A stretch of DNA of 64,000 nt from NCBI RefSeq assembly GCF_027812955.1, contig NZ_JAPYZV010000001.1, positions 361,769 through 425,768 of the forward strand. Reading direction: 5' to 3'. A model generated the notes under the pieces. That model was not told the DNA's origin, did no database searches, and saw only the letters and a program-made list of their open reading frames with translations. Origin of the DNA: Pedococcus sp. 5OH_020. GTDB lineage: Bacteria > Actinomycetota > Actinomycetes > Actinomycetales > Dermatophilaceae. Below are positions 1 through 64,000 of the stretch, one piece after another (position 1 is the stretch's first letter; each line of letters opens with the position of its first letter). The position numbers and the translations under genes were made by a program.

Positions 1-396
<396 letters not shown>

Positions 397-430
397 CTAG
401 CAGGACGGGGCGTCACCTTCCTTGGGTGGC

Positions 431-436
431 TAGCAT
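431..436 (+). promoter_or_regulatory. -10 box of a leaderless promoter (Nudix gene)
   Basis: TAGCAT ends eight bases before the ATG at 445, placing transcription start about at the start codon. No ribosome site lies between. One of many such arrangements in this window. Confidence 0.5.
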
Positions 437-444
437 GCCTGGGC

Positions 445-3214
<2,770 letters not shown>

Positions 3215-3266
3215 TCACGTTACCCAACCGGGCCGCGGCCAAGGCTCCGGTACCAGCGCTCGACCC

Positions 3267-3314
3267 GTGCTGGACTCCCTGCTGGACTCCGTGCTGGACT
3301 CCGTGCTGGACCTC
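3267..3314. repeat. 12-bp tandem repeat, 4 copies, just after the aqpZ stop
   Basis: Four adjacent copies of GTGCTGGACTCC (3267-3278, 3279-3290, 3291-3302, 3303-3314) with few mismatches. The array ends 7 bases from the aqpZ stop codon (3322-3324) and lies upstream of the icd start. It is not part of either protein. Confidence 0.85.
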
Positions 3315-3321
3315 TGCGACC

Positions 3322-4119
3322 TCAGGTCCCTGAGGTGTGCCGGACGGCTTCTGGGTCGACGAGCCCGGTGATGTCCTCGGCGCGCCGGTCGATCCCGGTG
3401 ATGAGGTGGTAGGTGGCTCCCGCGATGGCGGCGCCGACGACCGGTGCGACCCAGAAGGCCCACAGCTGCCCCGGGGCGCCGTTGCCGTTGAAGAACGCCA
3501 CCGCCGTCGAGCGGGCGGGGTTGACGGAGGTGTTGCTGATGGGGATCGAGACGAGATGGATGAGGGTGAGACCCAGACCGATCGCGATCGGCGCGAAGCC
3601 GAGTGGGGCCCGGTCGTCCGTGGACCCGAGGATGATGTAGACGAAGAACGCCGTGAGGATGACCTCCGCGCACAGCACCGCCACGAGGGTGTAGCCCGCC
3701 GGCGAGTGCTCGCCGTAGCCGTTCGCGGCCAGGTGCCCGGTGGCGCTGAAGCCTGGGACCCCGGACGCGATCGCCCAGAGGGCGAGCCCCGCCAGCAGAC
3801 CGCCCACCACCTGTGCCACGACGTAGCCCGGGACGTCGCGCCACGGGAACCGCCTGGCTACGGCCACGCCGATCGTGACCGCAGGGTTGAAGTGAGCCCC
3901 CGAGACGTGACCGACGGCGTACGCCATCGTCATCACGGTGAGCCCGAAGGCGAGCGCTACCCCGAGGAACCCGATCCCCAGCTGGACGCTCTGCCCGGCC
4001 ACGACGTTGGGGGCCAGGAACTTGGCGGAGAACACGGCACTGCCGCAACCACCGAAGACGAGCCAGAACGTTCCCAGGGCCTCGGCGCCGAGTCTGGAGC
4101 CCAGTGCCGGTATGCGCAT
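3322..4119 (-). CDS. aqpZ: aquaporin Z-type water channel
   Basis: 265-residue MIP-family channel in the cytoplasmic membrane with six predicted membrane helices and two half-helices. Both NPA motifs are intact: HFNPAV (N78-A80) and SVNPARS (N200-A202). The selectivity-filter set F58, H188, T197, R203 matches AqpZ, so water rather than glycerol is the expected substrate. An AAGGGAGAAG ribosome site is placed before the ATG at 4119. It stands alone, divergent from the Tat-signal gene across a 333-bp region holding paired direct repeats, and is followed by a 12-bp tandem repeat array. Confidence 0.93.
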
Positions 4120-4452
4120 TGCTCTTCTCCCTTACTGATGGACCACAGGCCGCCACGGCCCCGGCGTCACTCTTCCGTACCCGCGCCGGACCACGGGTGA
4201 CGACACCCGCTCGCGGCTGGACGCACGCCGATAGTGGCCAGCAAGGTAAAGGGACGGTAAAGCCGCAGGTCATCAGGCAAACGGATGAGGTCGACGTACG
4301 AAAACAGGGCTGTTGCGCACCCTGAAATGCGCTCAATTGGGACATTCTCGCGACGGGTCTTTACCAAACGCTTACCAAACACCTCCCTGTCCTTTACGTT
4401 CATCGCACACAAGCAAACGGGCCCAGGGCCTGGAAACGCAGGGGAGCAGAGC
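4120..4452. other. divergent regulatory region, aqpZ / Tat-signal gene
   Basis: 333 bp without a gene, more AT-rich than its surroundings. It holds two GGTAAAG boxes at 4245 and 4256 (11 bp apart) and, in opposite orientation, two TTACCAAAC boxes at 4361 and 4372 (also 11 bp apart). Direct repeats one helical turn apart are the usual layout of OmpR-family response-regulator sites. The rightmost box overlaps the -35 of a candidate promoter. Confidence 0.55.
4372..4400 (+). promoter_or_regulatory. candidate promoter of the Tat-signal gene
   Basis: -35 TTACCA (4372-4377), 17-bp spacer, -10 TACGTT (4395-4400). Expected start near 4407 leaves a leader of about 46 nt with a GGGGAG ribosome site at 4441-4446. 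The -35 lies inside the second TTACCAAAC box, so a regulator bound there would touch RNA polymerase. Confidence 0.45.
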
Positions 4453-4902
4453 ATGCAGGAGCAGGGTCCACACAAAGCGGCTCGGGACGCGGCCACGCTG
4501 GTCAGCCGTCGCACCGTCAACCTCGGGGCGGCATGGTCCGTGCCGGTCATCGTGGGCGCCTTCGCCGCGCCGGCGGCCGCAGGGTCCACCGTGGTGCCGG
4601 CGACGCCCATCCTCGGCTCGGTCACGGCCCAGAAGGGCCAGGCCGTGGACGGCAACCGCCAGGTGACGTTCTACTTCAGCTTCGCCGACGTCAAGGGCAG
4701 CTACAGCGTCGTCCTGACGGCCCTGACCGGCGGCCCCTGGGCGACCCTACCGACCGTGGCGGTGATGGTGACGCCGTCGGCCCCGACCGCGTCGTTCCTG
4801 CTCACCCGTCCCGACAACAACGCGACCACCCACGAGACCGTCACGTACACGGTCAACGGGATCACTCAGACCGCCACCGTGCGGATCGACCTCCACGCCT
4901 GA
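4453..4902 (+). CDS. small secreted protein with a Tat-type signal
   Basis: 149-residue protein of unknown function. Residues 17-45 form an export signal: SRRT twin-arginine motif, a hydrophobic stretch with WSVPVIV, and an AAPAAAGS cleavage region, a layout common in actinobacterial Tat substrates. The mature part (about 105 residues) has no cysteines and a beta-rich composition with many Thr and Val, ending VTYTVNGITQTATVRIDLHA. The ATG at 4453 is chosen for its GGGGAG site six bases upstream; the frame is open further upstream but without a ribosome site. It converges with the PqqD-like operon. A Tat-exported surface or wall protein is inferred; no family is recognised. Confidence 0.75.
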   Translation: MQEQGPHKAARDAATLVSRRTVNLGAAWSVPVIVGAFAAPAAAGSTVVPATPILGSVTAQKGQAVDGNRQVTFYFSFADVKGSYSVVLTALTGGPWATLPTVAVMVTPSAPTASFLLTRPDNNATTHETVTYTVNGITQTATVRIDLHA

Positions 4903-4921
4903 CTCGGGGGATGACGGTGTG

Positions 4922-5227
4922 TCAGGGGGACCGGCGGAAGCCTGTCCGGACAAGGCCTCGGGCCTGCAGCTGCAGCAGGAAGGAGACGACGTCGGCCTCG
5001 ACTTCGGTGGCAGGGATACCGAAGTCGTCGGCGACGTACGTCACCACCTGCTGGGTGCTGCGGGGGCGGCTCAGGGCCCTCCAGACGGCTTCCGCCGAAC
5101 CCTGCATGACGAAGGGGCGAGCCGTGCGAGGTCGCGAGAGGTCGAGCACGACCACTCGCCCAGGGCTCTCCACCACCCCCAGGTCCGGGCTTCGGCGCCA
5201 GACCTCCTCACCGCGGTCCTCAGCCAA
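4922..5227 (-). CDS. PqqD-like (RRE-fold) small protein 2
   Basis: 101-residue protein resembling PqqD, the winged-helix peptide-recognition fold used in RiPP biosynthesis and found in other modification systems. The PqqD-like pattern spans most of the chain: RRSPDLGVVESPGRVVVLD, then SAEAVWRALS, and the C-terminal VVSFLLQLQARGLV. No ATG is available in the right place; a TTG at 5227 overlaps the stop of the preceding small gene by eight bases and gives a sensible N-terminus, so it is probably translationally coupled. Last gene of a three-gene operon after the HprK-like gene. Partner and substrate are unknown; no radical-SAM or cyclase gene is near. Confidence 0.7.
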   Translation of the reverse strand: MAEDRGEEVWRRSPDLGVVESPGRVVVLDLSRPRTARPFVMQGSAEAVWRALSRPRSTQQVVTYVADDFGIPATEVEADVVSFLLQLQARGLVRTGFRRSP

Positions 5228-5477
5228 GGTCGACCAGTCCCTGCTCGTGCAGCCGGTGCAGCGCCTCGAGGGTCGCGGTGGCAGCCGCACGGTCCTCCGG
5301 CGGACCGAAGCGCGACACCAGCCTCTCGGTGAGGACCTCCAGGTCGGTCCAGTCGGGGCAGCTGTCCAGGAGCGCCGTGCCGAGCTCGGACACGCGCACC
5401 ACGTGGTCTCCCAGCAGAACCAGTGCTTCACCCCCGCGGTCGACCCGGTCGTCGACGGGGACCCGGCGTGCTCTCAC
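5220..5477 (-). CDS. PqqD-like (RRE-fold) small protein 1
   Basis: 85-residue protein starting at a GTG (5477) that overlaps the stop of the HprK-like gene as GTGA, the usual sign of coupled translation. The sequence has the PqqD layout: GGEALVLLGDHVVRVSELGT, two central helices, and a C-terminal LEALHRLHEQGLVDLG. It differs clearly from the second PqqD-like protein, so the pair is not a recent duplication. It may recognise a peptide or a protein partner for the kinase-like neighbour; that is inference. The family call is fairly good, the function unknown. Confidence 0.65.
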   Translation of the reverse strand: MRARRVPVDDRVDRGGEALVLLGDHVVRVSELGTALLDSCPDWTDLEVLTERLVSRFGPPEDRAAATATLEALHRLHEQGLVDLG

Positions 5478-6304
5478 CGCGCCGCACCGATCAGCTCGTC
5501 CACCACACCGGCCACCGTGGCCGCATCCCGATAGGTCACCCGATGGACACCACCCACCGCCTCGCAGAGGGCAGCCAGCCGTTGCAGTGGCCGCCGCATC
5601 CGCGGAAGGTGCGAGCTCTGCGGCACCAGGGCAACCACAGCGTCGAGCGTGTCCAGCCGGGACAGGACCGGTTCGCCCTCGTGGGCGTCGTCCCGGTCGA
5701 GCAGGCACAGCGCGGCCAGGTGTACGTCGGCTGTGGGTGCTCTGAGGCCGACAGTGGTCGGCGGGGTCTCGTTCTTCGAGAGGCTGTCCGGCGCGCGGCG
5801 GAGCGACAGTGGCTTCGGGTACGGCTCGACGGTCCCGTCGTCCAGCACGACGGTCGTCTCGTCCGTGAGGTACCAGCGTCCGGCTCCGAGCGTGCGCACC
5901 AGGGTCGTCTTGCCGGTGCCGCCGGCCGCGACGAACGCCGCAGCCCGTGCGGTGCCGGGGTCCGCGAGGCAGGCGGCATGCAGCATGAAGCACTCGCCCG
6001 CGCGGGCGTCGATGGCGGCCACGGTGATGCGCTGGGTGACCACCTGCAGCAGGTCCTCGAGGTTGAGGCCGGCCACGAGACCCTCGGTGAGCGCGTGGCC
6101 CACTGCCTCCGGCCGGCTGTCGAAGACCACGTCCACCACCGCTCGAGCGGCGGCGCCGGGCGGCGCGGGGCAGAGCTCCCACAGCCGATGCATCCTGGCC
6201 ACGACCTCCGCTGCCCTGTCCCCGCGGACGCAGACCTCCACCGGCACGCCCACGGCCTGGACCGTGATGCGCGACGTTGGACCCCGGTCGGCGCGTTCCG
6301 TCAC
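5474..6304 (-). CDS. HprK-like P-loop kinase-family protein
   Basis: 276-residue protein resembling the catalytic domain of HPr kinase/phosphorylase. The P-loop AAGGTGKTT is at residues 126-134, preceded by FMLHAAC (residues 107-112), as in HprK-like proteins; the next block, LTDETTVV followed by EPYPKPLSLRR, matches the family's strand-and-proline pattern. Residues 1-95 are a separate N-terminal domain. The GTG at 6304 is chosen because a TACTCT -10 box lies seven bases before it; an ATG at 6349 would lie upstream of that promoter. It heads the operon with two PqqD-like genes. Such pairings occur near surface-polymer or peptide-modification genes; here the target is unknown. There is no HPr gene nearby. 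Confidence 0.7.
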   Translation of the reverse strand: MTERADRGPTSRITVQAVGVPVEVCVRGDRAAEVVARMHRLWELCPAPPGAAARAVVDVVFDSRPEAVGHALTEGLVAGLNLEDLLQVVTQRITVAAIDARAGECFMLHAACLADPGTARAAAFVAAGGTGKTTLVRTLGAGRWYLTDETTVVLDDGTVEPYPKPLSLRRAPDSLSKNETPPTTVGLRAPTADVHLAALCLLDRDDAHEGEPVLSRLDTLDAVVALVPQSSHLPRMRRPLQRLAALCEAVGGVHRVTYRDAATVAGVVDELIGAAR

Positions 6305-6311
6305 AGCCCGC

Positions 6312-6317
6312 AGAGTA
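6312..6317 (-). promoter_or_regulatory. -10 box of a leaderless promoter (HprK-like operon)
   Basis: TACTCT read on the minus strand, seven bases before the GTG at 6304. It decides the start of the HprK-like gene. Confidence 0.5.
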
Positions 6318-6408
6318 GAGGAACGACTGCCGCGATGACCGCTCGTCACATCACCCCCGCCCCTGCCTCGGGCCCCCCCGCCCGCGGCTCACTGTCCGGA
6401 GATGCGTC

Positions 6409-7896
6409 ATGGAGCTGAAGGACTACGTCAGAGTGGTTCGCTCGTACTGGCGTGCCGTCGTGGCCATGGTGCTGCTGACCGTGGCCGCGTCGGCCGGGCT
6501 GAGCATCATGCAGCCCAAGGTGTACCAGGCCGACGCCAGCGGCTTCGTCAGCGCCGGCTCGAGCTCAAACCCTGGCGAGGCGTCGGTGGGCGACGCGCTG
6601 GCGAAGTCCCGGGCCGCGTCCTACGTCGACCTCGCGAAGTCCCGGGCGACCGCGTCGGCGGTGATCGACGAGCTCGGCCTCACTATGGCGCCCGCCAGCC
6701 TCATCGGCAGCGTCTCCGTCAGCCAGCCGCCCGACACCGTCCTCATCAAGATCAGCGCCAGGGCAGGCTCCCCGCGGGCGGCTCAGCGTCTCGCCGACGC
6801 CTGGGTGCAGGCCTTGGAGCGCCAGGTGGCGCAGGTCGAGAACCCCGGCGGTACCGCGGGGCAGGCATTGCGGGTCGTGCCGATCGAGTCGGCAGCCCTT
6901 CCCTCCGCGCCCGTCTCCCCCAACCTCGTCCGGAACCTCGGCCTCGGCCTCGTGGCAGGGCTGCTGCTCGGCACGGCGTACGCCGTGGTGCGCTCCCAGC
7001 TGGACCGCAAGCTCCGCCGGGCCGAGGACATCGAGCGTCAGTTCGGCGTGACCGTCGCCGCGGCGATCCCGACGAGCGCGGCGATGGTGCGCAAGCGGGG
7101 CGGCCTCGTGCCCCTCGTCGTCGGGCTGGCCGACGGCCGCGACCCCGTGCATACTGCGGAGGCCTTCCTCAAGCTGCGGACCAACCTGCAGTTCATGGAC
7201 ATCGACAACCCGCCGCGCGTCATCGTGGTCACCAGCCCCATGCAGGGTGACGGCAAGTCCAGCGTCGCCGCGAACCTCGCTGCAGCCCTGTCCATGTCGG
7301 ACCGCCGGGTGGTCCTCATCGACGGAGACCTACGACGCCCCGTCGTCGCCGAGTCCTTCGGGCTCGTGGAGGGCGCCGGCCTGACCGACGTGCTGATCGG
7401 ACGGGTGGAGTTCGCGGACGTCGCCCAGCAGGTACACGGCCTGCCCGACCTGACCGTGCTGGCGGCGGGTGGTACGCCACCCAACCCGAGCGAGCTGTTG
7501 GGCTCGAAGGCCATGCGGCGGCTCCTCGAGGGGCTGGCGGACAGTGGCTACACGGTGATCATCGACGCGCCACCGCTGCTGCCCGTGACCGACGCGGCGG
7601 TCCTCACCGCCTCGGCTGACGGTGCGCTGGTGGTCGTCACGGCCGGCCAGACGCTGGACAGCCACCTCGCCGCCTCCTTGGGGAGCCTCCACGCCGTGCA
7701 GGGACACACTCTGGGCGTGGTCCTCAACCGGGTCGCCCCCAAAGGCAACGACAGCGGGTACTACGGCGGCTACTACGGCCCCACCGCGCAGACGGCTCCC
7801 CGTCGGCGGGCGACGCGACGGGAGCAGGCCACGAGACGGCCCGCGGCTCGTCCCGAGACCCCCGCCGAGAAGGCCCAGGTGGGCCGGGCCGCCTAG
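6409..7896 (+). CDS. Wzz/BY-kinase: polysaccharide chain-length and tyrosine autokinase protein
   Basis: 495-residue bacterial tyrosine kinase fused to a Wzz-type domain; the family controls length and export of surface polysaccharides. Membrane helices lie at about 14-33 and 174-195, bracketing the external Wzz part. The cytosolic kinase has Walker A SPMQGDGKSS (276-285) and Walker A' VVLIDGDLRRP (301-311). A tyrosine cluster YYGGYYG (451-457), the usual autophosphorylation tail, is followed by an Arg/Pro-rich end. GGAG at 6398-6401 fits the ATG at 6409. It is divergent from the HprK-like operon across 104 bp. No glycosyltransferases, flippase or polymerase lie beside it, so the polymer it serves must be encoded elsewhere. 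Confidence 0.88.
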   Translation: MELKDYVRVVRSYWRAVVAMVLLTVAASAGLSIMQPKVYQADASGFVSAGSSSNPGEASVGDALAKSRAASYVDLAKSRATASAVIDELGLTMAPASLIGSVSVSQPPDTVLIKISARAGSPRAAQRLADAWVQALERQVAQVENPGGTAGQALRVVPIESAALPSAPVSPNLVRNLGLGLVAGLLLGTAYAVVRSQLDRKLRRAEDIERQFGVTVAAAIPTSAAMVRKRGGLVPLVVGLADGRDPVHTAEAFLKLRTNLQFMDIDNPPRVIVVTSPMQGDGKSSVAANLAAALSMSDRRVVLIDGDLRRPVVAESFGLVEGAGLTDVLIGRVEFADVAQQVHGLPDLTVLAAGGTPPNPSELLGSKAMRRLLEGLADSGYTVIIDAPPLLPVTDAAVLTASADGALVVVTAGQTLDSHLAASLGSLHAVQGHTLGVVLNRVAPKGNDSGYYGGYYGPTAQTAPRRRATRREQATRRPAARPETPAEKAQVGRAA

Positions 7897-7902
7897 CGCC
7901 GC

Positions 7903-9447
7903 CTAGCTCGCCGGCCCTGGCGGACGGCTCGACCGGGTGACGAAGTCGGCGAGGTCCCGGCTCTGGTCCAGGCGGGACGGCTGGTGGACGTACATCATGT
8001 GACCGGCCTCGTAGTACGAGTGCTCGAGGTTCGACCGCAACGACGCCGGGATGTCCAGGTGGGCGACGACGTCCTGCGCCCCGTAGTACGGCGTCGCGCC
8101 GTCGTGGTAGCCGTAGGCGATGTGGACCCTCAGGTGGGGGTTCGCGCGCATGGCGCGTCCCAGCTTGCGGCTCACGTCGACGGGCTTGCCCTCGAACTCC
8201 TTGTAGGACCACTCGGTGTGGGCCCGTTCCGACAGCTGGGTGTAGGGCAGGTCGCTGGAGTAGCCGAGCTCCTCGCGGACATAGTGGTTCCAGGCGGCGG
8301 CGTAGGGGCCGGCGACGGCGTCCATCGACGGGTCCGCGTCCCAGGTCTCGGCGATGCCACGGGCAAGGGGCCCGGTGAACCGGGAGTCCAGGCGCCCGAC
8401 GGCCAGGCCGCGGCCGCGCAGCAGCTCGGTGAAGAACCGGACATGCTCGATGCGCAGGTCGGCTCGGTGCACGTAGTCCTCGCCGAGCCCGGTGAGGCGG
8501 GCGAGCCGGGATACGTGCTCGGCGCGCTCGGCGGCAGTGAGCCGAGCCCCCCGGGACAGGGCCCACGGGTAGTCGCGTGCCGCGTACTCCTCCGCCTCGG
8601 CGAGCACGCTGCGAAGCGACCGTCGCCCGTGCAGACCGTGGTAGTGCGCCGTGGCGGCGTAGGTCGGCAGGTAGTCGACGTGGGCGCGGTCGTTGCTGAA
8701 GTCGAAGTCCACGGTGGCCAGGTCGAGCACCGAGCTGATGAGGATGAGGCCGTTGGGGTAGAGCCCGTGACGCGACTGGAGGTGCTCTGCCAGGGCAGCC
8801 GCGCGGACCGTCCCGTACGACTCCCCGGCAATGAACTTCGGTGACAGCCAACGGTTCTGGCGCGTGGTCCACAGGCGGATCAGCTCGCCGACGCTCTCGA
8901 TGTCTGCCGTGAACCCGTGGTAGTCCCGCGGCTTGCCGCCCTCCACCGACCGGGAGTAACCGGTCGAGACCGGGTCGATGAAGACGAGGTCCGACACCGC
9001 CAGCAGGGACTGTGGGTTGTCGACCAGGCCGTAGGGGGGAGGGGTCAGCGCGCCCACGTCGCCCGAGTCGACCAGGCGGGGGCCGAGGAGCCCCAGGTGC
9101 AGCCAGACCGAGCTGGACCCGGGCCCGCCGTTGAACGCGAAGGTGATCGGCCGGTTCGCCGAGACGGGGGCGTCGACGACGTACGACGTCAGGCTCAGCT
9201 CCGCCTTCGCCTGGTGCCCCTTGAACACACCGTCCTCCAGGACCTCCTCACGCAGGACCACGCGGCCGGTCGTGGCCGAGTAGCGCAGCCGGCGGCGGCC
9301 CACGGCGAGGGTGTGCTTCGTCGTGACAAGGTCGTCCTGGGGCGGCGCGGGAGTGGTGGTGACGGTCGTGGTGTCGGTGGTCGTGGTGCTGGTGGCACCT
9401 TCGGCGCGGGCGCTCTGGCTCGGCGTGCTGTCCGCGGGGTCGGCCAT
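7903..9447 (-). CDS. S10-family serine carboxypeptidase-like protein
   Basis: 514-residue S10 peptidase-family protein (alpha/beta hydrolase fold that removes C-terminal residues at acid pH in characterised members). The oxyanion-hole segment FNGGPGSSS is at about 105-113, the nucleophile motif GESYG has Ser near 210, and the Asp and His regions appear as GYHDGATPYY and EAGHMMY near the end. There is no signal peptide: the N-terminus is a Thr/Pro-rich, probably disordered tail, so the protein is predicted cytosolic, which is unusual for S10. The ATG at 9447 is preferred over a GTG at 9456, which sits inside the -10 box. Divergent from xth. Confidence 0.87.
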   Translation of the reverse strand: MADPADSTPSQSARAEGATSTTTTDTTTVTTTPAPPQDDLVTTKHTLAVGRRRLRYSATTGRVVLREEVLEDGVFKGHQAKAELSLTSYVVDAPVSANRPITFAFNGGPGSSSVWLHLGLLGPRLVDSGDVGALTPPPYGLVDNPQSLLAVSDLVFIDPVSTGYSRSVEGGKPRDYHGFTADIESVGELIRLWTTRQNRWLSPKFIAGESYGTVRAAALAEHLQSRHGLYPNGLILISSVLDLATVDFDFSNDRAHVDYLPTYAATAHYHGLHGRRSLRSVLAEAEEYAARDYPWALSRGARLTAAERAEHVSRLARLTGLGEDYVHRADLRIEHVRFFTELLRGRGLAVGRLDSRFTGPLARGIAETWDADPSMDAVAGPYAAAWNHYVREELGYSSDLPYTQLSERAHTEWSYKEFEGKPVDVSRKLGRAMRANPHLRVHIAYGYHDGATPYYGAQDVVAHLDIPASLRSNLEHSYYEAGHMMYVHQPSRLDQSRDLADFVTRSSRPPGPAS

Positions 9448-9454
9448 GCCGGCC

Positions 9455-9460
9455 ACCCTA
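9455..9460 (-). promoter_or_regulatory. -10 box of a leaderless promoter (S10 peptidase)
   Basis: TAGGGT on the minus strand, seven bases before the ATG at 9447. It rules out the GTG at 9456 as the start. Confidence 0.5.
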
Positions 9461-9485
9461 GTGCGACCCGCCGAGGGGCGCCGGG

Positions 9486-9491
9486 AAGAAT
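9486..9491 (+). promoter_or_regulatory. -10 box of a leaderless promoter (xth)
   Basis: AAGAAT ends six bases before the GTG at 9498. Weaker than the TAnnnT boxes seen elsewhere but with the same spacing. Confidence 0.35.
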
Positions 9492-9497
9492 GAGCCG

Positions 9498-10301
9498 GTG
9501 CGACTGATCTGCGCCAACGTCAACGGGATCCGAGCCGCAGCCCGGCGAGGTGGCGTTAGGTGGCTGGCGGACCAGCGGCCCGACGTCCTGTGTCTGCAGG
9601 AGGTCCGCGCCAGCGACGCGCAGCTGTCCCAGGTCCTTCAGGACGGCGGCTTCGCGGGGTGGCACGTGGCCCACACCGAGGCCCCGGCCAAGGGCAGGGC
9701 CGGCGTGGCCGTGGTCAGCCGTCAGCCGCACGCCCGCGTCCGGACCGCGGTGGGGCCGGCCGAGTTCGACGGGGCAGGGCGGTGGGTGGAGGTGGACCTG
9801 GAGTCGTCCGCCGGCCCTGTCACGGTGGTGTCGACGTACGTTCACACGGGCCAGGCCGGCACACCGCGCCAGCGGCAGAAGCTGCGGTTCCTCGACGCCC
9901 TCGGCGCCCGCCTCGAGGACTGGACCGCGGCGGGCGCACTCGCGGTCGTCACGGGCGACCTCAACATCGCCCACCAGCCGGACGACCTCAAGAACTGGCG
10001 AGCCAACGTCAGCAAGGCGGGCTTCCTGCCGGCAGAGCGTGCCTACTTCGACTCCTGGCTCGCCGACGGCCACTGGGTGGATGTGCACCGCCGGCTGCAC
10101 GGGCCCGGCCCGGGGCCGTACACCTGGTGGTCGTGGCGCGGGAAAGCCTTCGACAACGACGCGGGGTGGCGCATCGACTACCAGCTGGCGAGCCGGCCAC
10201 TGGCCCGCCGGGCGACGTCGGCGGCGGCCGGCCGAGCAGCTGCCTACGACCAACGGTGGTCGGACCACGCGGCCGTGGTCGTCGACTACGACCTCGGCTG
10301 A
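9498..10301 (+). CDS. xth: exodeoxyribonuclease III (AP endonuclease)
   Basis: 267-residue ExoIII-type nuclease of the endonuclease/exonuclease/phosphatase fold, acting in base-excision repair by cutting 5' of abasic sites and trimming 3' ends. Metal and catalytic motifs are all present: NVNGIRAA near the start, LQEVRA (catalytic Glu) near residue 34, GDLNIAH near 156, and the final RWSDHAAV with the catalytic Asp-His pair. GTG start with a candidate leaderless promoter. It converges on galK across an array of 15-bp repeats that begins 4 bases after its stop. Confidence 0.95.
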   Translation: MRLICANVNGIRAAARRGGVRWLADQRPDVLCLQEVRASDAQLSQVLQDGGFAGWHVAHTEAPAKGRAGVAVVSRQPHARVRTAVGPAEFDGAGRWVEVDLESSAGPVTVVSTYVHTGQAGTPRQRQKLRFLDALGARLEDWTAAGALAVVTGDLNIAHQPDDLKNWRANVSKAGFLPAERAYFDSWLADGHWVDVHRRLHGPGPGPYTWWSWRGKAFDNDAGWRIDYQLASRPLARRATSAAAGRAAAYDQRWSDHAAVVVDYDLG

Positions 10302-10305
10302 CGCC

Positions 10306-10406
10306 AGAGGTCGACGTCGGAGAGATCCACGTCGGGGAGATCCACGCCAGAGAGATCCACGTCGGAGAGACCCACGTCGGAGAGACCCACGTCAGAGGGA
10401 CCCACG

Positions 10407-10410
<4 letters not shown>
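10306..10410. repeat. 15-bp tandem repeat, 7 copies, between xth and galK
   Basis: Seven contiguous copies of a 15-bp unit, consensus AGAGATCCACGTCGG, from 10306 to 10410. The array begins 4 bases after the xth stop and contains the galK stop codon (10407-10409) in its last copy. In one minus-strand frame it reads as pentapeptides of the DVDLS/DVGLS type, but no credible gene spans it. Confidence 0.88.
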
Positions 10411-11566
<1,156 letters not shown>

Positions 11567-11570
<4 letters not shown>

Positions 11571-12679
11571 CGGGCGACCTCGCGCAGCCGCGCCGCCACC
11601 CGTTCGGGGGGTATGTCGTTGACCCAGCCGCCGACCCCGGACTCCGAGCCGGCGAGGTACTTGAGCTTCTTGGGGGAGCGCAGCACCGACATGACCTGCA
11701 GGTGCAGGCGGGAGACGTCCCGCCCCTGCTTCGCCGGAGCCTGGTGCCACCCCGCGATGTAGGGCATGCGGATCGGGGTGTCGTCCTTGCCGACGTAGTA
11801 GCGGTCCAGTCGCCCCAGGAGGTCGAGGTACACCTGCGCCAGGTCGTCCCGCTCCTCGTCGGTGAGTGAGGGCAGGTCGGGGACATCACGACGCGGGGCC
11901 AGGTGGACCTCGACCGGCCACCGGGCGGCGAAGGGGACGTACGCGGTCCAGTGCTCGGTGTCCACGACGATGCGCTCCTTGGTGTGCAGCTCCGCGGCGA
12001 GGATGTCTGCGCCCAGGAGACGCCCGGTCCGGTCGTAGTGCTCCCGGGCGCGCTGTAGGAGGTCGGCACTGCGTTGCGGGACGTAGGGATAGGCGTAGAT
12101 CTGCCCGTGCGGATGGTGCAGCGTGACGCCGATCTCCTGGCCCCGGTTCTCGAAGCAGAACACCTGCTCGACCTCCGGCAGCGCGCCCAGCTCGGTGGTG
12201 CGGTCGGCCCACGCGTCGATCACCGTGCGCGCACGCGAGGCGCTGAGTGCGGCGAAGGTCGACTCGTGGTCGCTCGTGAAGCACACGACCTCGCACCGTC
12301 CCAGTGCCGGCCGGCTCAGGTGCAGCTCGTCGGTGTGACCGTCGCTGTGGAAGGATGAGACGGGAGCGTACGACGGGAACCGGTTCTCGAACACCACGAC
12401 GTCGTATGCCCGTTCAGGGACCTCCGACGGCACGCTGCCCGTGCCGGTGGGGCACAGCGGGCACTCGTCCTTGGGCGGCAGGAAGGTCCGGTCGCTGCGG
12501 TGTCCGGCCACCGCCACCCAGTCGCCGACGAGGGCGTCGTACCGGATCTCGCCCGCGGCAGCCCGCTCGCCGAGGGGCCGGGTGTCCTGCGCCGTGCGCG
12601 CGGGCGCGTCAGGCGTGTCGTCGAAGTAGATGATCTCCCGGCCGTCCGCCAGGCGGCGGCTCGTCCGACGGACCCTCAT
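11567..12679 (-). CDS. galT: galactose-1-phosphate uridylyltransferase
   Basis: 370-residue GalT: galactose 1-phosphate + UDP-glucose to glucose 1-phosphate + UDP-galactose. The active-site GVTLHHPHGQIYAYP segment contains the HPH nucleophile motif, and ECPLCPTG near residue 76 supplies the zinc cysteines. The ATG at 12679 overlaps the deoR stop as ATGA, so the four minus-strand genes are translationally linked. GalE, needed to close the cycle, is not in the window. Confidence 0.96.
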
Positions 12680-13497
12680 GACCGCCCCCGGCCGTTGCGC
12701 CCCGGTGAGGGCCTGCCCTTGCAGCCGAGGACCAGCTCGACACCCGCCTCGGCGACCGCGCGACGGGCCCGCGTCCCCAGGCCCTCGTCGGTGACCAGCG
12801 TGTCGACCTGCGCGAGCGGGATGATGGTGCTCAGCCCCACGATGCCCCACTTGGTGTGGTCCGCCAGGACACACACCTGGCGGGCACTGTCCACCATCGC
12901 CTGGTTCGTCTCGCCCTCCACGAGGTTCGGGGTGGTGAGGCCGGCGCGAGGGTCCATGCCGTGGACGCCCAGGAAGAGCCGGTCGACATGCAGCATGCGC
13001 AGGGCCGCGACCGCCACCGGACCGACCAGGGCGTCCGAGGGGGTGCGGATGCCGCCGGTGAGGACGACCGTCTGGCCCGGCGTGCCCGACTCGTGCAGCA
13101 GCTGGGCGACGGGAACCGAGTTGGTCACCACGGTGAGGTCGGGCACCGCACGCACCACGCGGGCGAACTCGTACGTCGTCGTGCCCGCCGAGATGCCGAT
13201 CGCCGCGCCCGGTTCTACGAGCGCGGCGGCCGCCTGGGCGATCGTCTCCTTCTCTGCGTGCATCAAACCCGACTTGGCCGTGAAGCCCGGCTCGTCGCTG
13301 GTGCGTCCTCCCACCGCCAGGGCCCCGCCGTGGACACGCTCGAGCAGGCCCTCGGTGGCCAGCTGCTCGATGTCACGACGGACCGTCATGTCGGAGACGC
13401 CGAGCTGGTCCACCAGCTCCGACACCTTGACGGCGCCGGTCTCCTCCACGATCCCGAGGATCGTGGAGCGCCGCTGGCTGGCGAGCATCCGGCTCAC
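12676..13497 (-). CDS. DeoR-family transcriptional regulator
   Basis: 273-residue DeoR/GlpR-type regulator with an N-terminal helix-turn-helix (VKVSELVDQLGVSDMTVRRDI, residues about 20-40, followed by LLERVHGGA) and a C-terminal sugar-phosphate-sensing domain containing GISAGTTTYEFAR. The GTG at 13497 overlaps the stop of the beta-galactosidase gene (GTGA) and is preferred to the ATG three codons later. Its position inside the operon, with shared TTTTG-rich elements at both divergent promoters (15511-15528 and 15679-15696), suggests it represses both galactoside operons and senses a phosphorylated sugar. Which sugar is unknown. Confidence 0.9.
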   Translation of the reverse strand: MSRMLASQRRSTILGIVEETGAVKVSELVDQLGVSDMTVRRDIEQLATEGLLERVHGGALAVGGRTSDEPGFTAKSGLMHAEKETIAQAAAALVEPGAAIGISAGTTTYEFARVVRAVPDLTVVTNSVPVAQLLHESGTPGQTVVLTGGIRTPSDALVGPVAVAALRMLHVDRLFLGVHGMDPRAGLTTPNLVEGETNQAMVDSARQVCVLADHTKWGIVGLSTIIPLAQVDTLVTDEGLGTRARRAVAEAGVELVLGCKGRPSPGRNGRGRS

Positions 13498-15479
13498 TCC
13501 TCCCTGACAACCGCGACGGCACCCGGCGCGAGCTTGACGGTGGGCCCGACACGGCCGTCGGACACCAGGTCGTACCCGGTCACGGCCACCTGCTGGGGGT
13601 CGCCGGAGTCGTTGACGAGGAACAACCACGACCCATTCTGGCCGCTACGCCGCGTGACCTCGACTCGAGACGGAACCTGCGCAGGGGCGGTGACCTGCGC
13701 GGCTGCGGTGACGCGGTCAAGGAGCCCGCCGAGAGCCTCGTCGTCGAGCAGCGTGCTGAGGTACCACGCGGCGCCCTCACCAGTGGCTCGCCGCGTTACG
13801 GCCGGGCGTCCGGCGAGGGGTCCCGACGTGTACGTCTCCAGCACCTCACAGTCCACCGCGGTGACGTCCTCGCTCCACAGCGTGCCCCAGCCGTCGCCAA
13901 CCGCCACCTGCGCCTGAGGCATGAGCGGGAACAGCTCCTCCACCCGTAGGCCGAGCAGGTCGCGGAAGGCCCCCGGGTAGCCACCCAGGCGGACGTGGTC
14001 GTCCTGGGTGGAGATGCCGGAGAAGAACGTGACGACCACCTGCGCCCCGGCGTGGGCGGCCGCCGCGATGGAGCCGGCATCCTCGTCGGTGACCAGGTAG
14101 AGGGTGGGCACGACGACGAGGCGGTAGCCGGCCAGGTCGGCACTGGGGTGCACGACGTCGGCGGTGATGCCTCGCTCCCGCAGCAGGCGGTGCAGGGTGT
14201 GCGGCACCGCGGCGTAGTCCAGCAGGCTCGAGGGCATCGCCGGACCCGACGCCGCCCATCGAGCCTGGTAGTCCCACAGGATCGCGACGTCGGCCTCGAC
14301 GCGCGAGCCGCAGACCTCGCCGAGCCTCGCGGCGACCGCTCCGAGCTCGCAGACCTCGCGGAAGCGGGCGCTGTCAGCGCCCGCGTGCGGGACCAGCGCC
14401 GAGTGGAACTTCTCGGAGCCGGAGCGGGACTGGCGCCACTGGAAGAAGCCCACGGTGTCCGCCCCACGAGCAACGTGGGCCAGGCTGTCGCGCAGGGTCT
14501 GACCCGGGTCCTTCGCCGGGTTGACCGGCTGCCAGTTCACCGCGCTCGTCGAGTGCTCCATCAGGAGCCAGGGGCGGCCACCGGCGAGGCCGCGGGTCAG
14601 GTCGCCGCTGAAGGCCAGCTCGGCCCGCGGGTGCTGGAGGGTGTTGACGATGTAGTGGTCGGTGCTCACGACGTCCTGATCCGCCGCCCACTGATGGTAG
14701 TCGAGCTTGTCGAAGTGCCGCAGCGTCATGAAGTTCGTCGTCACCGGTACCCCTGGCGAGAGCTCGGTGAGCACGGCCTTCTCCGCGCGGAAGAAGTCGA
14801 GCAGGACGTCGGACTGGTAGCGCCGGTAGTCCAGCTCGTGCGTCGGGTTCGCGAAGGTCGTCGTGAGCCTGGGCGGCAGGACCTGGTCCCACGCCGTGTA
14901 GCGCTGGCTCCAGAAGGCGGTGCCCCACGCCTCGTTGAGCGCGTCCACGCTGCCGTAGCGCTGCTCGAGCCATCGACGGAACCCCGCGCCGCAGCGGTCG
15001 CAGTAGCAGGGGATGTTGTGGCAGCCGTACTCGTTGGAGACGTGCCACATGGCCAGCGCCGGATGGTCGTGGTAGCGCTGCGCGAGCTGCGTCGTCAGCG
15101 CTAGGGCGTAGTCGCGGTACGTGACGCTGCTGGGGCACCAGGTCTGGCGGCTGCCCGGCCACAGCGTGTGCCCCTGGCGGTCCACCGGGAGGAGCTCGGG
15201 GTGAGCCGCGGAGAGCCACGGGGGCGGAGTCGCCGTCGCGGTCGCGAGGTCGACGGCGATCTCGTTCTCGTGCAGCAGGCCCATCACGTCGTCCAGCCAG
15301 GCGAACTCGTACTCGCCCTTGGCCGGCTCGAGCCAGGACCACGAGAAGACGCCCAGGGTCACGAAGGAGACGCCGGCTCGGCGCATCAGCTCCATGTCCT
15401 CGAGCCACACCTCCCGAGGCCACTGCTCGGGGTTGTAGTCCCCTCCGAAGGCGACTCTTCCACTGGGCCACGGGCGCAT
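13494..15479 (-). CDS. GH42 beta-galactosidase
   Basis: 661-residue glycoside hydrolase family 42 enzyme hydrolysing terminal beta-galactosides such as lactose or galactans; no signal peptide, so it acts on imported substrate. Expected catalytic residues are present: acid/base E150 in HVSNEYG and nucleophile E308 in WLLMEHS. A cysteine cluster just after E150 (C153, C158, C160, C163) is the zinc site of many GH42 enzymes. The start FGGDYNPEQW is characteristic. First gene of the minus-strand operon, with a good -35/-10 and the ATG seven bases after the -10, so probably leaderless. Length is normal for GH42. Confidence 0.95.
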   Translation of the reverse strand: MRPWPSGRVAFGGDYNPEQWPREVWLEDMELMRRAGVSFVTLGVFSWSWLEPAKGEYEFAWLDDVMGLLHENEIAVDLATATATPPPWLSAAHPELLPVDRQGHTLWPGSRQTWCPSSVTYRDYALALTTQLAQRYHDHPALAMWHVSNEYGCHNIPCYCDRCGAGFRRWLEQRYGSVDALNEAWGTAFWSQRYTAWDQVLPPRLTTTFANPTHELDYRRYQSDVLLDFFRAEKAVLTELSPGVPVTTNFMTLRHFDKLDYHQWAADQDVVSTDHYIVNTLQHPRAELAFSGDLTRGLAGGRPWLLMEHSTSAVNWQPVNPAKDPGQTLRDSLAHVARGADTVGFFQWRQSRSGSEKFHSALVPHAGADSARFREVCELGAVAARLGEVCGSRVEADVAILWDYQARWAASGPAMPSSLLDYAAVPHTLHRLLRERGITADVVHPSADLAGYRLVVVPTLYLVTDEDAGSIAAAAHAGAQVVVTFFSGISTQDDHVRLGGYPGAFRDLLGLRVEELFPLMPQAQVAVGDGWGTLWSEDVTAVDCEVLETYTSGPLAGRPAVTRRATGEGAAWYLSTLLDDEALGGLLDRVTAAAQVTAPAQVPSRVEVTRRSGQNGSWLFLVNDSGDPQQVAVTGYDLVSDGRVGPTVKLAPGAVAVVREE

Positions 15480-15486
15480 GGCGGCA

Positions 15487-15516
15487 AGTGTCGTCCGAAT
15501 TTCCTTGGTATGTCAA
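15487..15516 (-). promoter_or_regulatory. promoter of the GH42/deoR/galT/galK operon
   Basis: On the minus strand a perfect -35 TTGACA (15516-15511), 18-bp spacer and -10 GACACT (15492-15487), seven bases before the ATG at 15479. The -35 is embedded in the candidate operator at 15511-15528. Confidence 0.6.
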
Positions 15517-15528
15517 CAAAACCAAACA
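15511..15528 (-). promoter_or_regulatory. candidate DeoR-type operator, GH42 promoter
   Basis: TGTTTGGTTTTGTTGACA on the minus strand overlaps the -35. It resembles TGTTGGTGGTTTTTGATC at the opposing promoter and the TTTTG-rich sites of DeoR-family regulators. Confidence 0.45.
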
Positions 15529-15642
15529 CGCGGCTCCCCGAGGGGGCGAAGAAGCCCACGTGAGCCCCCTTGTCAGCCGAGAAGGCTTGCTGCGAGCCGA
15601 AACCTGGGTGGTAGCCCACGCGAGACGATTGCGGACACTCTA

Positions 15643-15671
15643 TTGACACCGGCGTCCCCGCGCGCCATCCT
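15643..15671 (+). promoter_or_regulatory. promoter of the galactoside ABC/alpha-galactosidase operon
   Basis: Perfect -35 TTGACA (15643-15648), 17-bp spacer, -10 CATCCT (15666-15671). Expected start about 15678, directly before the candidate operator; leader about 85 nt with an AAAGGAG ribosome site at 15751. Confidence 0.55.
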
Positions 15672-15678
15672 CGCTCAG

Positions 15679-15696
15679 TGTTGGTGGTTTTTGATC
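15679..15696 (+). promoter_or_regulatory. candidate DeoR-type operator, ABC operon
   Basis: TGTTGGTGGTTTTTGATC begins at the predicted transcription start, a classic repressor position. TTTTGATCGAAA inside it and just after is a near-perfect palindrome about GATC. Confidence 0.45.
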
Positions 15697-15763
15697 GAAA
15701 CTGTCGGATGACGGGTTCGGGCTCACCACGCCGGCGCACACCCCCAGGTCAAAGGAGACCCGC

Positions 15764-17110
15764 ATGACCCGCCACGCTTCCGAGGCCGACTACCTGGCCA
15801 GTCTCGTGCCCCCGTCCGTCCGCGGCGTGAGCCGCCGGACCCTCCTGCGCGGCGCCGTGGGCGCCGGCACCCTGTTCGCAGCCCCGGCGCTCCTGGCGGC
15901 CTGCGGTGGTGACAGCGGCAGCAGCGGTGGCGGCAAGGCCACCGGGACCGTGACGCTAGGCTCGAACCAGTCCGACGCCGTGCCGAAGGCTGCGGTGCAG
16001 GCGGTCGTCGACGCCTTCCAGAAGGCGAACTCCGGCCTCACGGTGAAGGTCAACACGATCGACCACAACACCTTCCAGGAGAACATCAACAACTACCTTC
16101 AGGGCTCTCCGGACGACGTGTTCACCTGGTTCTCCGGCTACCGGATGCGGTTCTTCGCGAGCAAGAGCCTCGCCGGCGACGTCTCGGACGTGTGGAAGAA
16201 CCTCCAGGGGATGTCCGACGCGCTGAAGAAGGCCTCCACCGGAGACGACGGCAAGCAGTACTTCGTCCCGTCGACCTACTACCCGTGGGCCGTCTTCTAC
16301 CGCAAGAGCGTCTTCGCCAAGTACGGCTACCAGGCGCCCAAGACCCTCGACGAGCTGAAGAGCCTGGGCGCGCAGATGAAGAAGGACGGCCTCGTTCCCA
16401 TCGCCTTCGGCGACAAGGACGGGTGGCCCGCCATGGGCACCTTCGACCAGCTCAACCTGCGGATCAACGGCTACGACTTCCACGTCAGCCTCATGGCCGG
16501 CAAGGAGCCGTGGAACAGCGACAAGGTGAAGAAGGTCTTCGACACGTGGGCGGGGCTGCTCGACCTGCACCAGCCCGACTCGCTCGGGCGGACCTGGCAG
16601 GAGGCGGCGCAGGCGCTGCAGCAGAAGAAGGCCGGCACCTACATCCTCGGGTCGTTCGTCGCCCAGCAGTTCAAGGCCGGTGCCGAGCAGGAGGACCTGG
16701 ACTTCTTCAACTTCCCCGAGATCGACTCGAACATCGGTGCCGACGCGATCGACGCCCCCATCGACGGCTACATGATGAGCAAGCGGCCGAAGAACCAGGC
16801 CGGCGCCGCGAAGCTCCTGGGGTACCTCGGCTCGGCCGACGCCCAGAACCTCGCGGTCAAGGCCGACCCGAGCGTGATCGCGACGAGCGACAAGGCGGAC
16901 CAGAGCGCGTACACGCCGCTGCAGAAGAAGTCGGTGGAGTTCGTCAAGCAGGCCAAGTCGATCGCGCAGTTCCTCGACCGCGACACCCGCCCGGACTTCG
17001 CCTCGACCGTGATGATCCCCGCCATCCAGTCCTTCATCAAGAACCCCAAGGACGTCGACGGGCTGGTCAACACCATCGAGAAGCAGAAGCAGAGCATCTT
17101 CGCGAGCTGA
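15764..17110 (+). CDS. sugar ABC importer substrate-binding lipoprotein
   Basis: 448-residue extracellular solute-binding protein of the carbohydrate (family 1) type. The N-terminus carries both a twin-arginine motif (SRRTLLRG, residues 23-30) and a lipobox LLAAC with the lipidated Cys47, so it is exported folded by Tat and anchored to the membrane. A Gly/Ser linker follows. An AAAGGAG site precedes the ATG. First gene of an operon with two permeases and an alpha-galactosidase, divergent from a beta-galactosidase operon; the ligand is therefore probably an alpha- or beta-galactoside such as raffinose, melibiose or lactose, which is inferred only from context. Confidence 0.9.
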   Translation: MTRHASEADYLASLVPPSVRGVSRRTLLRGAVGAGTLFAAPALLAACGGDSGSSGGGKATGTVTLGSNQSDAVPKAAVQAVVDAFQKANSGLTVKVNTIDHNTFQENINNYLQGSPDDVFTWFSGYRMRFFASKSLAGDVSDVWKNLQGMSDALKKASTGDDGKQYFVPSTYYPWAVFYRKSVFAKYGYQAPKTLDELKSLGAQMKKDGLVPIAFGDKDGWPAMGTFDQLNLRINGYDFHVSLMAGKEPWNSDKVKKVFDTWAGLLDLHQPDSLGRTWQEAAQALQQKKAGTYILGSFVAQQFKAGAEQEDLDFFNFPEIDSNIGADAIDAPIDGYMMSKRPKNQAGAAKLLGYLGSADAQNLAVKADPSVIATSDKADQSAYTPLQKKSVEFVKQAKSIAQFLDRDTRPDFASTVMIPAIQSFIKNPKDVDGLVNTIEKQKQSIFAS

Positions 17111-17142
17111 CGCTCCCGACGATGCCGAGACCAGGAGCGTCC

Positions 17143-18039
17143 GTGGCCAGACGACCGAAGTACAAGGGGATCGACCACCTCAGTCCCGTCGACCGGGTGG
17201 TCGTGGGCCTCATGATCGCCATCCCGACGCTGCTGGTCCTGTGGCTGGTCTGGCTGCCGGCGATCGCGTCGGTCCTGCTCTCGTTCACCAACTGGGACGG
17301 GATCGGCCCGATCTCCGGCGCCAAGGTGATCGGGCTGAAGAACTACAGCGACGTGGTGAACATCTACCCGCCGTTCTGGCCGGCCGTGCAGCACAACCTC
17401 ATCTGGCTGGCGGCCCTGTTCCTCGTGGCCACCCCCTTCGGCCTGTTCCTGGCGGTGCTGCTGGACCGCGAGCTGCGTGGCTCCCGGGTCTTCCAGACCG
17501 CCATCTACCTGCCGGTGGTGCTGTCCCTGGCGCTGATCGGGTTCATCTGGCAGCTGATCTACAGCCGTGACCAGGGCCTCATCAACCAGGTCACCGGCAG
17601 CACGATCGACTGGTACGGCGACCAGAGGTACAACCTCTGGGCCGCCCTCCTGGCCGCCAGCTGGCGGCATGTCGGCTACATCATGTTGCTCTACCTGGCG
17701 GGGCTGAAGGGCGTCGACCCGTCGCTGCGGGAGGCGGCACGGGTCGACGGGGCGAGTGAGCGGACGACGTTCTTCAGGGTGGTCTTCCCGGTCATGGCGC
17801 CGATCAACATGATCGTCATCGTGGTCACCGTCATCGAGGCACTGCGGGCCTTCGACCTCGTCTGGGTGATCAACAAGGGCCGCAACGGTCTCGAGCTCAT
17901 CTCGACCCTCGTCACGAGCAACATCGTGGGCGAGGCCAGCCGCATCGGGTTCGGCTCGGCGATGGCCACCATCATGCTCATCGTGTCCTCGGTGTTCGTG
18001 GCCCTCTACCTGCGCGTGATGATGAAGGAGCAGCGATGA
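17143..18039 (+). CDS. sugar ABC importer permease 1
   Basis: 298-residue inner-membrane permease of the MalF/UgpA type with six predicted helices. The cytoplasmic EAA loop is clear (LREAARVDGASERTTFFRVVFP), the contact point for the ATPase. The GTG at 17143 is chosen because AGGAG lies five bases upstream; an in-frame ATG at 17122 has no ribosome site. Its stop overlaps the next start as ATGA. No ATPase gene follows, so the transporter probably borrows an MsmK-like ATPase from another locus. Confidence 0.92.
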   Translation: MARRPKYKGIDHLSPVDRVVVGLMIAIPTLLVLWLVWLPAIASVLLSFTNWDGIGPISGAKVIGLKNYSDVVNIYPPFWPAVQHNLIWLAALFLVATPFGLFLAVLLDRELRGSRVFQTAIYLPVVLSLALIGFIWQLIYSRDQGLINQVTGSTIDWYGDQRYNLWAALLAASWRHVGYIMLLYLAGLKGVDPSLREAARVDGASERTTFFRVVFPVMAPINMIVIVVTVIEALRAFDLVWVINKGRNGLELISTLVTSNIVGEASRIGFGSAMATIMLIVSSVFVALYLRVMMKEQR

Positions 18040-18955
18040 CCGCCGCCAGCGAAGCCCCCGTCGTGGCCGTGGGACGAAGCCCCGTGGCGACGAGCAGCAG
18101 GCCGGGCGGCCCGGTGCGCGGTGGCAGGCCCACCCAGGTCTTCCTCGCGGTCGTGGCGGTCATCTGGATCTTCCCGGTGGCCTACGCCCTGCTCGGCAGC
18201 TTCCGGGACTACGACTACACCTCCAAGCACGGGTACTTCTCCTTGGGCGGCTTCACGCTGCAGAACTACAAGGACGCCTGGCAGCAAGCCAACTTCTCGC
18301 ACACCATGCTCAACTCGGCGTACATCACGGTTCCGGCCGTGTTGCTCACCCTGTTCCTCTCCTGCTGCATCGCCTTCGTGGTGGCGCGCTTCTCGTTCCG
18401 GTTCAACCTCGCATTGCTGGGCCTGTTCACCGCCGCAAACCTGCTGCCCGCCCAGGCCCTGCTCATCCCCGTCTACCGCATGTTCCGGGCGATCCAGGTG
18501 CCGTTCTGGTTCAGCGACTCCGGCACCCTGCTCAACTCGTACTGGGGCCTTATCGCGGTCAACGTGGCGTTCCAGACCGGGTTCTGCGCCTTCGTGCTGT
18601 CGAACTATATGAAGGCGCTGCCCCGCGAGCTCTACGAGTCCGCGGTCGTCGACGGCGCCGGCGTGCTGCGCCAGTTCTTCCAGCTCACTCTGCCGCTGTG
18701 CCGACCCCCACTGGCCGCCCTGGCCACGCTCGAGGTGACGTGGATCTACAACGAGTTCTTCTGGGCCACCGTCCTGCTCCAGTCCGGTGACAAGTACCCG
18801 GTCACCAGCTCGATCAACAACCTGCGCGGGCAGTTCTTCACGGACAACAACCTGGTGGCCGCCGGCTCGGTCGTCATCGCGCTGCCCACGCTCGTCGTCT
18901 TCTTCGTGCTGCAGAAGCAGTTCGTCGCCGGCTTGACACTGGGAGCCACCAAGGG

Positions 18956-18959
<4 letters not shown>
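18036..18959 (+). CDS. sugar ABC importer permease 2
   Basis: 307-residue permease of the MalG/UgpE type with six predicted helices and an EAA loop (LYESAVVDGAGVLRQFFQLTLP). Residues 1-38 are a polar cytoplasmic tail. It overlaps the upstream permease (ATGA) and the downstream alpha-galactosidase (ATGA), so import and hydrolysis are made from one coupled message. Works with the first permease as the membrane heterodimer. Confidence 0.93.
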
Positions 18960-22148
<3,189 letters not shown>

Positions 22149-22157
22149 GGTCGCACA

Positions 22158-22673
22158 GTGCCCACCATCGGTGTGTCCGTTGCCATCCCCTCGCCGTACG
22201 CTGAGCTGCTGCAGGCCAAGCGCGCGTCGTTCGGCGACCCGCGCGCGAAGTCGATCCCCACTCACGTGACGCTGCTGCCTCCCACCGAGATCGAGGACTC
22301 CGAAGTTCCGGCGGCCGTCAAGCATCTGGAGAGCGTTGCGGCGGAAGGCCATTCGTTCCCCATGGTGCTCCGCGGAACCGGCACGTTCCGCCCCATCTCG
22401 CCAGTCGTGTTCGTCCAGGTGTCCGGGGGGCTGGCCGAGTGCGAGATCCTCGAGAAGGCCGTGCGGCAGGGACCTCTGCAGCGGGACCTCGACTTCTACT
22501 ACCACCCGCACGTGACGGTCGCCCACCACGTCACGGACGAGAGCCTGGAGCGGGCCTTCACGGAGCTGGCCGACTTCGAGTGCCGCTTCGAGGTCACCGA
22601 GTTCCACCTGTACGAGCACGGGGACGACGGCGTCTGGCGCGCCGTCCGGTCCTTCAGCCTGAACGGCGGCTGA
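22158..22673 (+). CDS. 2'-5' RNA ligase-like 2H phosphoesterase
   Basis: 171-residue protein of the 2H phosphoesterase superfamily (LigT/ThpR-like), whose members act on 2',5' or cyclic phosphodiester bonds in RNA or nucleotides. Both H-x-T motifs are present: THVTLLPP (about residue 35) and HPHVTVAH (about 117). The precise substrate is unknown. GTG start with a leaderless promoter; only two bases separate it from the YihY gene, so they are co-transcribed. Confidence 0.85.
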   Translation: MPTIGVSVAIPSPYAELLQAKRASFGDPRAKSIPTHVTLLPPTEIEDSEVPAAVKHLESVAAEGHSFPMVLRGTGTFRPISPVVFVQVSGGLAECEILEKAVRQGPLQRDLDFYYHPHVTVAHHVTDESLERAFTELADFECRFEVTEFHLYEHGDDGVWRAVRSFSLNGG

Positions 22674-22675
22674 CG

Positions 22676-23818
22676 ATGGGGTCGCTCAAGCGCTGGTGGT
22701 CGCAGCTGCAGCAGACCTCGGTGTGGCGCGCCTGGAAGCGGTACGGCGACAGCCGCGGCAACCTCCTGGCAGGCGGGGTGGGCTACTTCGCGTTCTTCTC
22801 CGTCTTCCCCGCCGTGCTGCTCGCCTTCACGGTCTTCGGCGTCGTGCTCCGCAACCAGCCGGAGCTCCTGGACCGCGTCAAGGACTCGATCAACCAGATG
22901 CTCCCCGGGTTCGTCAAGACCCCGTCGAACCCCCGCGGCATCATCAACGTCAGCGCACCCACCAAGGCGGCGCTGTCGGTGAGCGGGGTCGTGGCAGTCG
23001 TCGGCCTCGTCCTGGCCGGCACGGGGTGGCTCTCCGCCCTGCGCGACGCGATCCGCCAGATCTTCGGGGTCAAGGGGGCTCCGGGCAACCCGGTCCTGGC
23101 GAAGCTGCGCGACCTCGGGGTGCTGGTCGTCCTGGGGGTCGCGATCGTGCTCTCGGCGGTCGTGGGCAGCGTGGCGGGGGCGGCGTCGCAATGGCTGGCG
23201 CGGCTTCTCGGGCTCGGCGGCCAGGGGTGGATCCTGACGCTGGTGGCGTTGGTGATCGGGGTCCTGCTCGACGCCTCCATCATCATGGTGATGCTGCGGC
23301 TGCTGACGGGTGTCGACGTGCCGCGGCGCGGGCTGCGGAACGCGGCGGTGTTCGGCGGACTGGGCCTCACCCTGCTGAAGAAGTTCGGGACGGTCCTGCT
23401 GAGCGGGACACTGCACAACGCGCTCTTCGCCTCCTTCGCGCTCGTGGTGGGACTCCTGGTCTGGCTGAACTTCATGTCCAGGGTGATCCTGGTCTCCGCC
23501 GCGTGGGCGGCGAACGACCTCGACACCGTGCGAGGAACCGGGCTCAGCGCCGGCCAGGAGCACAAGCTGCTCGAGGGCCCTGCTCCTCAGGCTCTGGACA
23601 GTCTGCGGACGCCCCTGGACACTGTGCGGACGCCCCTGGACACTGTGCGGACGCCTCCGCACACTGTGCGGACGCGCACGGATGCGGGGCTGCCGACCTT
23701 CGGCCAACGGGCAGCCGACCGAACCTCCGTGGCCGCCGGCGTCGTCCTGGGCGCGACCGCTGCCTTCGCCCTCGGCGGTCTCGCGCGTGGCGTCCGAGCG
23801 CTCACGCACCGGCGCTGA
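22676..23818 (+). CDS. YihY/BrkB-family membrane protein with a repeat near its C-terminus
   Basis: 380-residue inner-membrane protein of the YihY/BrkB family with about six helices: GGVGYFAFFSVFPAVLLAF near residue 36, then segments around 100-125, 140-160, 180-210, 220-240 and 255-280. Family function is unsettled; it has no RNase activity despite old names. The segment after the last core helix is unusual: four heptapeptide copies (LDSLRTP, LDTVRTP, LDTVRTP, PHTVRTR) from a 21-bp DNA repeat, then a further hydrophobic stretch near the end. The ATG at 22676 follows the phosphoesterase gene by two bases. Confidence 0.85.
   Translation: MGSLKRWWSQLQQTSVWRAWKRYGDSRGNLLAGGVGYFAFFSVFPAVLLAFTVFGVVLRNQPELLDRVKDSINQMLPGFVKTPSNPRGIINVSAPTKAALSVSGVVAVVGLVLAGTGWLSALRDAIRQIFGVKGAPGNPVLAKLRDLGVLVVLGVAIVLSAVVGSVAGAASQWLARLLGLGGQGWILTLVALVIGVLLDASIIMVMLRLLTGVDVPRRGLRNAAVFGGLGLTLLKKFGTVLLSGTLHNALFASFALVVGLLVWLNFMSRVILVSAAWAANDLDTVRGTGLSAGQEHKLLEGPAPQALDSLRTPLDTVRTPLDTVRTPPHTVRTRTDAGLPTFGQRAADRTSVAAGVVLGATAAFALGGLARGVRALTHRR
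23593..23676 (+). repeat. 21-bp tandem repeat, 4 copies, inside the YihY gene
   Basis: Four copies of CTGGACACTGTGCGGACGCCC (23593-23613, 23614-23634, 23635-23655, 23656-23676). Two copies differ by one base. The unit is a multiple of three, so copy-number change would keep the reading frame. It begins about 225 bp before the stop. Confidence 0.88.
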
Positions 23819-23855
23819 GCTGCGTTCACCCCTCCACGACGCCGGCCGTGCGCCG

Positions 23856-25139
23856 TCAGTGGCGCCGCTCGTGGACGCGCATCTCGCGACGCCGTACCTG
23901 CTTGCGTCGCGCCCTCGCACGGGCTGCCAGCAGGAGGAGGAGAAGCGCCGTGGCGGCCAGTGCGGCCATCCCGGGCCAGGAGGCGAGCCCGGCTGTGCGC
24001 CGGCCGTCGGCGGGGAGCGCGGCCGCAGCCGGCCGGGGTCTGGGGGTGCTCCAGGGGGTCGCCATGCCCGGCGTGGCCAAGCCCGGCGTCGCCACGGCGC
24101 TCTCGGCAGGGCTGGGGGCCGACGTCGCCTGGCCGGGCTTCACCAGGGTGCCGACAGGGCGTGCCCGGCCGGCATACCGGAACGCCCAGTCGTACATCGC
24201 CGCCTGCGGGCGCCAGGAGGCGTCCAGACCGTACATCTCGCTCAGCAGGTAGGTCCGGCCCTCACGCGTGACTGCGGAGATGAAGGTCCGTTTGGCGGCC
24301 TCGGTATAGCCGTTCTTGATCCCGATGGTCCCGGGGTAGTTGAAGAGCAGCCGGTTGTGGTTCGTGATCCTGTAGGTCGCTCGCCTCTTGGTCTTCGGGT
24401 TCACAGCGCCGGGGAAGTCGACCTGCTTCGTCGTGACGTAGGAACGGAAGTCCTTCAGCCCCAGAGCCGCACGGCCGATCAACGCGAGGTCGTAGGCGCT
24501 CGAGGTCTGCCCCGGCATGTCGAGGCCGGCGGGGTCCTTCGCGACCGTGTCATGTGCCCCGAGGTACGCGGCTTCCTCGTTCATGGCTGCCAAGGTGGCC
24601 TGGCGTCCGCCCCCGGCTGCCGCCAGGGCGTACGCGGCGTCGTTGCCGGAGGACATGAGCAGCCCCTCGAACAGCTGCCGTCCCGTGTACGTCAGACCCG
24701 GGACCATTCCGACCCGGGTGCCGTCGGCGTTGGCATCCTCCGCGGTGGCCGTGATCATGCGGGTGGGCTGGACCCGCGGGAGCAGAGTGAGGGCGGTGAG
24801 GGTCTTCAGCGTGCTGGCCGGTAGGAGCCTGGCGTGCGGAGCCTTGGCCGCGACCACCGCGCCGGTGTCGAGGTCGGCCAGGAGCCACGCGACGTCGCGC
24901 AACGTCGGCGGGGCCGGGACGCCGGCCGGCAGGTCGGTCACCAGGCCCATCGAGGCCAGGCGCGGACCGCCGACCGCCGCGTCGGGGTCGACCCAGCCGG
25001 TCGGCGTGGGCAGCGTCGGCGTGCTGGCCGTCGGAAGGGGACGCGGCGTCGTCGCTGCGCTCGCCGGTGCCAGCAGCGCGCCGCCGCCGACCGCGAGTAC
25101 GAGGCCCGCCGCGGCAGCAGCCACGGGGCGGAGGCTCAC
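23856..25139 (-). CDS. D-alanyl-D-alanine carboxypeptidase (S11), membrane-anchored
   Basis: 427-residue penicillin-binding carboxypeptidase trimming the terminal D-Ala of peptidoglycan stem peptides outside the membrane. A signal peptide ends near ASA (residue 28); a Pro/Thr-rich linker follows. Motifs: SxxK at S109-K112 (ASTLK), SGN in MSSGNDAA, and the third motif as K-N-G (GIKNGYT) in place of K-T-G, a variant known in actinobacterial enzymes. A Pro/Ala linker with ATPG repeats leads to a C-terminal membrane helix and a basic tail. GTG start 13 bases after sdhB, so it may be read through from the sdh operon. Confidence 0.9.
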   Translation of the reverse strand: MSLRPVAAAAAGLVLAVGGGALLAPASAATTPRPLPTASTPTLPTPTGWVDPDAAVGGPRLASMGLVTDLPAGVPAPPTLRDVAWLLADLDTGAVVAAKAPHARLLPASTLKTLTALTLLPRVQPTRMITATAEDANADGTRVGMVPGLTYTGRQLFEGLLMSSGNDAAYALAAAGGGRQATLAAMNEEAAYLGAHDTVAKDPAGLDMPGQTSSAYDLALIGRAALGLKDFRSYVTTKQVDFPGAVNPKTKRRATYRITNHNRLLFNYPGTIGIKNGYTEAAKRTFISAVTREGRTYLLSEMYGLDASWRPQAAMYDWAFRYAGRARPVGTLVKPGQATSAPSPAESAVATPGLATPGMATPWSTPRPRPAAAALPADGRRTAGLASWPGMAALAATALLLLLLAARARARRKQVRRREMRVHERRH

Positions 25140-25152
25140 GCGGCCTGCATCG

Positions 25153-25920
25153 TCAGAACCGGCTGGTCAGGAGCGCGCGCTTCACTTCCTGGATGGCCTG
25201 GGTGACCTCGATGCCGCGCGGGCAGGCCTCGGTGCAGTTGAAGGTGGTGCGGCAGCGCCACACCCCCTCCTTGTCGTTGAGCACCTCAAGGCGCTGCTTG
25301 CCGCCCTCGTCGCGGCTGTCGAAGATGAAGCGGTGCGCGTTCACGATGGCGGCCGGCCCGAAGTACTGGCCGTCGTTCCAGAACACGGGGCAGCTCGTGG
25401 TGCAGGCCGCGCACAGGATGCACTTCGTCGTGTCGTCGAAGCGGTCACGGTCCTGCTGGCTCTGGATCCGCTCGCGCGTCGGCTCGTTGCCGGTGGTGAT
25501 CAGGAACGGCATCACCTCACGGTAGGCGTCGAAGAACGGCTCCATGTCGACGATGAGGTCCTTCTCCACCGGAAGACCTTTGATCGGCTCGACCGTGATC
25601 GGCTTGTCCGGGTTGACGTCCTTGACCAGGGTCTTGCAGGCCAGGCGGTTCTTCCCGTTGATCCGCATGGCGTCGGACCCGCAGACGCCGTGCGCGCAGG
25701 AGCGGCGGAACGACAGCGAGCCGTCCTGCTCCCACTTGATCTGGTGCAGGGCGTCGAGGACCCGGTCCGTGGCGTGCACGGTGACCTGATAGCTCTCCCA
25801 GTGCGGCTCGCTGTCCGTCTCGGGGTTGAACCGCTGGATCTTCAGGGTGACGGTGAACGTCGGCACCGCGCCGGGTGCCTTGTCCCCGGCCGGCTTCTGC
25901 TTCTCGGCAGTGGCAGTCAT
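25153..25920 (-). CDS. sdhB: succinate dehydrogenase iron-sulfur subunit
   Basis: 255-residue SdhB carrying electrons from SdhA to the membrane quinone. [2Fe-2S] ligands are in SCAHGVCGSDAM and the following RLAC, with Asp in the third ligand position as in E. coli SdhB. [4Fe-4S] ligands are in CILCAACTTSCP, and [3Fe-4S] ligands in CRTTFNC with EACPRG. The start ATG shares one base with the sdhA stop (TGATG). Last of the four sdh genes; complex II of the respiratory chain and TCA cycle. Confidence 0.97.
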   Translation of the reverse strand: MTATAEKQKPAGDKAPGAVPTFTVTLKIQRFNPETDSEPHWESYQVTVHATDRVLDALHQIKWEQDGSLSFRRSCAHGVCGSDAMRINGKNRLACKTLVKDVNPDKPITVEPIKGLPVEKDLIVDMEPFFDAYREVMPFLITTGNEPTRERIQSQQDRDRFDDTTKCILCAACTTSCPVFWNDGQYFGPAAIVNAHRFIFDSRDEGGKQRLEVLNDKEGVWRCRTTFNCTEACPRGIEVTQAIQEVKRALLTSRF

Positions 25921-27695
25921 CAGTACTTGCGCTCCATCGGCTGGTAGCGGGTCACGGTCACGGGCTTGTAGTCCAGGCGCACCTCGTCCGCGAAGGCCGG
26001 GCCGCTGGCGAACTCGGTGACCGGAGCACGGTAGGCCATCGTGTGGCGCATGAAGTTCACGTCGTCACGCGCCTCGTAGTCCTCGCGGAAGTGCCCGCCG
26101 CGGGACTCCTTGCGCGCGAGGGCGCCTAGGGTGATCACCTCGGCCAGCTCGATGAGGAAGCCGAGCTCGACCGCTTCGAGAAGGTCGGTGTTGTAGCGCT
26201 TCCCCTTGTCCTGGACCACGACATGGGCGTAGCGCTCCTTGAGCTCGTCGATGACGCCCAGCGCCTCCTTCATGGACGCCTCGGTGCGGAAGACCTGCAC
26301 GTTGCGGTCCATGGTCTCCTGCAGCGCCCGGCGCAGGTCGGCGACGCGCTCCCCGCTCTCGCGGTTGCGGATGGCGCCGACCAGGCCGTCCACCAGGGCG
26401 GTGGGGTCTGGCGGGAGGTCGACGTAGGCCGCCGACGCCGCATACTCGGCGGCCGCGATGCCGGCCCGGCGGCCGAACACGTTGATGTCCAGAAGGCTGT
26501 TCGTCCCCAGGCGGTTGGACCCGTGCACCGAGACGCAGGCGACCTCGCCGGCGGCGAAGAGCCCGGGCACGATGTCCGTGTTGTTGCGCAGCACCTCCGT
26601 CTCGACGTTCGTCGGCACACCGCCCATTGCGTAGTGGGCGGTCGGGTAGACCGGGACCGGCTCGGTGTACGGCTCGACGCCGAGGTAGGTGCGGGCGAAC
26701 TCGGTGATGTCCGGCAGCTTGGCGTCGATGTGGGCCGGCTCGAGGTGGGTGAGGTCGAGGAGCACGTAGTCCTTGTTCGGGCCCGCGCCGCGGCCTTCCC
26801 GGACCTCGTTCGCCATAGAACGCGCCACGATGTCGCGGGGCGCGAGATCCTTGATCGTGGGGGCGTAGCGCTCCATGAAGCGCTCCCCCTCGGCGTTGCG
26901 CAGGATCCCGCCCTCACCGCGGGCCGCCTCGGAGAGGAGGATCCCCAGACCGGCGAGGCCGGTGGGGTGGAACTGGAAGAACTCCATGTCCTCCAGGGGG
27001 AGGCCGCGGCGGAAGGCGACGCCCATGCCGTCACCGGTGAGCGTGTGGGCGTTGGACGTGGTCTTGAAGACCTTGCCGGTGCCGCCGGTGGCGAAGACGA
27101 CGGACTTCGCCTGGAAGACGTGGATCTCGCCCGTCGCCAGCTCGTAGGCGACCACCCCGGCGGTGTGCTCGACCCCGTCGTGACCGGTGTTGAGGAGCAG
27201 GTCAAGCACGTAGAACTCGTTGTAGAACTCCACGCCCTGCTTGACGCAGTTCTGGTAGAGGGTCTGCAGGATCATGTGGCCGGTGCGGTCGGCGGCGAAG
27301 CAGGACCGGCGCACGGCGGCCTCGCCGTGGTTGCGGGTGTGACCGCCGAAGCGGCGCTGGTCGATCTTGCCCTCCGGCGTGCGGTTGAACGGCAGGCCCA
27401 TCTTCTCGAGGTCGATGACCGCGTCGATCGCCTCCCGGCACATGATCTCCGCGGCGTCCTGGTCGACGAGGTAGTCGCCACCCTTGACGGTGTCGAAGGT
27501 GTGCCACTCCCAGTTGTCCTCCTCGACGTTCGCGAGGGCAGCACACATGCCGCCCTGCGCCGCGCCGGTGTGCGACCGGGTGGGGTAGAGCTTGGTGAGC
27601 ACGGCGGTGCGCACGCGCGTGGAGGACTCCAGCGCGGCACGCATACCGGCTCCGCCGGCGCCGACGATGACCACGTCGTACTTGTGTGTCTGCAT
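25920..27695 (-). CDS. sdhA: succinate dehydrogenase flavoprotein subunit
   Basis: 591-residue SdhA oxidising succinate to fumarate with covalent FAD. GAGGAGMRAAL near residue 12 binds ADP of FAD; the histidine in TRSHTGAAQGG (about residue 42) is the covalent FAD site; FHPTGLAGLG and the SEAARGEGG segment form the substrate site. Length is normal. The order sdhC-sdhD-sdhA-sdhB with short gaps is the usual actinobacterial operon. Confidence 0.97.
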   Translation of the reverse strand: MQTHKYDVVIVGAGGAGMRAALESSTRVRTAVLTKLYPTRSHTGAAQGGMCAALANVEEDNWEWHTFDTVKGGDYLVDQDAAEIMCREAIDAVIDLEKMGLPFNRTPEGKIDQRRFGGHTRNHGEAAVRRSCFAADRTGHMILQTLYQNCVKQGVEFYNEFYVLDLLLNTGHDGVEHTAGVVAYELATGEIHVFQAKSVVFATGGTGKVFKTTSNAHTLTGDGMGVAFRRGLPLEDMEFFQFHPTGLAGLGILLSEAARGEGGILRNAEGERFMERYAPTIKDLAPRDIVARSMANEVREGRGAGPNKDYVLLDLTHLEPAHIDAKLPDITEFARTYLGVEPYTEPVPVYPTAHYAMGGVPTNVETEVLRNNTDIVPGLFAAGEVACVSVHGSNRLGTNSLLDINVFGRRAGIAAAEYAASAAYVDLPPDPTALVDGLVGAIRNRESGERVADLRRALQETMDRNVQVFRTEASMKEALGVIDELKERYAHVVVQDKGKRYNTDLLEAVELGFLIELAEVITLGALARKESRGGHFREDYEARDDVNFMRHTMAYRAPVTEFASGPAFADEVRLDYKPVTVTRYQPMERKY

Positions 27696-27735
27696 GTTCA
27701 GCGGGTTCCTTACTGCGCCGTCGCGTCGTTCAGGG

Positions 27736-28200
27736 TCACCGTGAGCACACGGAGAGGGTGGAAGAGGGGTCGATGCACGGGTCGAAGGTGAAGATCACGA
27801 GCGTGCCGAGCACCATGACGAGCAGGGCGCTGGTGAAGAGCAGAGCCTTCAGGACCCAGCGCGTGCTGTTCTTCTCGGTGTAGTCGTTGATGACCGTCCG
27901 CACCCCGTTGACCCCGTGGAGCTCGGCGAGCCACAGCATGAGCAGGTCCCACACCTGCCAGAACGGGCTGCTCCACTTCTGGCCGACGAAGGCGAAGTCG
28001 ACCGCGTGGATGCCTTCGCCCAGCATGAGGTTGACGAACAGGTGACCGAAGACGAGGACGAGCAGCAGGATGCCGCTACCGCGCATGAAGACCCACGACC
28101 ACAGCTCGAAGTTGCCGCGGCTGGCTCCGACCCGGCGGTACCGGGAGTGCTTGACAGGAACTGCGTCGACGCGGGGCGTCTCGCTGCTGGTGGCAGTCAT
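27736..28200 (-). CDS. sdhD: succinate dehydrogenase membrane anchor subunit
   Basis: 154-residue membrane anchor with three predicted helices (about residues 37-60, 80-105, 120-145). FGHLFVNLM carries a histidine suited to heme or quinone binding, and AELHGVNGVRTVINDYTE is conserved in actinobacterial SdhD. Thirteen bases separate it from sdhC. With SdhC it anchors the complex and reduces quinone. Confidence 0.92.
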   Translation of the reverse strand: MTATSSETPRVDAVPVKHSRYRRVGASRGNFELWSWVFMRGSGILLLVLVFGHLFVNLMLGEGIHAVDFAFVGQKWSSPFWQVWDLLMLWLAELHGVNGVRTVINDYTEKNSTRWVLKALLFTSALLVMVLGTLVIFTFDPCIDPSSTLSVCSR

Positions 28201-28213
28201 GAGCGGGCGCCTT

Positions 28214-28591
28214 TCAGTGCGAGAACACGATGGACAGGTGCCGGATGGCGAACGGCACGAAGAGCACGACGAACCCCACCGCCACCGCCCAGAACATCTG
28301 CCGCTGGTACCTCGGACCCTTGGCCCAGAAGTCGACAGCGATGATGCGTAGCCCGTTGAGGGCGTGGAAGATCACGGCCGCCACCAGGCCTGCCTCGCCG
28401 AGGCCGACGACCGGGTTCTTGTAGGCGTCCATGACCTCGTTGTAGGCCTGCGGGGAGACCCGGACCAGCGCGGTGTCCAGCACATGGGCGAAGAGGAAGA
28501 GGAAGAGGAGTACGCCGCTGATGCGGTGGGCCACCCACGACCACATGCCCTCACGGCCGCGGTAGAGGGTCCCGTTGGCTGCCTGCGCCAC
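28214..28591 (-). CDS. sdhC: succinate dehydrogenase cytochrome b556 subunit
   Basis: 125-residue membrane subunit with three predicted helices. AHRISGVLLFLFLFAHVLD near residue 21 holds the RISG motif of the SdhC family and a likely heme-ligand histidine; a further histidine lies in IFHALNGLRI. GTG start at 28591 with GAAAGGGA upstream. First gene of the operon. A TAGCCT box on the minus strand at 28665-28670 is a possible -10, giving a leader of about 65 nt. Confidence 0.93.
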   Translation of the reverse strand: MAQAANGTLYRGREGMWSWVAHRISGVLLFLFLFAHVLDTALVRVSPQAYNEVMDAYKNPVVGLGEAGLVAAVIFHALNGLRIIAVDFWAKGPRYQRQMFWAVAVGFVVLFVPFAIRHLSIVFSH

Positions 28592-28759
28592 TGCGCGTCC
28601 CTTTCGAAGCAGGTTGTCACGGCAGCTCGATGCGGGAGGCGCCGACGGCCGTGGTTCGCCCGTCAGGCTATCTGGCGGCTCGCCATGACGCCGAAGGGCC
28701 TCCCTGTGAGAAACCAGACAGGCGCGGTTACCCCGGAGTAGGTCGTGGCATGGCGCCGC
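28592..28759. other. sdh leader and upstream region
   Basis: No gene seen. It contains the candidate sdh -10 at 28665-28670 (minus) and, further up, CCTGTGAGAAACCAGACAGG, whose ends CCTGT/ACAGG are inverted around ten bases. It only partly resembles a CRP/GlxR site, so I do not name a regulator. Confidence 0.35.
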
Positions 28760-28971
28760 TCAGGCGGCAGACATCCCGCCGTGGCGAGTCTCGGCCGTGC
28801 CCCGCGGTCCAACGGTCAGCCGCGTGCCGGCGCCACGACGCGCAGCCCGCTGGCTGCCGAGGATGACCGCATGGTGACCCCGCGCCCGGAGGCACTCGGC
28901 GACGCGGCAGACGCTGGCCGTCACGCCGTTGAGGCTCGGCAGGAAGACTCGGTCACGATGGCCACGCGCAC
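28760..28971 (-). pseudogene. decayed 5' fragment of a GT4 mannosyltransferase-like glycosyltransferase
   Basis: Read on the minus strand from a GTG at 28971 the sequence begins VRVAIVTES, then loses one base near 28946; in the next frame it continues FLPSLNGVTASVCRVAECLR and RARGHHAVILG. Joined, this is the N-terminus of family 4 glycosyltransferases of the MgtA/PimB type (usual form: R-V-A-I-V-T-E-S-F-L-P-x-x-N-G-V-T). Similarity fades after about 45 codons and the frame ends at a TGA (28760-28762); the other 300 or so residues are gone. It is thus both frameshifted and truncated. It lies beside manC, which makes GDP-mannose, the donor such enzymes use. Not expected to be functional. Confidence 0.8.
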
Positions 28972-29058
28972 CACCTCAGCGTCGAGGTGCCTGATGAGGT
29001 CCTGACCACGGTGAGGTGCGTGTCGGATGACCACCGGGTGACGGGCTGGTGGTGACGC

Positions 29059-29064
29059 TACGGT
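29059..29064 (+). promoter_or_regulatory. -10 box of a leaderless promoter (manC)
   Basis: TACGGT ends six bases before the ATG at 29071; no ribosome site. Confidence 0.5.
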
Positions 29065-29070
29065 TCCGGC

Positions 29071-30162
29071 ATGTCCACACCTGCGTCGGTCGAGCATCTC
29101 TGGGCGGTCGTGCCCGCCGGCGGCGCGGGCACGCGCCTGTGGCCGCTGTCCCGCGCAGCCTCACCGAAGTTCCTCCACGACCTCACCGGGACGGGGCGTT
29201 CCCTGCTCCAGGCGACGTGGGACCGACTGGCGCCGTTGACCGGCGACCGTGTCGTCGTGGTCACCGGTCGGGCGCACGAGGCCGCGGTCCGCGCGCAGCT
29301 CCCCGGGCTGGCGCGCGAGCGTCTGCTGGCGGAGCCGTCGCCGCGGGACTCCATGGCGGCCATCGGATGGGCAGCCGCCGTGCTCGAGGCGCAGGACCCC
29401 GATGCTGTGCTCGGGTCGTTCGCCGCTGACCACGTCATCGAGGACGAGGACGAGTTCCGGGCCTGCGTGACGGCGGCCGTCGAGGCGGCGGAGGACGGCT
29501 ACGTCGTCACCATCGGCATCGAGCCGTCGTACCCGGCCACGGGGTTCGGCTACATCGAGATGGGGCAGGTCCTGGGGACAGGCCCGGCACGGGCGGTGAC
29601 CCAGTTCGTCGAGAAGCCGGACCGCGCCCGAGCCGAGGCCTACCTCGCCACGGGCCGGTTCCGGTGGAACGCGGGGATGTTCGTCGTCCGGGCCACGGTC
29701 CTGCTCGACCTGCTCGCGCAGTGGCATCCCGACCTCGCCACAGCGCTGCGCGCGCTCGCAGCCGCACCGCAGAGGCTCGAGGAGCTGTGGCCCGGGCTCG
29801 AGCGCATCGCGATCGACCATGCCGTCGCCGAGCCCGCGGCCGCCGTCGGCCGGGTGGCCGTCGTGCCGGGAGGCTTCGGCTGGGACGACGTCGGCGACTT
29901 CACCTCCCTCGGCGCGCTCCTGCCCGACGCCGAGGGCATGCCAGGGATACGCGTGCTCGGGGATGCGGCGGCCCTGCGGGTCGTGGACGCGAGCGGCGTG
30001 GTAGTCCCTGCCGGTGGCCGGATGGTCGCCGTGGTGGGCCTGGACGACATCGTCGTCGTCGACACCCCCGACGCGCTCCTGGTGACGACCCGGGAACGGG
30101 CGCAGGACGTCAAGGCGGTCGTCGAGGCGCTGAAGGCCCAGGGGCGCGCCGACCTCACCTGA
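29071..30162 (+). CDS. manC: mannose-1-phosphate guanylyltransferase
   Basis: 363-residue nucleotidyltransferase making GDP-mannose from mannose 1-phosphate and GTP, cytosolic. The signature VVPAGGAGTRLWPLSR is at residues 13-28 with SPKFL following; FVEKPDRA near 172 and RWNAGMF near 193 are typical. It lacks the phosphomannose isomerase domain of bifunctional ManC/AlgA, which is normal for actinobacteria. GDP-mannose feeds phosphatidylinositol mannosides, mannosylated proteins or polysaccharide. The neighbouring mannosyltransferase remnant suggests that it once sat with its user. Confidence 0.93.
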   Translation: MSTPASVEHLWAVVPAGGAGTRLWPLSRAASPKFLHDLTGTGRSLLQATWDRLAPLTGDRVVVVTGRAHEAAVRAQLPGLARERLLAEPSPRDSMAAIGWAAAVLEAQDPDAVLGSFAADHVIEDEDEFRACVTAAVEAAEDGYVVTIGIEPSYPATGFGYIEMGQVLGTGPARAVTQFVEKPDRARAEAYLATGRFRWNAGMFVVRATVLLDLLAQWHPDLATALRALAAAPQRLEELWPGLERIAIDHAVAEPAAAVGRVAVVPGGFGWDDVGDFTSLGALLPDAEGMPGIRVLGDAAALRVVDASGVVVPAGGRMVAVVGLDDIVVVDTPDALLVTTRERAQDVKAVVEALKAQGRADLT

Positions 30163-30177
30163 GCCGAGGTCCGCCCG

Positions 30178-31764
30178 TCAGGCGAGGTCGCGGCGGCGGA
30201 AGGCGAGGACTCCCACCGCCGCAGTGGCCACCGCGGCGACGCCCAGGCCCAGCAGCCCCGTGACGTTGGCGTCGCCGCCGGGAAGGCTGCCGAGGTGGTC
30301 GAACGGCGAGAGGCCCAGGACGCTCTGCGGCAGCCTCAGGATCGCGCCCAGCTCGCCGAGCATCACGAACAGCGCCAGCGCTCCCCAGGCCGCGGCGGAC
30401 CAGTGCGGCACCAGCCCGAAGAGCAGCAGGGCCAGCCCGACGCAGACCAGGACCGCAGGGACCGTGGCGACAGCAGCCGCCACGACCTGCACCACCCCGA
30501 CGTCGCCGGCCGCACTGGCACTGAGGCCGACGGTCACCCCGGCGACCACCATCAGCCAGGCCGACCCGGCCACCGCGAGCACCCCGTGGCTCGCCAGCCA
30601 CTGCGCGCGGCGCACCGGGGTCGCCAACAAGGCCTCGGCGCGGCCTGAGCTCTCCTCCGAGCGCAGCCGCAGTGCGGTCGCGACGCCGTACGCACCGGCC
30701 CCGACGGCCAGGAAGCGCAGCTCGGTGCCGAGGAAGACGTCGAGCAGAGTGCCTTGGCCGCCGCTCATCCGACGTAGCATGTCCTCGACCGCCGGGTCCT
30801 GGGCGATCTGGTCCACCGAACGGGCCACACCTCCCACGACCAGCCCGAGCACCGCGTACCCCACGCTCCACCCGAGCAGGGATCCCCGCTGCAGGCGCCA
30901 CGCCAGTCCTCGGGGAGAGGCGAGACGCGGGTGGGCGGTGGCCGGGCCCGGACGCGGTGCCCACAGGCCCGCCCCCAGGTCGCGGCGCTGCAGCAGCCGG
31001 TCCGCGGCCAGCAGAAGGGCGGCCGTGGCTGCCAGGGCCGGGAGGACGAGCCAGAACCTGTTCTCCCCGAACGGGCTGACCTTCTCGGCCCAGCCGAGGA
31101 ACGACAACCAGGCCAGCTGCCGGACCGCACCGGTGCTGGTGTCGGCCAGGGCCCGAACGACGTACGCCAGACCCAGTACGCCGACCGCGATGCCACCGGC
31201 TCCGCGGGTCGTGGACGTCAGCTGCACCGCCACCGCGGTCACTCCGGTCATGACCAGGCCCGCGACCACCACGACCACTCCGAGAGCGAGCGACCCGGAC
31301 ACCCCGACGCCCGTGGCCACGAGGCTGAGGGCCGACAGCAGCGCGGTGGCCACGACCGCGAGCGACGCCAGCAGGACGGCCGAGGCCGTTGCGGCGCGCC
31401 GCCCGACGGCTCCAGCCGCGAGCAGCTCCAGGCGGCCCTCCTCCTCCTCGGTCCGTGTGTGCCGGCGCACGATCGCGAAGGCGAGGAAGGCGCTGAAGAG
31501 GCTCCCGAACATGACGGTCTTGAGCACCCCGACCCCGGCTGTCGTCAGCGCTGGCAGTGGGCCGTACATGGCCGTGAGCGAGGCGTTGTCGGTCATCGCG
31601 GCGGCGCCGGCTGCCGCCGCCGCGTCGGTGGGGTAGAGGTCCCGGGTGGCGGCCATCGAGCCGTAGGCCGTGGCCACCAGAGCCACGACACAGGCGGAGA
31701 CGACCCAGCGGTCCCGCCGCCAGGCCAGGCGCAGCAAGGTGGTGGTGCCCGCCAACGAGCTCAT
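30178..31764 (-). CDS. ABC exporter permease, two-module
   Basis: 528-residue membrane protein with about twelve helices and an internal duplication: a polytopic half (about 1-245), a cytosolic linker ([19 protein letters not shown]), then a second polytopic half. This layout is typical of polyketide/antibiotic-type exporter permeases that work with a single ATPase. The ATG at 31764 overlaps the ATPase stop as ATGA. It converges on manC with 15 bases between stops. The substrate is unknown; a role in drug or metabolite efflux is inferred from the family. Confidence 0.85.
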
Positions 31765-32702
31765 GCCGGCACCTGCTCCTGGGCGGCATCCGTCGAGGAA
31801 CCGCCATCGACCGGGCGGTCGGCGTACTGCGAGAGGAACAGCTCCTCCAGGGTGGGCGGCTGGCAGGTGAGGGTTTCGATGCCCAGCGCGCCGAGCCGCT
31901 GCAGCACGTGGCCCACCGAGCTGGTCTCCACGGACAGGGCCAGCTGTCCGTGGTCGTGGCGCGCGCTGTGGACGCCGGGCCACTGGGCGGCCTCGCCAGG
32001 TGTCACCGGGTCGGACAGCGTGGCGACGACGCTGCTTCGGGTCAGGTGGCGCAGGTCCGCCAGCGTGCCCGAGTCGACGATGCGGCCGGCGCGCACGATG
32101 CTCACCCGGTCGGCCGCCCGCTCGACCTCGGAGAGGATGTGGCTCGACAGCAAGGCCGTGCGACCCCGGACCCGGGCCTGCGCCAGCTCGTCCTGGAAGA
32201 CCTTCTCCATCAGCGGGTCCAGGCCGGACGTGGGCTCGTCGAGGACCAGCAGGGGCACGTCGCTGGACAGCGCTGCGACCAGGGCGACCTTCTGCCGGTT
32301 GCCCTTGGAGTACGAGCGGCACTTCTTCGACGGGTCCAGCTCGAAGGCCTCGAGCAGCTGTGCCCGCCGTCCAGGGTCGACGCCTCCGCGCAGCCGGCCC
32401 AGCAGGTCGATGACCTCGCCACCGGTCAGGTTCGGCCACAGCACCACATCGCCCGGGACGTAGGCCAGGCGCCGGTGCAGCTCGGCCGCATCCCTCCACG
32501 GGTCCGCGCCCAGGAGCGTCACGTGGCCGCCGTCGGCGCGCAGCAGACCGAGCAGGATGCGGATGGTGGTGGACTTCCCTGAGCCGTTCGGTCCCAGGAA
32601 CCCGTGCACCTCGCCCTCGTGCACGGTGAGGTCCAGGCCGTCGAGCGCCGTCGTGGAGCCGAACTTCTTGACGAGGCCGGCAGCCTCGATGACAGGTGCC
32701 AT
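31761..32702 (-). CDS. ABC exporter ATP-binding protein
   Basis: 313-residue ATPase with Walker [10 protein letters not shown] near residue 37, signature region [11 protein letters not shown], Walker [14 protein letters not shown], and the H-loop [11 protein letters not shown]. The C-terminal 90 residues are the extra domain seen in drug-exporter ATPases. The start ATG lies six bases after a TACATT -10. Divergent from a MarR/GbsR-type regulator across 58 bp with a palindrome overlapping the -35 region. Confidence 0.92.
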
Positions 32703-32708
32703 GAGACG

Positions 32709-32714
32709 AATGTA
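32709..32714 (-). promoter_or_regulatory. -10 box of a leaderless promoter (ABC exporter)
   Basis: TACATT on the minus strand, six bases before the ATG at 32702. The likely -35 (TTCAGA, 32738-32733) lies in the palindrome at 32723-32738. Confidence 0.5.
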
Positions 32715-32722
32715 CGCTCGAC

Positions 32723-32738
32723 TTCAGGATTTTCTGAA
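32723..32738. promoter_or_regulatory. candidate operator: inverted repeat TTCAG-N6-CTGAA
   Basis: TTCAGGATTTTCTGAA: perfect 5-bp arms around six AT-rich bases, midway between the divergent exporter and regulator genes. The position suggests that the regulator controls both directions. Confidence 0.6.
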
Positions 32739-32760
32739 TGATCTGGAGAAGGCTTCGTCC

Positions 32761-33255
32761 ATGCCAGCCAGCACGTCCCGGGAGAGCTCGGCAGCGCGGC
32801 GAGCCCGGTTCGTCGAGAGGTTCGGTTCCGCACTGACCGCGGCAGGGATGCAACGGCTGCCCTCCCGGGTCTTCGCCAGCCTGCTGGCCGACGAGGACGG
32901 ACGGATGACCGCCGCGCAGATCGGGGAACAGCTGTCGGTGAGCGCGGCCTCGGTGTCGGGGGCGGTCCGCAGCCTGGAGCAGATGCGCCTGATCCACCGG
33001 GAACGGCAGCCCGGCAGCCGGCGGGACGTCTACGTGGTCGCCGACGACGCCTGGCACGACGTGATGATCAGCCCCGCCGCGACGTACGACCCGCTCACCG
33101 CGGTGCTGCGCGAGGGGGTGGGACTGGTGGGCGGCCCACAGTCCCCGGCGGGCCAGCGGCTCGCGCTCAGCGTGGCGTTCCTCGAGTTCATCACCGAGGA
33201 GCTGGACGGCATCGCCAGACGCTGGGAGGTTCGCCGAAACCGGCTTGTCCGCTGA
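32761..33255 (+). CDS. MarR/GbsR-like transcriptional regulator
   Basis: 164-residue winged-helix regulator. The helix-turn-helix spans about residues 43-70 ([22 protein letters not shown]), followed by [17 protein letters not shown], the wing; the rest is a helical dimerisation region. The ATG at 32761 follows a GGAGAAGG stretch; the frame is open upstream, but that part holds the exporter promoter and operator. Divergent from the ABC exporter, so it most likely represses that exporter and itself through the palindrome at 32723-32738. The inducer is unknown. Confidence 0.85.
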
Positions 33256-33313
33256 CCACCGAGTCCGCCGTGAGGTGGACCACGCGCGGCGACCACCCGG
33301 CGTACCGCCGCAT

Positions 33314-33319
33314 TAGGCT
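33314..33319 (+). promoter_or_regulatory. -10 box of a leaderless promoter (mutase)
   Basis: TAGGCT ends seven bases before the ATG at 33327; no ribosome site between. Confidence 0.5.
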
Positions 33320-33326
33320 CCGGCCC

Positions 33327-34922
<1,596 letters not shown>

Positions 34923-34934
34923 CCGCTACGGACA

Positions 34935-35057
34935 GCATCACCGAGCCAGCATCAGCGACCGTGCATCACGGAAGGGTCATCGGACGCAGCATCACGGACG
35001 GAGCATCACGGACAGAGCATCACGGACGGGGCATCACGGACGAGCATCGCCGACAGC
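34935..35057. repeat. 14-bp tandem repeat, about 9 copies, after the mutase stop
   Basis: Unit GCATCACGGACGGA recurs with starts at 34935, 34949, 34963, 34977, 34989, 35003, 35017, 35031 and 35044; intervals are 14, 14, 14, 12, 14, 14, 14 and 13. A worn copy (34921-34934) appears to reach back to the mutase stop codon. The 14-bp unit is not a multiple of three, so it is not coding. It ends 16 bases before the -10 of the paaX-type gene. Confidence 0.88.
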
Positions 35058-35072
35058 GGTCGGCGGCGCGGA

Positions 35073-35078
35073 TAGTCT
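35073..35078 (+). promoter_or_regulatory. -10 box of a leaderless promoter (PaaX-type gene)
   Basis: TAGTCT ends six bases before the GTG at 35085, just after the 14-bp repeat array. Confidence 0.5.
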
Positions 35079-35084
35079 CGGCGG

Positions 35085-35984
35085 GTGTCCGCGTCACCGT
35101 CCGAGCCTGGCCCGTCGCCGGAGCCGCCCCCGCGGGCCCTCATCGTCACGCTCTACGGCCTCTACGCGCGTGAGGAGGAAGGCTGGCTCAGCGTCGGGGC
35201 ACTGATCCGGCTGCTCGACGAGGTGGGCGTGGACGAGCCGGCTGTCCGGTCCTCGATCTCGCGGCTCAAACGCCGAGGCATGCTCGAGCCGGAGCGGGTG
35301 GACGGCCGCGCCGGCTACCGGCTCTCCGACCGGGCGCGGCAGATCCTTGACGCCGGCGACCGGCGCATCTTCGGCCGCAAGCGTGCCAGCCTCGGTGAGG
35401 GCTGGGTCCTCGCAGTGTTCAGCGTTCCGGAGTCGGAGCGCCAGAAGCGCCACGCACTGCGCTCCCGTCTGGCATGGCTGGGCTTCGGCACGGTCGGGCC
35501 CGGGGTCTGGATCGCACCGGGTCATCTGGAGGCCGAGACCCGCGACATGCTGGCGAGCGAGGGGCTCGACGCGTACGTCGACCTCTTCCATGCCGACTAC
35601 CTGGGCTTCCGAGGAGTGGAGGAGGAGGCCGCCAGCTGGTGGGACCTCGCCGGGCTCGACGTCCTGTACCGACAGTTCGTGGGGACCTTCCAACCCTCGC
35701 TGAGCAGGTGGCGCGACGGCGTCGGCCAGGGTGGCGAGGGTGGCGGGGACGGCGGGGACGGCGCGGACCGCGCGGACCGCGAGGGGCAGGAGGGCCGGGC
35801 CTTCGCCGACTACGTCCAGGCCCTGACCGTCTGGCGGCGACTGCCGTACCTCGACCCCGGCCTCGCCCCCGAGCTGCTGCCGGCGCAGTGGTCGGGCACC
35901 CGCGCCGCCGACCTCTTCTTCGAGCTCCGCCGCCGGCTCGAGGGCCCCGCCCACCGGTTCGTCGACCGGGTCCGCGCCGGCTGA
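35085..35984 (+). CDS. PaaX-family transcriptional regulator
   Basis: 299-residue PaaX-type regulator; the family represses phenylacetate and other acyl-CoA catabolic genes and is released by an acyl-CoA. A GntR-like winged helix covers about residues 17-75 (LIVTLYGLYAREEEGWLSV, then VRSSISRLKRRGML), followed by the PaaX middle domain (WVLAVFSVPESERQKRHALR) and the C-terminal helical domain (DLFFELRRRLEGPAHRFVDR). A low-complexity Gly/Asp/Arg insert from a 9-bp repeat sits at about residue 216-235. No phenylacetate genes are nearby; the mutase upstream is a possible target, but that is a guess. Confidence 0.9.
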   Translation: MSASPSEPGPSPEPPPRALIVTLYGLYAREEEGWLSVGALIRLLDEVGVDEPAVRSSISRLKRRGMLEPERVDGRAGYRLSDRARQILDAGDRRIFGRKRASLGEGWVLAVFSVPESERQKRHALRSRLAWLGFGTVGPGVWIAPGHLEAETRDMLASEGLDAYVDLFHADYLGFRGVEEEAASWWDLAGLDVLYRQFVGTFQPSLSRWRDGVGQGGEGGGDGGDGADRADREGQEGRAFADYVQALTVWRRLPYLDPGLAPELLPAQWSGTRAADLFFELRRRLEGPAHRFVDRVRAG

Positions 35985-36012
35985 TGGCAGGGTGGGTAGA
36001 GTGCGCCGTGAC

Positions 36013-37239
36013 ATGACCGACGACCACCTGCTGGCCGACCTGAGCACCAGCATCGACCACCTCGCCTCCGAGCTCCTGGCCCTGCAGCGCGACCTGCACG
36101 CGCACCCCGAGCTGTCCCGGGGTGAGTCGCGGACCACGGCCCTGGTCTCCGCACGGCTGACCCAGGCGGGCATCCGGACCCGCACCTTCCCGGTCACCGG
36201 CCTCGTCGCCGACCTGGGCGCCGAGCAGCCCGCCTACCGTGTCGCCCTGCGAGCGGACCTGGACGCGCTGCCCGTCGGGGAGCGCACCGGCCTCCCCTGG
36301 GCGTCGACCACCGAGGGGATCTGCCACGCCTGCGGCCACGACGTCCATGTCGCGGCGGCCGTGGGCGCTGCCCTGGCCCTCAAGGCCCACGAGGACGCCC
36401 TGCGCGAACGCGGGATCGCCGTTCGGGTGCTCTTCCAGCCGGCCGAGGAGGTCATCCCCGGCGGAGCCGTCGACCTGATCGCGCACGGTGCTCTGGACGC
36501 GGTCGACGCGATCTTCGCGGTGCACTGCGACCCCACCCTGGACGTGGGCAGCGTGGGCCTGCGCGAGGGGCCCATCACGGCGGCGGCGGACCGGGTCGTG
36601 GTGCACCTGACCGGCCGCGGCGGGCACACCTCCCGCCCGCATCTCACGGAGGACCTCACCTTCGCCCTGGCCAAGGTCGTCACCGAGCTTCCCGCCGTAC
36701 TCTCGCGTCGCCTGGACCCCCGGACCGCCTTCGCCCTGGTGTGGGGCGAGGTGCACGCCGGCCAGGCCGCCAACGTCATCCCGTCCAGCGGGATGGCGGC
36801 GGGCACCCTGCGGATGCTCGACGCCGCGGCCTGGGCCACGCTCGGCTCCCTGCTCGAGCAGGCCGTGCAGCATGTGGTCGCGCCGTACGCGGTGACGGCG
36901 GTCCTTGAGCACGTCCAGGGGGTGCCCCCGGTCGTCAACGACGGAGACGCCATCGAGGTGCTGCGGCAGGCCTGCGATGGGGCGGGGCTGCACCATGTCG
37001 GCACGCCGCAGTCGCTGGGAGGCGAGGACTTCGCCTGGTACCTGCGCGCGGTGCCGGGGGCCATGGCGCGGCTGGGGACGCGCTCGCCGGGAGGTCATAC
37101 GTACGACCTGCACCAGGGTGACCTGGTGGTGGACGACGCGTCAGTGCTCCAGGGCGCCCGGCTGCTGTCCGCCGTCGCGGTGGCCGGGGTCGTGAAGGCG
37201 GCGCCGAGCACACCGGAGCCGACAGTCGCGGATCGGTAA
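36013..37239 (+). CDS. M20-family metallopeptidase/amidohydrolase
   Basis: 408-residue M20D amidohydrolase (family of IAA-amino acid, aminobenzoyl-glutamate and N-acyl amino acid hydrolases) with a two-metal centre. Motifs: RDLHAHPELS near residue 30, ALRADLDALPV near 78, CHACGHDVH near 105, FQPAEEVIPGG near 138, and GGEDFAWYL near 335, covering all metal ligands. The inserted dimerisation domain runs from about 175 to 290. A TAGAGT box at 35997-36002 gives a start near 36009, so the ATG at 36013 is preferred to an upstream GTG. The substrate is unknown. Confidence 0.87.
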   Translation: MTDDHLLADLSTSIDHLASELLALQRDLHAHPELSRGESRTTALVSARLTQAGIRTRTFPVTGLVADLGAEQPAYRVALRADLDALPVGERTGLPWASTTEGICHACGHDVHVAAAVGAALALKAHEDALRERGIAVRVLFQPAEEVIPGGAVDLIAHGALDAVDAIFAVHCDPTLDVGSVGLREGPITAAADRVVVHLTGRGGHTSRPHLTEDLTFALAKVVTELPAVLSRRLDPRTAFALVWGEVHAGQAANVIPSSGMAAGTLRMLDAAAWATLGSLLEQAVQHVVAPYAVTAVLEHVQGVPPVVNDGDAIEVLRQACDGAGLHHVGTPQSLGGEDFAWYLRAVPGAMARLGTRSPGGHTYDLHQGDLVVDDASVLQGARLLSAVAVAGVVKAAPSTPEPTVADR

Positions 37240-37290
37240 CGGTTGCAGCGACTGTTGGCCAACGTCCGATGAGCCGGTAGCCCGGGCGGC

Positions 37291-37296
37291 TATCCT
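37291..37296 (+). promoter_or_regulatory. -10 box upstream of the nucleoside-import operon
   Basis: TATCCT with an expected start near 37303. Unlike most genes here it has a long leader (about 83 nt), which contains a duplicated 24-mer and an AGGAG ribosome site. Confidence 0.45.
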
Positions 37297-37308
37297 CACG
37301 GCCTAGCG

Positions 37309-37363
37309 GCGCAGGACAGCGCCTCGTGCATACAACGCAGGCGCAGCACAGCGCCTCGTGCAT
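37309..37363 (+). repeat. duplicated 24-mer in the leader of the nucleoside-import operon
   Basis: GGCGCAGGACAGCGCCTCGTGCAT (in two parts GGCGCAGGACAG and CGCCTCGTGCAT, 37309-37332) recurs at 37340-37363 with one mismatch, 31 bases apart. Both copies lie in the predicted leader, between the transcription start and the TTG start codon. Confidence 0.75.
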
Positions 37364-37385
37364 CCCCAGAGAACAGGAGACAGCC

Positions 37386-38444
37386 TTGCGTCGCACGATG
37401 AAGGTTGCAGCGGTCGTATCGGTGGCAGCACTGGCCCTCGCCGCGTGTGGTAGCTCGGGCAACGACCAGCCGAGCGGGAGCGGCAGCTCGTCCTCGAGCG
37501 GCTCCGCCAAGAAGATCAAGGTTGGCATGGCCTATGACGTGGGTGGACGGGGCGACCAGTCGTTCAACGACTCCGCGGCGGCGGGGCTGGACAAGGCCAA
37601 GAGCCAGCTCGGGGTGGACGCCAAGGAGGCGGCCGCAGTGGCCGGGGAGAACGAGGCGGCGCGCGACGAGCGGCTCCAGCAGCTCATCGACGCGGGCTAC
37701 ACGCACATCGTGGCTGTCGGCTTCGCGTACGCCAAGGCGGTCGGCAAGGCGGCGAAGGCCAACAAGGACGTGCACTTCGCCATCGTCGACGACGCCTCGC
37801 CGGACTCCAAGGGCGACAACGTCGACCAGATCACCTTCGCCGAGAACGAGGGCTCGTTCCTCGTCGGCGCGGCTGCCGCGCTGAAGTCGAAGTCCGGGCA
37901 CATCGGTTTCGTCGGCGGCGTCAACGTCCCGCTGATCAAGAAGTTCGAGGCGGGCTACATCGCCGGCGCCAAGGCCGTGAACAAGGACATCAAGGTCGAC
38001 AGCCAGTACCTCACGCAGCCGCCGGACTTCAGCGGCTTCGGTGACCCGGCCAAGGGCAAGACGGCGGCCGAGGGCATGTACCAGAAGGGCGCCGACGTGG
38101 TGTACCACGCCGCAGGCGGCTCCGGCGGTGGCGTCTTCACGGCGGCGAAGGCCGCGGGCAAGCTCGCCATCGGGGTCGACTCCGACCAGGCCCTCACGGC
38201 CCCCGCGGACGTTCGCTCGGTGATCCTCACCTCGATGATCAAGAAGGTCGACGTCGCGGTGTACGACTTCATCAAGTCGGCGGCGGACGGCAAGGAGCTG
38301 ACCGGCAACAAGGTCTACGACCTCAAGGCCGGTGGCGTGGACTACGCCACGACCGGTGGCAAGATCGACGACATCAAGAGCAAGCTCGATGCATACAAGC
38401 AGCAGATCATCGACGGCAAGATCACGGTGCCCGTCACCCCCTGA
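37386..38444 (+). CDS. BMP-family nucleoside-binding lipoprotein
   Basis: 352-residue substrate-binding lipoprotein of the basic membrane protein (BmpA/PnrA/Med) family, which binds purine and other nucleosides. Signal residues 1-20 end in the lipobox LAAC with Cys21, followed by a Ser/Gly linker. VGMAYDVGGRGDQSFND near 47, GFVGGVNVPLIKKFEAGY near 178 and VVYHAAGGSGGGVF near 238 are family hallmarks. AGGAG at 37375-37379 sits six bases before a TTG at 37386; the ATG at 37398 is too far from it, so TTG is chosen. First gene of an importer operon with two permeases, an ATPase and salvage enzymes. Confidence 0.93.
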   Translation: MRRTMKVAAVVSVAALALAACGSSGNDQPSGSGSSSSSGSAKKIKVGMAYDVGGRGDQSFNDSAAAGLDKAKSQLGVDAKEAAAVAGENEAARDERLQQLIDAGYTHIVAVGFAYAKAVGKAAKANKDVHFAIVDDASPDSKGDNVDQITFAENEGSFLVGAAAALKSKSGHIGFVGGVNVPLIKKFEAGYIAGAKAVNKDIKVDSQYLTQPPDFSGFGDPAKGKTAAEGMYQKGADVVYHAAGGSGGGVFTAAKAAGKLAIGVDSDQALTAPADVRSVILTSMIKKVDVAVYDFIKSAADGKELTGNKVYDLKAGGVDYATTGGKIDDIKSKLDAYKQQIIDGKITVPVTP

Positions 38445-38462
38445 TACGCCAAGGATCGGTCA

Positions 38463-38503
38463 CACGGCCCGGGCCGGCGCGGTAGCGTCAGACCCGGGCC
38501 GTG
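38463..38503 (+). terminator. strong hairpin after the nucleoside-binding gene
   Basis: Perfect 11-bp inverted repeat CACGGCCCGGG (38463-38473) and CCCGGGCCGTG (38493-38503) with a 19-base loop, starting 18 bases after the stop. No T-run follows, so it may act as a weak terminator or an RNA-protecting stem that lets the binding protein be made in excess over the transporter. Confidence 0.55.
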
Positions 38504-38562
38504 CGCTTGTCCTCCACGCCTTGCAGCGCCCCGTACGGTGGTTCTCCGACCGTGCGCCAACC

Positions 38563-38580
38563 GCCCGCAGTGCTGCGGGC
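38563..38580 (+). other. small hairpin before the nucleoside ATPase gene
   Basis: GCCCGCA / TGCGGGC arms (38563-38569 and 38574-38580) around GTGC, seven bases before the AGGAG site at 38588-38592. It could influence translation of the ATPase. Confidence 0.35.
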
Positions 38581-38630
38581 CAGGACCAGGAGAGTGAGCC
38601 ATCACCGCCTCCCCACCGCTGACGCAGACC

Positions 38631-40166
38631 GTGGCGGACCGCGCCACCGCCAGTGCCCCGGCCGTCGAGCTGGAGGGCATCACCAAGCGCTTCCCCGGCG
38701 TGGTAGCGAACAAGGACATCACCTTCTCGGTCCGGCGCGGCACGGTCCACGCGATCGTCGGGGAGAACGGCGCCGGCAAGTCGACCCTGATGAAGATCCT
38801 GTACGGCGTCCAGCGGCCCGACGAGGGAACGATCAAGGTCGACGGGCAGGTCGTGAACCTGCACTCTCCCGCCGATGCCATCGCCGCGGGCATCGGCATG
38901 GTGTTCCAGCACTTCATGCTGGCCGACAACCTCACCGTTGCCGAGAACGTCGTGCTGGGCGCGGAGAAGCTGCACGGCATCGGGGACTCCGCCAAGCGCG
39001 AGATCAGGCGGATCTCCGAGGCGTACAAGCTCGGCGTCGACCCGGACGCGCTCGTGGCGGACCTGGGCGTCGGCGCCCGCCAGCGGATCGAGATCCTGAA
39101 GGTTCTCTACCGCGGAGCCAAGACCCTCATCCTGGACGAGCCCACGGCCGTGCTGGTGCCGCAGGAGGTGGACGAGCTGTTCGCCCAGCTCGCCGGCCTG
39201 AAGGACGAGGGCCTCACCGTGCTGTTCATCTCGCACAAGCTCGACGAGGTCCTGAAGGTGGCCGACTCCATCACCGTGATCCGGCGAGGGACCACCATCG
39301 ACACGGTCGACCCCTCCACCGTGAACGCCCGGCAGCTCGCCGAGCTCATGGTCGGGTCGGAGCTGCCCTCGCCCACCACCGAGGAGTCCACCGTCACCGA
39401 CCGGGTCCTGCTGCGGGTGGACCATCTGGTCCTGGGCGGCGGCACCGGGCGACCGGTGCTGGACGACATCTCCCTGACGATCCACGCCGGCGAGGTGCTC
39501 GGCATCGCCGGCGTCGAGGGCAACGGCCAGGCCGAACTGGTCGAGGTCATCATGGGGATGCGGGAACCCACCTCCGGTGAGGTGTACCTGGGGGACACCG
39601 ACATCTCGGACTGGCACACGAGGGCGATCCGCGAGGCGGGCGTCGGCTACATCCCGGAGGACCGGCACCGGCATGCGCTGCTGCTGGAGGCGCCGCTGTG
39701 GGAGAACCGCATCCTCGGCCACCAGACCGAGGCGCCGAACGTCAAGGGCCAGCTCATCGACGCGGGGGCGGCCAAGGCGGACACCGAACGCATCGTCAAG
39801 GACTACGACGTCCGGACGCCGTCGATCTTCGTCACGGCGGGCTCGCTGTCCGGTGGGAACCAGCAGAAGCTGATCATCGGACGGGAGATGAGCCACCGGC
39901 CCAAGGTGCTGGTGGCCGCCCACCCGACCCGCGGGGTCGACGTGGGCGCCCAGTCGAGCATCTGGGACCACATCCGAGCCGCCAGGCGCGAGGGGCTCGC
40001 CGTGCTGCTGATCTCCGCGGACCTCGAGGAGCTGATCGGGCTGTCGGACACCATCCGGGTGATCCTCCGCGGCGGGCTGTCCGGCGACTTCGACCCCGAC
40101 GTCGTCACGGCCGAGGACCTCGGCGCCGCCATGACCGGCGCCGGTGAGAGGGAGGAGTCCCGATGA
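38631..40166 (+). CDS. nucleoside ABC importer ATP-binding protein (two ATPase domains)
   Basis: 511-residue RbsA/NupO-type ATPase with two fused nucleotide-binding domains. Domain 1: Walker A GENGAGKST near residue 43, Walker B LILDEPTAVL near 166. Domain 2: degenerate Walker A region GVEGNGQAELVE near 295, signature LSGGNQQK near 407, and VAAHPTRGVDVG in place of Walker B. The start is uncertain: GTG at 38631 is the only standard codon, but an AGGAG sits eight bases before an in-frame ATC at 38601, which would add ten residues (ITASPPLTQT). It energises the two following permeases; its stop overlaps the next ATG. Confidence 0.93.
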   Translation: MADRATASAPAVELEGITKRFPGVVANKDITFSVRRGTVHAIVGENGAGKSTLMKILYGVQRPDEGTIKVDGQVVNLHSPADAIAAGIGMVFQHFMLADNLTVAENVVLGAEKLHGIGDSAKREIRRISEAYKLGVDPDALVADLGVGARQRIEILKVLYRGAKTLILDEPTAVLVPQEVDELFAQLAGLKDEGLTVLFISHKLDEVLKVADSITVIRRGTTIDTVDPSTVNARQLAELMVGSELPSPTTEESTVTDRVLLRVDHLVLGGGTGRPVLDDISLTIHAGEVLGIAGVEGNGQAELVEVIMGMREPTSGEVYLGDTDISDWHTRAIREAGVGYIPEDRHRHALLLEAPLWENRILGHQTEAPNVKGQLIDAGAAKADTERIVKDYDVRTPSIFVTAGSLSGGNQQKLIIGREMSHRPKVLVAAHPTRGVDVGAQSSIWDHIRAARREGLAVLLISADLEELIGLSDTIRVILRGGLSGDFDPDVVTAEDLGAAMTGAGEREESR

Positions 40167-41281
40167 GGCCCTTCGACGCGCGCCGGGCGCTGCTCAGCCT
40201 CGCCGCCCCCGTGCTCGCGCTCGTCGTGGCGTTCGTCATCACGTCCATCGTTCTCGCGGCGGTCGGCGACCCGGTGGGGGAGGTGTGGAAGACCATCCTG
40301 GCGGTGCCCAAGCCCCGCCAGACCGTCAACATCGTCAACGCCGCCGTGGTGTTCTACCTCTCCGCCGTCGCGGTGGCGGTCGGCTTCCGGATGAACCTCT
40401 TCAACATCGGGGTCGACGGCCAGTACCGGGTCGCGGTGTTCGCGGCGGCCGTCTTCGCCGGTGAGGGCTGGCTGCCGGGCTGGCTCAACATCCTCGCCAG
40501 CCTGGTCGTGGCGATGGTGGTCGGAGGACTGTGGGCCAGCATCGCCGCCTACCTCAAAGTCAGGCGCGGGGTCTCCGAGGTGATCTCGACCATCATGCTG
40601 AACGCCATCGCCACGGGCGTCGTGAGCTGGCTCCTGCTCAAGGTGGCCGACCGCGCGCAGGGCTCGAACAGCATCCAGACGAGGACCATCCCGGAGTCGT
40701 CGCAGCTCCAGGGCTTCCAGCTGGTCCCCGGCGCGACGAACCGCGTCTACAGCCTCGTCTTCCTCGCTGTCCTCGTCGGCTTCCTGTACTGGTTCGTGCT
40801 CGGCAGGACCCGCTTCGGCTTCGACCTGCGGGCCACCGGCCGCTCCGAGAGCGCGGCGGTGGCAAGCGGCGTGAACGTGCCCCGGATGGTCATGACCGCG
40901 ATGATCGCGTCGGGAGCACTGGCCGGCCTCGTGGGCATGCCGCTCCTGTTCGGGCAGGACTACAACTACGGCACGACGTTCCAGTCCGGTCTCGGTTTCG
41001 CTGGGATCGCGATCGCGCTCCTCGGCCGGAACAACGCCGTGGGTATCGCCTTCGCCTCCATCCTCTGGGCCTTCCTCGACGTCCAGTCCAACGCCCTCCA
41101 GATCCAGGCCGGCGTGGCGCAGGAGCTGGTCAACATCATCCAGGGCGTGATCCTCTTCGCCGTCGTCATCGCCTACGAGCTGATCCGGCGGGCCGACAAG
41201 CGGTTCGAGCAGAGCCGGGTCGCCCGCGAGCTGGCCGCCCAGCGAAGCAGCGCCCCTGCCACGGAAGGAGCGCCGGCATGA
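40163..41281 (+). CDS. nucleoside ABC importer permease 1
   Basis: 372-residue permease of the BPD-transp-2 (branched-chain/ribose-type) family as in nucleoside importers, with eight to ten helices. FNIGVDGQYRVA near residue 75 and RGVSEVISTIMLNAIA near 135 are characteristic. GGAGGAG precedes the ATG; ATGA overlaps at both ends couple it to the ATPase and second permease. A polar C-terminal tail follows the last helix. Confidence 0.93.
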   Translation: MRPFDARRALLSLAAPVLALVVAFVITSIVLAAVGDPVGEVWKTILAVPKPRQTVNIVNAAVVFYLSAVAVAVGFRMNLFNIGVDGQYRVAVFAAAVFAGEGWLPGWLNILASLVVAMVVGGLWASIAAYLKVRRGVSEVISTIMLNAIATGVVSWLLLKVADRAQGSNSIQTRTIPESSQLQGFQLVPGATNRVYSLVFLAVLVGFLYWFVLGRTRFGFDLRATGRSESAAVASGVNVPRMVMTAMIASGALAGLVGMPLLFGQDYNYGTTFQSGLGFAGIAIALLGRNNAVGIAFASILWAFLDVQSNALQIQAGVAQELVNIIQGVILFAVVIAYELIRRADKRFEQSRVARELAAQRSSAPATEGAPA

Positions 41282-42546
41282 GTGCCGCCGGACTCGAGGT
41301 CGGCACCCAGACGCTGACCGACCGGCCGACCCCGCGCCGACGCCTGGGACCGCGGGAGTGGGCCGTCATCGGCGTCGGCGGGCTGGCACTGGTGTCGGTG
41401 CTCCGGGTGGTCACGGGGGCGGACGACATCGCCTCTTCCGGAGCCCTTGCCGCGGCCATCGGGCTCGCCGTCCCGATCGGGCTCGCCGGTCTGGGCGGCC
41501 TGTGGTCCGAGCGCGCCGGCGTGGTCAACATCGGCCTCGAGGGAATGATGATCCTGGGCACCTGGGGCGCCGGGTTCTTCGGGTACCACCTCGGACCCTG
41601 GGCAGGCGTGCTGGGCGCGGTGCTCATGGGCGTCCTGGGCGGGCTGATCCACGCCATCGCCACGGTCACGTTCGGGGTCGACCACATCGTGTCCGGTGTC
41701 GCGCTCAACATCGTCGGCCTGGGCGTCGCGAAGTATCTCGCGGCCCGCTTCTTCACCGGCCTGCCCGGCGGCGGCCCCACGCAGTCCCCACCGATCAAGG
41801 GGCTGCCCGCCTTCACCCTGCCCGGGGTGTCGGACGGACTGGGCACCGTGGAGAAGAAGAACTGGTTCTTCGTCAGCGACGTGGCCGCGGTCCTGCGGGC
41901 GATGTGCACCAACATCTCGGTGCTGACGATCATCGCCGTACTGCTGTTCGTCGGCACGTGGTGGGTGCTCTGGCGCTCCGCCTTCGGTCTCCGGCTGCGC
42001 TCGGTCGGGGAGTCACCCGTTGCGGCCGAGACGCTGGGGGTCAACGTCCTGCGCTACAAGTTCCTCGCCGTGCTCATCTCCGGTGGGCTCGCTGGTCTGG
42101 GCGGCGGCTTCCTCGCCATCGTCGCCGCGAACATCTACCGCGACGGTCAGACCGGTGGCCGCGGCTACATCGGCCTCGCCGCCATGATCTTCGGCAACTG
42201 GCGCCCCGGCGGGCTGCTGACCGGTGCAGCCCTCTTCGGCTACACCGACGCGGTGCAGCTTCGGGGTGGCGCCACGGTGCACGCGTTCCTGCTGCTGTTC
42301 GCAGTGCTCCTCATCGCGGTGGGCGTCTGGCAGGTCGTGCGCAACCGCCGGCTCGTCCAGGGGGTGCTGGCCCTTGTGGTCGGCGGCCTCGTCGGATGGT
42401 GGTACCTCGCCGCGGACGCGGTACCTGCGGAGCTGACCGGCACCACGCCGTACGTGACCACCCTGCTCGTCCTCGCCTTCGCCTCCCAGCGGCTGCGGAT
42501 GCCCATGGCTGACGGGCAGATCTACCGCAAGGGCGAGGGGCACTAG
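41278..42546 (+). CDS. nucleoside ABC importer permease 2
   Basis: 422-residue permease, partner of the preceding one. VVNIGLEGMMILGTWGAGFFGY near residue 82 and GVDHIVSGVALNIVGLG near 132 are typical of the second permease in BMP-type importers. About ten helices, including two extra helices near the C-terminus (VQGVLALVVGGLVGWWY; TTLLVLAFASQRL). ATG at 41278 overlaps the previous stop. The stop is directly followed by the cytidine deaminase start, so import and salvage are one transcript. Confidence 0.92.
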   Translation: MSAAGLEVGTQTLTDRPTPRRRLGPREWAVIGVGGLALVSVLRVVTGADDIASSGALAAAIGLAVPIGLAGLGGLWSERAGVVNIGLEGMMILGTWGAGFFGYHLGPWAGVLGAVLMGVLGGLIHAIATVTFGVDHIVSGVALNIVGLGVAKYLAARFFTGLPGGGPTQSPPIKGLPAFTLPGVSDGLGTVEKKNWFFVSDVAAVLRAMCTNISVLTIIAVLLFVGTWWVLWRSAFGLRLRSVGESPVAAETLGVNVLRYKFLAVLISGGLAGLGGGFLAIVAANIYRDGQTGGRGYIGLAAMIFGNWRPGGLLTGAALFGYTDAVQLRGGATVHAFLLLFAVLLIAVGVWQVVRNRRLVQGVLALVVGGLVGWWYLAADAVPAELTGTTPYVTTLLVLAFASQRLRMPMADGQIYRKGEGH

Positions 42547-42987
42547 GTGGCGGTGTCACCCGACGCCGGTGGCAACAGCCCGACCGACGTCGACTGGGAC
42601 GCCCTGCGCGCCGCCGCGGTGGAGGTCATGCACCGCGCGTATGCGCCCTACTCCCGTTTCCCGGTGGGCGTCGCCGGGCTCGCGGACGACGGCCGCGTGG
42701 TCGTGGGCTGCAACGTCGAGAACGCGGCGTACGGCGTGGGGCTCTGCGCCGAGTGCGGGATGGTCTCGGAGCTGCACGCCACGGGCGGCGGGCACCTCGT
42801 CGCCGTGTCGTGTGTCGGGCTCGACGGGGCCCCGCTCATGCCTTGCGGTCGCTGTCGGCAGCTGCTCTGGGAGCACGGTGGCCCGCACTGCCTGCTGCTC
42901 ACGCCGGAGGGCGTCCAGCCGATGAGCCAGGTGCTGCCCCAGGCGTTCGGCCCCGACAACCTTTCGATCGCAGGAGGACCGGCATGA
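42547..42987 (+). CDS. cdd: cytidine deaminase
   Basis: 146-residue homotetramer-type cytidine deaminase converting (deoxy)cytidine to (deoxy)uridine. Zinc-site motifs are intact: NVENAAYGVGLCAECG with the CAE catalytic glutamate near residue 70 and PCGRCRQLLWE near 99. The GTG start directly abuts the permease stop; the first 14 residues are polar and may be dispensable. The stop overlaps the deoA start (ATGA). Confidence 0.95.
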   Translation: MAVSPDAGGNSPTDVDWDALRAAAVEVMHRAYAPYSRFPVGVAGLADDGRVVVGCNVENAAYGVGLCAECGMVSELHATGGGHLVAVSCVGLDGAPLMPCGRCRQLLWEHGGPHCLLLTPEGVQPMSQVLPQAFGPDNLSIAGGPA

Positions 42988-44273
42988 CCGAGTCGTACGA
43001 CGCCGTGGACGTGATCGTCACCAAGCGCGACAAGGGCGAGCTGTCGGACGGCCAGATCGACTGGGTCATCGACGCCTACACCCGCGGGGTCGTCGCCCAC
43101 GAGCAGATGTCCAGCCTCGCGATGGCGATCCTGCTCAACGGCATGACGCGCCGCGAGATCGCGCGCTGGACCAGCGCGATGATCGCCAGCGGAGAGCGGA
43201 TGGACTTCTCCGCACTGTCGCGGCCGACTGCCGACAAGCACTCCACCGGCGGGGTGGGTGACAAGATCACCCTGCCGCTGGCGCCCCTGGTCGCCGCCTG
43301 CGGGGTGGCCGTGCCGCAGCTGTCCGGCCGGGGTCTTGGCCACACCGGGGGGACGCTCGACAAGCTGGAGTCGGTGCCCGGCTGGCAGGCCTCCCTGACG
43401 AACGAGCAGATGCTCCGCCAGCTCGAGGACGTCGGCGCCGTGATCTGTGCCGCGGGCGAGGGGCTGGCGCCGGCGGACAAGAAGCTCTACGCGCTGCGCG
43501 ACGTGACCGGCACCGTCGAGGCCATCCCTCTCATCGCCTCCTCCATCATGAGCAAGAAGATCGCCGAGGGGACCGGCGCCCTGGTGCTCGACGTCAAGGT
43601 GGGCAGCGGCGCGTTCATGAAGACGGTCGAGGACGCGCGTGAGCTGGCCCGGACCATGGTGGACCTAGGCACGGACGCCGGGGTGAGGACGGTGGCCATG
43701 CTGACCAACATGCAGGTCCCTCTGGGACTGACGGCCGGCAACGCGCTCGAGGTGCGCGAGTCCGTGGAGGTCCTCGCCGGTGGCGGCCCCCAGGACGTCG
43801 TGGAGCTCACCGTGGCGCTTGCCCGCGAGATGCTGACCGCCGCGGGACGCGAGGACGCCGACCCTGCCGACGCCCTGGCGGACGGCCGCGCCATGGATGC
43901 CTGGCACCGCATGATCCGCGCTCAGGGCGGCGACCCGGAGGCCCCCCTGCCGGTGGCCAAGGAGGCCGAGGACGTGCTCGCCCCGGTGGACGGCGTGCTG
44001 ACCCAGCTCGACGCCCTCAAGGTCGGGGTCGCAGCGTGGCGTCTGGGCGCTGGCCGCGCTCGCAAGGAGGATCCGGTCCAGGCTGGCGCCGGCGTGGAGC
44101 TGCACGCCAAGCCCGGCGCCACCGTGCGCGCGGGCGAGAGGCTCCTGACGCTGCACACCGACACCCCAGAGCGGTTCTCCCGTGCCCTCGAGGCCTTGGA
44201 CGGGTCGTTCACCATCGCGCCCGACGGCAGCCGACCCGACCTCCTCCCGTTGGTCATCGAGAAGATCGCCTGA
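42984..44273 (+). CDS. deoA: thymidine (pyrimidine-nucleoside) phosphorylase
   Basis: 429-residue enzyme splitting thymidine or (deoxy)uridine with phosphate into base and (deoxy)ribose 1-phosphate. DKHSTGGVGDK near residue 80 binds phosphate; SGRGLGHTGGTLDKLE near 113 is the family signature; the C-terminal domain is complete. Overlaps cdd, which supplies its substrates. Its TGA stop is part of the first copy of a 21-bp repeat array. Confidence 0.95.
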   Translation: MTESYDAVDVIVTKRDKGELSDGQIDWVIDAYTRGVVAHEQMSSLAMAILLNGMTRREIARWTSAMIASGERMDFSALSRPTADKHSTGGVGDKITLPLAPLVAACGVAVPQLSGRGLGHTGGTLDKLESVPGWQASLTNEQMLRQLEDVGAVICAAGEGLAPADKKLYALRDVTGTVEAIPLIASSIMSKKIAEGTGALVLDVKVGSGAFMKTVEDARELARTMVDLGTDAGVRTVAMLTNMQVPLGLTAGNALEVRESVEVLAGGGPQDVVELTVALAREMLTAAGREDADPADALADGRAMDAWHRMIRAQGGDPEAPLPVAKEAEDVLAPVDGVLTQLDALKVGVAAWRLGAGRARKEDPVQAGAGVELHAKPGATVRAGERLLTLHTDTPERFSRALEALDGSFTIAPDGSRPDLLPLVIEKIA

Positions 44274-44357
44274 CGCGTCCCGCTCGCCGCGGAGGACGCG
44301 TCAGGCTCGTCGCGGGACGTGTCGGGCTCGTCGCGGCACGCCTCAGGCTCGTCACCT
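44272..44357. repeat. 21-bp tandem repeat, 4 copies, at the deoA stop
   Basis: Copies at 44272-44292, 44295-44315, 44316-44336 and 44337-44357; consensus GACGCGTCAGGCTCGTCGCGG, with two extra bases after copy 1. The first copy shares the last two bases of the deoA TGA; the last ends ten bases before the stop of the convergent secreted-protein gene. Confidence 0.85.
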
Positions 44358-44367
44358 GGGGTCAGTC

Positions 44368-44820
44368 TCAGCCCGGCACCTTGTTGATCGTGCAGACGAA
44401 GTACTTCACCACGCCGTTGTCCACCGCGGCGCCGGACGCCATCGCGGCCTGCACCTCGGCGGTGGCGTCGAGAACGCCGTTGCCGTCGAGGTCGCCCGCA
44501 GCCAGCGCCGCTGCGTAGCCCTGGGGGAAGGTGACGCTGTGGACCTGCCAGCGGCCCCCCGTGAAGCCGACGTCACCAGGGGCGGCGGTCGCGACACTGC
44601 GCTGGGCTCCGTTGAAGCTGTAGATCGTGTCCCACGCCTGGGCGGGCGCCCCGGTGCCGGACAGGTCCGTGGGGGTGGCGACGGTGCGGTAGAGCTCATG
44701 GTCGACGTAGATGGCGGGGCCGCTCACGCCGGCGGCGCCGGCTGTCGCGGCGGCGCCCAGGGACAGCATGGCGCCGGCGCCGAGAACGGCTGCGGTGCCG
44801 AGGACTCGCTTGTGGTTCAT
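44368..44820 (-). CDS. small secreted protein with a calcium-loop-like motif
   Basis: 150-residue protein of unknown function with a Sec signal peptide (basic start, hydrophobic core, TAGAAG cleavage near residue 30). The mature part has DLDGNGVLDATAE near residue 112, which fits the D-x-D-x-(D/N)-G calcium-loop pattern of EF-hand-like and dockerin-like proteins; only one such loop is visible. AGGAGAGG lies before the ATG, just downstream of a short hairpin (44840-44855). Convergent with deoA and separate from the nearby two-component genes. No family recognised. Confidence 0.75.
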   Translation of the reverse strand: MNHKRVLGTAAVLGAGAMLSLGAAATAGAAGVSGPAIYVDHELYRTVATPTDLSGTGAPAQAWDTIYSFNGAQRSVATAAPGDVGFTGGRWQVHSVTFPQGYAAALAAGDLDGNGVLDATAEVQAAMASGAAVDNGVVKYFVCTINKVPG

Positions 44821-44839
44821 GGGGTTTCACCTCTCCTGT

Positions 44840-44855
44840 CCGGCCGCTCGGCCGG
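44840..44855 (-). other. short hairpin in the leader of the secreted-protein gene
   Basis: CCGGCC/GGCCGG arms around four bases, directly upstream of the AGGAG site (44833-44837 on the minus strand). It may modulate translation or mark a processing site. Confidence 0.3.
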
Positions 44856-44969
44856 TATGCCGTCCAGTAGAGCGGCCCCCGGCGCCGCACTCCATCACGC
44901 GCCGCTTACCCGGTTCTTACGGCTTGGTGACTGCGCCGGCAGGCAGCCGGACGCCGCATGCGCCGGCCC

Positions 44970-44975
44970 TATCCT
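44970..44975 (+). promoter_or_regulatory. -10 box of a leaderless promoter (response regulator)
   Basis: TATCCT ends six bases before the GTG at 44982, which fixes the start of the response regulator. Confidence 0.5.
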
Positions 44976-44981
44976 GACCGG

Positions 44982-45704
44982 GTGGCTCGCGTCCTGGTGA
45001 TCGACGACGACACGACCGTGTCGCAGGTCGTCGTCGCGTACCTGGAGCGCGCCGGGATCGAGGCCGAGCAGGCTGGCGACGGCGCCAGCGGGCTGGCGGC
45101 CGCGCGGGCGAGGCCGCCTGACGCGGTGGTGCTCGACCTGATGCTCCCCGGCATCGACGGCTTGGAGGTATGCCGGCGCCTGCGCACCATGCAGTCCGCG
45201 GTGCCCGTGCTCATGCTCACGGCCCGGGGCGAGGAGGAGGACCGCATCCTGGGGCTGGAGGTCGGTGCCGACGACTACGTGACCAAGCCGTTCAGCCCGC
45301 GCGAGCTCGTGCTGCGCGTCCAGTCGGTGCTCAGGCGCGCGAGCCCCGCAGTTCCCGCCGCGCCCCCGCCCGACGTGGTCCGGGACGGTGACCTCGTCCT
45401 CGACCCGGTGGCGCACCGCGTACATCGCAACGGTGTGGAGCTGTCCCTCACCACGCGCGAGTTCGACCTGCTGCACTGGTTCCTCGCCCATCCGGGCCAG
45501 GCGCAGGACCGCGAGGGGCTCATGCGGGGAGTGTGGGGCTGGGAGTTCGGCGACCAGTCGACTGTCACCGTGCACGTGCGCCGGCTGAGGGAGAAGGTCG
45601 AGGCCGACCCCTCGCACCCTTCCCGGCTCGTCACCGTCTTCGGCGTCGGCTATCGCTGGGACCCCGTCACTGGCGAGCCGAGGGTCGGCGGACTGCCGAG
45701 ATGA
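44982..45704 (+). CDS. OmpR-family response regulator
   Basis: 240-residue two-component regulator. The receiver domain starts VARVLVIDDD (acidic pocket), has the phosphorylation Asp in VVLDLMLPG near residue 53 and the conserved Lys in YVTKPFSP near 103. The C-terminal winged-helix domain (TTREFDLLHWFLAHPGQ to GVGYRWDP) places it in the OmpR/PhoB class that binds direct repeats. Its stop overlaps the histidine kinase start (ATGA). The signal and targets are unknown. Confidence 0.95.
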   Translation: MARVLVIDDDTTVSQVVVAYLERAGIEAEQAGDGASGLAAARARPPDAVVLDLMLPGIDGLEVCRRLRTMQSAVPVLMLTARGEEEDRILGLEVGADDYVTKPFSPRELVLRVQSVLRRASPAVPAAPPPDVVRDGDLVLDPVAHRVHRNGVELSLTTREFDLLHWFLAHPGQAQDREGLMRGVWGWEFGDQSTVTVHVRRLREKVEADPSHPSRLVTVFGVGYRWDPVTGEPRVGGLPR

Positions 45705-46750
45705 GTGGGACCGAGCTGCAGGCTGTCGCGCTCTCCGCCGTGGTCGCCACGGTGATCGGCACAGTGGGGGCTCTGCTGGTCGTCGCGATCGCTCGACGCT
45801 CAGTGGCCGCCGCGGCGGCCGTCGCGCCGGTGGTCATCGTCGGGTCGGTGGCCGGCGGGGTCTATGCCAGCGCCCGCGCGATGTTCCTCGCCGAGCGCGA
45901 CTCCGCGACGGTCCTGCTGGTGCTGCTCGTCTCGCTGCCCATCGCGGTCGCCATCGGCTGGGTGATCGCCGTACGCATCCAGCGGCTGCACCGCGACGCC
46001 GCCATGGCGCTCGCCGCGCAGGAGCGGGACCGCGAGCTGGAGTCCGGCCGCCGCGAGCTGGTCGCGTGGGTGTCGCACGACCTGCGTACGCCGCTGGCCG
46101 GCATGCGAGCGCTCACCGAGGCTCTCCAGGACGGCGTCGCGCGCGATCCTCGCGACTACCTCGACCAGCTGCAGGGACAGGTCCTGCGGATGAGCAGCCT
46201 CGTCGACGACCTGCTGGCGCTGTCCAGGCTCCAGTCGCCGTCGCTGACCCTGCAGCGTGAGCCCGTGGTGGTCGCCGACCTCGTGTCGGACGCGCTGGCG
46301 TCCTGTCAGCCGCTCGCCGACGCGGGCGGGGTGCGGCTCACGGGCAGCGTCGACCACGACGTGTCGGCGGCTCTCGACGCCCGCGAGGTGTCGCGCGCAG
46401 TGGACAACCTCGTGGTCAACGCCATCCGTCACACCCCGCCTGGGGGTGCGGTACGGGTCGCCCTGGACCAGGACGGCCAGGACGCCGTGGTGAGCATCGA
46501 CGACGGCTGCGGGGGGATCCCGGCCGAAGCGCTGGACCGGGTGTTCGAGGCGGGCTGGCGCGGCACCCGGGCTCGCACGCCCGGCGACGGGAGCGCGGGC
46601 CTGGGGCTGTCGATCGTCCGAGGGGTCGCCGAGGCCCACGGCGGGTCCGCGCAGGTCCGCAACCTCGAGCACGGCTGCCGCTTCGAGCTTCGCCTGCCGC
46701 TGAGCCCCGGTGACCCGGCGCGCCGGGCGCTAGGGTGGCCCGGTGCCTGA
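45701..46750 (+). CDS. sensor histidine kinase
   Basis: 349-residue membrane sensor kinase with N-terminal helices at about 8-30, 37-57 and 65-88 and almost no external loop, so it probably senses within the membrane or through a partner. The H-box is VSHDLRTPLAGMRAL near residue 122; the N-box is DNLVVNAIRHTPPGG, with SIDDGCGGIP and GLGLSIVRGVAEAHGG completing the ATPase domain. Coupled to the response regulator by an ATGA overlap; its last eight bases overlap the cupin gene, whose promoter lies inside its coding sequence. Confidence 0.93.
   Translation: MSGTELQAVALSAVVATVIGTVGALLVVAIARRSVAAAAAVAPVVIVGSVAGGVYASARAMFLAERDSATVLLVLLVSLPIAVAIGWVIAVRIQRLHRDAAMALAAQERDRELESGRRELVAWVSHDLRTPLAGMRALTEALQDGVARDPRDYLDQLQGQVLRMSSLVDDLLALSRLQSPSLTLQREPVVVADLVSDALASCQPLADAGGVRLTGSVDHDVSAALDAREVSRAVDNLVVNAIRHTPPGGAVRVALDQDGQDAVVSIDDGCGGIPAEALDRVFEAGWRGTRARTPGDGSAGLGLSIVRGVAEAHGGSAQVRNLEHGCRFELRLPLSPGDPARRALGWPGA
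46731..46736 (+). promoter_or_regulatory. -10 box of a leaderless promoter (cupin gene)
   Basis: TAGGGT ends six bases before the GTG at 46743, inside the 3' end of the histidine kinase gene. It would give the cupin-adenosine deaminase pair its own transcript. Confidence 0.5.
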
Positions 46751-47120
46751 GCTCATCGCGACTCCCACGACCATCCCCGTCCCTGGCGGGAAGATCATCG
46801 ACGAGCACGTGGGGCGGGTGAACACCGGCACGGACGCGGTGTCGGTGGCCCACATGAAGGCTCCAGCTGACTGGACCGAGCCGTTCCAGGCGCCGGAGTT
46901 CGACGAGGTGACACTCGTCCTCGCCGGTGCTGTGCTGGTGGACCATGACGGGGGTCAGGTGCGCGTGGAGGCGGGCCAGAGCGTCATCACGAGGGCCGGT
47001 GAGCGGATCCGCTACTCGACCGGCCACGAGGGCGCCGAGTACGTCGCAGTCTGCCTCCCCGCGTTCTCGCCCGAGGCCGTCAACCGCGACGTCGACGAGC
47101 CCGGCGAGGGGGAGGCGTGA
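46743..47120 (+). CDS. small cupin-domain protein
   Basis: 125-residue single-domain cupin. The beta-barrel pattern is visible as [19 protein letters not shown], followed by [19 protein letters not shown]. The usual metal-binding histidines of cupin motif 1 (HxH) are replaced (APEFDE), so it may bind little or no metal. The function is unknown; its stop overlaps the adenosine deaminase start (GTGA), which suggests a link to purine or small-molecule metabolism. Confidence 0.8.
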
Positions 47121-48289
47121 TCTTCGGCCGCAAGGGCGACCGCCAGGAGCCCCTCGAGCAGCCGCAGTCCTCCGACGAGCGCATCAGGCGGGCTCCGAAG
47201 GCGCTGCTGCACGACCACCTCGACGGCGGCGTGCGGCCGCAGACCATCGTCGAGATCGCGGACGAGGTCGGGTATGCCGGACTGCCCGCCTCCGACGCGC
47301 AGAGCCTCGGCGCCTGGTTCCGCGAGAGTGCGGACTCCGGCTCGCTCGTCCGGTACCTGGAGACCTTCGACCACACGCTGGCCGTCATGCAGAGCGCCGA
47401 CGGGTTGCGGCGGGTGGCCCGCGAGTGCGTCCTGGACCTTGCCGCCGACGGCGTCGTCTACGCGGAGAGCCGCTACGCACCCGAGCAGCACCTCGAGGCC
47501 GGCCTGGCGCTGGAGGAGGTCGTCGAGGCCGTCAACGACGGCTTCCGCGAGGGCGAGAAGGAGGCGGCGGGCGCCGGCACCCCCATCCGCGTCACGGCCC
47601 TGCTCACCGCGATGCGGCATGCCGCCAAGAGCACCGAGATCGCGGAGCTCGCGGTGCGCTACCGGGACCAGGGCGTCGCGGGGTTCGACATCGCCGGCGC
47701 GGAGGCAGGCTTCCCGCCCACCCGTCACCTCGACGCCTTCGAGTACCTGCGCCGCGAGAACGCGCACTTCACCATCCACGCCGGCGAGGCGTTCGGCCTA
47801 CCCAGCATCTGGGAGGCGATCCAGTGGTGTGGCGCCGACAGGCTCGGACACGGCGTGCGGATCGTCGACGACCTGACGGTCGACGACAAGGCGTTCGCGG
47901 ACGACGTCGCTGCCGCCGTCAGCGCCGAGGCGGCCGACGTGCACCTGGGCAGGCTCGCCGCCTACGTGCGGGACATGCGGATCCCTCTGGAGATGTGCCC
48001 CAGCAGCAACGTCCAGACGGGTGCCGCCCTGTCCGTCGCCCTGCACCCCATCTCGCTGCTCAAGCGGCTGCGCTTCCGGGTCACCGTCAACACGGACAAC
48101 CGCCTCATGAGCGGCACGACCATGTCCCGCGAGATGGAGCTGCTCGTGCAGGACGCAGGCTGGACGATCGAGGACCTGCGGTGGGTCACCATCAACGCGA
48201 TGAAGTCGGCGTTCATCCCGTTCGACGAACGCCTCGCCATCATCGAGACCGTGGTGAAGCCCGGGTACGCCGTCCTGCTGGACGAGTAG
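47117..48289 (+). CDS. add: adenosine deaminase
   Basis: 390-residue adenosine deaminase converting (deoxy)adenosine to (deoxy)inosine. Zinc and catalytic motifs: LLHDHLDGG near residue 31, HAGEAFG near 221, and [12 protein letters not shown] near 330, where Asn follows the metal-binding Asp as in many actinobacterial enzymes. The N-terminal 25 residues are a polar extension. GTG start overlapping the cupin stop. Its inosine product suits the purine nucleoside phosphorylase at 61888. Confidence 0.93.
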
Positions 48290-48337
48290 GCCGGGGTGGC
48301 GGCGACCGCTTCGACCTACGCCGGAGCACAAGGTGGC

Positions 48338-49180
48338 TCAGGAGCCGGGGGAGCGGGGTTCGGCGGCGTCCGCCGTTTCCGGAGGCAGCAGCCGGCTCCG
48401 CAGAGCGGCCTCGCGTTCGAGCCGGCCCAGGTCCCGCGTCCGGCGCTCGGCCAGCATCGCCCTGAGGATGTTCTCCGGGTGGTTCCCGTGGGGCGGTGAC
48501 GGTGCCACATACGGCAGGGCGTCCTCCAGCAGCCGTTGGCCGAGCTGCTCCCGTACCGCCGGCGTGAAGGTGCCGGCCCGAGCCAGGAACTGGCGTACGG
48601 CAGCTGCGAGCTGGTCGGGCAGGGGAGCCAGGTCGGCGGCACTGGCCCAGCCGGCGAGATGGGGTGGCATCTCGGTCGGTGGAGGGAGCCGGATCTTCTG
48701 GCGGTCCCGGACCACGTACGTCCCGGCGAGCAGGTCGCCGAACCGCTTGCCCCGGCTGTTGAACGCGGCGCACACGAGGGCCGGCACCCCCCAGCACCCG
48801 TACAGCTCCACCACGCCGAGCATCGCCCGGGTCAGAGCCTGCCGGAACGCGATCGGTCCGGCGTCGTCGCGCACCGTCCTCAGGCCCAGGGCGAGGTGAC
48901 CCAGCGTCTTGCCCCGGGTGAGCGTCTCGCAGGTGGTGGGGATGGCGACCATCGCCGCGATCCCCGCCACCGTGAGCATCGCCGACACCAGCGCGTCGTC
49001 CGCGCCGGCGACGAGCAGGCCGAGGCCGAGCTGGAGCCCGAAGAGCGCGGCATAGCCGAGCAGGATGTCGATCAGCCCGGACACCATCCGCAGACCGAGC
49101 GCCGCATGCGGCAGGTCGAGAGCCACCGCCTCGCCGGTCACCAGGTCGTCGGCACCGACCCCCACGGTGCTACTGCTCAT
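48338..49180 (-). CDS. RDD-family membrane protein
   Basis: 280-residue protein whose N-terminal half is an RDD domain with three to four helices (ALGLRMVSGLIDILLGYAALFG near residue 28 holds the R and D residues; TRGKTLGHLALGLRTV is typical). The C-terminal half is a soluble, charged tail. RDD proteins may carry ions or act as scaffolds; the function is unknown. Divergent from a SpoIIM-type gene across 41 bp and part of the conserved MoxR/DUF58 locus. The ATG lies seven bases after a TAGGGT box. Confidence 0.85.
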   Translation of the reverse strand: MSSSTVGVGADDLVTGEAVALDLPHAALGLRMVSGLIDILLGYAALFGLQLGLGLLVAGADDALVSAMLTVAGIAAMVAIPTTCETLTRGKTLGHLALGLRTVRDDAGPIAFRQALTRAMLGVVELYGCWGVPALVCAAFNSRGKRFGDLLAGTYVVRDRQKIRLPPPTEMPPHLAGWASAADLAPLPDQLAAAVRQFLARAGTFTPAVREQLGQRLLEDALPYVAPSPPHGNHPENILRAMLAERRTRDLGRLEREAALRSRLLPPETADAAEPRSPGS

Positions 49181-49187
49181 GACGGCA

Positions 49188-49193
49188 ACCCTA
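49188..49193 (-). promoter_or_regulatory. -10 box of a leaderless promoter (RDD gene)
   Basis: TAGGGT on the minus strand, seven bases before the ATG at 49180. Paired with an identical divergent box at 49209. Confidence 0.5.
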
Positions 49194-49208
49194 ACGGGGC
49201 TGCCCGGC

Positions 49209-49214
49209 TAGGGT
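49209..49214 (+). promoter_or_regulatory. -10 box of a leaderless promoter (SpoIIM-type gene)
   Basis: TAGGGT ends seven bases before the GTG at 49222; a GTG at 49213 overlaps the box itself and is therefore rejected as the start. Confidence 0.5.
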
Positions 49215-49221
49215 GGCCGAT

Positions 49222-50217
49222 GTGGACCTGGACGCCTTTGTGGCTGCCCACCGGGGGGACTGGGAGAGGCTCGAGGAGCTGACCGGCCGCCGGCGGCTGT
49301 CGGGTGCCGAGGCCGACGAGATCCTGGACCGGTACCAGCGCGTGGCGACCCACCTCTCGATGATCCGCTCGACCGCCCCGGATGCCTCGCTCGTCGGCTA
49401 CCTGTCGATGCTCCTGGCCCGGGCCCGCTCTCGCTCCGCCGGCACCCGCACCGCCGCCTGGTCCGACCTGGGCCGGTTCTTCGCGGTCTCCTTCCCGGCG
49501 GGCCTGTACCGGCTGAGGTGGTGGTGGCTGACCGTCCTGGTGGTCGACCTGCTGCTCGTCGTGGTCGTCGGCTGGTGGCTGCTCGACCACCCCTCGGTGG
49601 AGACCTCGCTCGCCTCGCCCGAGCAGATCCGGGACCTCGTCGGCAACGACTTCGAGCACTACTACAGCCAGTACGCTGCGACCTCCTTCGCGCTGCACGT
49701 CTGGACGAACAACTTCTGGCTGTCGGCTCTGTGCGTCGCCCTCGGGGTGTTCTGCCTTCCGGTGGTCCTGATGCTCTTCGGCAACATGCTCAACCTCGCG
49801 GTGGTCGGGTCGATCATGGTTCGCCACGGCCGCGGGGGACTGTTCTTCGGGCTGATCCTGCCCCACGGGCTGCTCGAGCTGACCTGCCTCTTCGTCGCTG
49901 CGGGCGTGGGCCTGCGGCTGTTCTGGTCGTGGGTGTCGCCCGGTCCCCGCAGTCGGGCGCGGGCCCTGGGGGAGGAGGGTCGAGCGGCCCTCGGGACGGC
50001 GCTCGGACTGGTCGCCCTGCTCCTGGTCTGCGGGTTGATCGAGGCCTTCGTGACTCCCTCGGCGCTGCCTACGTGGGCGCGGGTCGGCATCGGGCTGTGC
50101 GCCGAGTCCGCCTTCTTCGCGTACGTCTTCACCCTCGGACGATGGGCGCACCACCGAGGGCTGACCGGCGACCTGGAGGAGGGTGATCGCGGCTTCGAGC
50201 TACCCGTGGCGGGGTGA
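49222..50217 (+). CDS. stage II sporulation protein M-like membrane protein
   Basis: 331-residue membrane protein of the SpoIIM/DUF95 family. The first 95 residues are soluble (DLDAFVAAHRGDWERLEEL), then about six helices; LHVWTNNFWLSALCVALGVF, HGRGGLFFGLILPHGLLEL and the NML motif are typical. There is no sign that this organism sporulates; such proteins are widespread in actinobacteria next to RDD, DUF58 and MoxR genes. GTG at 49222 chosen from the promoter position. Confidence 0.85.
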   Translation: MDLDAFVAAHRGDWERLEELTGRRRLSGAEADEILDRYQRVATHLSMIRSTAPDASLVGYLSMLLARARSRSAGTRTAAWSDLGRFFAVSFPAGLYRLRWWWLTVLVVDLLLVVVVGWWLLDHPSVETSLASPEQIRDLVGNDFEHYYSQYAATSFALHVWTNNFWLSALCVALGVFCLPVVLMLFGNMLNLAVVGSIMVRHGRGGLFFGLILPHGLLELTCLFVAAGVGLRLFWSWVSPGPRSRARALGEEGRAALGTALGLVALLLVCGLIEAFVTPSALPTWARVGIGLCAESAFFAYVFTLGRWAHHRGLTGDLEEGDRGFELPVAG

Positions 50218-50230
50218 CTGGGCGTGCCCC

Positions 50231-51523
50231 TTACAACAGCCCCCGCGACTTGAGCAGGAGGTAGTGGTCCGCCAGGGCCACGGGTAGGTCCTCGGGGTCC
50301 GCGTCCAGCACGTCCACGCGGAGCCGGCCGAGGGCCGCGGCGGTTCGTTCTCGCAGCGCCACGGTCCGAGCGGCCGCTGCCGCGTCGTACACGTCCCGGA
50401 CGTCGTGGTCCCGCTCCAGCATGTCCCGCAGCGCCGGGTCGCCCACCGAGGCGAGCACGACCCGGTGTCGTTGCGCGAGAACCGCGAGCGGTGGGAGCAG
50501 CGACTCCTCGACGGCCGACGGCTCCAGCGGCGTCAGCAGGACCACCAGCCCGCGTTGCCGGCTCAGCCGCGTGACCTCAGAGACCAGCAGCGTCCAGTCC
50601 GCCTCCAGGAGCGCCGGCTCGAGGGGCGCCATGGCCTGGACCAGGTCGCCCAGCAGGGTGGTGCGACCGGCTCCCACCACCTTGCGGTGCACCCGCCGGT
50701 CACCCGCGACGAGGTCGACGCGGTCTCCGGCACGTGAGGCGAGCGCCGCGAGGAGCAGCGCTGCATCCATCGCCGCGTCGAGCCGTGGGGTGTCGCCGAC
50801 CCTGCCCGCGGAGGTCCTGGAGGTGTCCAGCACGAGGATGATGTGCCGGTCCTTCTCCGGCTGCCAGGTCCGCACCACGGTGGTGCGGCGGCGTGCGGTG
50901 GCGCGCCAGTCGATGCTGCGTACGTCGTCGCCGTCCACGTAGTCGCGAAGCGAGTCGAACTCGGTGCCCTGACCGCGGACCCGCACCGCCGAACGCCCGT
51001 CCAGCTGACGCAGCCTGGCCAGGCGTGAGGGAAGGTGCTTGCGTGAGGGGAACGGCGGCAGCGCCCGGACCCGCCCGGGCACGACGACCGACCGCTGCCG
51101 GCCCGCCACCCCGAGTGGACCGAGCCCGCGCAGCGTCACCCGGTCGGCGGTCCGGTCGCCTCGCCGCGTCGGGAGCAGCCGCGAGACCACCGCGCGTCGT
51201 TCGCCTGCAGGCACGTCGACCCTGTGCCGGTTGCCGGTGGCCCCGGCGGAAGGCTGCCAGGCGTCGCGCACCATCCCGCGAAACCGCCGTGGCCCGGGGT
51301 TGGCCACGAGCAGGGTGGTCTCCGCCGCCTCCCCCAGCCGCACCTGGAGGCTCGGGCCACGGCTGAGCTGCACCGTCCTGGGCGAGCCGGCGGCGAGGGT
51401 GTCGGCGACGGCGACGACCACGCACAGCGCCGCCCAGGCCCACACGGTGGAGTAGTGCGGGCGCAGCACGACCGGCACCGTGCCACACAGGACCAGCGCG
51501 AGAAGCCGTCCGGTGACGATCAT
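50231..51523 (-). CDS. DUF58 protein (von Willebrand A-like)
   Basis: 430-residue protein with two N-terminal membrane helices (about 5-20, 25-43), a beta-rich middle, and the DUF58 signature GTEFDSLRDYVDGDDVRSID near residue 188, followed by WRATARR. A vWA-like metal site appears as LVLDTSRTS near 233. DUF58 proteins are the standard partners of MoxR ATPases and may assemble or mature protein complexes at the membrane. Follows moxR by 51 bp in the same direction. Confidence 0.88.
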   Translation of the reverse strand: MIVTGRLLALVLCGTVPVVLRPHYSTVWAWAALCVVVAVADTLAAGSPRTVQLSRGPSLQVRLGEAAETTLLVANPGPRRFRGMVRDAWQPSAGATGNRHRVDVPAGERRAVVSRLLPTRRGDRTADRVTLRGLGPLGVAGRQRSVVVPGRVRALPPFPSRKHLPSRLARLRQLDGRSAVRVRGQGTEFDSLRDYVDGDDVRSIDWRATARRRTTVVRTWQPEKDRHIILVLDTSRTSAGRVGDTPRLDAAMDAALLLAALASRAGDRVDLVAGDRRVHRKVVGAGRTTLLGDLVQAMAPLEPALLEADWTLLVSEVTRLSRQRGLVVLLTPLEPSAVEESLLPPLAVLAQRHRVVLASVGDPALRDMLERDHDVRDVYDAAAAARTVALRERTAAALGRLRVDVLDADPEDLPVALADHYLLLKSRGLL

Positions 51524-51574
51524 GGGCCCGAGGTACCCGAAGGTGGCCCGGGACGGATGCAGCTCATCGCTCCG

Positions 51575-52665
<1,091 letters not shown>

Positions 52666-52669
<4 letters not shown>

Positions 52670-53931
52670 GGGCGACGGACTTCCTTCTCGAGGTCGGACA
52701 GGTCGTGGGCGAGGGTCAGCAGGGCTGTCTCGTCCGGTGCGGGTGGGCCGGCGAGCACCGCCGCGACGGCGACGGGGTCGCGGGCGGCCGCAGTGGCCAC
52801 CGCGGCCGCCACGGCGGCGGGTGTGGCGGACGGCGGCAGGCCCAGGTAGCCGCCGAGGCGACGACAGGCCCGGGCCCGCAGCGCCTGTCCTGCCCGCCCC
52901 GTGTCCCGTGCTTTGCGGTAGAGGCGGCCGCGGCTCTGGGTGGTCTCGATGGCCTTCACCACGGCGGGCAGCGGCTCCGCCACCAGCGGACCGAACCTGC
53001 GGCCGCGCCAGACCATCAGCGCGAGAAGCCCCAGGAGGAGCAGAACGGCCAGCGGCCCGACCGCCGCTGGGACCTGTGAGGTGGGGGTGGTGTCGCCGGT
53101 GCTGATGTCCAGGGCCGACGGCAGGTACCACTCCAGACGCTCGCCACGAGCCAGGAGCCGGACCGCCACGCCAGCATTGTCGAGCTGCGTGATGTCGCCG
53201 TTGCGCAGGAGCAGCCCGGTGCCCAGTACGGCGATCTCGGGCCGGCTCTCGTGCGGTTGCGCCGCCACCACGACCAGTGCCGAGCCGTGCTGGCCGAAGC
53301 ACTCGGTCACGTCGTCACGCGCTGTGCTGTGGAACCCCGCGGTGCCGACGGTCGCTCCCTGCGACTGCGCCTCGTACAGCCGGCCTCCGGTCGTGATGGT
53401 GTCGCTCGGGCGGATGCCGTCCACCGAGCAGCCTGCCCGCACGCTGGGCCCAGGGGAGTCCGCGGAGGACACGTCCACGGGAAGGTGCAGGGCTCGCAGC
53501 AGGAAGCCGGGTGGCTCGACGAGAACGAGCCTGCGGGCGCCCCGGACGCGGTCGAGCATCGTGCGCGCCGTCTGGTCGGACAGCTGGCCCGTCCCCGTCA
53601 CGACGACGGTGGTGTCCCGACCTGGCGCCTCCCGCCCGAGCAGGTCGTCCTGCCCGCGCACGACCGTGACGCCGACGCCGCGCTGGTGGAGAACGCTCGC
53701 CACCGCCTGGGCTCCCTCGCGGCCCGGGTTCCCGGGGTCCAGCGGGACGCCGCGGTGTGCCGCGCGGCGCACTCCCACCGTCACGGCCGTGGTCACCAAG
53801 GCGAGCACGAGGACCACGACGACGGTCCAGAACGCGCGACGCGAGCGCGCTGTCCCGCCAGGTCGGGCAGACCTGACGACGCTCGGCGCGCTCTGCTCGG
53901 CAGCAGACCGCTCCCAGACCTGAAGCGTCAC
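52666..53931 (-). CDS. DUF4350 membrane protein
   Basis: 421-residue protein: short cytosolic start, a helix (AFWTVVVVLVLALVTTAVTVGV, about 32-53), an external domain of about 230 residues resembling the glutamine-amidotransferase-like DUF4350 region (VTVVRGQDDLL; RRLVLVEPPGF), a second helix (AVGPLAVLLLLGLLALMVW), and a cytosolic helical tail. GTG start overlapping the DUF4129 stop. Conserved member of the MoxR/DUF58 locus; function unknown. Confidence 0.82.
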
Positions 53932-54647
53932 CCGCCCACCCCGGCATGGTCCCCTGCCACAGCCCCCGCGTCGCGTTCGTCCGCGGGGTCGCCGCCGTCT
54001 CGGGCACTGGCGTGCAACGGCCGCGCCGCCGCGACGGCACGCTGAAGGGCGAGCATCTGGTCCGCCTCTGCAGCGCTGGCGTCGGCCTGGCCGTAGGCGA
54101 TCGCGTCGAACCGGTCGGCCGCCCACGCCAGGTCAGCCCGCAGGGATGGCACGACCACCGCGAGCCGGCCGGAGATCTCGTGGGCGGTCAAGGACGGGGC
54201 GTCCTCGAGCAGCGCACGCTCGACCCCGCCCACGGCGATGGAGCGCAGCAGATCGAGCACGCACTCGGCGTACCGTCCCTCGGCCCTCGCCTGCAGCGCG
54301 CGCTCGAGGTACTGCCGCGCGGTGAGTCGTTCCACGCTGACCGCCGCCCTGTCGTCGGCGTGAGGCAGCCGTCGGGTCCGGCGGACGAAGCGCAGCATGT
54401 AGGCGACGAGGAGGACGAGGGCCACGGACACGAGGCCTGCCACCACGGTGGGCAGCGGCCGGGTGGGGGAGTGCACCCCGCTGAGCAGGTCCTCCAGCCA
54501 CCGCTGGACCGCTTCGAGCGCGCGGGTCAGCGGGTCGCGCGTGTCGCGGTATGCCGGCTTGGCCAGCTCCGCCTGGAGCCACGCGCGCGCCTCGCGGTTC
54601 CCCGGGTCGAGCCTCGCGGGCGCCGCCAGGAGCCGGGTGAGGCTCAC
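53928..54647 (-). CDS. DUF4129 membrane protein
   Basis: 239-residue protein with one central helix (VVAGLVSVALVLLVAYMLRFV, about residues 68-88). The C-terminal cytosolic part has the DUF4129 pattern: ARQYLERALQARAEGRYAEC, VLDLLRSIAVGGVERALL and LTAHEISGRLA. DUF4129 proteins resemble the C-terminal part of transglutaminase-like membrane proteins. GTG start overlapping the upstream stop (GTGA). Conserved neighbour of DUF4350 and MoxR. Confidence 0.82.
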   Translation of the reverse strand: MSLTRLLAAPARLDPGNREARAWLQAELAKPAYRDTRDPLTRALEAVQRWLEDLLSGVHSPTRPLPTVVAGLVSVALVLLVAYMLRFVRRTRRLPHADDRAAVSVERLTARQYLERALQARAEGRYAECVLDLLRSIAVGGVERALLEDAPSLTAHEISGRLAVVVPSLRADLAWAADRFDAIAYGQADASAAEADQMLALQRAVAAARPLHASARDGGDPADERDAGAVAGDHAGVGG

Positions 54648-55831
54648 CCGGCCACCGGGGCCCCCGTCGCGGCCCGCGCGAGCGCCAGGTCGAAGCCCTC
54701 CCTGCGGATCCGGGCGTCCGTGTAGAGCAGCGCCACGACGCCTGCCTGGAAGGGCTGCGCCACCAACGCGGCCACGAGACCTCCGACCACCGAGGACGCC
54801 ATCACGATGGCGAACATCGCCGCGTCCGAGGCGCCGCCGTCGCTCGTCGCGGTGACCGCGACCCCGAGGACCAGACCCAGCAGCTGGAACCCGAAGCCGA
54901 GCACCTGCTGGACGATCGCCACGAGCACCGCTGCCAGCAGGAGCACTCCCAGGGTCCGCCAGAACCGGCGCGAGGTGAGCGCCCAGGACCGTCGAAGGGC
55001 GGCGACCACACCGATGTCCTCGAGCACCAGGGCCGGCGTGGCCAGCGCGACGCGCACGCCCGCCGTGACGATGCCGACCACCACCGCGAGGAAGCCCAGC
55101 ACGGCGACGGCTCCTCCGACGGGGGAGTCCCGCGCCACGGCCCACACCACGAGACCGACCAGTGCGCCCACGACGAGGACCACCGGGAGCATGAGGAGCA
55201 GACACAGACCGGCCAGCCGCGGGATCATCGCACGCGTGTGGCGCCACGTCTCGCCGATCGAGGGCCGACGGCCCAGGACGCCTTCCCCCACCGGGTAGGA
55301 CAGCATGCCAGTGAGCGCCACGGACGTGACTGCGCTGAAGAGGTACATCACCGTGAGCCCGCCCAGGGCGCCGACGGCGAGCAGGGTGTCGGAGGCGCCG
55401 CCGGGCAGTTGTGTCGCGAGGAGGTAGGCCACGGCGGCCAGGAGCGCCAAGACCCCGACGACCACCAGGCTGGTGACGAGGGCCAGGCCGAAGAACGTGC
55501 GCGGGTTGCGGCGGGTCGCCGCGAACGCTCCGTCCAGGATGTCCGTGAAGCCCAGCGGACGCAACGGGATGATGCCCGGCTTGTGAGCCGTGAACGCGGT
55601 GGTCCAGGGCAGCTGCGGCGGCGGGGGCAGCTGCAGTGGCGGGGGCTGCGCCGGCGTGGCCGTGTGGGGTGACCCGAGGGGCGGTCCGGCGAGGTCCCGA
55701 GCGGCGGACGCCGCACCGGGGAAGTCCGGTGTGGGGTAGCCCGGCGGCGTGGAGCCTGGCGCGGCCCACGCCGGAGGGCCGTCCGGGCCCTCCCCACCGC
55801 GGGCCTGGTCCTCCGCAGGCATGTCGCTCAT
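54644..55831 (-). CDS. polytopic membrane protein with a Pro-rich cytosolic N-terminus
   Basis: 395-residue protein resembling the membrane domain found in some glycerophosphodiester phosphodiesterases but without any catalytic domain. Residues 1-85 are rich in Pro/Gly/Ala and probably disordered; PLRPLGFTDILDGAFAATRR near 90 is the conserved entry motif; six to seven helices follow. First gene of the minus-strand operon leading to DUF4129, DUF4350, moxR and DUF58. Function unknown; likely a scaffold or regulator in the membrane. Confidence 0.75.
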   Translation of the reverse strand: MSDMPAEDQARGGEGPDGPPAWAAPGSTPPGYPTPDFPGAASAARDLAGPPLGSPHTATPAQPPPLQLPPPPQLPWTTAFTAHKPGIIPLRPLGFTDILDGAFAATRRNPRTFFGLALVTSLVVVGVLALLAAVAYLLATQLPGGASDTLLAVGALGGLTVMYLFSAVTSVALTGMLSYPVGEGVLGRRPSIGETWRHTRAMIPRLAGLCLLLMLPVVLVVGALVGLVVWAVARDSPVGGAVAVLGFLAVVVGIVTAGVRVALATPALVLEDIGVVAALRRSWALTSRRFWRTLGVLLLAAVLVAIVQQVLGFGFQLLGLVLGVAVTATSDGGASDAAMFAIVMASSVVGGLVAALVAQPFQAGVVALLYTDARIRREGFDLALARAATGAPVAG

Positions 55832-55935
55832 GGTGTGCCTGCCCCTCAGCTCCGGCCAACGTGTAGGCCAGAACCTACCAAGCCGCGACGCAGCGGTGGA
55901 CCGGTTCGTCCCTTCCGACCCCTCCTGTCCCGCTC

Positions 55936-56544
55936 CTACCTCGCCAGAGCGGAGAGCAGCGGTTCGAGGTCCGCGGGACGCGCCGACGTCGCGCCGAGCG
56001 CCTCCTGCCTGGCCACGACCCGGGGCTCGTCCCTCATCAGGGTCAGGCCACGACGGACGAGGGTCCACGGGGGCTTGCGGCGCTCGGACAGGTCGCGCAG
56101 CAGGCGCCGGACGAACGTGACCACCCTGTGGTGGTGGACGCAGTATGCCCCGGCCAGGAGCCCCCGGTCGCGCAGCTCCCCGATGATCTCCGCGCCGAAG
56201 ATCCCCTCCGCGAGGACCAGGTCGTGCGGCCGCGCGTGGACGGTCGCGGTGTCGACCGCCCTGCTCCGCGCGATGTCGTACACCGGGGTGCACACCGAGC
56301 CGGTGGTCACCAGCGTCTCCAGGGCAGCCGCCGCTGCGGCGCCGTCCCACGAGCCAGGGTGGTCCCAGTCGATGATGCCCAGCTCCTCGCTGCGCGGCAT
56401 GGCGGGGTCCTCCCGGTCACGGTAGAAGTCGTCCAGCCGGACGACGGGCCACCCATGTGCGGCTCGAAGCCGGGCGGCCAACCGCGACTTGCCGGCACCG
56501 CTGGGGCCCGTGAGAACGACGACCCGCGCGCGGGTCTCAGCCAT
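55936..56544 (-). CDS. uridine kinase-like P-loop kinase
   Basis: 202-residue nucleoside kinase-like protein. Walker A GPSGAGKS is at residues 13-20, followed by VVRLDDFYRDREDPAMP, typical of uridine/cytidine kinases, and IDWDHPGSWD, VYDIARSRAV and LVLAEGIFGAEI. The likely reaction is uridine (or cytidine) + NTP to UMP (CMP), recovering nucleosides imported by the 37386-42546 transporter. The ATG at 56544 is chosen by homology. Follows the aldehyde dehydrogenase pair in the same direction. Confidence 0.82.
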   Translation of the reverse strand: MAETRARVVVLTGPSGAGKSRLAARLRAAHGWPVVRLDDFYRDREDPAMPRSEELGIIDWDHPGSWDGAAAAAALETLVTTGSVCTPVYDIARSRAVDTATVHARPHDLVLAEGIFGAEIIGELRDRGLLAGAYCVHHHRVVTFVRRLLRDLSERRKPPWTLVRRGLTLMRDEPRVVARQEALGATSARPADLEPLLSALAR

Positions 56545-56626
56545 GGGCCCGCGCTGCCGCAGGGTCGAGGGCGGCCGCGTGAGCCCGGAGGGCGCGCCGT
56601 TCCCCGGCCGTCGAGACGGGCAACGG

Positions 56627-57562
56627 TCAGCGGCCCTTGGGGTGCCAGACCGTCTTGGTCTCGAGGAAGGACGTGACCCGCGAGAGGTCCGGCGTCCGTG
56701 ACCAGTCCGGCTCCACGGCGTCAGAACCGGCCCCGGCCGGACGCACGACCCTCTTGAGGTTCTCCGCCGCGGCGAGCTCGAGGTCACCCCAGCTCACGCC
56801 GTCGGCCGCCGCAGCGCCTGCCAGGTCGATCGCGTTGACGTCGCGGTGCGAGGCGATCCAGGGCGCGACCTCCGCGGTCCTGCCTGTGATGAGGTTGACC
56901 ACCCCGCCGGGCACGTCGGAGGTGGCGAGCGCCTCGGACAGCGTGATGGCGGGAAGCGGGCGCTGCTCGCTGGTCAGCACCACGACCGTGTTGCCGGAGA
57001 CGACCACGGGGGCCACCACGGACACCAGGCCCAGGAGCGATGACCCTTGCGGCGCAAGGACCCCGACGACACCGGTCGGCTCCGGCGCCGAGATGTCGAA
57101 GTACGGTCCGGCGACCGGGTTGAGGCCACCGAGGACCTGGGCGAGCTTGTCCGCCCAGCCGGCGTACCAGACCCAGCGGTCGATCGCCTGCGAGACCACG
57201 GCCTCCGCGCGACGTTCGGCCAGACCCTCGCTGGCCCGGACCTCCGCGACGAACTGGGCTCGCCGGCCCTCCATCACCTCCGCGACGCGGTACAGCACCT
57301 GGCCGCGGTTGTACGCCGTCGATCCGGCCCACCCCGCAAAGGCGGCCCGTGCGGCGACGACCGCGTCACGGGCGTCCTTGCGCGACCCCTGCGCCGCGTT
57401 GGCGAGGAACCGGCCCCGGTGGTCGACGACCTCGTACGACCTGCCGGACTCCGATCGGGGGAACTTCCCGCCGATGTACAGCTTGTAGGTCTTGCGGACG
57501 TCGACCCGGGTGTCAGCCGCACCCGGGCCGCGGGTGGTGCCTGCGGACACGGTGGCGCTCAC
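56627..57562 (-). CDS. truncated aldehyde dehydrogenase-like protein without catalytic domain
   Basis: 311-residue protein related to aldehyde dehydrogenases but far shorter than the usual 480. The N-terminal coenzyme-binding region is recognisable (YKLYIGGKFPRSESGRSYEV; GVVGVLAPQGSSLLGLVSVV; LPAITLSEALATSDVPGGVV). Where active enzymes have the FTGST glycine loop it reads AIDLAGA, and the catalytic Glu and Cys region is absent; the chain ends soon after with KRVVRPAGAG. The GTG start overlaps the stop of the full-length enzyme (GTGA), so they are probably made in equal amount. A non-catalytic partner subunit is inferred. Confidence 0.8.
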   Translation of the reverse strand: MSATVSAGTTRGPGAADTRVDVRKTYKLYIGGKFPRSESGRSYEVVDHRGRFLANAAQGSRKDARDAVVAARAAFAGWAGSTAYNRGQVLYRVAEVMEGRRAQFVAEVRASEGLAERRAEAVVSQAIDRWVWYAGWADKLAQVLGGLNPVAGPYFDISAPEPTGVVGVLAPQGSSLLGLVSVVAPVVVSGNTVVVLTSEQRPLPAITLSEALATSDVPGGVVNLITGRTAEVAPWIASHRDVNAIDLAGAAAADGVSWGDLELAAAENLKRVVRPAGAGSDAVEPDWSRTPDLSRVTSFLETKTVWHPKGR

Positions 57563-59007
57563 TTGGCGTCTCCCGTAGCGACGTAGGCGTAGAGGCCGTG
57601 ACGACCGCCTTCGCGCCCGTAGCCGGACTCCTTGTAGCCGCCGAAGGGGCTCGTCGGGTCGAACTTGTTGAAGGTGTTGGCCCACACCACGCCCGCGCGG
57701 AGCTGGTCGGCCATCCAGAGGATCCGCGACCCCTTCTCGGTCCAGATCCCGGCAGACAGGCCGTATGGCGTGTTGTTCGCCTTGGCCACAGCCTCGTGCG
57801 GGGTGCGGAACGTCAGGACGGACAGCACCGGCCCGAAGATCTCCTCCTGGGCGATGCGGTGGGTCTGGCTGACCCCGGTGAAGACGGTGGGCCGGAACCA
57901 GAAGCCCTTGGCAGGCAGCTCGCAGCCGTTGTCCCAGCGCTCGGCGCCCTCCGCCTCACCCGCCGCCGTCAGCTCGGTGATGCGCTGCAGCTGGGCCTGG
58001 GAGTTGATCGCCCCGACGTCGGTGTTCTTGTCGAGTGGGTCGCCGACGCGAAGCGTGCCGAGCCGGCGCTTGAGCCGCCGCTCGACCTCCTCGGCGATGG
58101 ACTCCTGGACGAGCAGACGGGAGCCCGCGCAGCAGACGTGGCCCTGGTTGAAGAAGATGCCGTTGACGATGCCCTCGACCGCCTGGTCCAGCGGCGCGTC
58201 GTCGAAGACGATGTTCGCCGCCTTCCCGCCCAGCTCCAGGGTCGCCTTCTTCCGCGTGCCCGCGATGGACCGCGCGATCATCTTGCCGACGCCCGTGGAC
58301 CCGGTGAAGGCGAGCTTGTCGATGTCGGGGTGGTCGACGATCGCCTGGCCCGTGGCGCCCGCACCGGTGACGATGTTGACGACCCCTGGCGGCAGGTCGG
58401 CCTGCTGCAGGACCTCCGCGAAGAGCAGGGCGGACAACGGCGTCGTCTCCGCAGGCTTGATCACGACGGTGTTACCGGTGGCGAGGGCGGGTGCGACCTT
58501 CCAGGCCAGCATGAGCAGCGGGAAGTTCCACGGGATGACCTGTCCCACGACTCCCAGCGGCCTGGGGTCGGTCCCCAGCCCGGCATACTCCAGCTTGTCG
58601 GCCCATCCCGCGTGGTAGAAGAAGTGCGCCGCCGCCAGCGGCACGTCGACGTCGCGGCTCTCCTTGATCGGCTTGCCGTTGTCGATGCTCTCCAGGACCG
58701 CGAACTCGCGCGAACGCTCCTGGAGCAGCCGGGCGATCCGGAACAGGTACTTCCCACGGTCGGTGCCCGACATCCGGCCCCAGACCCCCTGGTAGGCCCG
58801 CCGTGCGGCGGCGACAGCCCGGTCGACGTCGGCCTCGCTCGCCGCAGTCACCTCGGCGAGCACCTCCTCGGTCGCCGGGTTCACCGACTTGAAGGCAGAG
58901 CCACCCTGGGACTCGGTGAAGGCTCCGTCGATGAAGAGCCCGTACGAGGGTCTGATGTCGACGACGGAGCGGGACTCCGGTGCGGGTGCGTACTCGAAGG
59001 TGGCCAT
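57559..59007 (-). CDS. aldehyde dehydrogenase
   Basis: 482-residue NAD(P)-dependent aldehyde dehydrogenase. Conserved parts: PWNFPLLMLAWKVAPALATG near 148, FTGSTGVGK near 225, catalytic Glu in LELGGKAANIVF near 250, catalytic Cys in NQGHVCCAGSRL near 284, and IFGPVLSV near 383. A TGAGGA site precedes the ATG at 59007. It follows deoC, whose cleavage of deoxyribose 5-phosphate gives acetaldehyde, so oxidation of acetaldehyde is its likely job. Coupled to a truncated homologue downstream. Confidence 0.92.
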   Translation of the reverse strand: MATFEYAPAPESRSVVDIRPSYGLFIDGAFTESQGGSAFKSVNPATEEVLAEVTAASEADVDRAVAAARRAYQGVWGRMSGTDRGKYLFRIARLLQERSREFAVLESIDNGKPIKESRDVDVPLAAAHFFYHAGWADKLEYAGLGTDPRPLGVVGQVIPWNFPLLMLAWKVAPALATGNTVVIKPAETTPLSALLFAEVLQQADLPPGVVNIVTGAGATGQAIVDHPDIDKLAFTGSTGVGKMIARSIAGTRKKATLELGGKAANIVFDDAPLDQAVEGIVNGIFFNQGHVCCAGSRLLVQESIAEEVERRLKRRLGTLRVGDPLDKNTDVGAINSQAQLQRITELTAAGEAEGAERWDNGCELPAKGFWFRPTVFTGVSQTHRIAQEEIFGPVLSVLTFRTPHEAVAKANNTPYGLSAGIWTEKGSRILWMADQLRAGVVWANTFNKFDPTSPFGGYKESGYGREGGRHGLYAYVATGDAK

Positions 59008-59055
59008 GGGGTGGTTCCTCAGCGTGCGTAGGGGGCGAGGGTCAGCGCGTGGGGC

Positions 59056-59126
59056 GTGCTGGGGGGTCAGTGCTGGCGGTCGGTGCTGGGGGTCCGGTGC
59101 CGGGGGTCCGGTGCCGGCGGGGTCAG
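59056..59126. repeat. 13-14-bp tandem repeat, 5 copies, at the deoC stop
   Basis: Copies start at 59056, 59070, 59083, 59097 and 59111; consensus GTGCTGGGGGTCCG. The last copy contains the deoC stop codon (59123-59125). The unit is not a multiple of three. The array fills most of the deoC-aldehyde dehydrogenase gap. Confidence 0.82.
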
Positions 59127-60139
59127 TAGAGACTCGGTGAGTCGTCGGTGACGTAGTCGGCGCCGGAGTAGGCGCCGGTGGCAAGCTTCTGCCGCTGCAG
59201 CAGCAGGTCGTTGAGCAGGCTCGACGCGCCGAAGCGGAACCAGTACGGGTCGAGCCAGTCGTCCCCCGCCACCTCGCTGACCGCCACGAGGAACTTCACA
59301 GCGTCCTTGCTGGTCCGGATCCCGCCGGCCGGCTTGACCCCGACCATCTCGCCGGTCGCGTCACGCCAGTCGCGCACCGCCTCCAGCATCACCAGGGTCA
59401 CCGGCAGGGTCGCGGCCGGCGAGACCTTCCCCGTGGAGGTCTTGATGAAGTCCGCGCCGGCCAGCATCGACAGCCAGGACGCCCGGCGCACGTTGTCGTA
59501 GGTGACCAGCTCTCCGGTCTCCATGATGACCTTCAGGCGGGCCCTGGACCCCTCCGGACGCACGCAGGCCTGGGCCACCTGCGCGATCTCGCGGAACACC
59601 GTGAGGTAGTCGCCGGAGAGGAAGGCGCCTCGGTCGATCACCATGTCGATCTCGTCCGCGCCCGCCTGGACCGCGTCTTCGGTGTCGGCGAGCTTGACGG
59701 GCATCAGGGCCCGTCCGCTCGGGAAGGCCGTCGCGACCGCGGCGACGTTCACACCGCTGGACCCGAGTGCCTTCTTGGCGACCGCCGCCAGGTCCCCGTA
59801 CACGCACACGGCCGCAGGTCGGGGCGTGGCCGGGTCTGTCGGGTCGGGCGTCAGAGCCTTGGCGCACAGCCCTCGGACCTTGCCGGGAGTGTCAGCGCCC
59901 TCCAGGGTCGTGAGGTCGATCATCGAGATGGCCAGGTCGATCGCCCAGGCCTTGGACGTGGTCTTGATCGACCGGGTCCCCAGGCTCGCCGCCCGGGCCT
60001 CGCAGCCGACCTGGTCTACCCCGGGCAGCGAGTGCAGCCAGCTCGTAAGCGCGCTGTCGCTCAGGCGCGTGACGCCCAGCAGGTCTCGCGCGCGGGCGGT
60101 CGCGTCCACCGAGGGCGCCAAGGCGGGGGAGGTACTCAC
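59123..60139 (-). CDS. deoC: deoxyribose-phosphate aldolase
   Basis: 338-residue class I aldolase splitting 2-deoxyribose 5-phosphate into acetaldehyde and glyceraldehyde 3-phosphate. The Schiff-base lysine lies in FIKTSTGK near residue 237; GVKPAGGIR near 271 binds phosphate; EIDMVIDRG is conserved. It is longer than E. coli DeoC (about 260) because of an N-terminal extension, as in other actinobacteria and eukaryotes. The GTG at 60139 lies six bases after a TAGACT box. Completes the breakdown path PNP, phosphomutase, DeoC, aldehyde dehydrogenase. Confidence 0.95.
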   Translation of the reverse strand: MSTSPALAPSVDATARARDLLGVTRLSDSALTSWLHSLPGVDQVGCEARAASLGTRSIKTTSKAWAIDLAISMIDLTTLEGADTPGKVRGLCAKALTPDPTDPATPRPAAVCVYGDLAAVAKKALGSSGVNVAAVATAFPSGRALMPVKLADTEDAVQAGADEIDMVIDRGAFLSGDYLTVFREIAQVAQACVRPEGSRARLKVIMETGELVTYDNVRRASWLSMLAGADFIKTSTGKVSPAATLPVTLVMLEAVRDWRDATGEMVGVKPAGGIRTSKDAVKFLVAVSEVAGDDWLDPYWFRFGASSLLNDLLLQRQKLATGAYSGADYVTDDSPSLY

Positions 60140-60145
60140 TGCACG

Positions 60146-60151
60146 AGTCTA
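60146..60151 (-). promoter_or_regulatory. -10 box of a leaderless promoter (deoC)
   Basis: TAGACT on the minus strand, six bases before the GTG at 60139, 8 bp after the phosphomutase stop. Confidence 0.5.
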
Positions 60152-60159
60152 GCCGTGTC

Positions 60160-61875
60160 TCACACCGTGGTCAGCGAGCTCATGGCGCTGCGGATAGCGG
60201 CCAGGCGTGCGCCCGCATTCTCCTTCGCAGCGCCCAGCCCGTCACGGGCGTCGACGGGTTCCACGACCTCGAGGTACACCTTGAGCTTCGGCTCGGTGCC
60301 CGACGGCCGCACGATGACCCGGGACCTGTCCTCCAGGTAGTAGCGCAGCCCGTCGGTCGGCGGCAGCGGCTGGCTGCCCAGGGCCAGGTCGTCGGCCTGC
60401 GACACCGCGATGCCGGCCACCTCCCGCAGCTGCGTCGCCCGCAGGCGGCTCATGACGTCGCCGATCAGCGCGAGGTCTGCCACCCGGACCGAGAAGGAGT
60501 CCGTCGCGTGCAGGCCGTGCTGGACCGCGAGGTCGTCCAAGCGGTCGGTCAGCGTTCGGCCCTGCGCCTTGAGGGTCGCCGCGAGCTCGGCCATGAGCAG
60601 GCAGGCGCTCAGGCCGTCCTTGTCCCGCACGCGGCGCGGGTCGACGCAGTAGCCCAGCGCCTCCTCGTAGCCGTACCGCAGGCCCGGCACGCGCGAGATC
60701 CACTTGAACCCGGTGAGGGTCTCCTCGTGCCGGACCCCCGCGGCCGCAGCCATCGCGGCCAGCAGCCGGGACGACACGATGGAGCTGGCGAAGACGTCGA
60801 CCTCCGGGTCGACCCCGCGGTCCAGGATGTGCGCCCCCAGCAGCGCACCAACCTCGTCGCCGCGCAGCATCCGCCAGTCGCCCTCCACGGGGACGGCCAC
60901 GGCGCAGCGGTCGGCGTCCGGGTCGTTCGCGAGGACGAGGTCCGGCCCGACCTCGCGGGCCAGCTCCAGGGCGGCGTCGATCGCTCCTGGCTCCTCCGGG
61001 TTGGGGAAGGCGACCGTGGGGAACGCCGCGTCCGGGTGCTGCTGGCTGGGCACCGGGGTCGGCGGCGGGAACCCGGCCCGTTCGAAGACCCTCAGCAGGG
61101 TGTCGCTCCCCACGCCGTGCAGGGCGGTGTGGACCACGGCGAGGTCGCGGGGACTGTCGGCGGAGACCACCGCGGCGGTGGCGTCGAGGTACGCCTCGAG
61201 AACCTCGTCCCCGAGCGTGTGCCAGCCGTCCTGCGCGAGCGGTACGTCGGAGACGGCCGCGACGCGGGCGATGCAGGCCGCGATCTGGGCGTCCGCCGGC
61301 GGGACGATCTGCGACCCGTCGCCGAGGTAGACCTTGTAGCCGTTGTCCTGCGGCGGGTTGTGGCTGGCGGTCACCATCACGCCGGCGTCCGCTCCGAGGT
61401 GCCGGATTGCGAAGGCCAGCACCGGAGTGGGCAGGGTGTGCGGGAGGGTCGCCGCCCCGCCACCGGCTGCCACGACCACGGCGGCCGTGTCGCGCGCGAA
61501 CACGTCGGAGTTCTTCCGGGCGTCGTACCCGACGACGACGAACGGCTCCGGCTCGCTCTCCTGGAGGTACGCCGTGAGCCCGGCCGCGGCGCGGATGACC
61601 ACCGACCGGTTCATCCGGTTGGGTCCGGCGCCCAGGGCTCCCCGCAACCCGGCGGTCCCGAACTCGAGCATTCCTGAGAAGCGGTCACGCAGGTCCTCGA
61701 GGGCAGCCTCGTCGCCCTCCTTCGCCCGGCCGAGGACGAGGCCGAGCTCGACCCGCGTCTCGTGGTCGGGGTCGTCGTCCACCCAGGCCTGCGCCGCGTC
61801 GACGAGCTCCTCCGCCGCGTCCTGGGAGCGCGCTCCTGCCCTGTCCTGGCGGCCGTGCCTGCCGGCGTACGTCAT
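60160..61875 (-). CDS. phosphohexomutase-family enzyme, probable phosphopentomutase
   Basis: 571-residue alpha-D-phosphohexomutase (PGM/PMM family). Phosphoserine loop TASHNPPQDNGYKVYLG near residue 168, metal-binding loop NDPDADRCAV near 312, sugar-binding GYEEALGY near 397, and phosphate-binding RPSGTEPKLKVYLE near 532. N-terminal FGTAGLRG near 72 is typical of the PGM2-like branch, which includes phosphopentomutases. Between PNP and deoC it most likely converts (deoxy)ribose 1-phosphate to 5-phosphate, though a phosphogluco/mannomutase role cannot be excluded. AAGGAG precedes the ATG; 12 bp after the PNP stop. Confidence 0.88.
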   Translation of the reverse strand: MTYAGRHGRQDRAGARSQDAAEELVDAAQAWVDDDPDHETRVELGLVLGRAKEGDEAALEDLRDRFSGMLEFGTAGLRGALGAGPNRMNRSVVIRAAAGLTAYLQESEPEPFVVVGYDARKNSDVFARDTAAVVVAAGGGAATLPHTLPTPVLAFAIRHLGADAGVMVTASHNPPQDNGYKVYLGDGSQIVPPADAQIAACIARVAAVSDVPLAQDGWHTLGDEVLEAYLDATAAVVSADSPRDLAVVHTALHGVGSDTLLRVFERAGFPPPTPVPSQQHPDAAFPTVAFPNPEEPGAIDAALELAREVGPDLVLANDPDADRCAVAVPVEGDWRMLRGDEVGALLGAHILDRGVDPEVDVFASSIVSSRLLAAMAAAAGVRHEETLTGFKWISRVPGLRYGYEEALGYCVDPRRVRDKDGLSACLLMAELAATLKAQGRTLTDRLDDLAVQHGLHATDSFSVRVADLALIGDVMSRLRATQLREVAGIAVSQADDLALGSQPLPPTDGLRYYLEDRSRVIVRPSGTEPKLKVYLEVVEPVDARDGLGAAKENAGARLAAIRSAMSSLTTV

Positions 61876-61887
61876 CGGTCGGCTCCT

Positions 61888-62739
61888 TCAGATGCTCGCG
61901 ACGACCGCGGCCAGGAGGCGTCCGCATCGTTGCGCCGCGGCCCGGCCGGCCTCGAGGACCTCTTCATGGGACAGCGGCTGGTCGCTGATCCCTGCGGCGA
62001 GGTTCGTCACCAAGGAGATCCCGAGCACCTCCAGGCCGGACTGCCGGGCGGCGATCGCCTCCAGGGTCGTGGACATGCCGACGAGGTCGCCTCCCAATGC
62101 CTTCGCCATCCGCACCTCGGCGGGCGTCTCGTAGTGCGGCCCCCGGAACTGGACGTAGACGCCCTCGTCGAGGTCGGGGTCGACACCTCGCGCGAGGTCG
62201 CGCAGCCGCGGGGAGTAGAGGTCGGTGAGGTCCACGAAGTGCGCGCCCTCTACGGGCGAGGTGGCGGTGAGGTTGATGTGGTCCCGGATGAGGACCGGGG
62301 TGCCGGGACCCCAGGCCGGGTTCAGGCCGCCGCAGCCGTTCGTGAGCACGATCGTGCGGCAGCCGGCAGCAGCGGCGGTCCGCACCGCGTGGACCACCGA
62401 CCGCACGCCCTTGCCCTCGTAGAAGTGGGTGCGCGTACCGAAGACCAGCGCCCGACGTCCGGTGTCGGCGATGGCCACCGAGCGCATCGTGCCCGAGTGC
62501 CCGGCGACCGTCACCCTGGCGAAGCCCGGGACGTCGGCGTTGTCCACGGTGGCCAGCGTCTGCCCGACGAGGTCACCGGTCTGGCCCCAGCCCGAGCCGA
62601 GGACCAGCGCGACGTCGTGCCGCTGCGCGCCGGTGTGCTCGGCGATGGCCTGGGCCGCCGCAGCCGCCACCTCGAAGGGGTCGGTCGCCGGGTCTGCCAG
62701 ATCTGGGTGGCCCGTGGAAGGGCGGCTCTGCGCGGTCAC
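61888..62739 (-). CDS. purine-nucleoside phosphorylase (trimeric type)
   Basis: 283-residue trimeric-class PNP cleaving (deoxy)inosine and (deoxy)guanosine with phosphate. ALVLGSGWG near residue 45 and HSGTMRS near 82 bind phosphate; FGTRTHFYEGKG near 98, QFRGPHYETPAE near 195 and SLVTNLAAG near 245 (with the base-recognising Asn) are typical of the 6-oxopurine-specific family. The GTG at 62739 lies six bases after a TACTCT box, which excludes a longer N-terminus. First gene of the PNP-phosphomutase pair. Confidence 0.94.
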   Translation of the reverse strand: MTAQSRPSTGHPDLADPATDPFEVAAAAAQAIAEHTGAQRHDVALVLGSGWGQTGDLVGQTLATVDNADVPGFARVTVAGHSGTMRSVAIADTGRRALVFGTRTHFYEGKGVRSVVHAVRTAAAAGCRTIVLTNGCGGLNPAWGPGTPVLIRDHINLTATSPVEGAHFVDLTDLYSPRLRDLARGVDPDLDEGVYVQFRGPHYETPAEVRMAKALGGDLVGMSTTLEAIAARQSGLEVLGISLVTNLAAGISDQPLSHEEVLEAGRAAAQRCGRLLAAVVASI

Positions 62740-62745
62740 GTCCGA

Positions 62746-62751
62746 AGAGTA
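62746..62751 (-). promoter_or_regulatory. -10 box of a leaderless promoter (PNP)
   Basis: TACTCT on the minus strand, six bases before the GTG at 62739. Confidence 0.5.
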
Positions 62752-62770
62752 CCGACGTGGGAAGCGGCCA

Positions 62771-63862
62771 CTAGGCCTCCTCGCGCGCCACGGCGAGGGC
62801 CGGCTCACCGACCGGGGTGACGGTCACTCGCTGGCCGGGGGAGAAGTCCGCCACAGCACGGCTGGGGACCTGGACGAAGACCTTGGGTCCGCCGGTCACC
62901 TGGGCGACGACCCGGGCGTGCGCACCGAGGAAGCTCACGCTGAGCACCTCCGCGCCGCCGGCGGCGTCCGGGCGGACCGCAAGATGCTCTGGGCGGACCA
63001 GCACCGTGACCGCCCCGGAGGTCGCGGACCCGCTGAGCAGCGGCACGTCGGCGTCCATCACAGCAGCCGCGTGGCCGTGCGCGTGACCCGGCAGCCGGTT
63101 CGTCACGCCGACGAAGTCCGCGACGAAGTCGTTGACCGGACGCGAGTACAGCTCCTGGGGGGCGGCGATCTGCTCCAGCCGGCCACTGCGCATCACGCCG
63201 ACGCGGTCTGCCACGGCGAGGGCCTCCTCCTGGTCGTGCGTCACGAACAGGGTCGTCGTGCCGACCTCGAGCTGGATGCGGCGGATCTCGTCACGCAGCT
63301 GGACCCGCACCTTCGCGTCGAGCGCCGAGAGAGGCTCGTCGAGCAGCAGGACCTGCGGCTCGATCGCGAGGGCGCGGGCGAGGGCGACCCGCTGCTGCTG
63401 CCCACCCGAGAGCTGGTGCGCGAACCGGTCAGCCTGGCTCGACAGCCCCACCAGGTCGAGCATCGCTGCGGCCCTGGCGCGCCGCCGTTCGCCCGGCTGC
63501 CGGCGGAGCTGCAGGCCGAACTCCACGTTCTGACGCGCCGTCATGTGCGGGAAGAGGCTGTAGGCCTGGAACACCATGCCGAGGTCCCGCCGGTTGGTCG
63601 GCACCCTGGTCAGGTCCTTGCCGTCCACCTCGATGCGTCCCCCGTCGGGGTCCTCCAGCCCCGCGAGGCAGCGCAGCGCCGTGGTCTTGCCGCATCCCGA
63701 CGGGCCCAGCAGGGCCACGAGCTCACCGGGCGCCAGTCGCAGCGTCAGGTCGTCGAGGGCGCGGACCGGACCGTAGGACCGCCGCAGGCCGGTCAGCTCC
63801 ACCGCGACGCCGCGCTGGCCGCCGGAGGTGGTGGGTGCGTAGGTCGTGGGGGCGGTGGTCAT
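62771..63862 (-). CDS. ABC importer ATP-binding protein (PotA/FbpC type)
   Basis: 363-residue ATPase. Walker A GPSGCGKT near residue 53, Q-loop VFQAYSLFP, signature QLSGGQQQRVAL near 151, Walker B VLLLDEPLSALD near 170, H-loop FVTHDQEEAL. The C-terminal 110 residues are a TOBE domain, as in importers for polyamines, ferric iron, thiamine, sulfate or 2-aminoethylphosphonate. The N-terminal 18 residues are a Thr-rich tail. It overlaps the upstream permease stop (ATGA). The substrate cannot be told from this gene alone. Confidence 0.92.
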   Translation of the reverse strand: MTTAPTTYAPTTSGGQRGVAVELTGLRRSYGPVRALDDLTLRLAPGELVALLGPSGCGKTTALRCLAGLEDPDGGRIEVDGKDLTRVPTNRRDLGMVFQAYSLFPHMTARQNVEFGLQLRRQPGERRRARAAAMLDLVGLSSQADRFAHQLSGGQQQRVALARALAIEPQVLLLDEPLSALDAKVRVQLRDEIRRIQLEVGTTTLFVTHDQEEALAVADRVGVMRSGRLEQIAAPQELYSRPVNDFVADFVGVTNRLPGHAHGHAAAVMDADVPLLSGSATSGAVTVLVRPEHLAVRPDAAGGAEVLSVSFLGAHARVVAQVTGGPKVFVQVPSRAVADFSPGQRVTVTPVGEPALAVAREEA

Positions 63863-64000
63863 GTCGGCTCCTGACGGTGACGGCGCAGCCGGCTCAGCGG
63901 CGAGACGGTGTCCCGCTGCCCACCGACGAAGGACATCGCGAAAAGGATCGCGATGGCGAACAGCAGGGCGGCCAGCCCGACCGCCACGGAGATCTGGGCA
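63859..64000 (-). CDS. ABC importer permease, C-terminal end (cut by window edge)
   Basis: Last 46 residues of a membrane protein read from the right edge: AQISVAVGLAALLFAIAILF, then AMSFVGGQRD and a basic tail ending RHRQEPT. One hydrophobic helix and a positive cytosolic end fit the last helix of an ABC permease. The stop overlaps the ATPase start as ATGA. The rest lies beyond the window. Confidence 0.8.
   Translation of the reverse strand, partial: AQISVAVGLAALLFAIAILFAMSFVGGQRDTVSPLSRLRRHRQEPT

Follow-up and report, generated by a model that had tools for sequence, protein, structure and literature searches.

The tandem-repeat arrays that lie beside stop codons in the window, the 64,000-nucleotide stretch of the Pedococcus sp. 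5OH_020 genome analyzed here, are most likely ordinary arrays rather than a novel gene-end signal. Arrays of this kind are genuinely biased to the 3′ flanks of genes. We consider it probable that they are minisatellites of the usual type, which arise by local tandem duplication, are tolerated in 3′ flanks and are removed elsewhere.

Five intergenic arrays with unrelated units

The earlier note had listed five intergenic arrays close to gene ends. TRF (threshold 50) recovers all five, with edges between −6 and +10 bases relative to six stop codons:

3265..3311, no strand assigned: 12-bp unit, 3.9 copies, in a co-directional spacer 3′ of the aquaporin (MIP) gene aqpZ
10306..10412, no strand assigned: 15-bp unit, 7.1 copies, taking up the convergent spacer that separates an exo/endonuclease-phosphatase gene (xth) from a galactokinase gene (galK)
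34933..35054, no strand assigned: 14-bp unit, 8.9 copies, in the spacer that separates a methylmalonyl-CoA mutase-type gene from a PaaX-type regulator gene
44272..44353, no strand assigned: 21-bp unit, 3.8 copies, in the convergent spacer 3′ of the pyrimidine nucleoside phosphorylase gene (deoA)
59056..59127, no strand assigned: 14-bp unit in 4.9 copies or 27-bp unit in 2.6 copies, in the spacer that follows deoC and precedes a co-directional aldehyde dehydrogenase gene

At 34933..35054, the top TRF score goes to a model of 54 bp in 2.2 copies. Measured from where the nearest stop codon ends, array edges fall at +10 (aqpZ), +4 (xth), −6 (galK), +10 (mutase), −2 (deoA) and −5 (deoC). The units are unrelated, as had been claimed, with no 9-mer common to those of any two arrays. 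Among window spacers of at least 60 bp, an array is present in 2/2 convergent, 3/10 co-directional and 0/6 divergent ones, and no RNA family was detected in the window at gathering score.

Bacterial minisatellites, or VNTR, consist of head-to-tail units of about 10-60 bp, a range that includes the units of the window arrays. The two also agree in the lack of sequence common between loci and in gain and loss between species; nothing essential sets them apart in a comparison drawn across species only. A search of titles and abstract openings found no literature on a bias of actinobacterial minisatellites to gene 3′ flanks, which is weak evidence of absence.

Placement in 3′ flanks

A genome-scale tandem-repeat scan had been proposed as a check, and in 1.42 Mb of the same genome it reveals enrichment in 3′ flanks. 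Gene models were taken from a codon-score gene finder, which places 80% of bases in genes and leaves starts uncertain, and the spacers used were at most 600 bp long and flanked by genes of score at least 20. The stretches were hand-chosen, not random, and some are the first part of a contig, a region often less densely covered by genes. Eleven contigs shorter than 3 kb, read as N, were left out. Among spacers of at least 60 bp, arrays occur in 17/66 convergent, 31/230 co-directional and 12/140 divergent ones, and their densities per kb of spacer are 1.70, 0.92 and 0.38, respectively. Counted by gene end, arrays accompany 21/230 co-directional and 26/132 convergent 3′ ends (one convergent array may count at both ends), and, among 5′ ends, 5/230 and 6/280. 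Such numbers exceed chance: 57 arrays were found in the first spacer sample versus 1 in one mononucleotide shuffle of those spacers. The bias to 3′ flanks is thus real in this genome. Two smaller sets run against the preferred explanation, however, as 3′ and 5′ arrays in co-directional spacers number 4 versus 3 of 75 in the genus set and 6 versus 3 of 28 in genome G090, neither difference being significant, and 5′ coverage equals 3′ coverage at 50-80 nt in the genus set.

Anchoring at the stop codon itself, the central claim of the earlier note, has to be given up. The list of contacts looked striking, and a test confined to convergent spacers removed the effect: 26/45 arrays overlap a stop codon, versus 23.8 ± 2.7 expected under random placement (p 0.27). 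Beside 3′ ends, arrays cover 5.7% of bases at 0-15 nt, less than on the plateau of 8-12% at 15-200 nt, and 1.5% past 200 nt. Over all spacer types, 39 array edges lie near 3′ ends versus 29.1 ± 2.7 under uniform placement (57 arrays), an excess that counts against the preferred explanation and may reflect promoter constraint. Proximity to stop codons looks striking, but spacers are short; 3′ flanks are short in a compact genome, so an array in a 3′ flank usually finds itself near a stop codon.

A different origin of the bias would be genuine mutational hot spots in 3′ flanks, where the ending of transcription, R-loops or converging polymerases lead to breaks or slippage that duplicate local DNA. 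Consistent with this, convergent spacers have the highest array rates in the own-genome, genus and G090 samples. In the own genome, moreover, 3′ coverage exceeds 5′ coverage even at 80-200 nt from the gene (8-9% versus 3.4-3.6%), which argues against a neutral origin and implies either a long-reaching constraint near starts or more mutable 3′ flanks. Yet convergent spacers show no excess at the stop itself, the codon-usage score, a rough proxy for expression, does not differ between genes with and without a 3′ array (43 versus 319 genes, p 0.39), and arrays that mostly keep frame populate coding sequence as well, as described below. Hot spots of this sort therefore seem unlikely. The wider proposition, that 3′ flanks of high-GC actinomycetes, chiefly their convergent spacers, are duplication hot spots coupled to transcription ending and that successive duplications across stop codons lengthen the spacers, we regard as quite improbable.

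Terminators, insulators and dispersed repeats

A role for the arrays as transcription terminators or insulators instead of hairpins, for instance as Rho loading sites, is very unlikely. Their position in 3′ flanks would suit such a role, and so would the scarcity of hairpins with a T run in the 20 kb scanned (30000-49999). That scarcity, remarked on earlier, holds with two such hairpins, but it is no sign of replacement by arrays, since 2.8 are expected in shuffles. Neither of the two arrays within the scanned 20 kb has a stable GC-rich hairpin with a T run behind it, and the window arrays would not classify as intrinsic terminators on this model. The best-hairpin energy does not differ significantly between spacers that have an array and those that lack one (p 0.69, 0.40, 0.50), and in seven foldings the five array spacers behave much as shuffles do (z −1.61 to +0.99); the deoC spacer, at −1.61, comes nearest to an exception, with 10/200 shuffles equally good. 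In the genus and G090 sets, hairpins are nominally stronger at arrays, not significantly so. With hairpins no weaker where arrays occur, the suggestion that arrays replace them is not supported. As for Rho, a utilization site would be rich in C and poor in G on the transcript, upstream of the point of termination. In the own genome, the transcript strand of co-directional arrays favors C over G (0.109 versus 0.038, p 0.12, not significant), but in the two other sets, with 4 and 6 arrays, the sign of the skew is opposite. The deoC array also lies in a short co-directional spacer ahead of the aldehyde dehydrogenase gene, and arrays at orthologous ends are no commoner than elsewhere in the genus. 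Both observations speak against termination and insulation alike, and the proposed insulation of neighboring genes is left without support.

Derivation of the arrays from a dispersed repeat that inserted at gene ends has next to no probability. MIRU are homologous copies dispersed between loci. They resemble the window arrays as tandem intergenic units of a high-GC actinobacterium that touch stop codons, but their units are homologous whereas those of the window are unrelated. REP/BIME are palindromic elements of enterobacteria that share the 3′-flank location, but the five arrays have no common unit. Judged by their sequences, the five arrays thus appear to lack both the homologous unit that MIRU repeat over many loci and the palindromic unit that REP/BIME have in common. 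In favor of a dispersed repeat, the genome does contain a separate palindromic family of 40 bp, partly in 3′ flanks; against it stand the missing 9-mer match among the window arrays and the position of 70/74 arrays outside the family. Among all 74 arrays, 28 pairs share a 9-mer, 6 of them within the palindromic family and 22 outside it that may include chance matches. A Y1 transposase (PF01797), as a mover of this family, was found in 0/11 genomes.

In Beggiatoaceae and cyanobacteria, direct repeats between genes reiterate one fixed heptamer, TAACTGA, at gene borders (PMC4679880). There, 13 sets overlap an upstream stop codon and 8/22 intergenic sets of a Microcystis sample lie between stop codons; those of a Beggiatoaceae genome are mostly directly upstream of start codons. 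Both kinds are tandem at gene borders, whereas the window arrays have many unrelated units and a 3′ bias. A survey of short tandem repeats across life reports weak enrichment up- and downstream of bacterial genes (PMC12699852). It also considers gene ends; the term "stop codon" is absent from its text, and the units described here are mostly longer.

Species turnover, reading frame and spacer length

Comparison with close relatives, again proposed earlier, reveals that arrays turn over between species. An array is present at 5/55 orthologous gene ends in congeners (one genome per species, one end per gene and genome), close to the genus baseline of 13/113, although the comparison is rough because the zones differ (220 bases past the stop in any spacer for the former, −20 to +60 in spacers of at least 60 bp for the baseline). 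The 5/55 include a galK array of G004 at +108 and leave out the own genome's galK paralogue and two further gene copies without an array of score 50, namely an additional mutase gene in G008 and an additional deoC in G006. By reading, none of the congener arrays has the window's unit and period, and deoC shares a seed; gain or loss between close relatives, as in VNTR, is thus indicated by the orthologous ends. In two cases, aqpZ of G008 and the mutase gene of G064, the array units are the gene's own last codons and stop, and the spacer between deoC and the aldehyde dehydrogenase gene is just tens of bases long in several congeners.

Array density varies by genome in a way that the preferred explanation does not account for, which counts against it. 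Convergent spacers of at least 20 bp carry arrays in 9/17 cases in G090, where density is high, and in 0/6 in G105, which has near none (2 arrays in 140 kb and no 3′ bias, in a small sample). G098, another small sample, has 6 arrays in 120 kb, or 0.57 per kb in co-directional, 2.87 in convergent and 0.87 in divergent spacers; divergent spacers are not the poorest there. Among loci grouped by record title (75/80 used), the same three densities are 0.63, 1.45 and 0.27 in 24 Intrasporangiaceae-like loci, 0.54, 1.15 and 0.29 in 42 Streptomyces loci, and 0.21, 0 and 0.29 in 9 Cellulomonas/Actinotalea/Nocardioides loci with merely 2 arrays; the groups are not independent because the loci are orthologous. 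An E. coli K-12 control gave 1 array in 200 kb, with a 98-bp unit 3′ of fadA, which we take to be a BIME, and says little because it holds just 2 convergent spacers of at least 60 bp.

The window holds a sixth strong array, absent from the original list of five:

23594..23675, plus strand: 21-bp unit, 3.9 copies (TRF), in frame inside a coding sequence whose protein matches Pfam BrkB

By subtraction of alignment coordinates in 10 congeners, six (G003, G004, G005, G006, G008, G010) are exactly 63 bases, or three units, shorter at this array, two are shorter by 51 and 48 bases, and two have no alignment past it. In the own-genome sample, the period is divisible by three in 122/135 coding arrays versus 29/74 spacer arrays. 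Coding arrays hold frame and spacer arrays do not; in part, those in coding sequence may be protein repeats retained for their own sake. Because an array of this kind also lies in frame within a coding sequence, 3′ ends are sites of tolerance and are not shown to be sites of origin. Of the earlier idea of a process amplifying sequence at 3′ ends, the amplification in 3′ flanks is real and recurrent.

When arrays are collapsed to one unit, median convergent spacers match array-free ones (53/55 bp in the own genome, 47/48 in the genus set, 86/76 in G090), so that additional units account for convergent spacer length. Against this, co-directional array spacers of the own genome stay longer once collapsed (129 versus 71 bp, p 0.0003), and convergent spacers with an array are not significantly longer in the genus set (p 0.46).

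If the arrays are ordinary minisatellites, a short tandem duplication would arise locally, perhaps by strand slippage or end repair, and would at times include a gene's last codons and stop codon. As the first copy would retain the original stop, the protein would remain unchanged, and more rounds would extend both array and spacer. Duplications would be purged from coding sequence unless frame is kept, and presumably also near promoters and ribosome-binding sites, and would persist in 3′ flanks, with selection as the probable cause of the bias.

The density difference between genomes (G090 versus G105) is measurable. Should 3′ flanks be hot spots after all, transcription ending would be linked to duplication mutagenesis. 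Should the neutral origin be true, the arrays would show how intergenic spacers grow in compact high-GC genomes, and would caution against inferring function from arrays next to stop codons.

Array abundance and gene orientation

All five arrays that an earlier note had placed beside gene stop codons were recovered by TRF in the window (G000:C11:361769-425768, from a genome of 4.43 Mb spread over 32 contigs), with edges lying -6 to +10 bases from six stops. The gene names were confirmed at family level: aquaporin (MIP), exo/endonuclease-phosphatase, galactokinase, methylmalonyl-CoA mutase, pyrimidine nucleoside phosphorylase and DeoC aldolase. The best deoA relatives among the matches listed come from Pedococcus and Knoellia, presumably of the family Intrasporangiaceae.

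Gene models came from our own gene finder, 1.02 Mb and then 1.42 Mb of the genome being sampled, and arrays were defined by a TRF score of 50 or more. Spacers in the first sample held 57 arrays versus 1 in one mononucleotide shuffle. The larger sample held 74, at 1.70 per kb in convergent spacers (24 arrays), 0.92 in co-directional (38) and 0.38 in divergent ones (12). Arrays occurred in 17/66 convergent, 31/230 co-directional and 12/140 divergent spacers of at least 60 bp (convergent versus divergent, p 0.002); the corresponding counts were 6/19, 5/75 and 2/38 in 19 stretches from congeners (the genus set; p 0.013) and 9/16, 7/28 and 1/17 in G090, a genome of the same class (p 0.002). The bias towards gene 3' ends that had been noticed is thus real, and extends beyond this genome. 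It is not universal among the genomes sampled, being absent from G105, which has 2 arrays in 140 kb, and in a small sample of G098 the pattern is mixed, divergent spacers not being the poorest in arrays. The 9.2 Mb G090 (stretches L241-L247) is far denser in arrays than our own genome, with arrays in 9/17 sampled convergent spacers of at least 20 bp.

Position relative to stop codons and tests of function

The bias does not amount to anchoring at stop codons, as had been proposed. Array coverage beside 3' ends in our genome is lowest within 200 nt at 0-15 nt (5.7%), reaching 10.3% at 15-30, 12.1% at 30-50, 10.0% at 50-80, 9.1% at 80-120 and 8.2% at 120-200 nt, with 1.5% beyond. Because convergent spacers have no start-codon side, they provide a fair test, and there 26/45 arrays overlapped the stop versus 23.8 expected under uniform placement (p 0.27; own 15/24, genus 8/9, G090 3/12). 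Anchoring is therefore rejected.

Beside 5' ends, coverage ran between 0.8 and 3.6% within 200 nt and fell to 0.2% farther out; in the smaller, noisier genus set, coverage at 50-80 nt was 4.0% on the 3' side and 4.4% on the 5' side. Across all spacer types in the first sample, 39 array edges fell between -30 and +20 relative to a 3' end versus 29.1 +/- 2.7 expected, and 11 near 5' ends versus 15.0. This overall 3' excess fits avoidance of the 5' side, and could also have a mutational component. Co-directional gene ends carried an array at 21/230 3' ends versus 5/230 5' ends in our genome (p 0.002), with no significant difference in the genus and G090 sets.

A terminator or insulator role for the arrays found no support. 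Replacement of hairpin terminators had been suggested, but best-hairpin energy near stops was no different with and without arrays in three sets (p 0.69, 0.40 and 0.50). Transcript-strand skew of C against G was not significant and changed sign between genomes; array spacers folded about as their shuffles did (best, the deoC spacer, z -1.61), and Rfam gave no match within the window at gathering score. As for the suggested insulation of neighbours, the deoC array precedes a co-directional aldehyde dehydrogenase gene, and the spacer is only tens of bases long in several array-free congeners; it is a poor location for a terminator or insulator.

Turnover and origin of the arrays

Arrays at the six gene ends turn over between species. 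Arrays scoring at least 50 were present at 5/55 congener ends (aquaporin 1/9, xth 0/6, galactokinase 1/10, at +108, mutase 1/10, deoA 0/10, deoC 2/10), the genus baseline being 13/113 3' ends (co-directional 4/75, convergent 9/38), and by reading none of the five had the window's unit and period. What is shared, on our reading, is a CCCCAGCA-like seed at the deoC end of our genome, G002 and G008, amplified with differing periods. At the mutase stop of 23 family members outside the genus-wide set (congener G010 included), an array started within 100 bases in two (L182, L195) and at +177 in a third (L189). The deoC 3' ends of G006 and G001 (L298, L299) have a second deoC-like tail about 44 bases past the stop, ending CCTCTACTGA, which looks as if the gene end had been duplicated. 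G008 has two copies of the methylmalonyl-CoA mutase-type gene; the second (L314, G008:C7) has a different 3' flank, and matches to both copies fall in two pieces.

Origins can be read in relatives, where the sequence suggests duplication of a gene's own tail: the G008 aquaporin gene has its last codons and stop in two copies (13 bp x 2.0, score 52), and the repeated unit of the G064 mutase gene consists of its last codons and TGA. Nineteen array edges in our own sample lie at least 6 bases inside a coding sequence, which means that those arrays take in the stop codon. Median convergent spacer lengths with and without arrays were 102 versus 55 bp (own, p 0.005), 88 versus 48 (genus, p 0.46) and 133 versus 76 (G090, p 0.04); collapsed to one unit, the array-bearing medians were 53, 47 and 86 bp. 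Own co-directional array spacers were still longer after collapse (129 versus 71 bp), so arrays there favour longer spacers.

A dispersed palindrome, CCGAAGTCNNGGACTTCGG, often spaced 40 bp, lies at these sites in the stretches sampled:
L035 2349-2506 (G000:C11:448117 on)
L047 16803-16902
L057 18058-18198
L204 18274 on
L049 19742-19842
L032 19571-19664
Of five such palindrome arrays in one array listing, three start 20-31 nt past a stop codon. Counting both strands, the pattern matches 52 times in G000, 16 in G007 and 21 in G010, and in none of the 8 other congeners; Y1 transposase (PF01797) was not found in the 11 genomes.

Coding arrays and the source of the bias

Arrays also lie within genes, periods divisible by three accounting for 122/135 coding versus 29/74 spacer arrays in our own sample. 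One is in the window:
23594-23675: coding tandem array, in frame, 21-bp unit, in a protein with a Pfam BrkB match, close to its C-terminus
The sequence between the flanking alignments is shorter by exactly 63 bases (three units) in six of the ten congeners and by 51 and 48 bases in two; the remaining two give no alignment past the array. The array was probably gained in our genome, not lost in the others. Tandem duplication thus also happens away from 3' ends, and the array distribution is probably shaped by selection, not placement.

The bias and its variation between actinomycete genomes were not described in the papers that literature searches listed, which is weak evidence of absence; a survey of shorter repeats reports weak enrichment beside bacterial genes (PMC12699852). 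A less likely reading makes 3' flanks mutational hot spots, since 5' flanks in our genome are array-poorer even 80-200 nt from starts; the arrays inside coding sequence favour tolerance instead. The arrays are ordinary minisatellites, and their real 3'-flank bias is best explained by tolerance.
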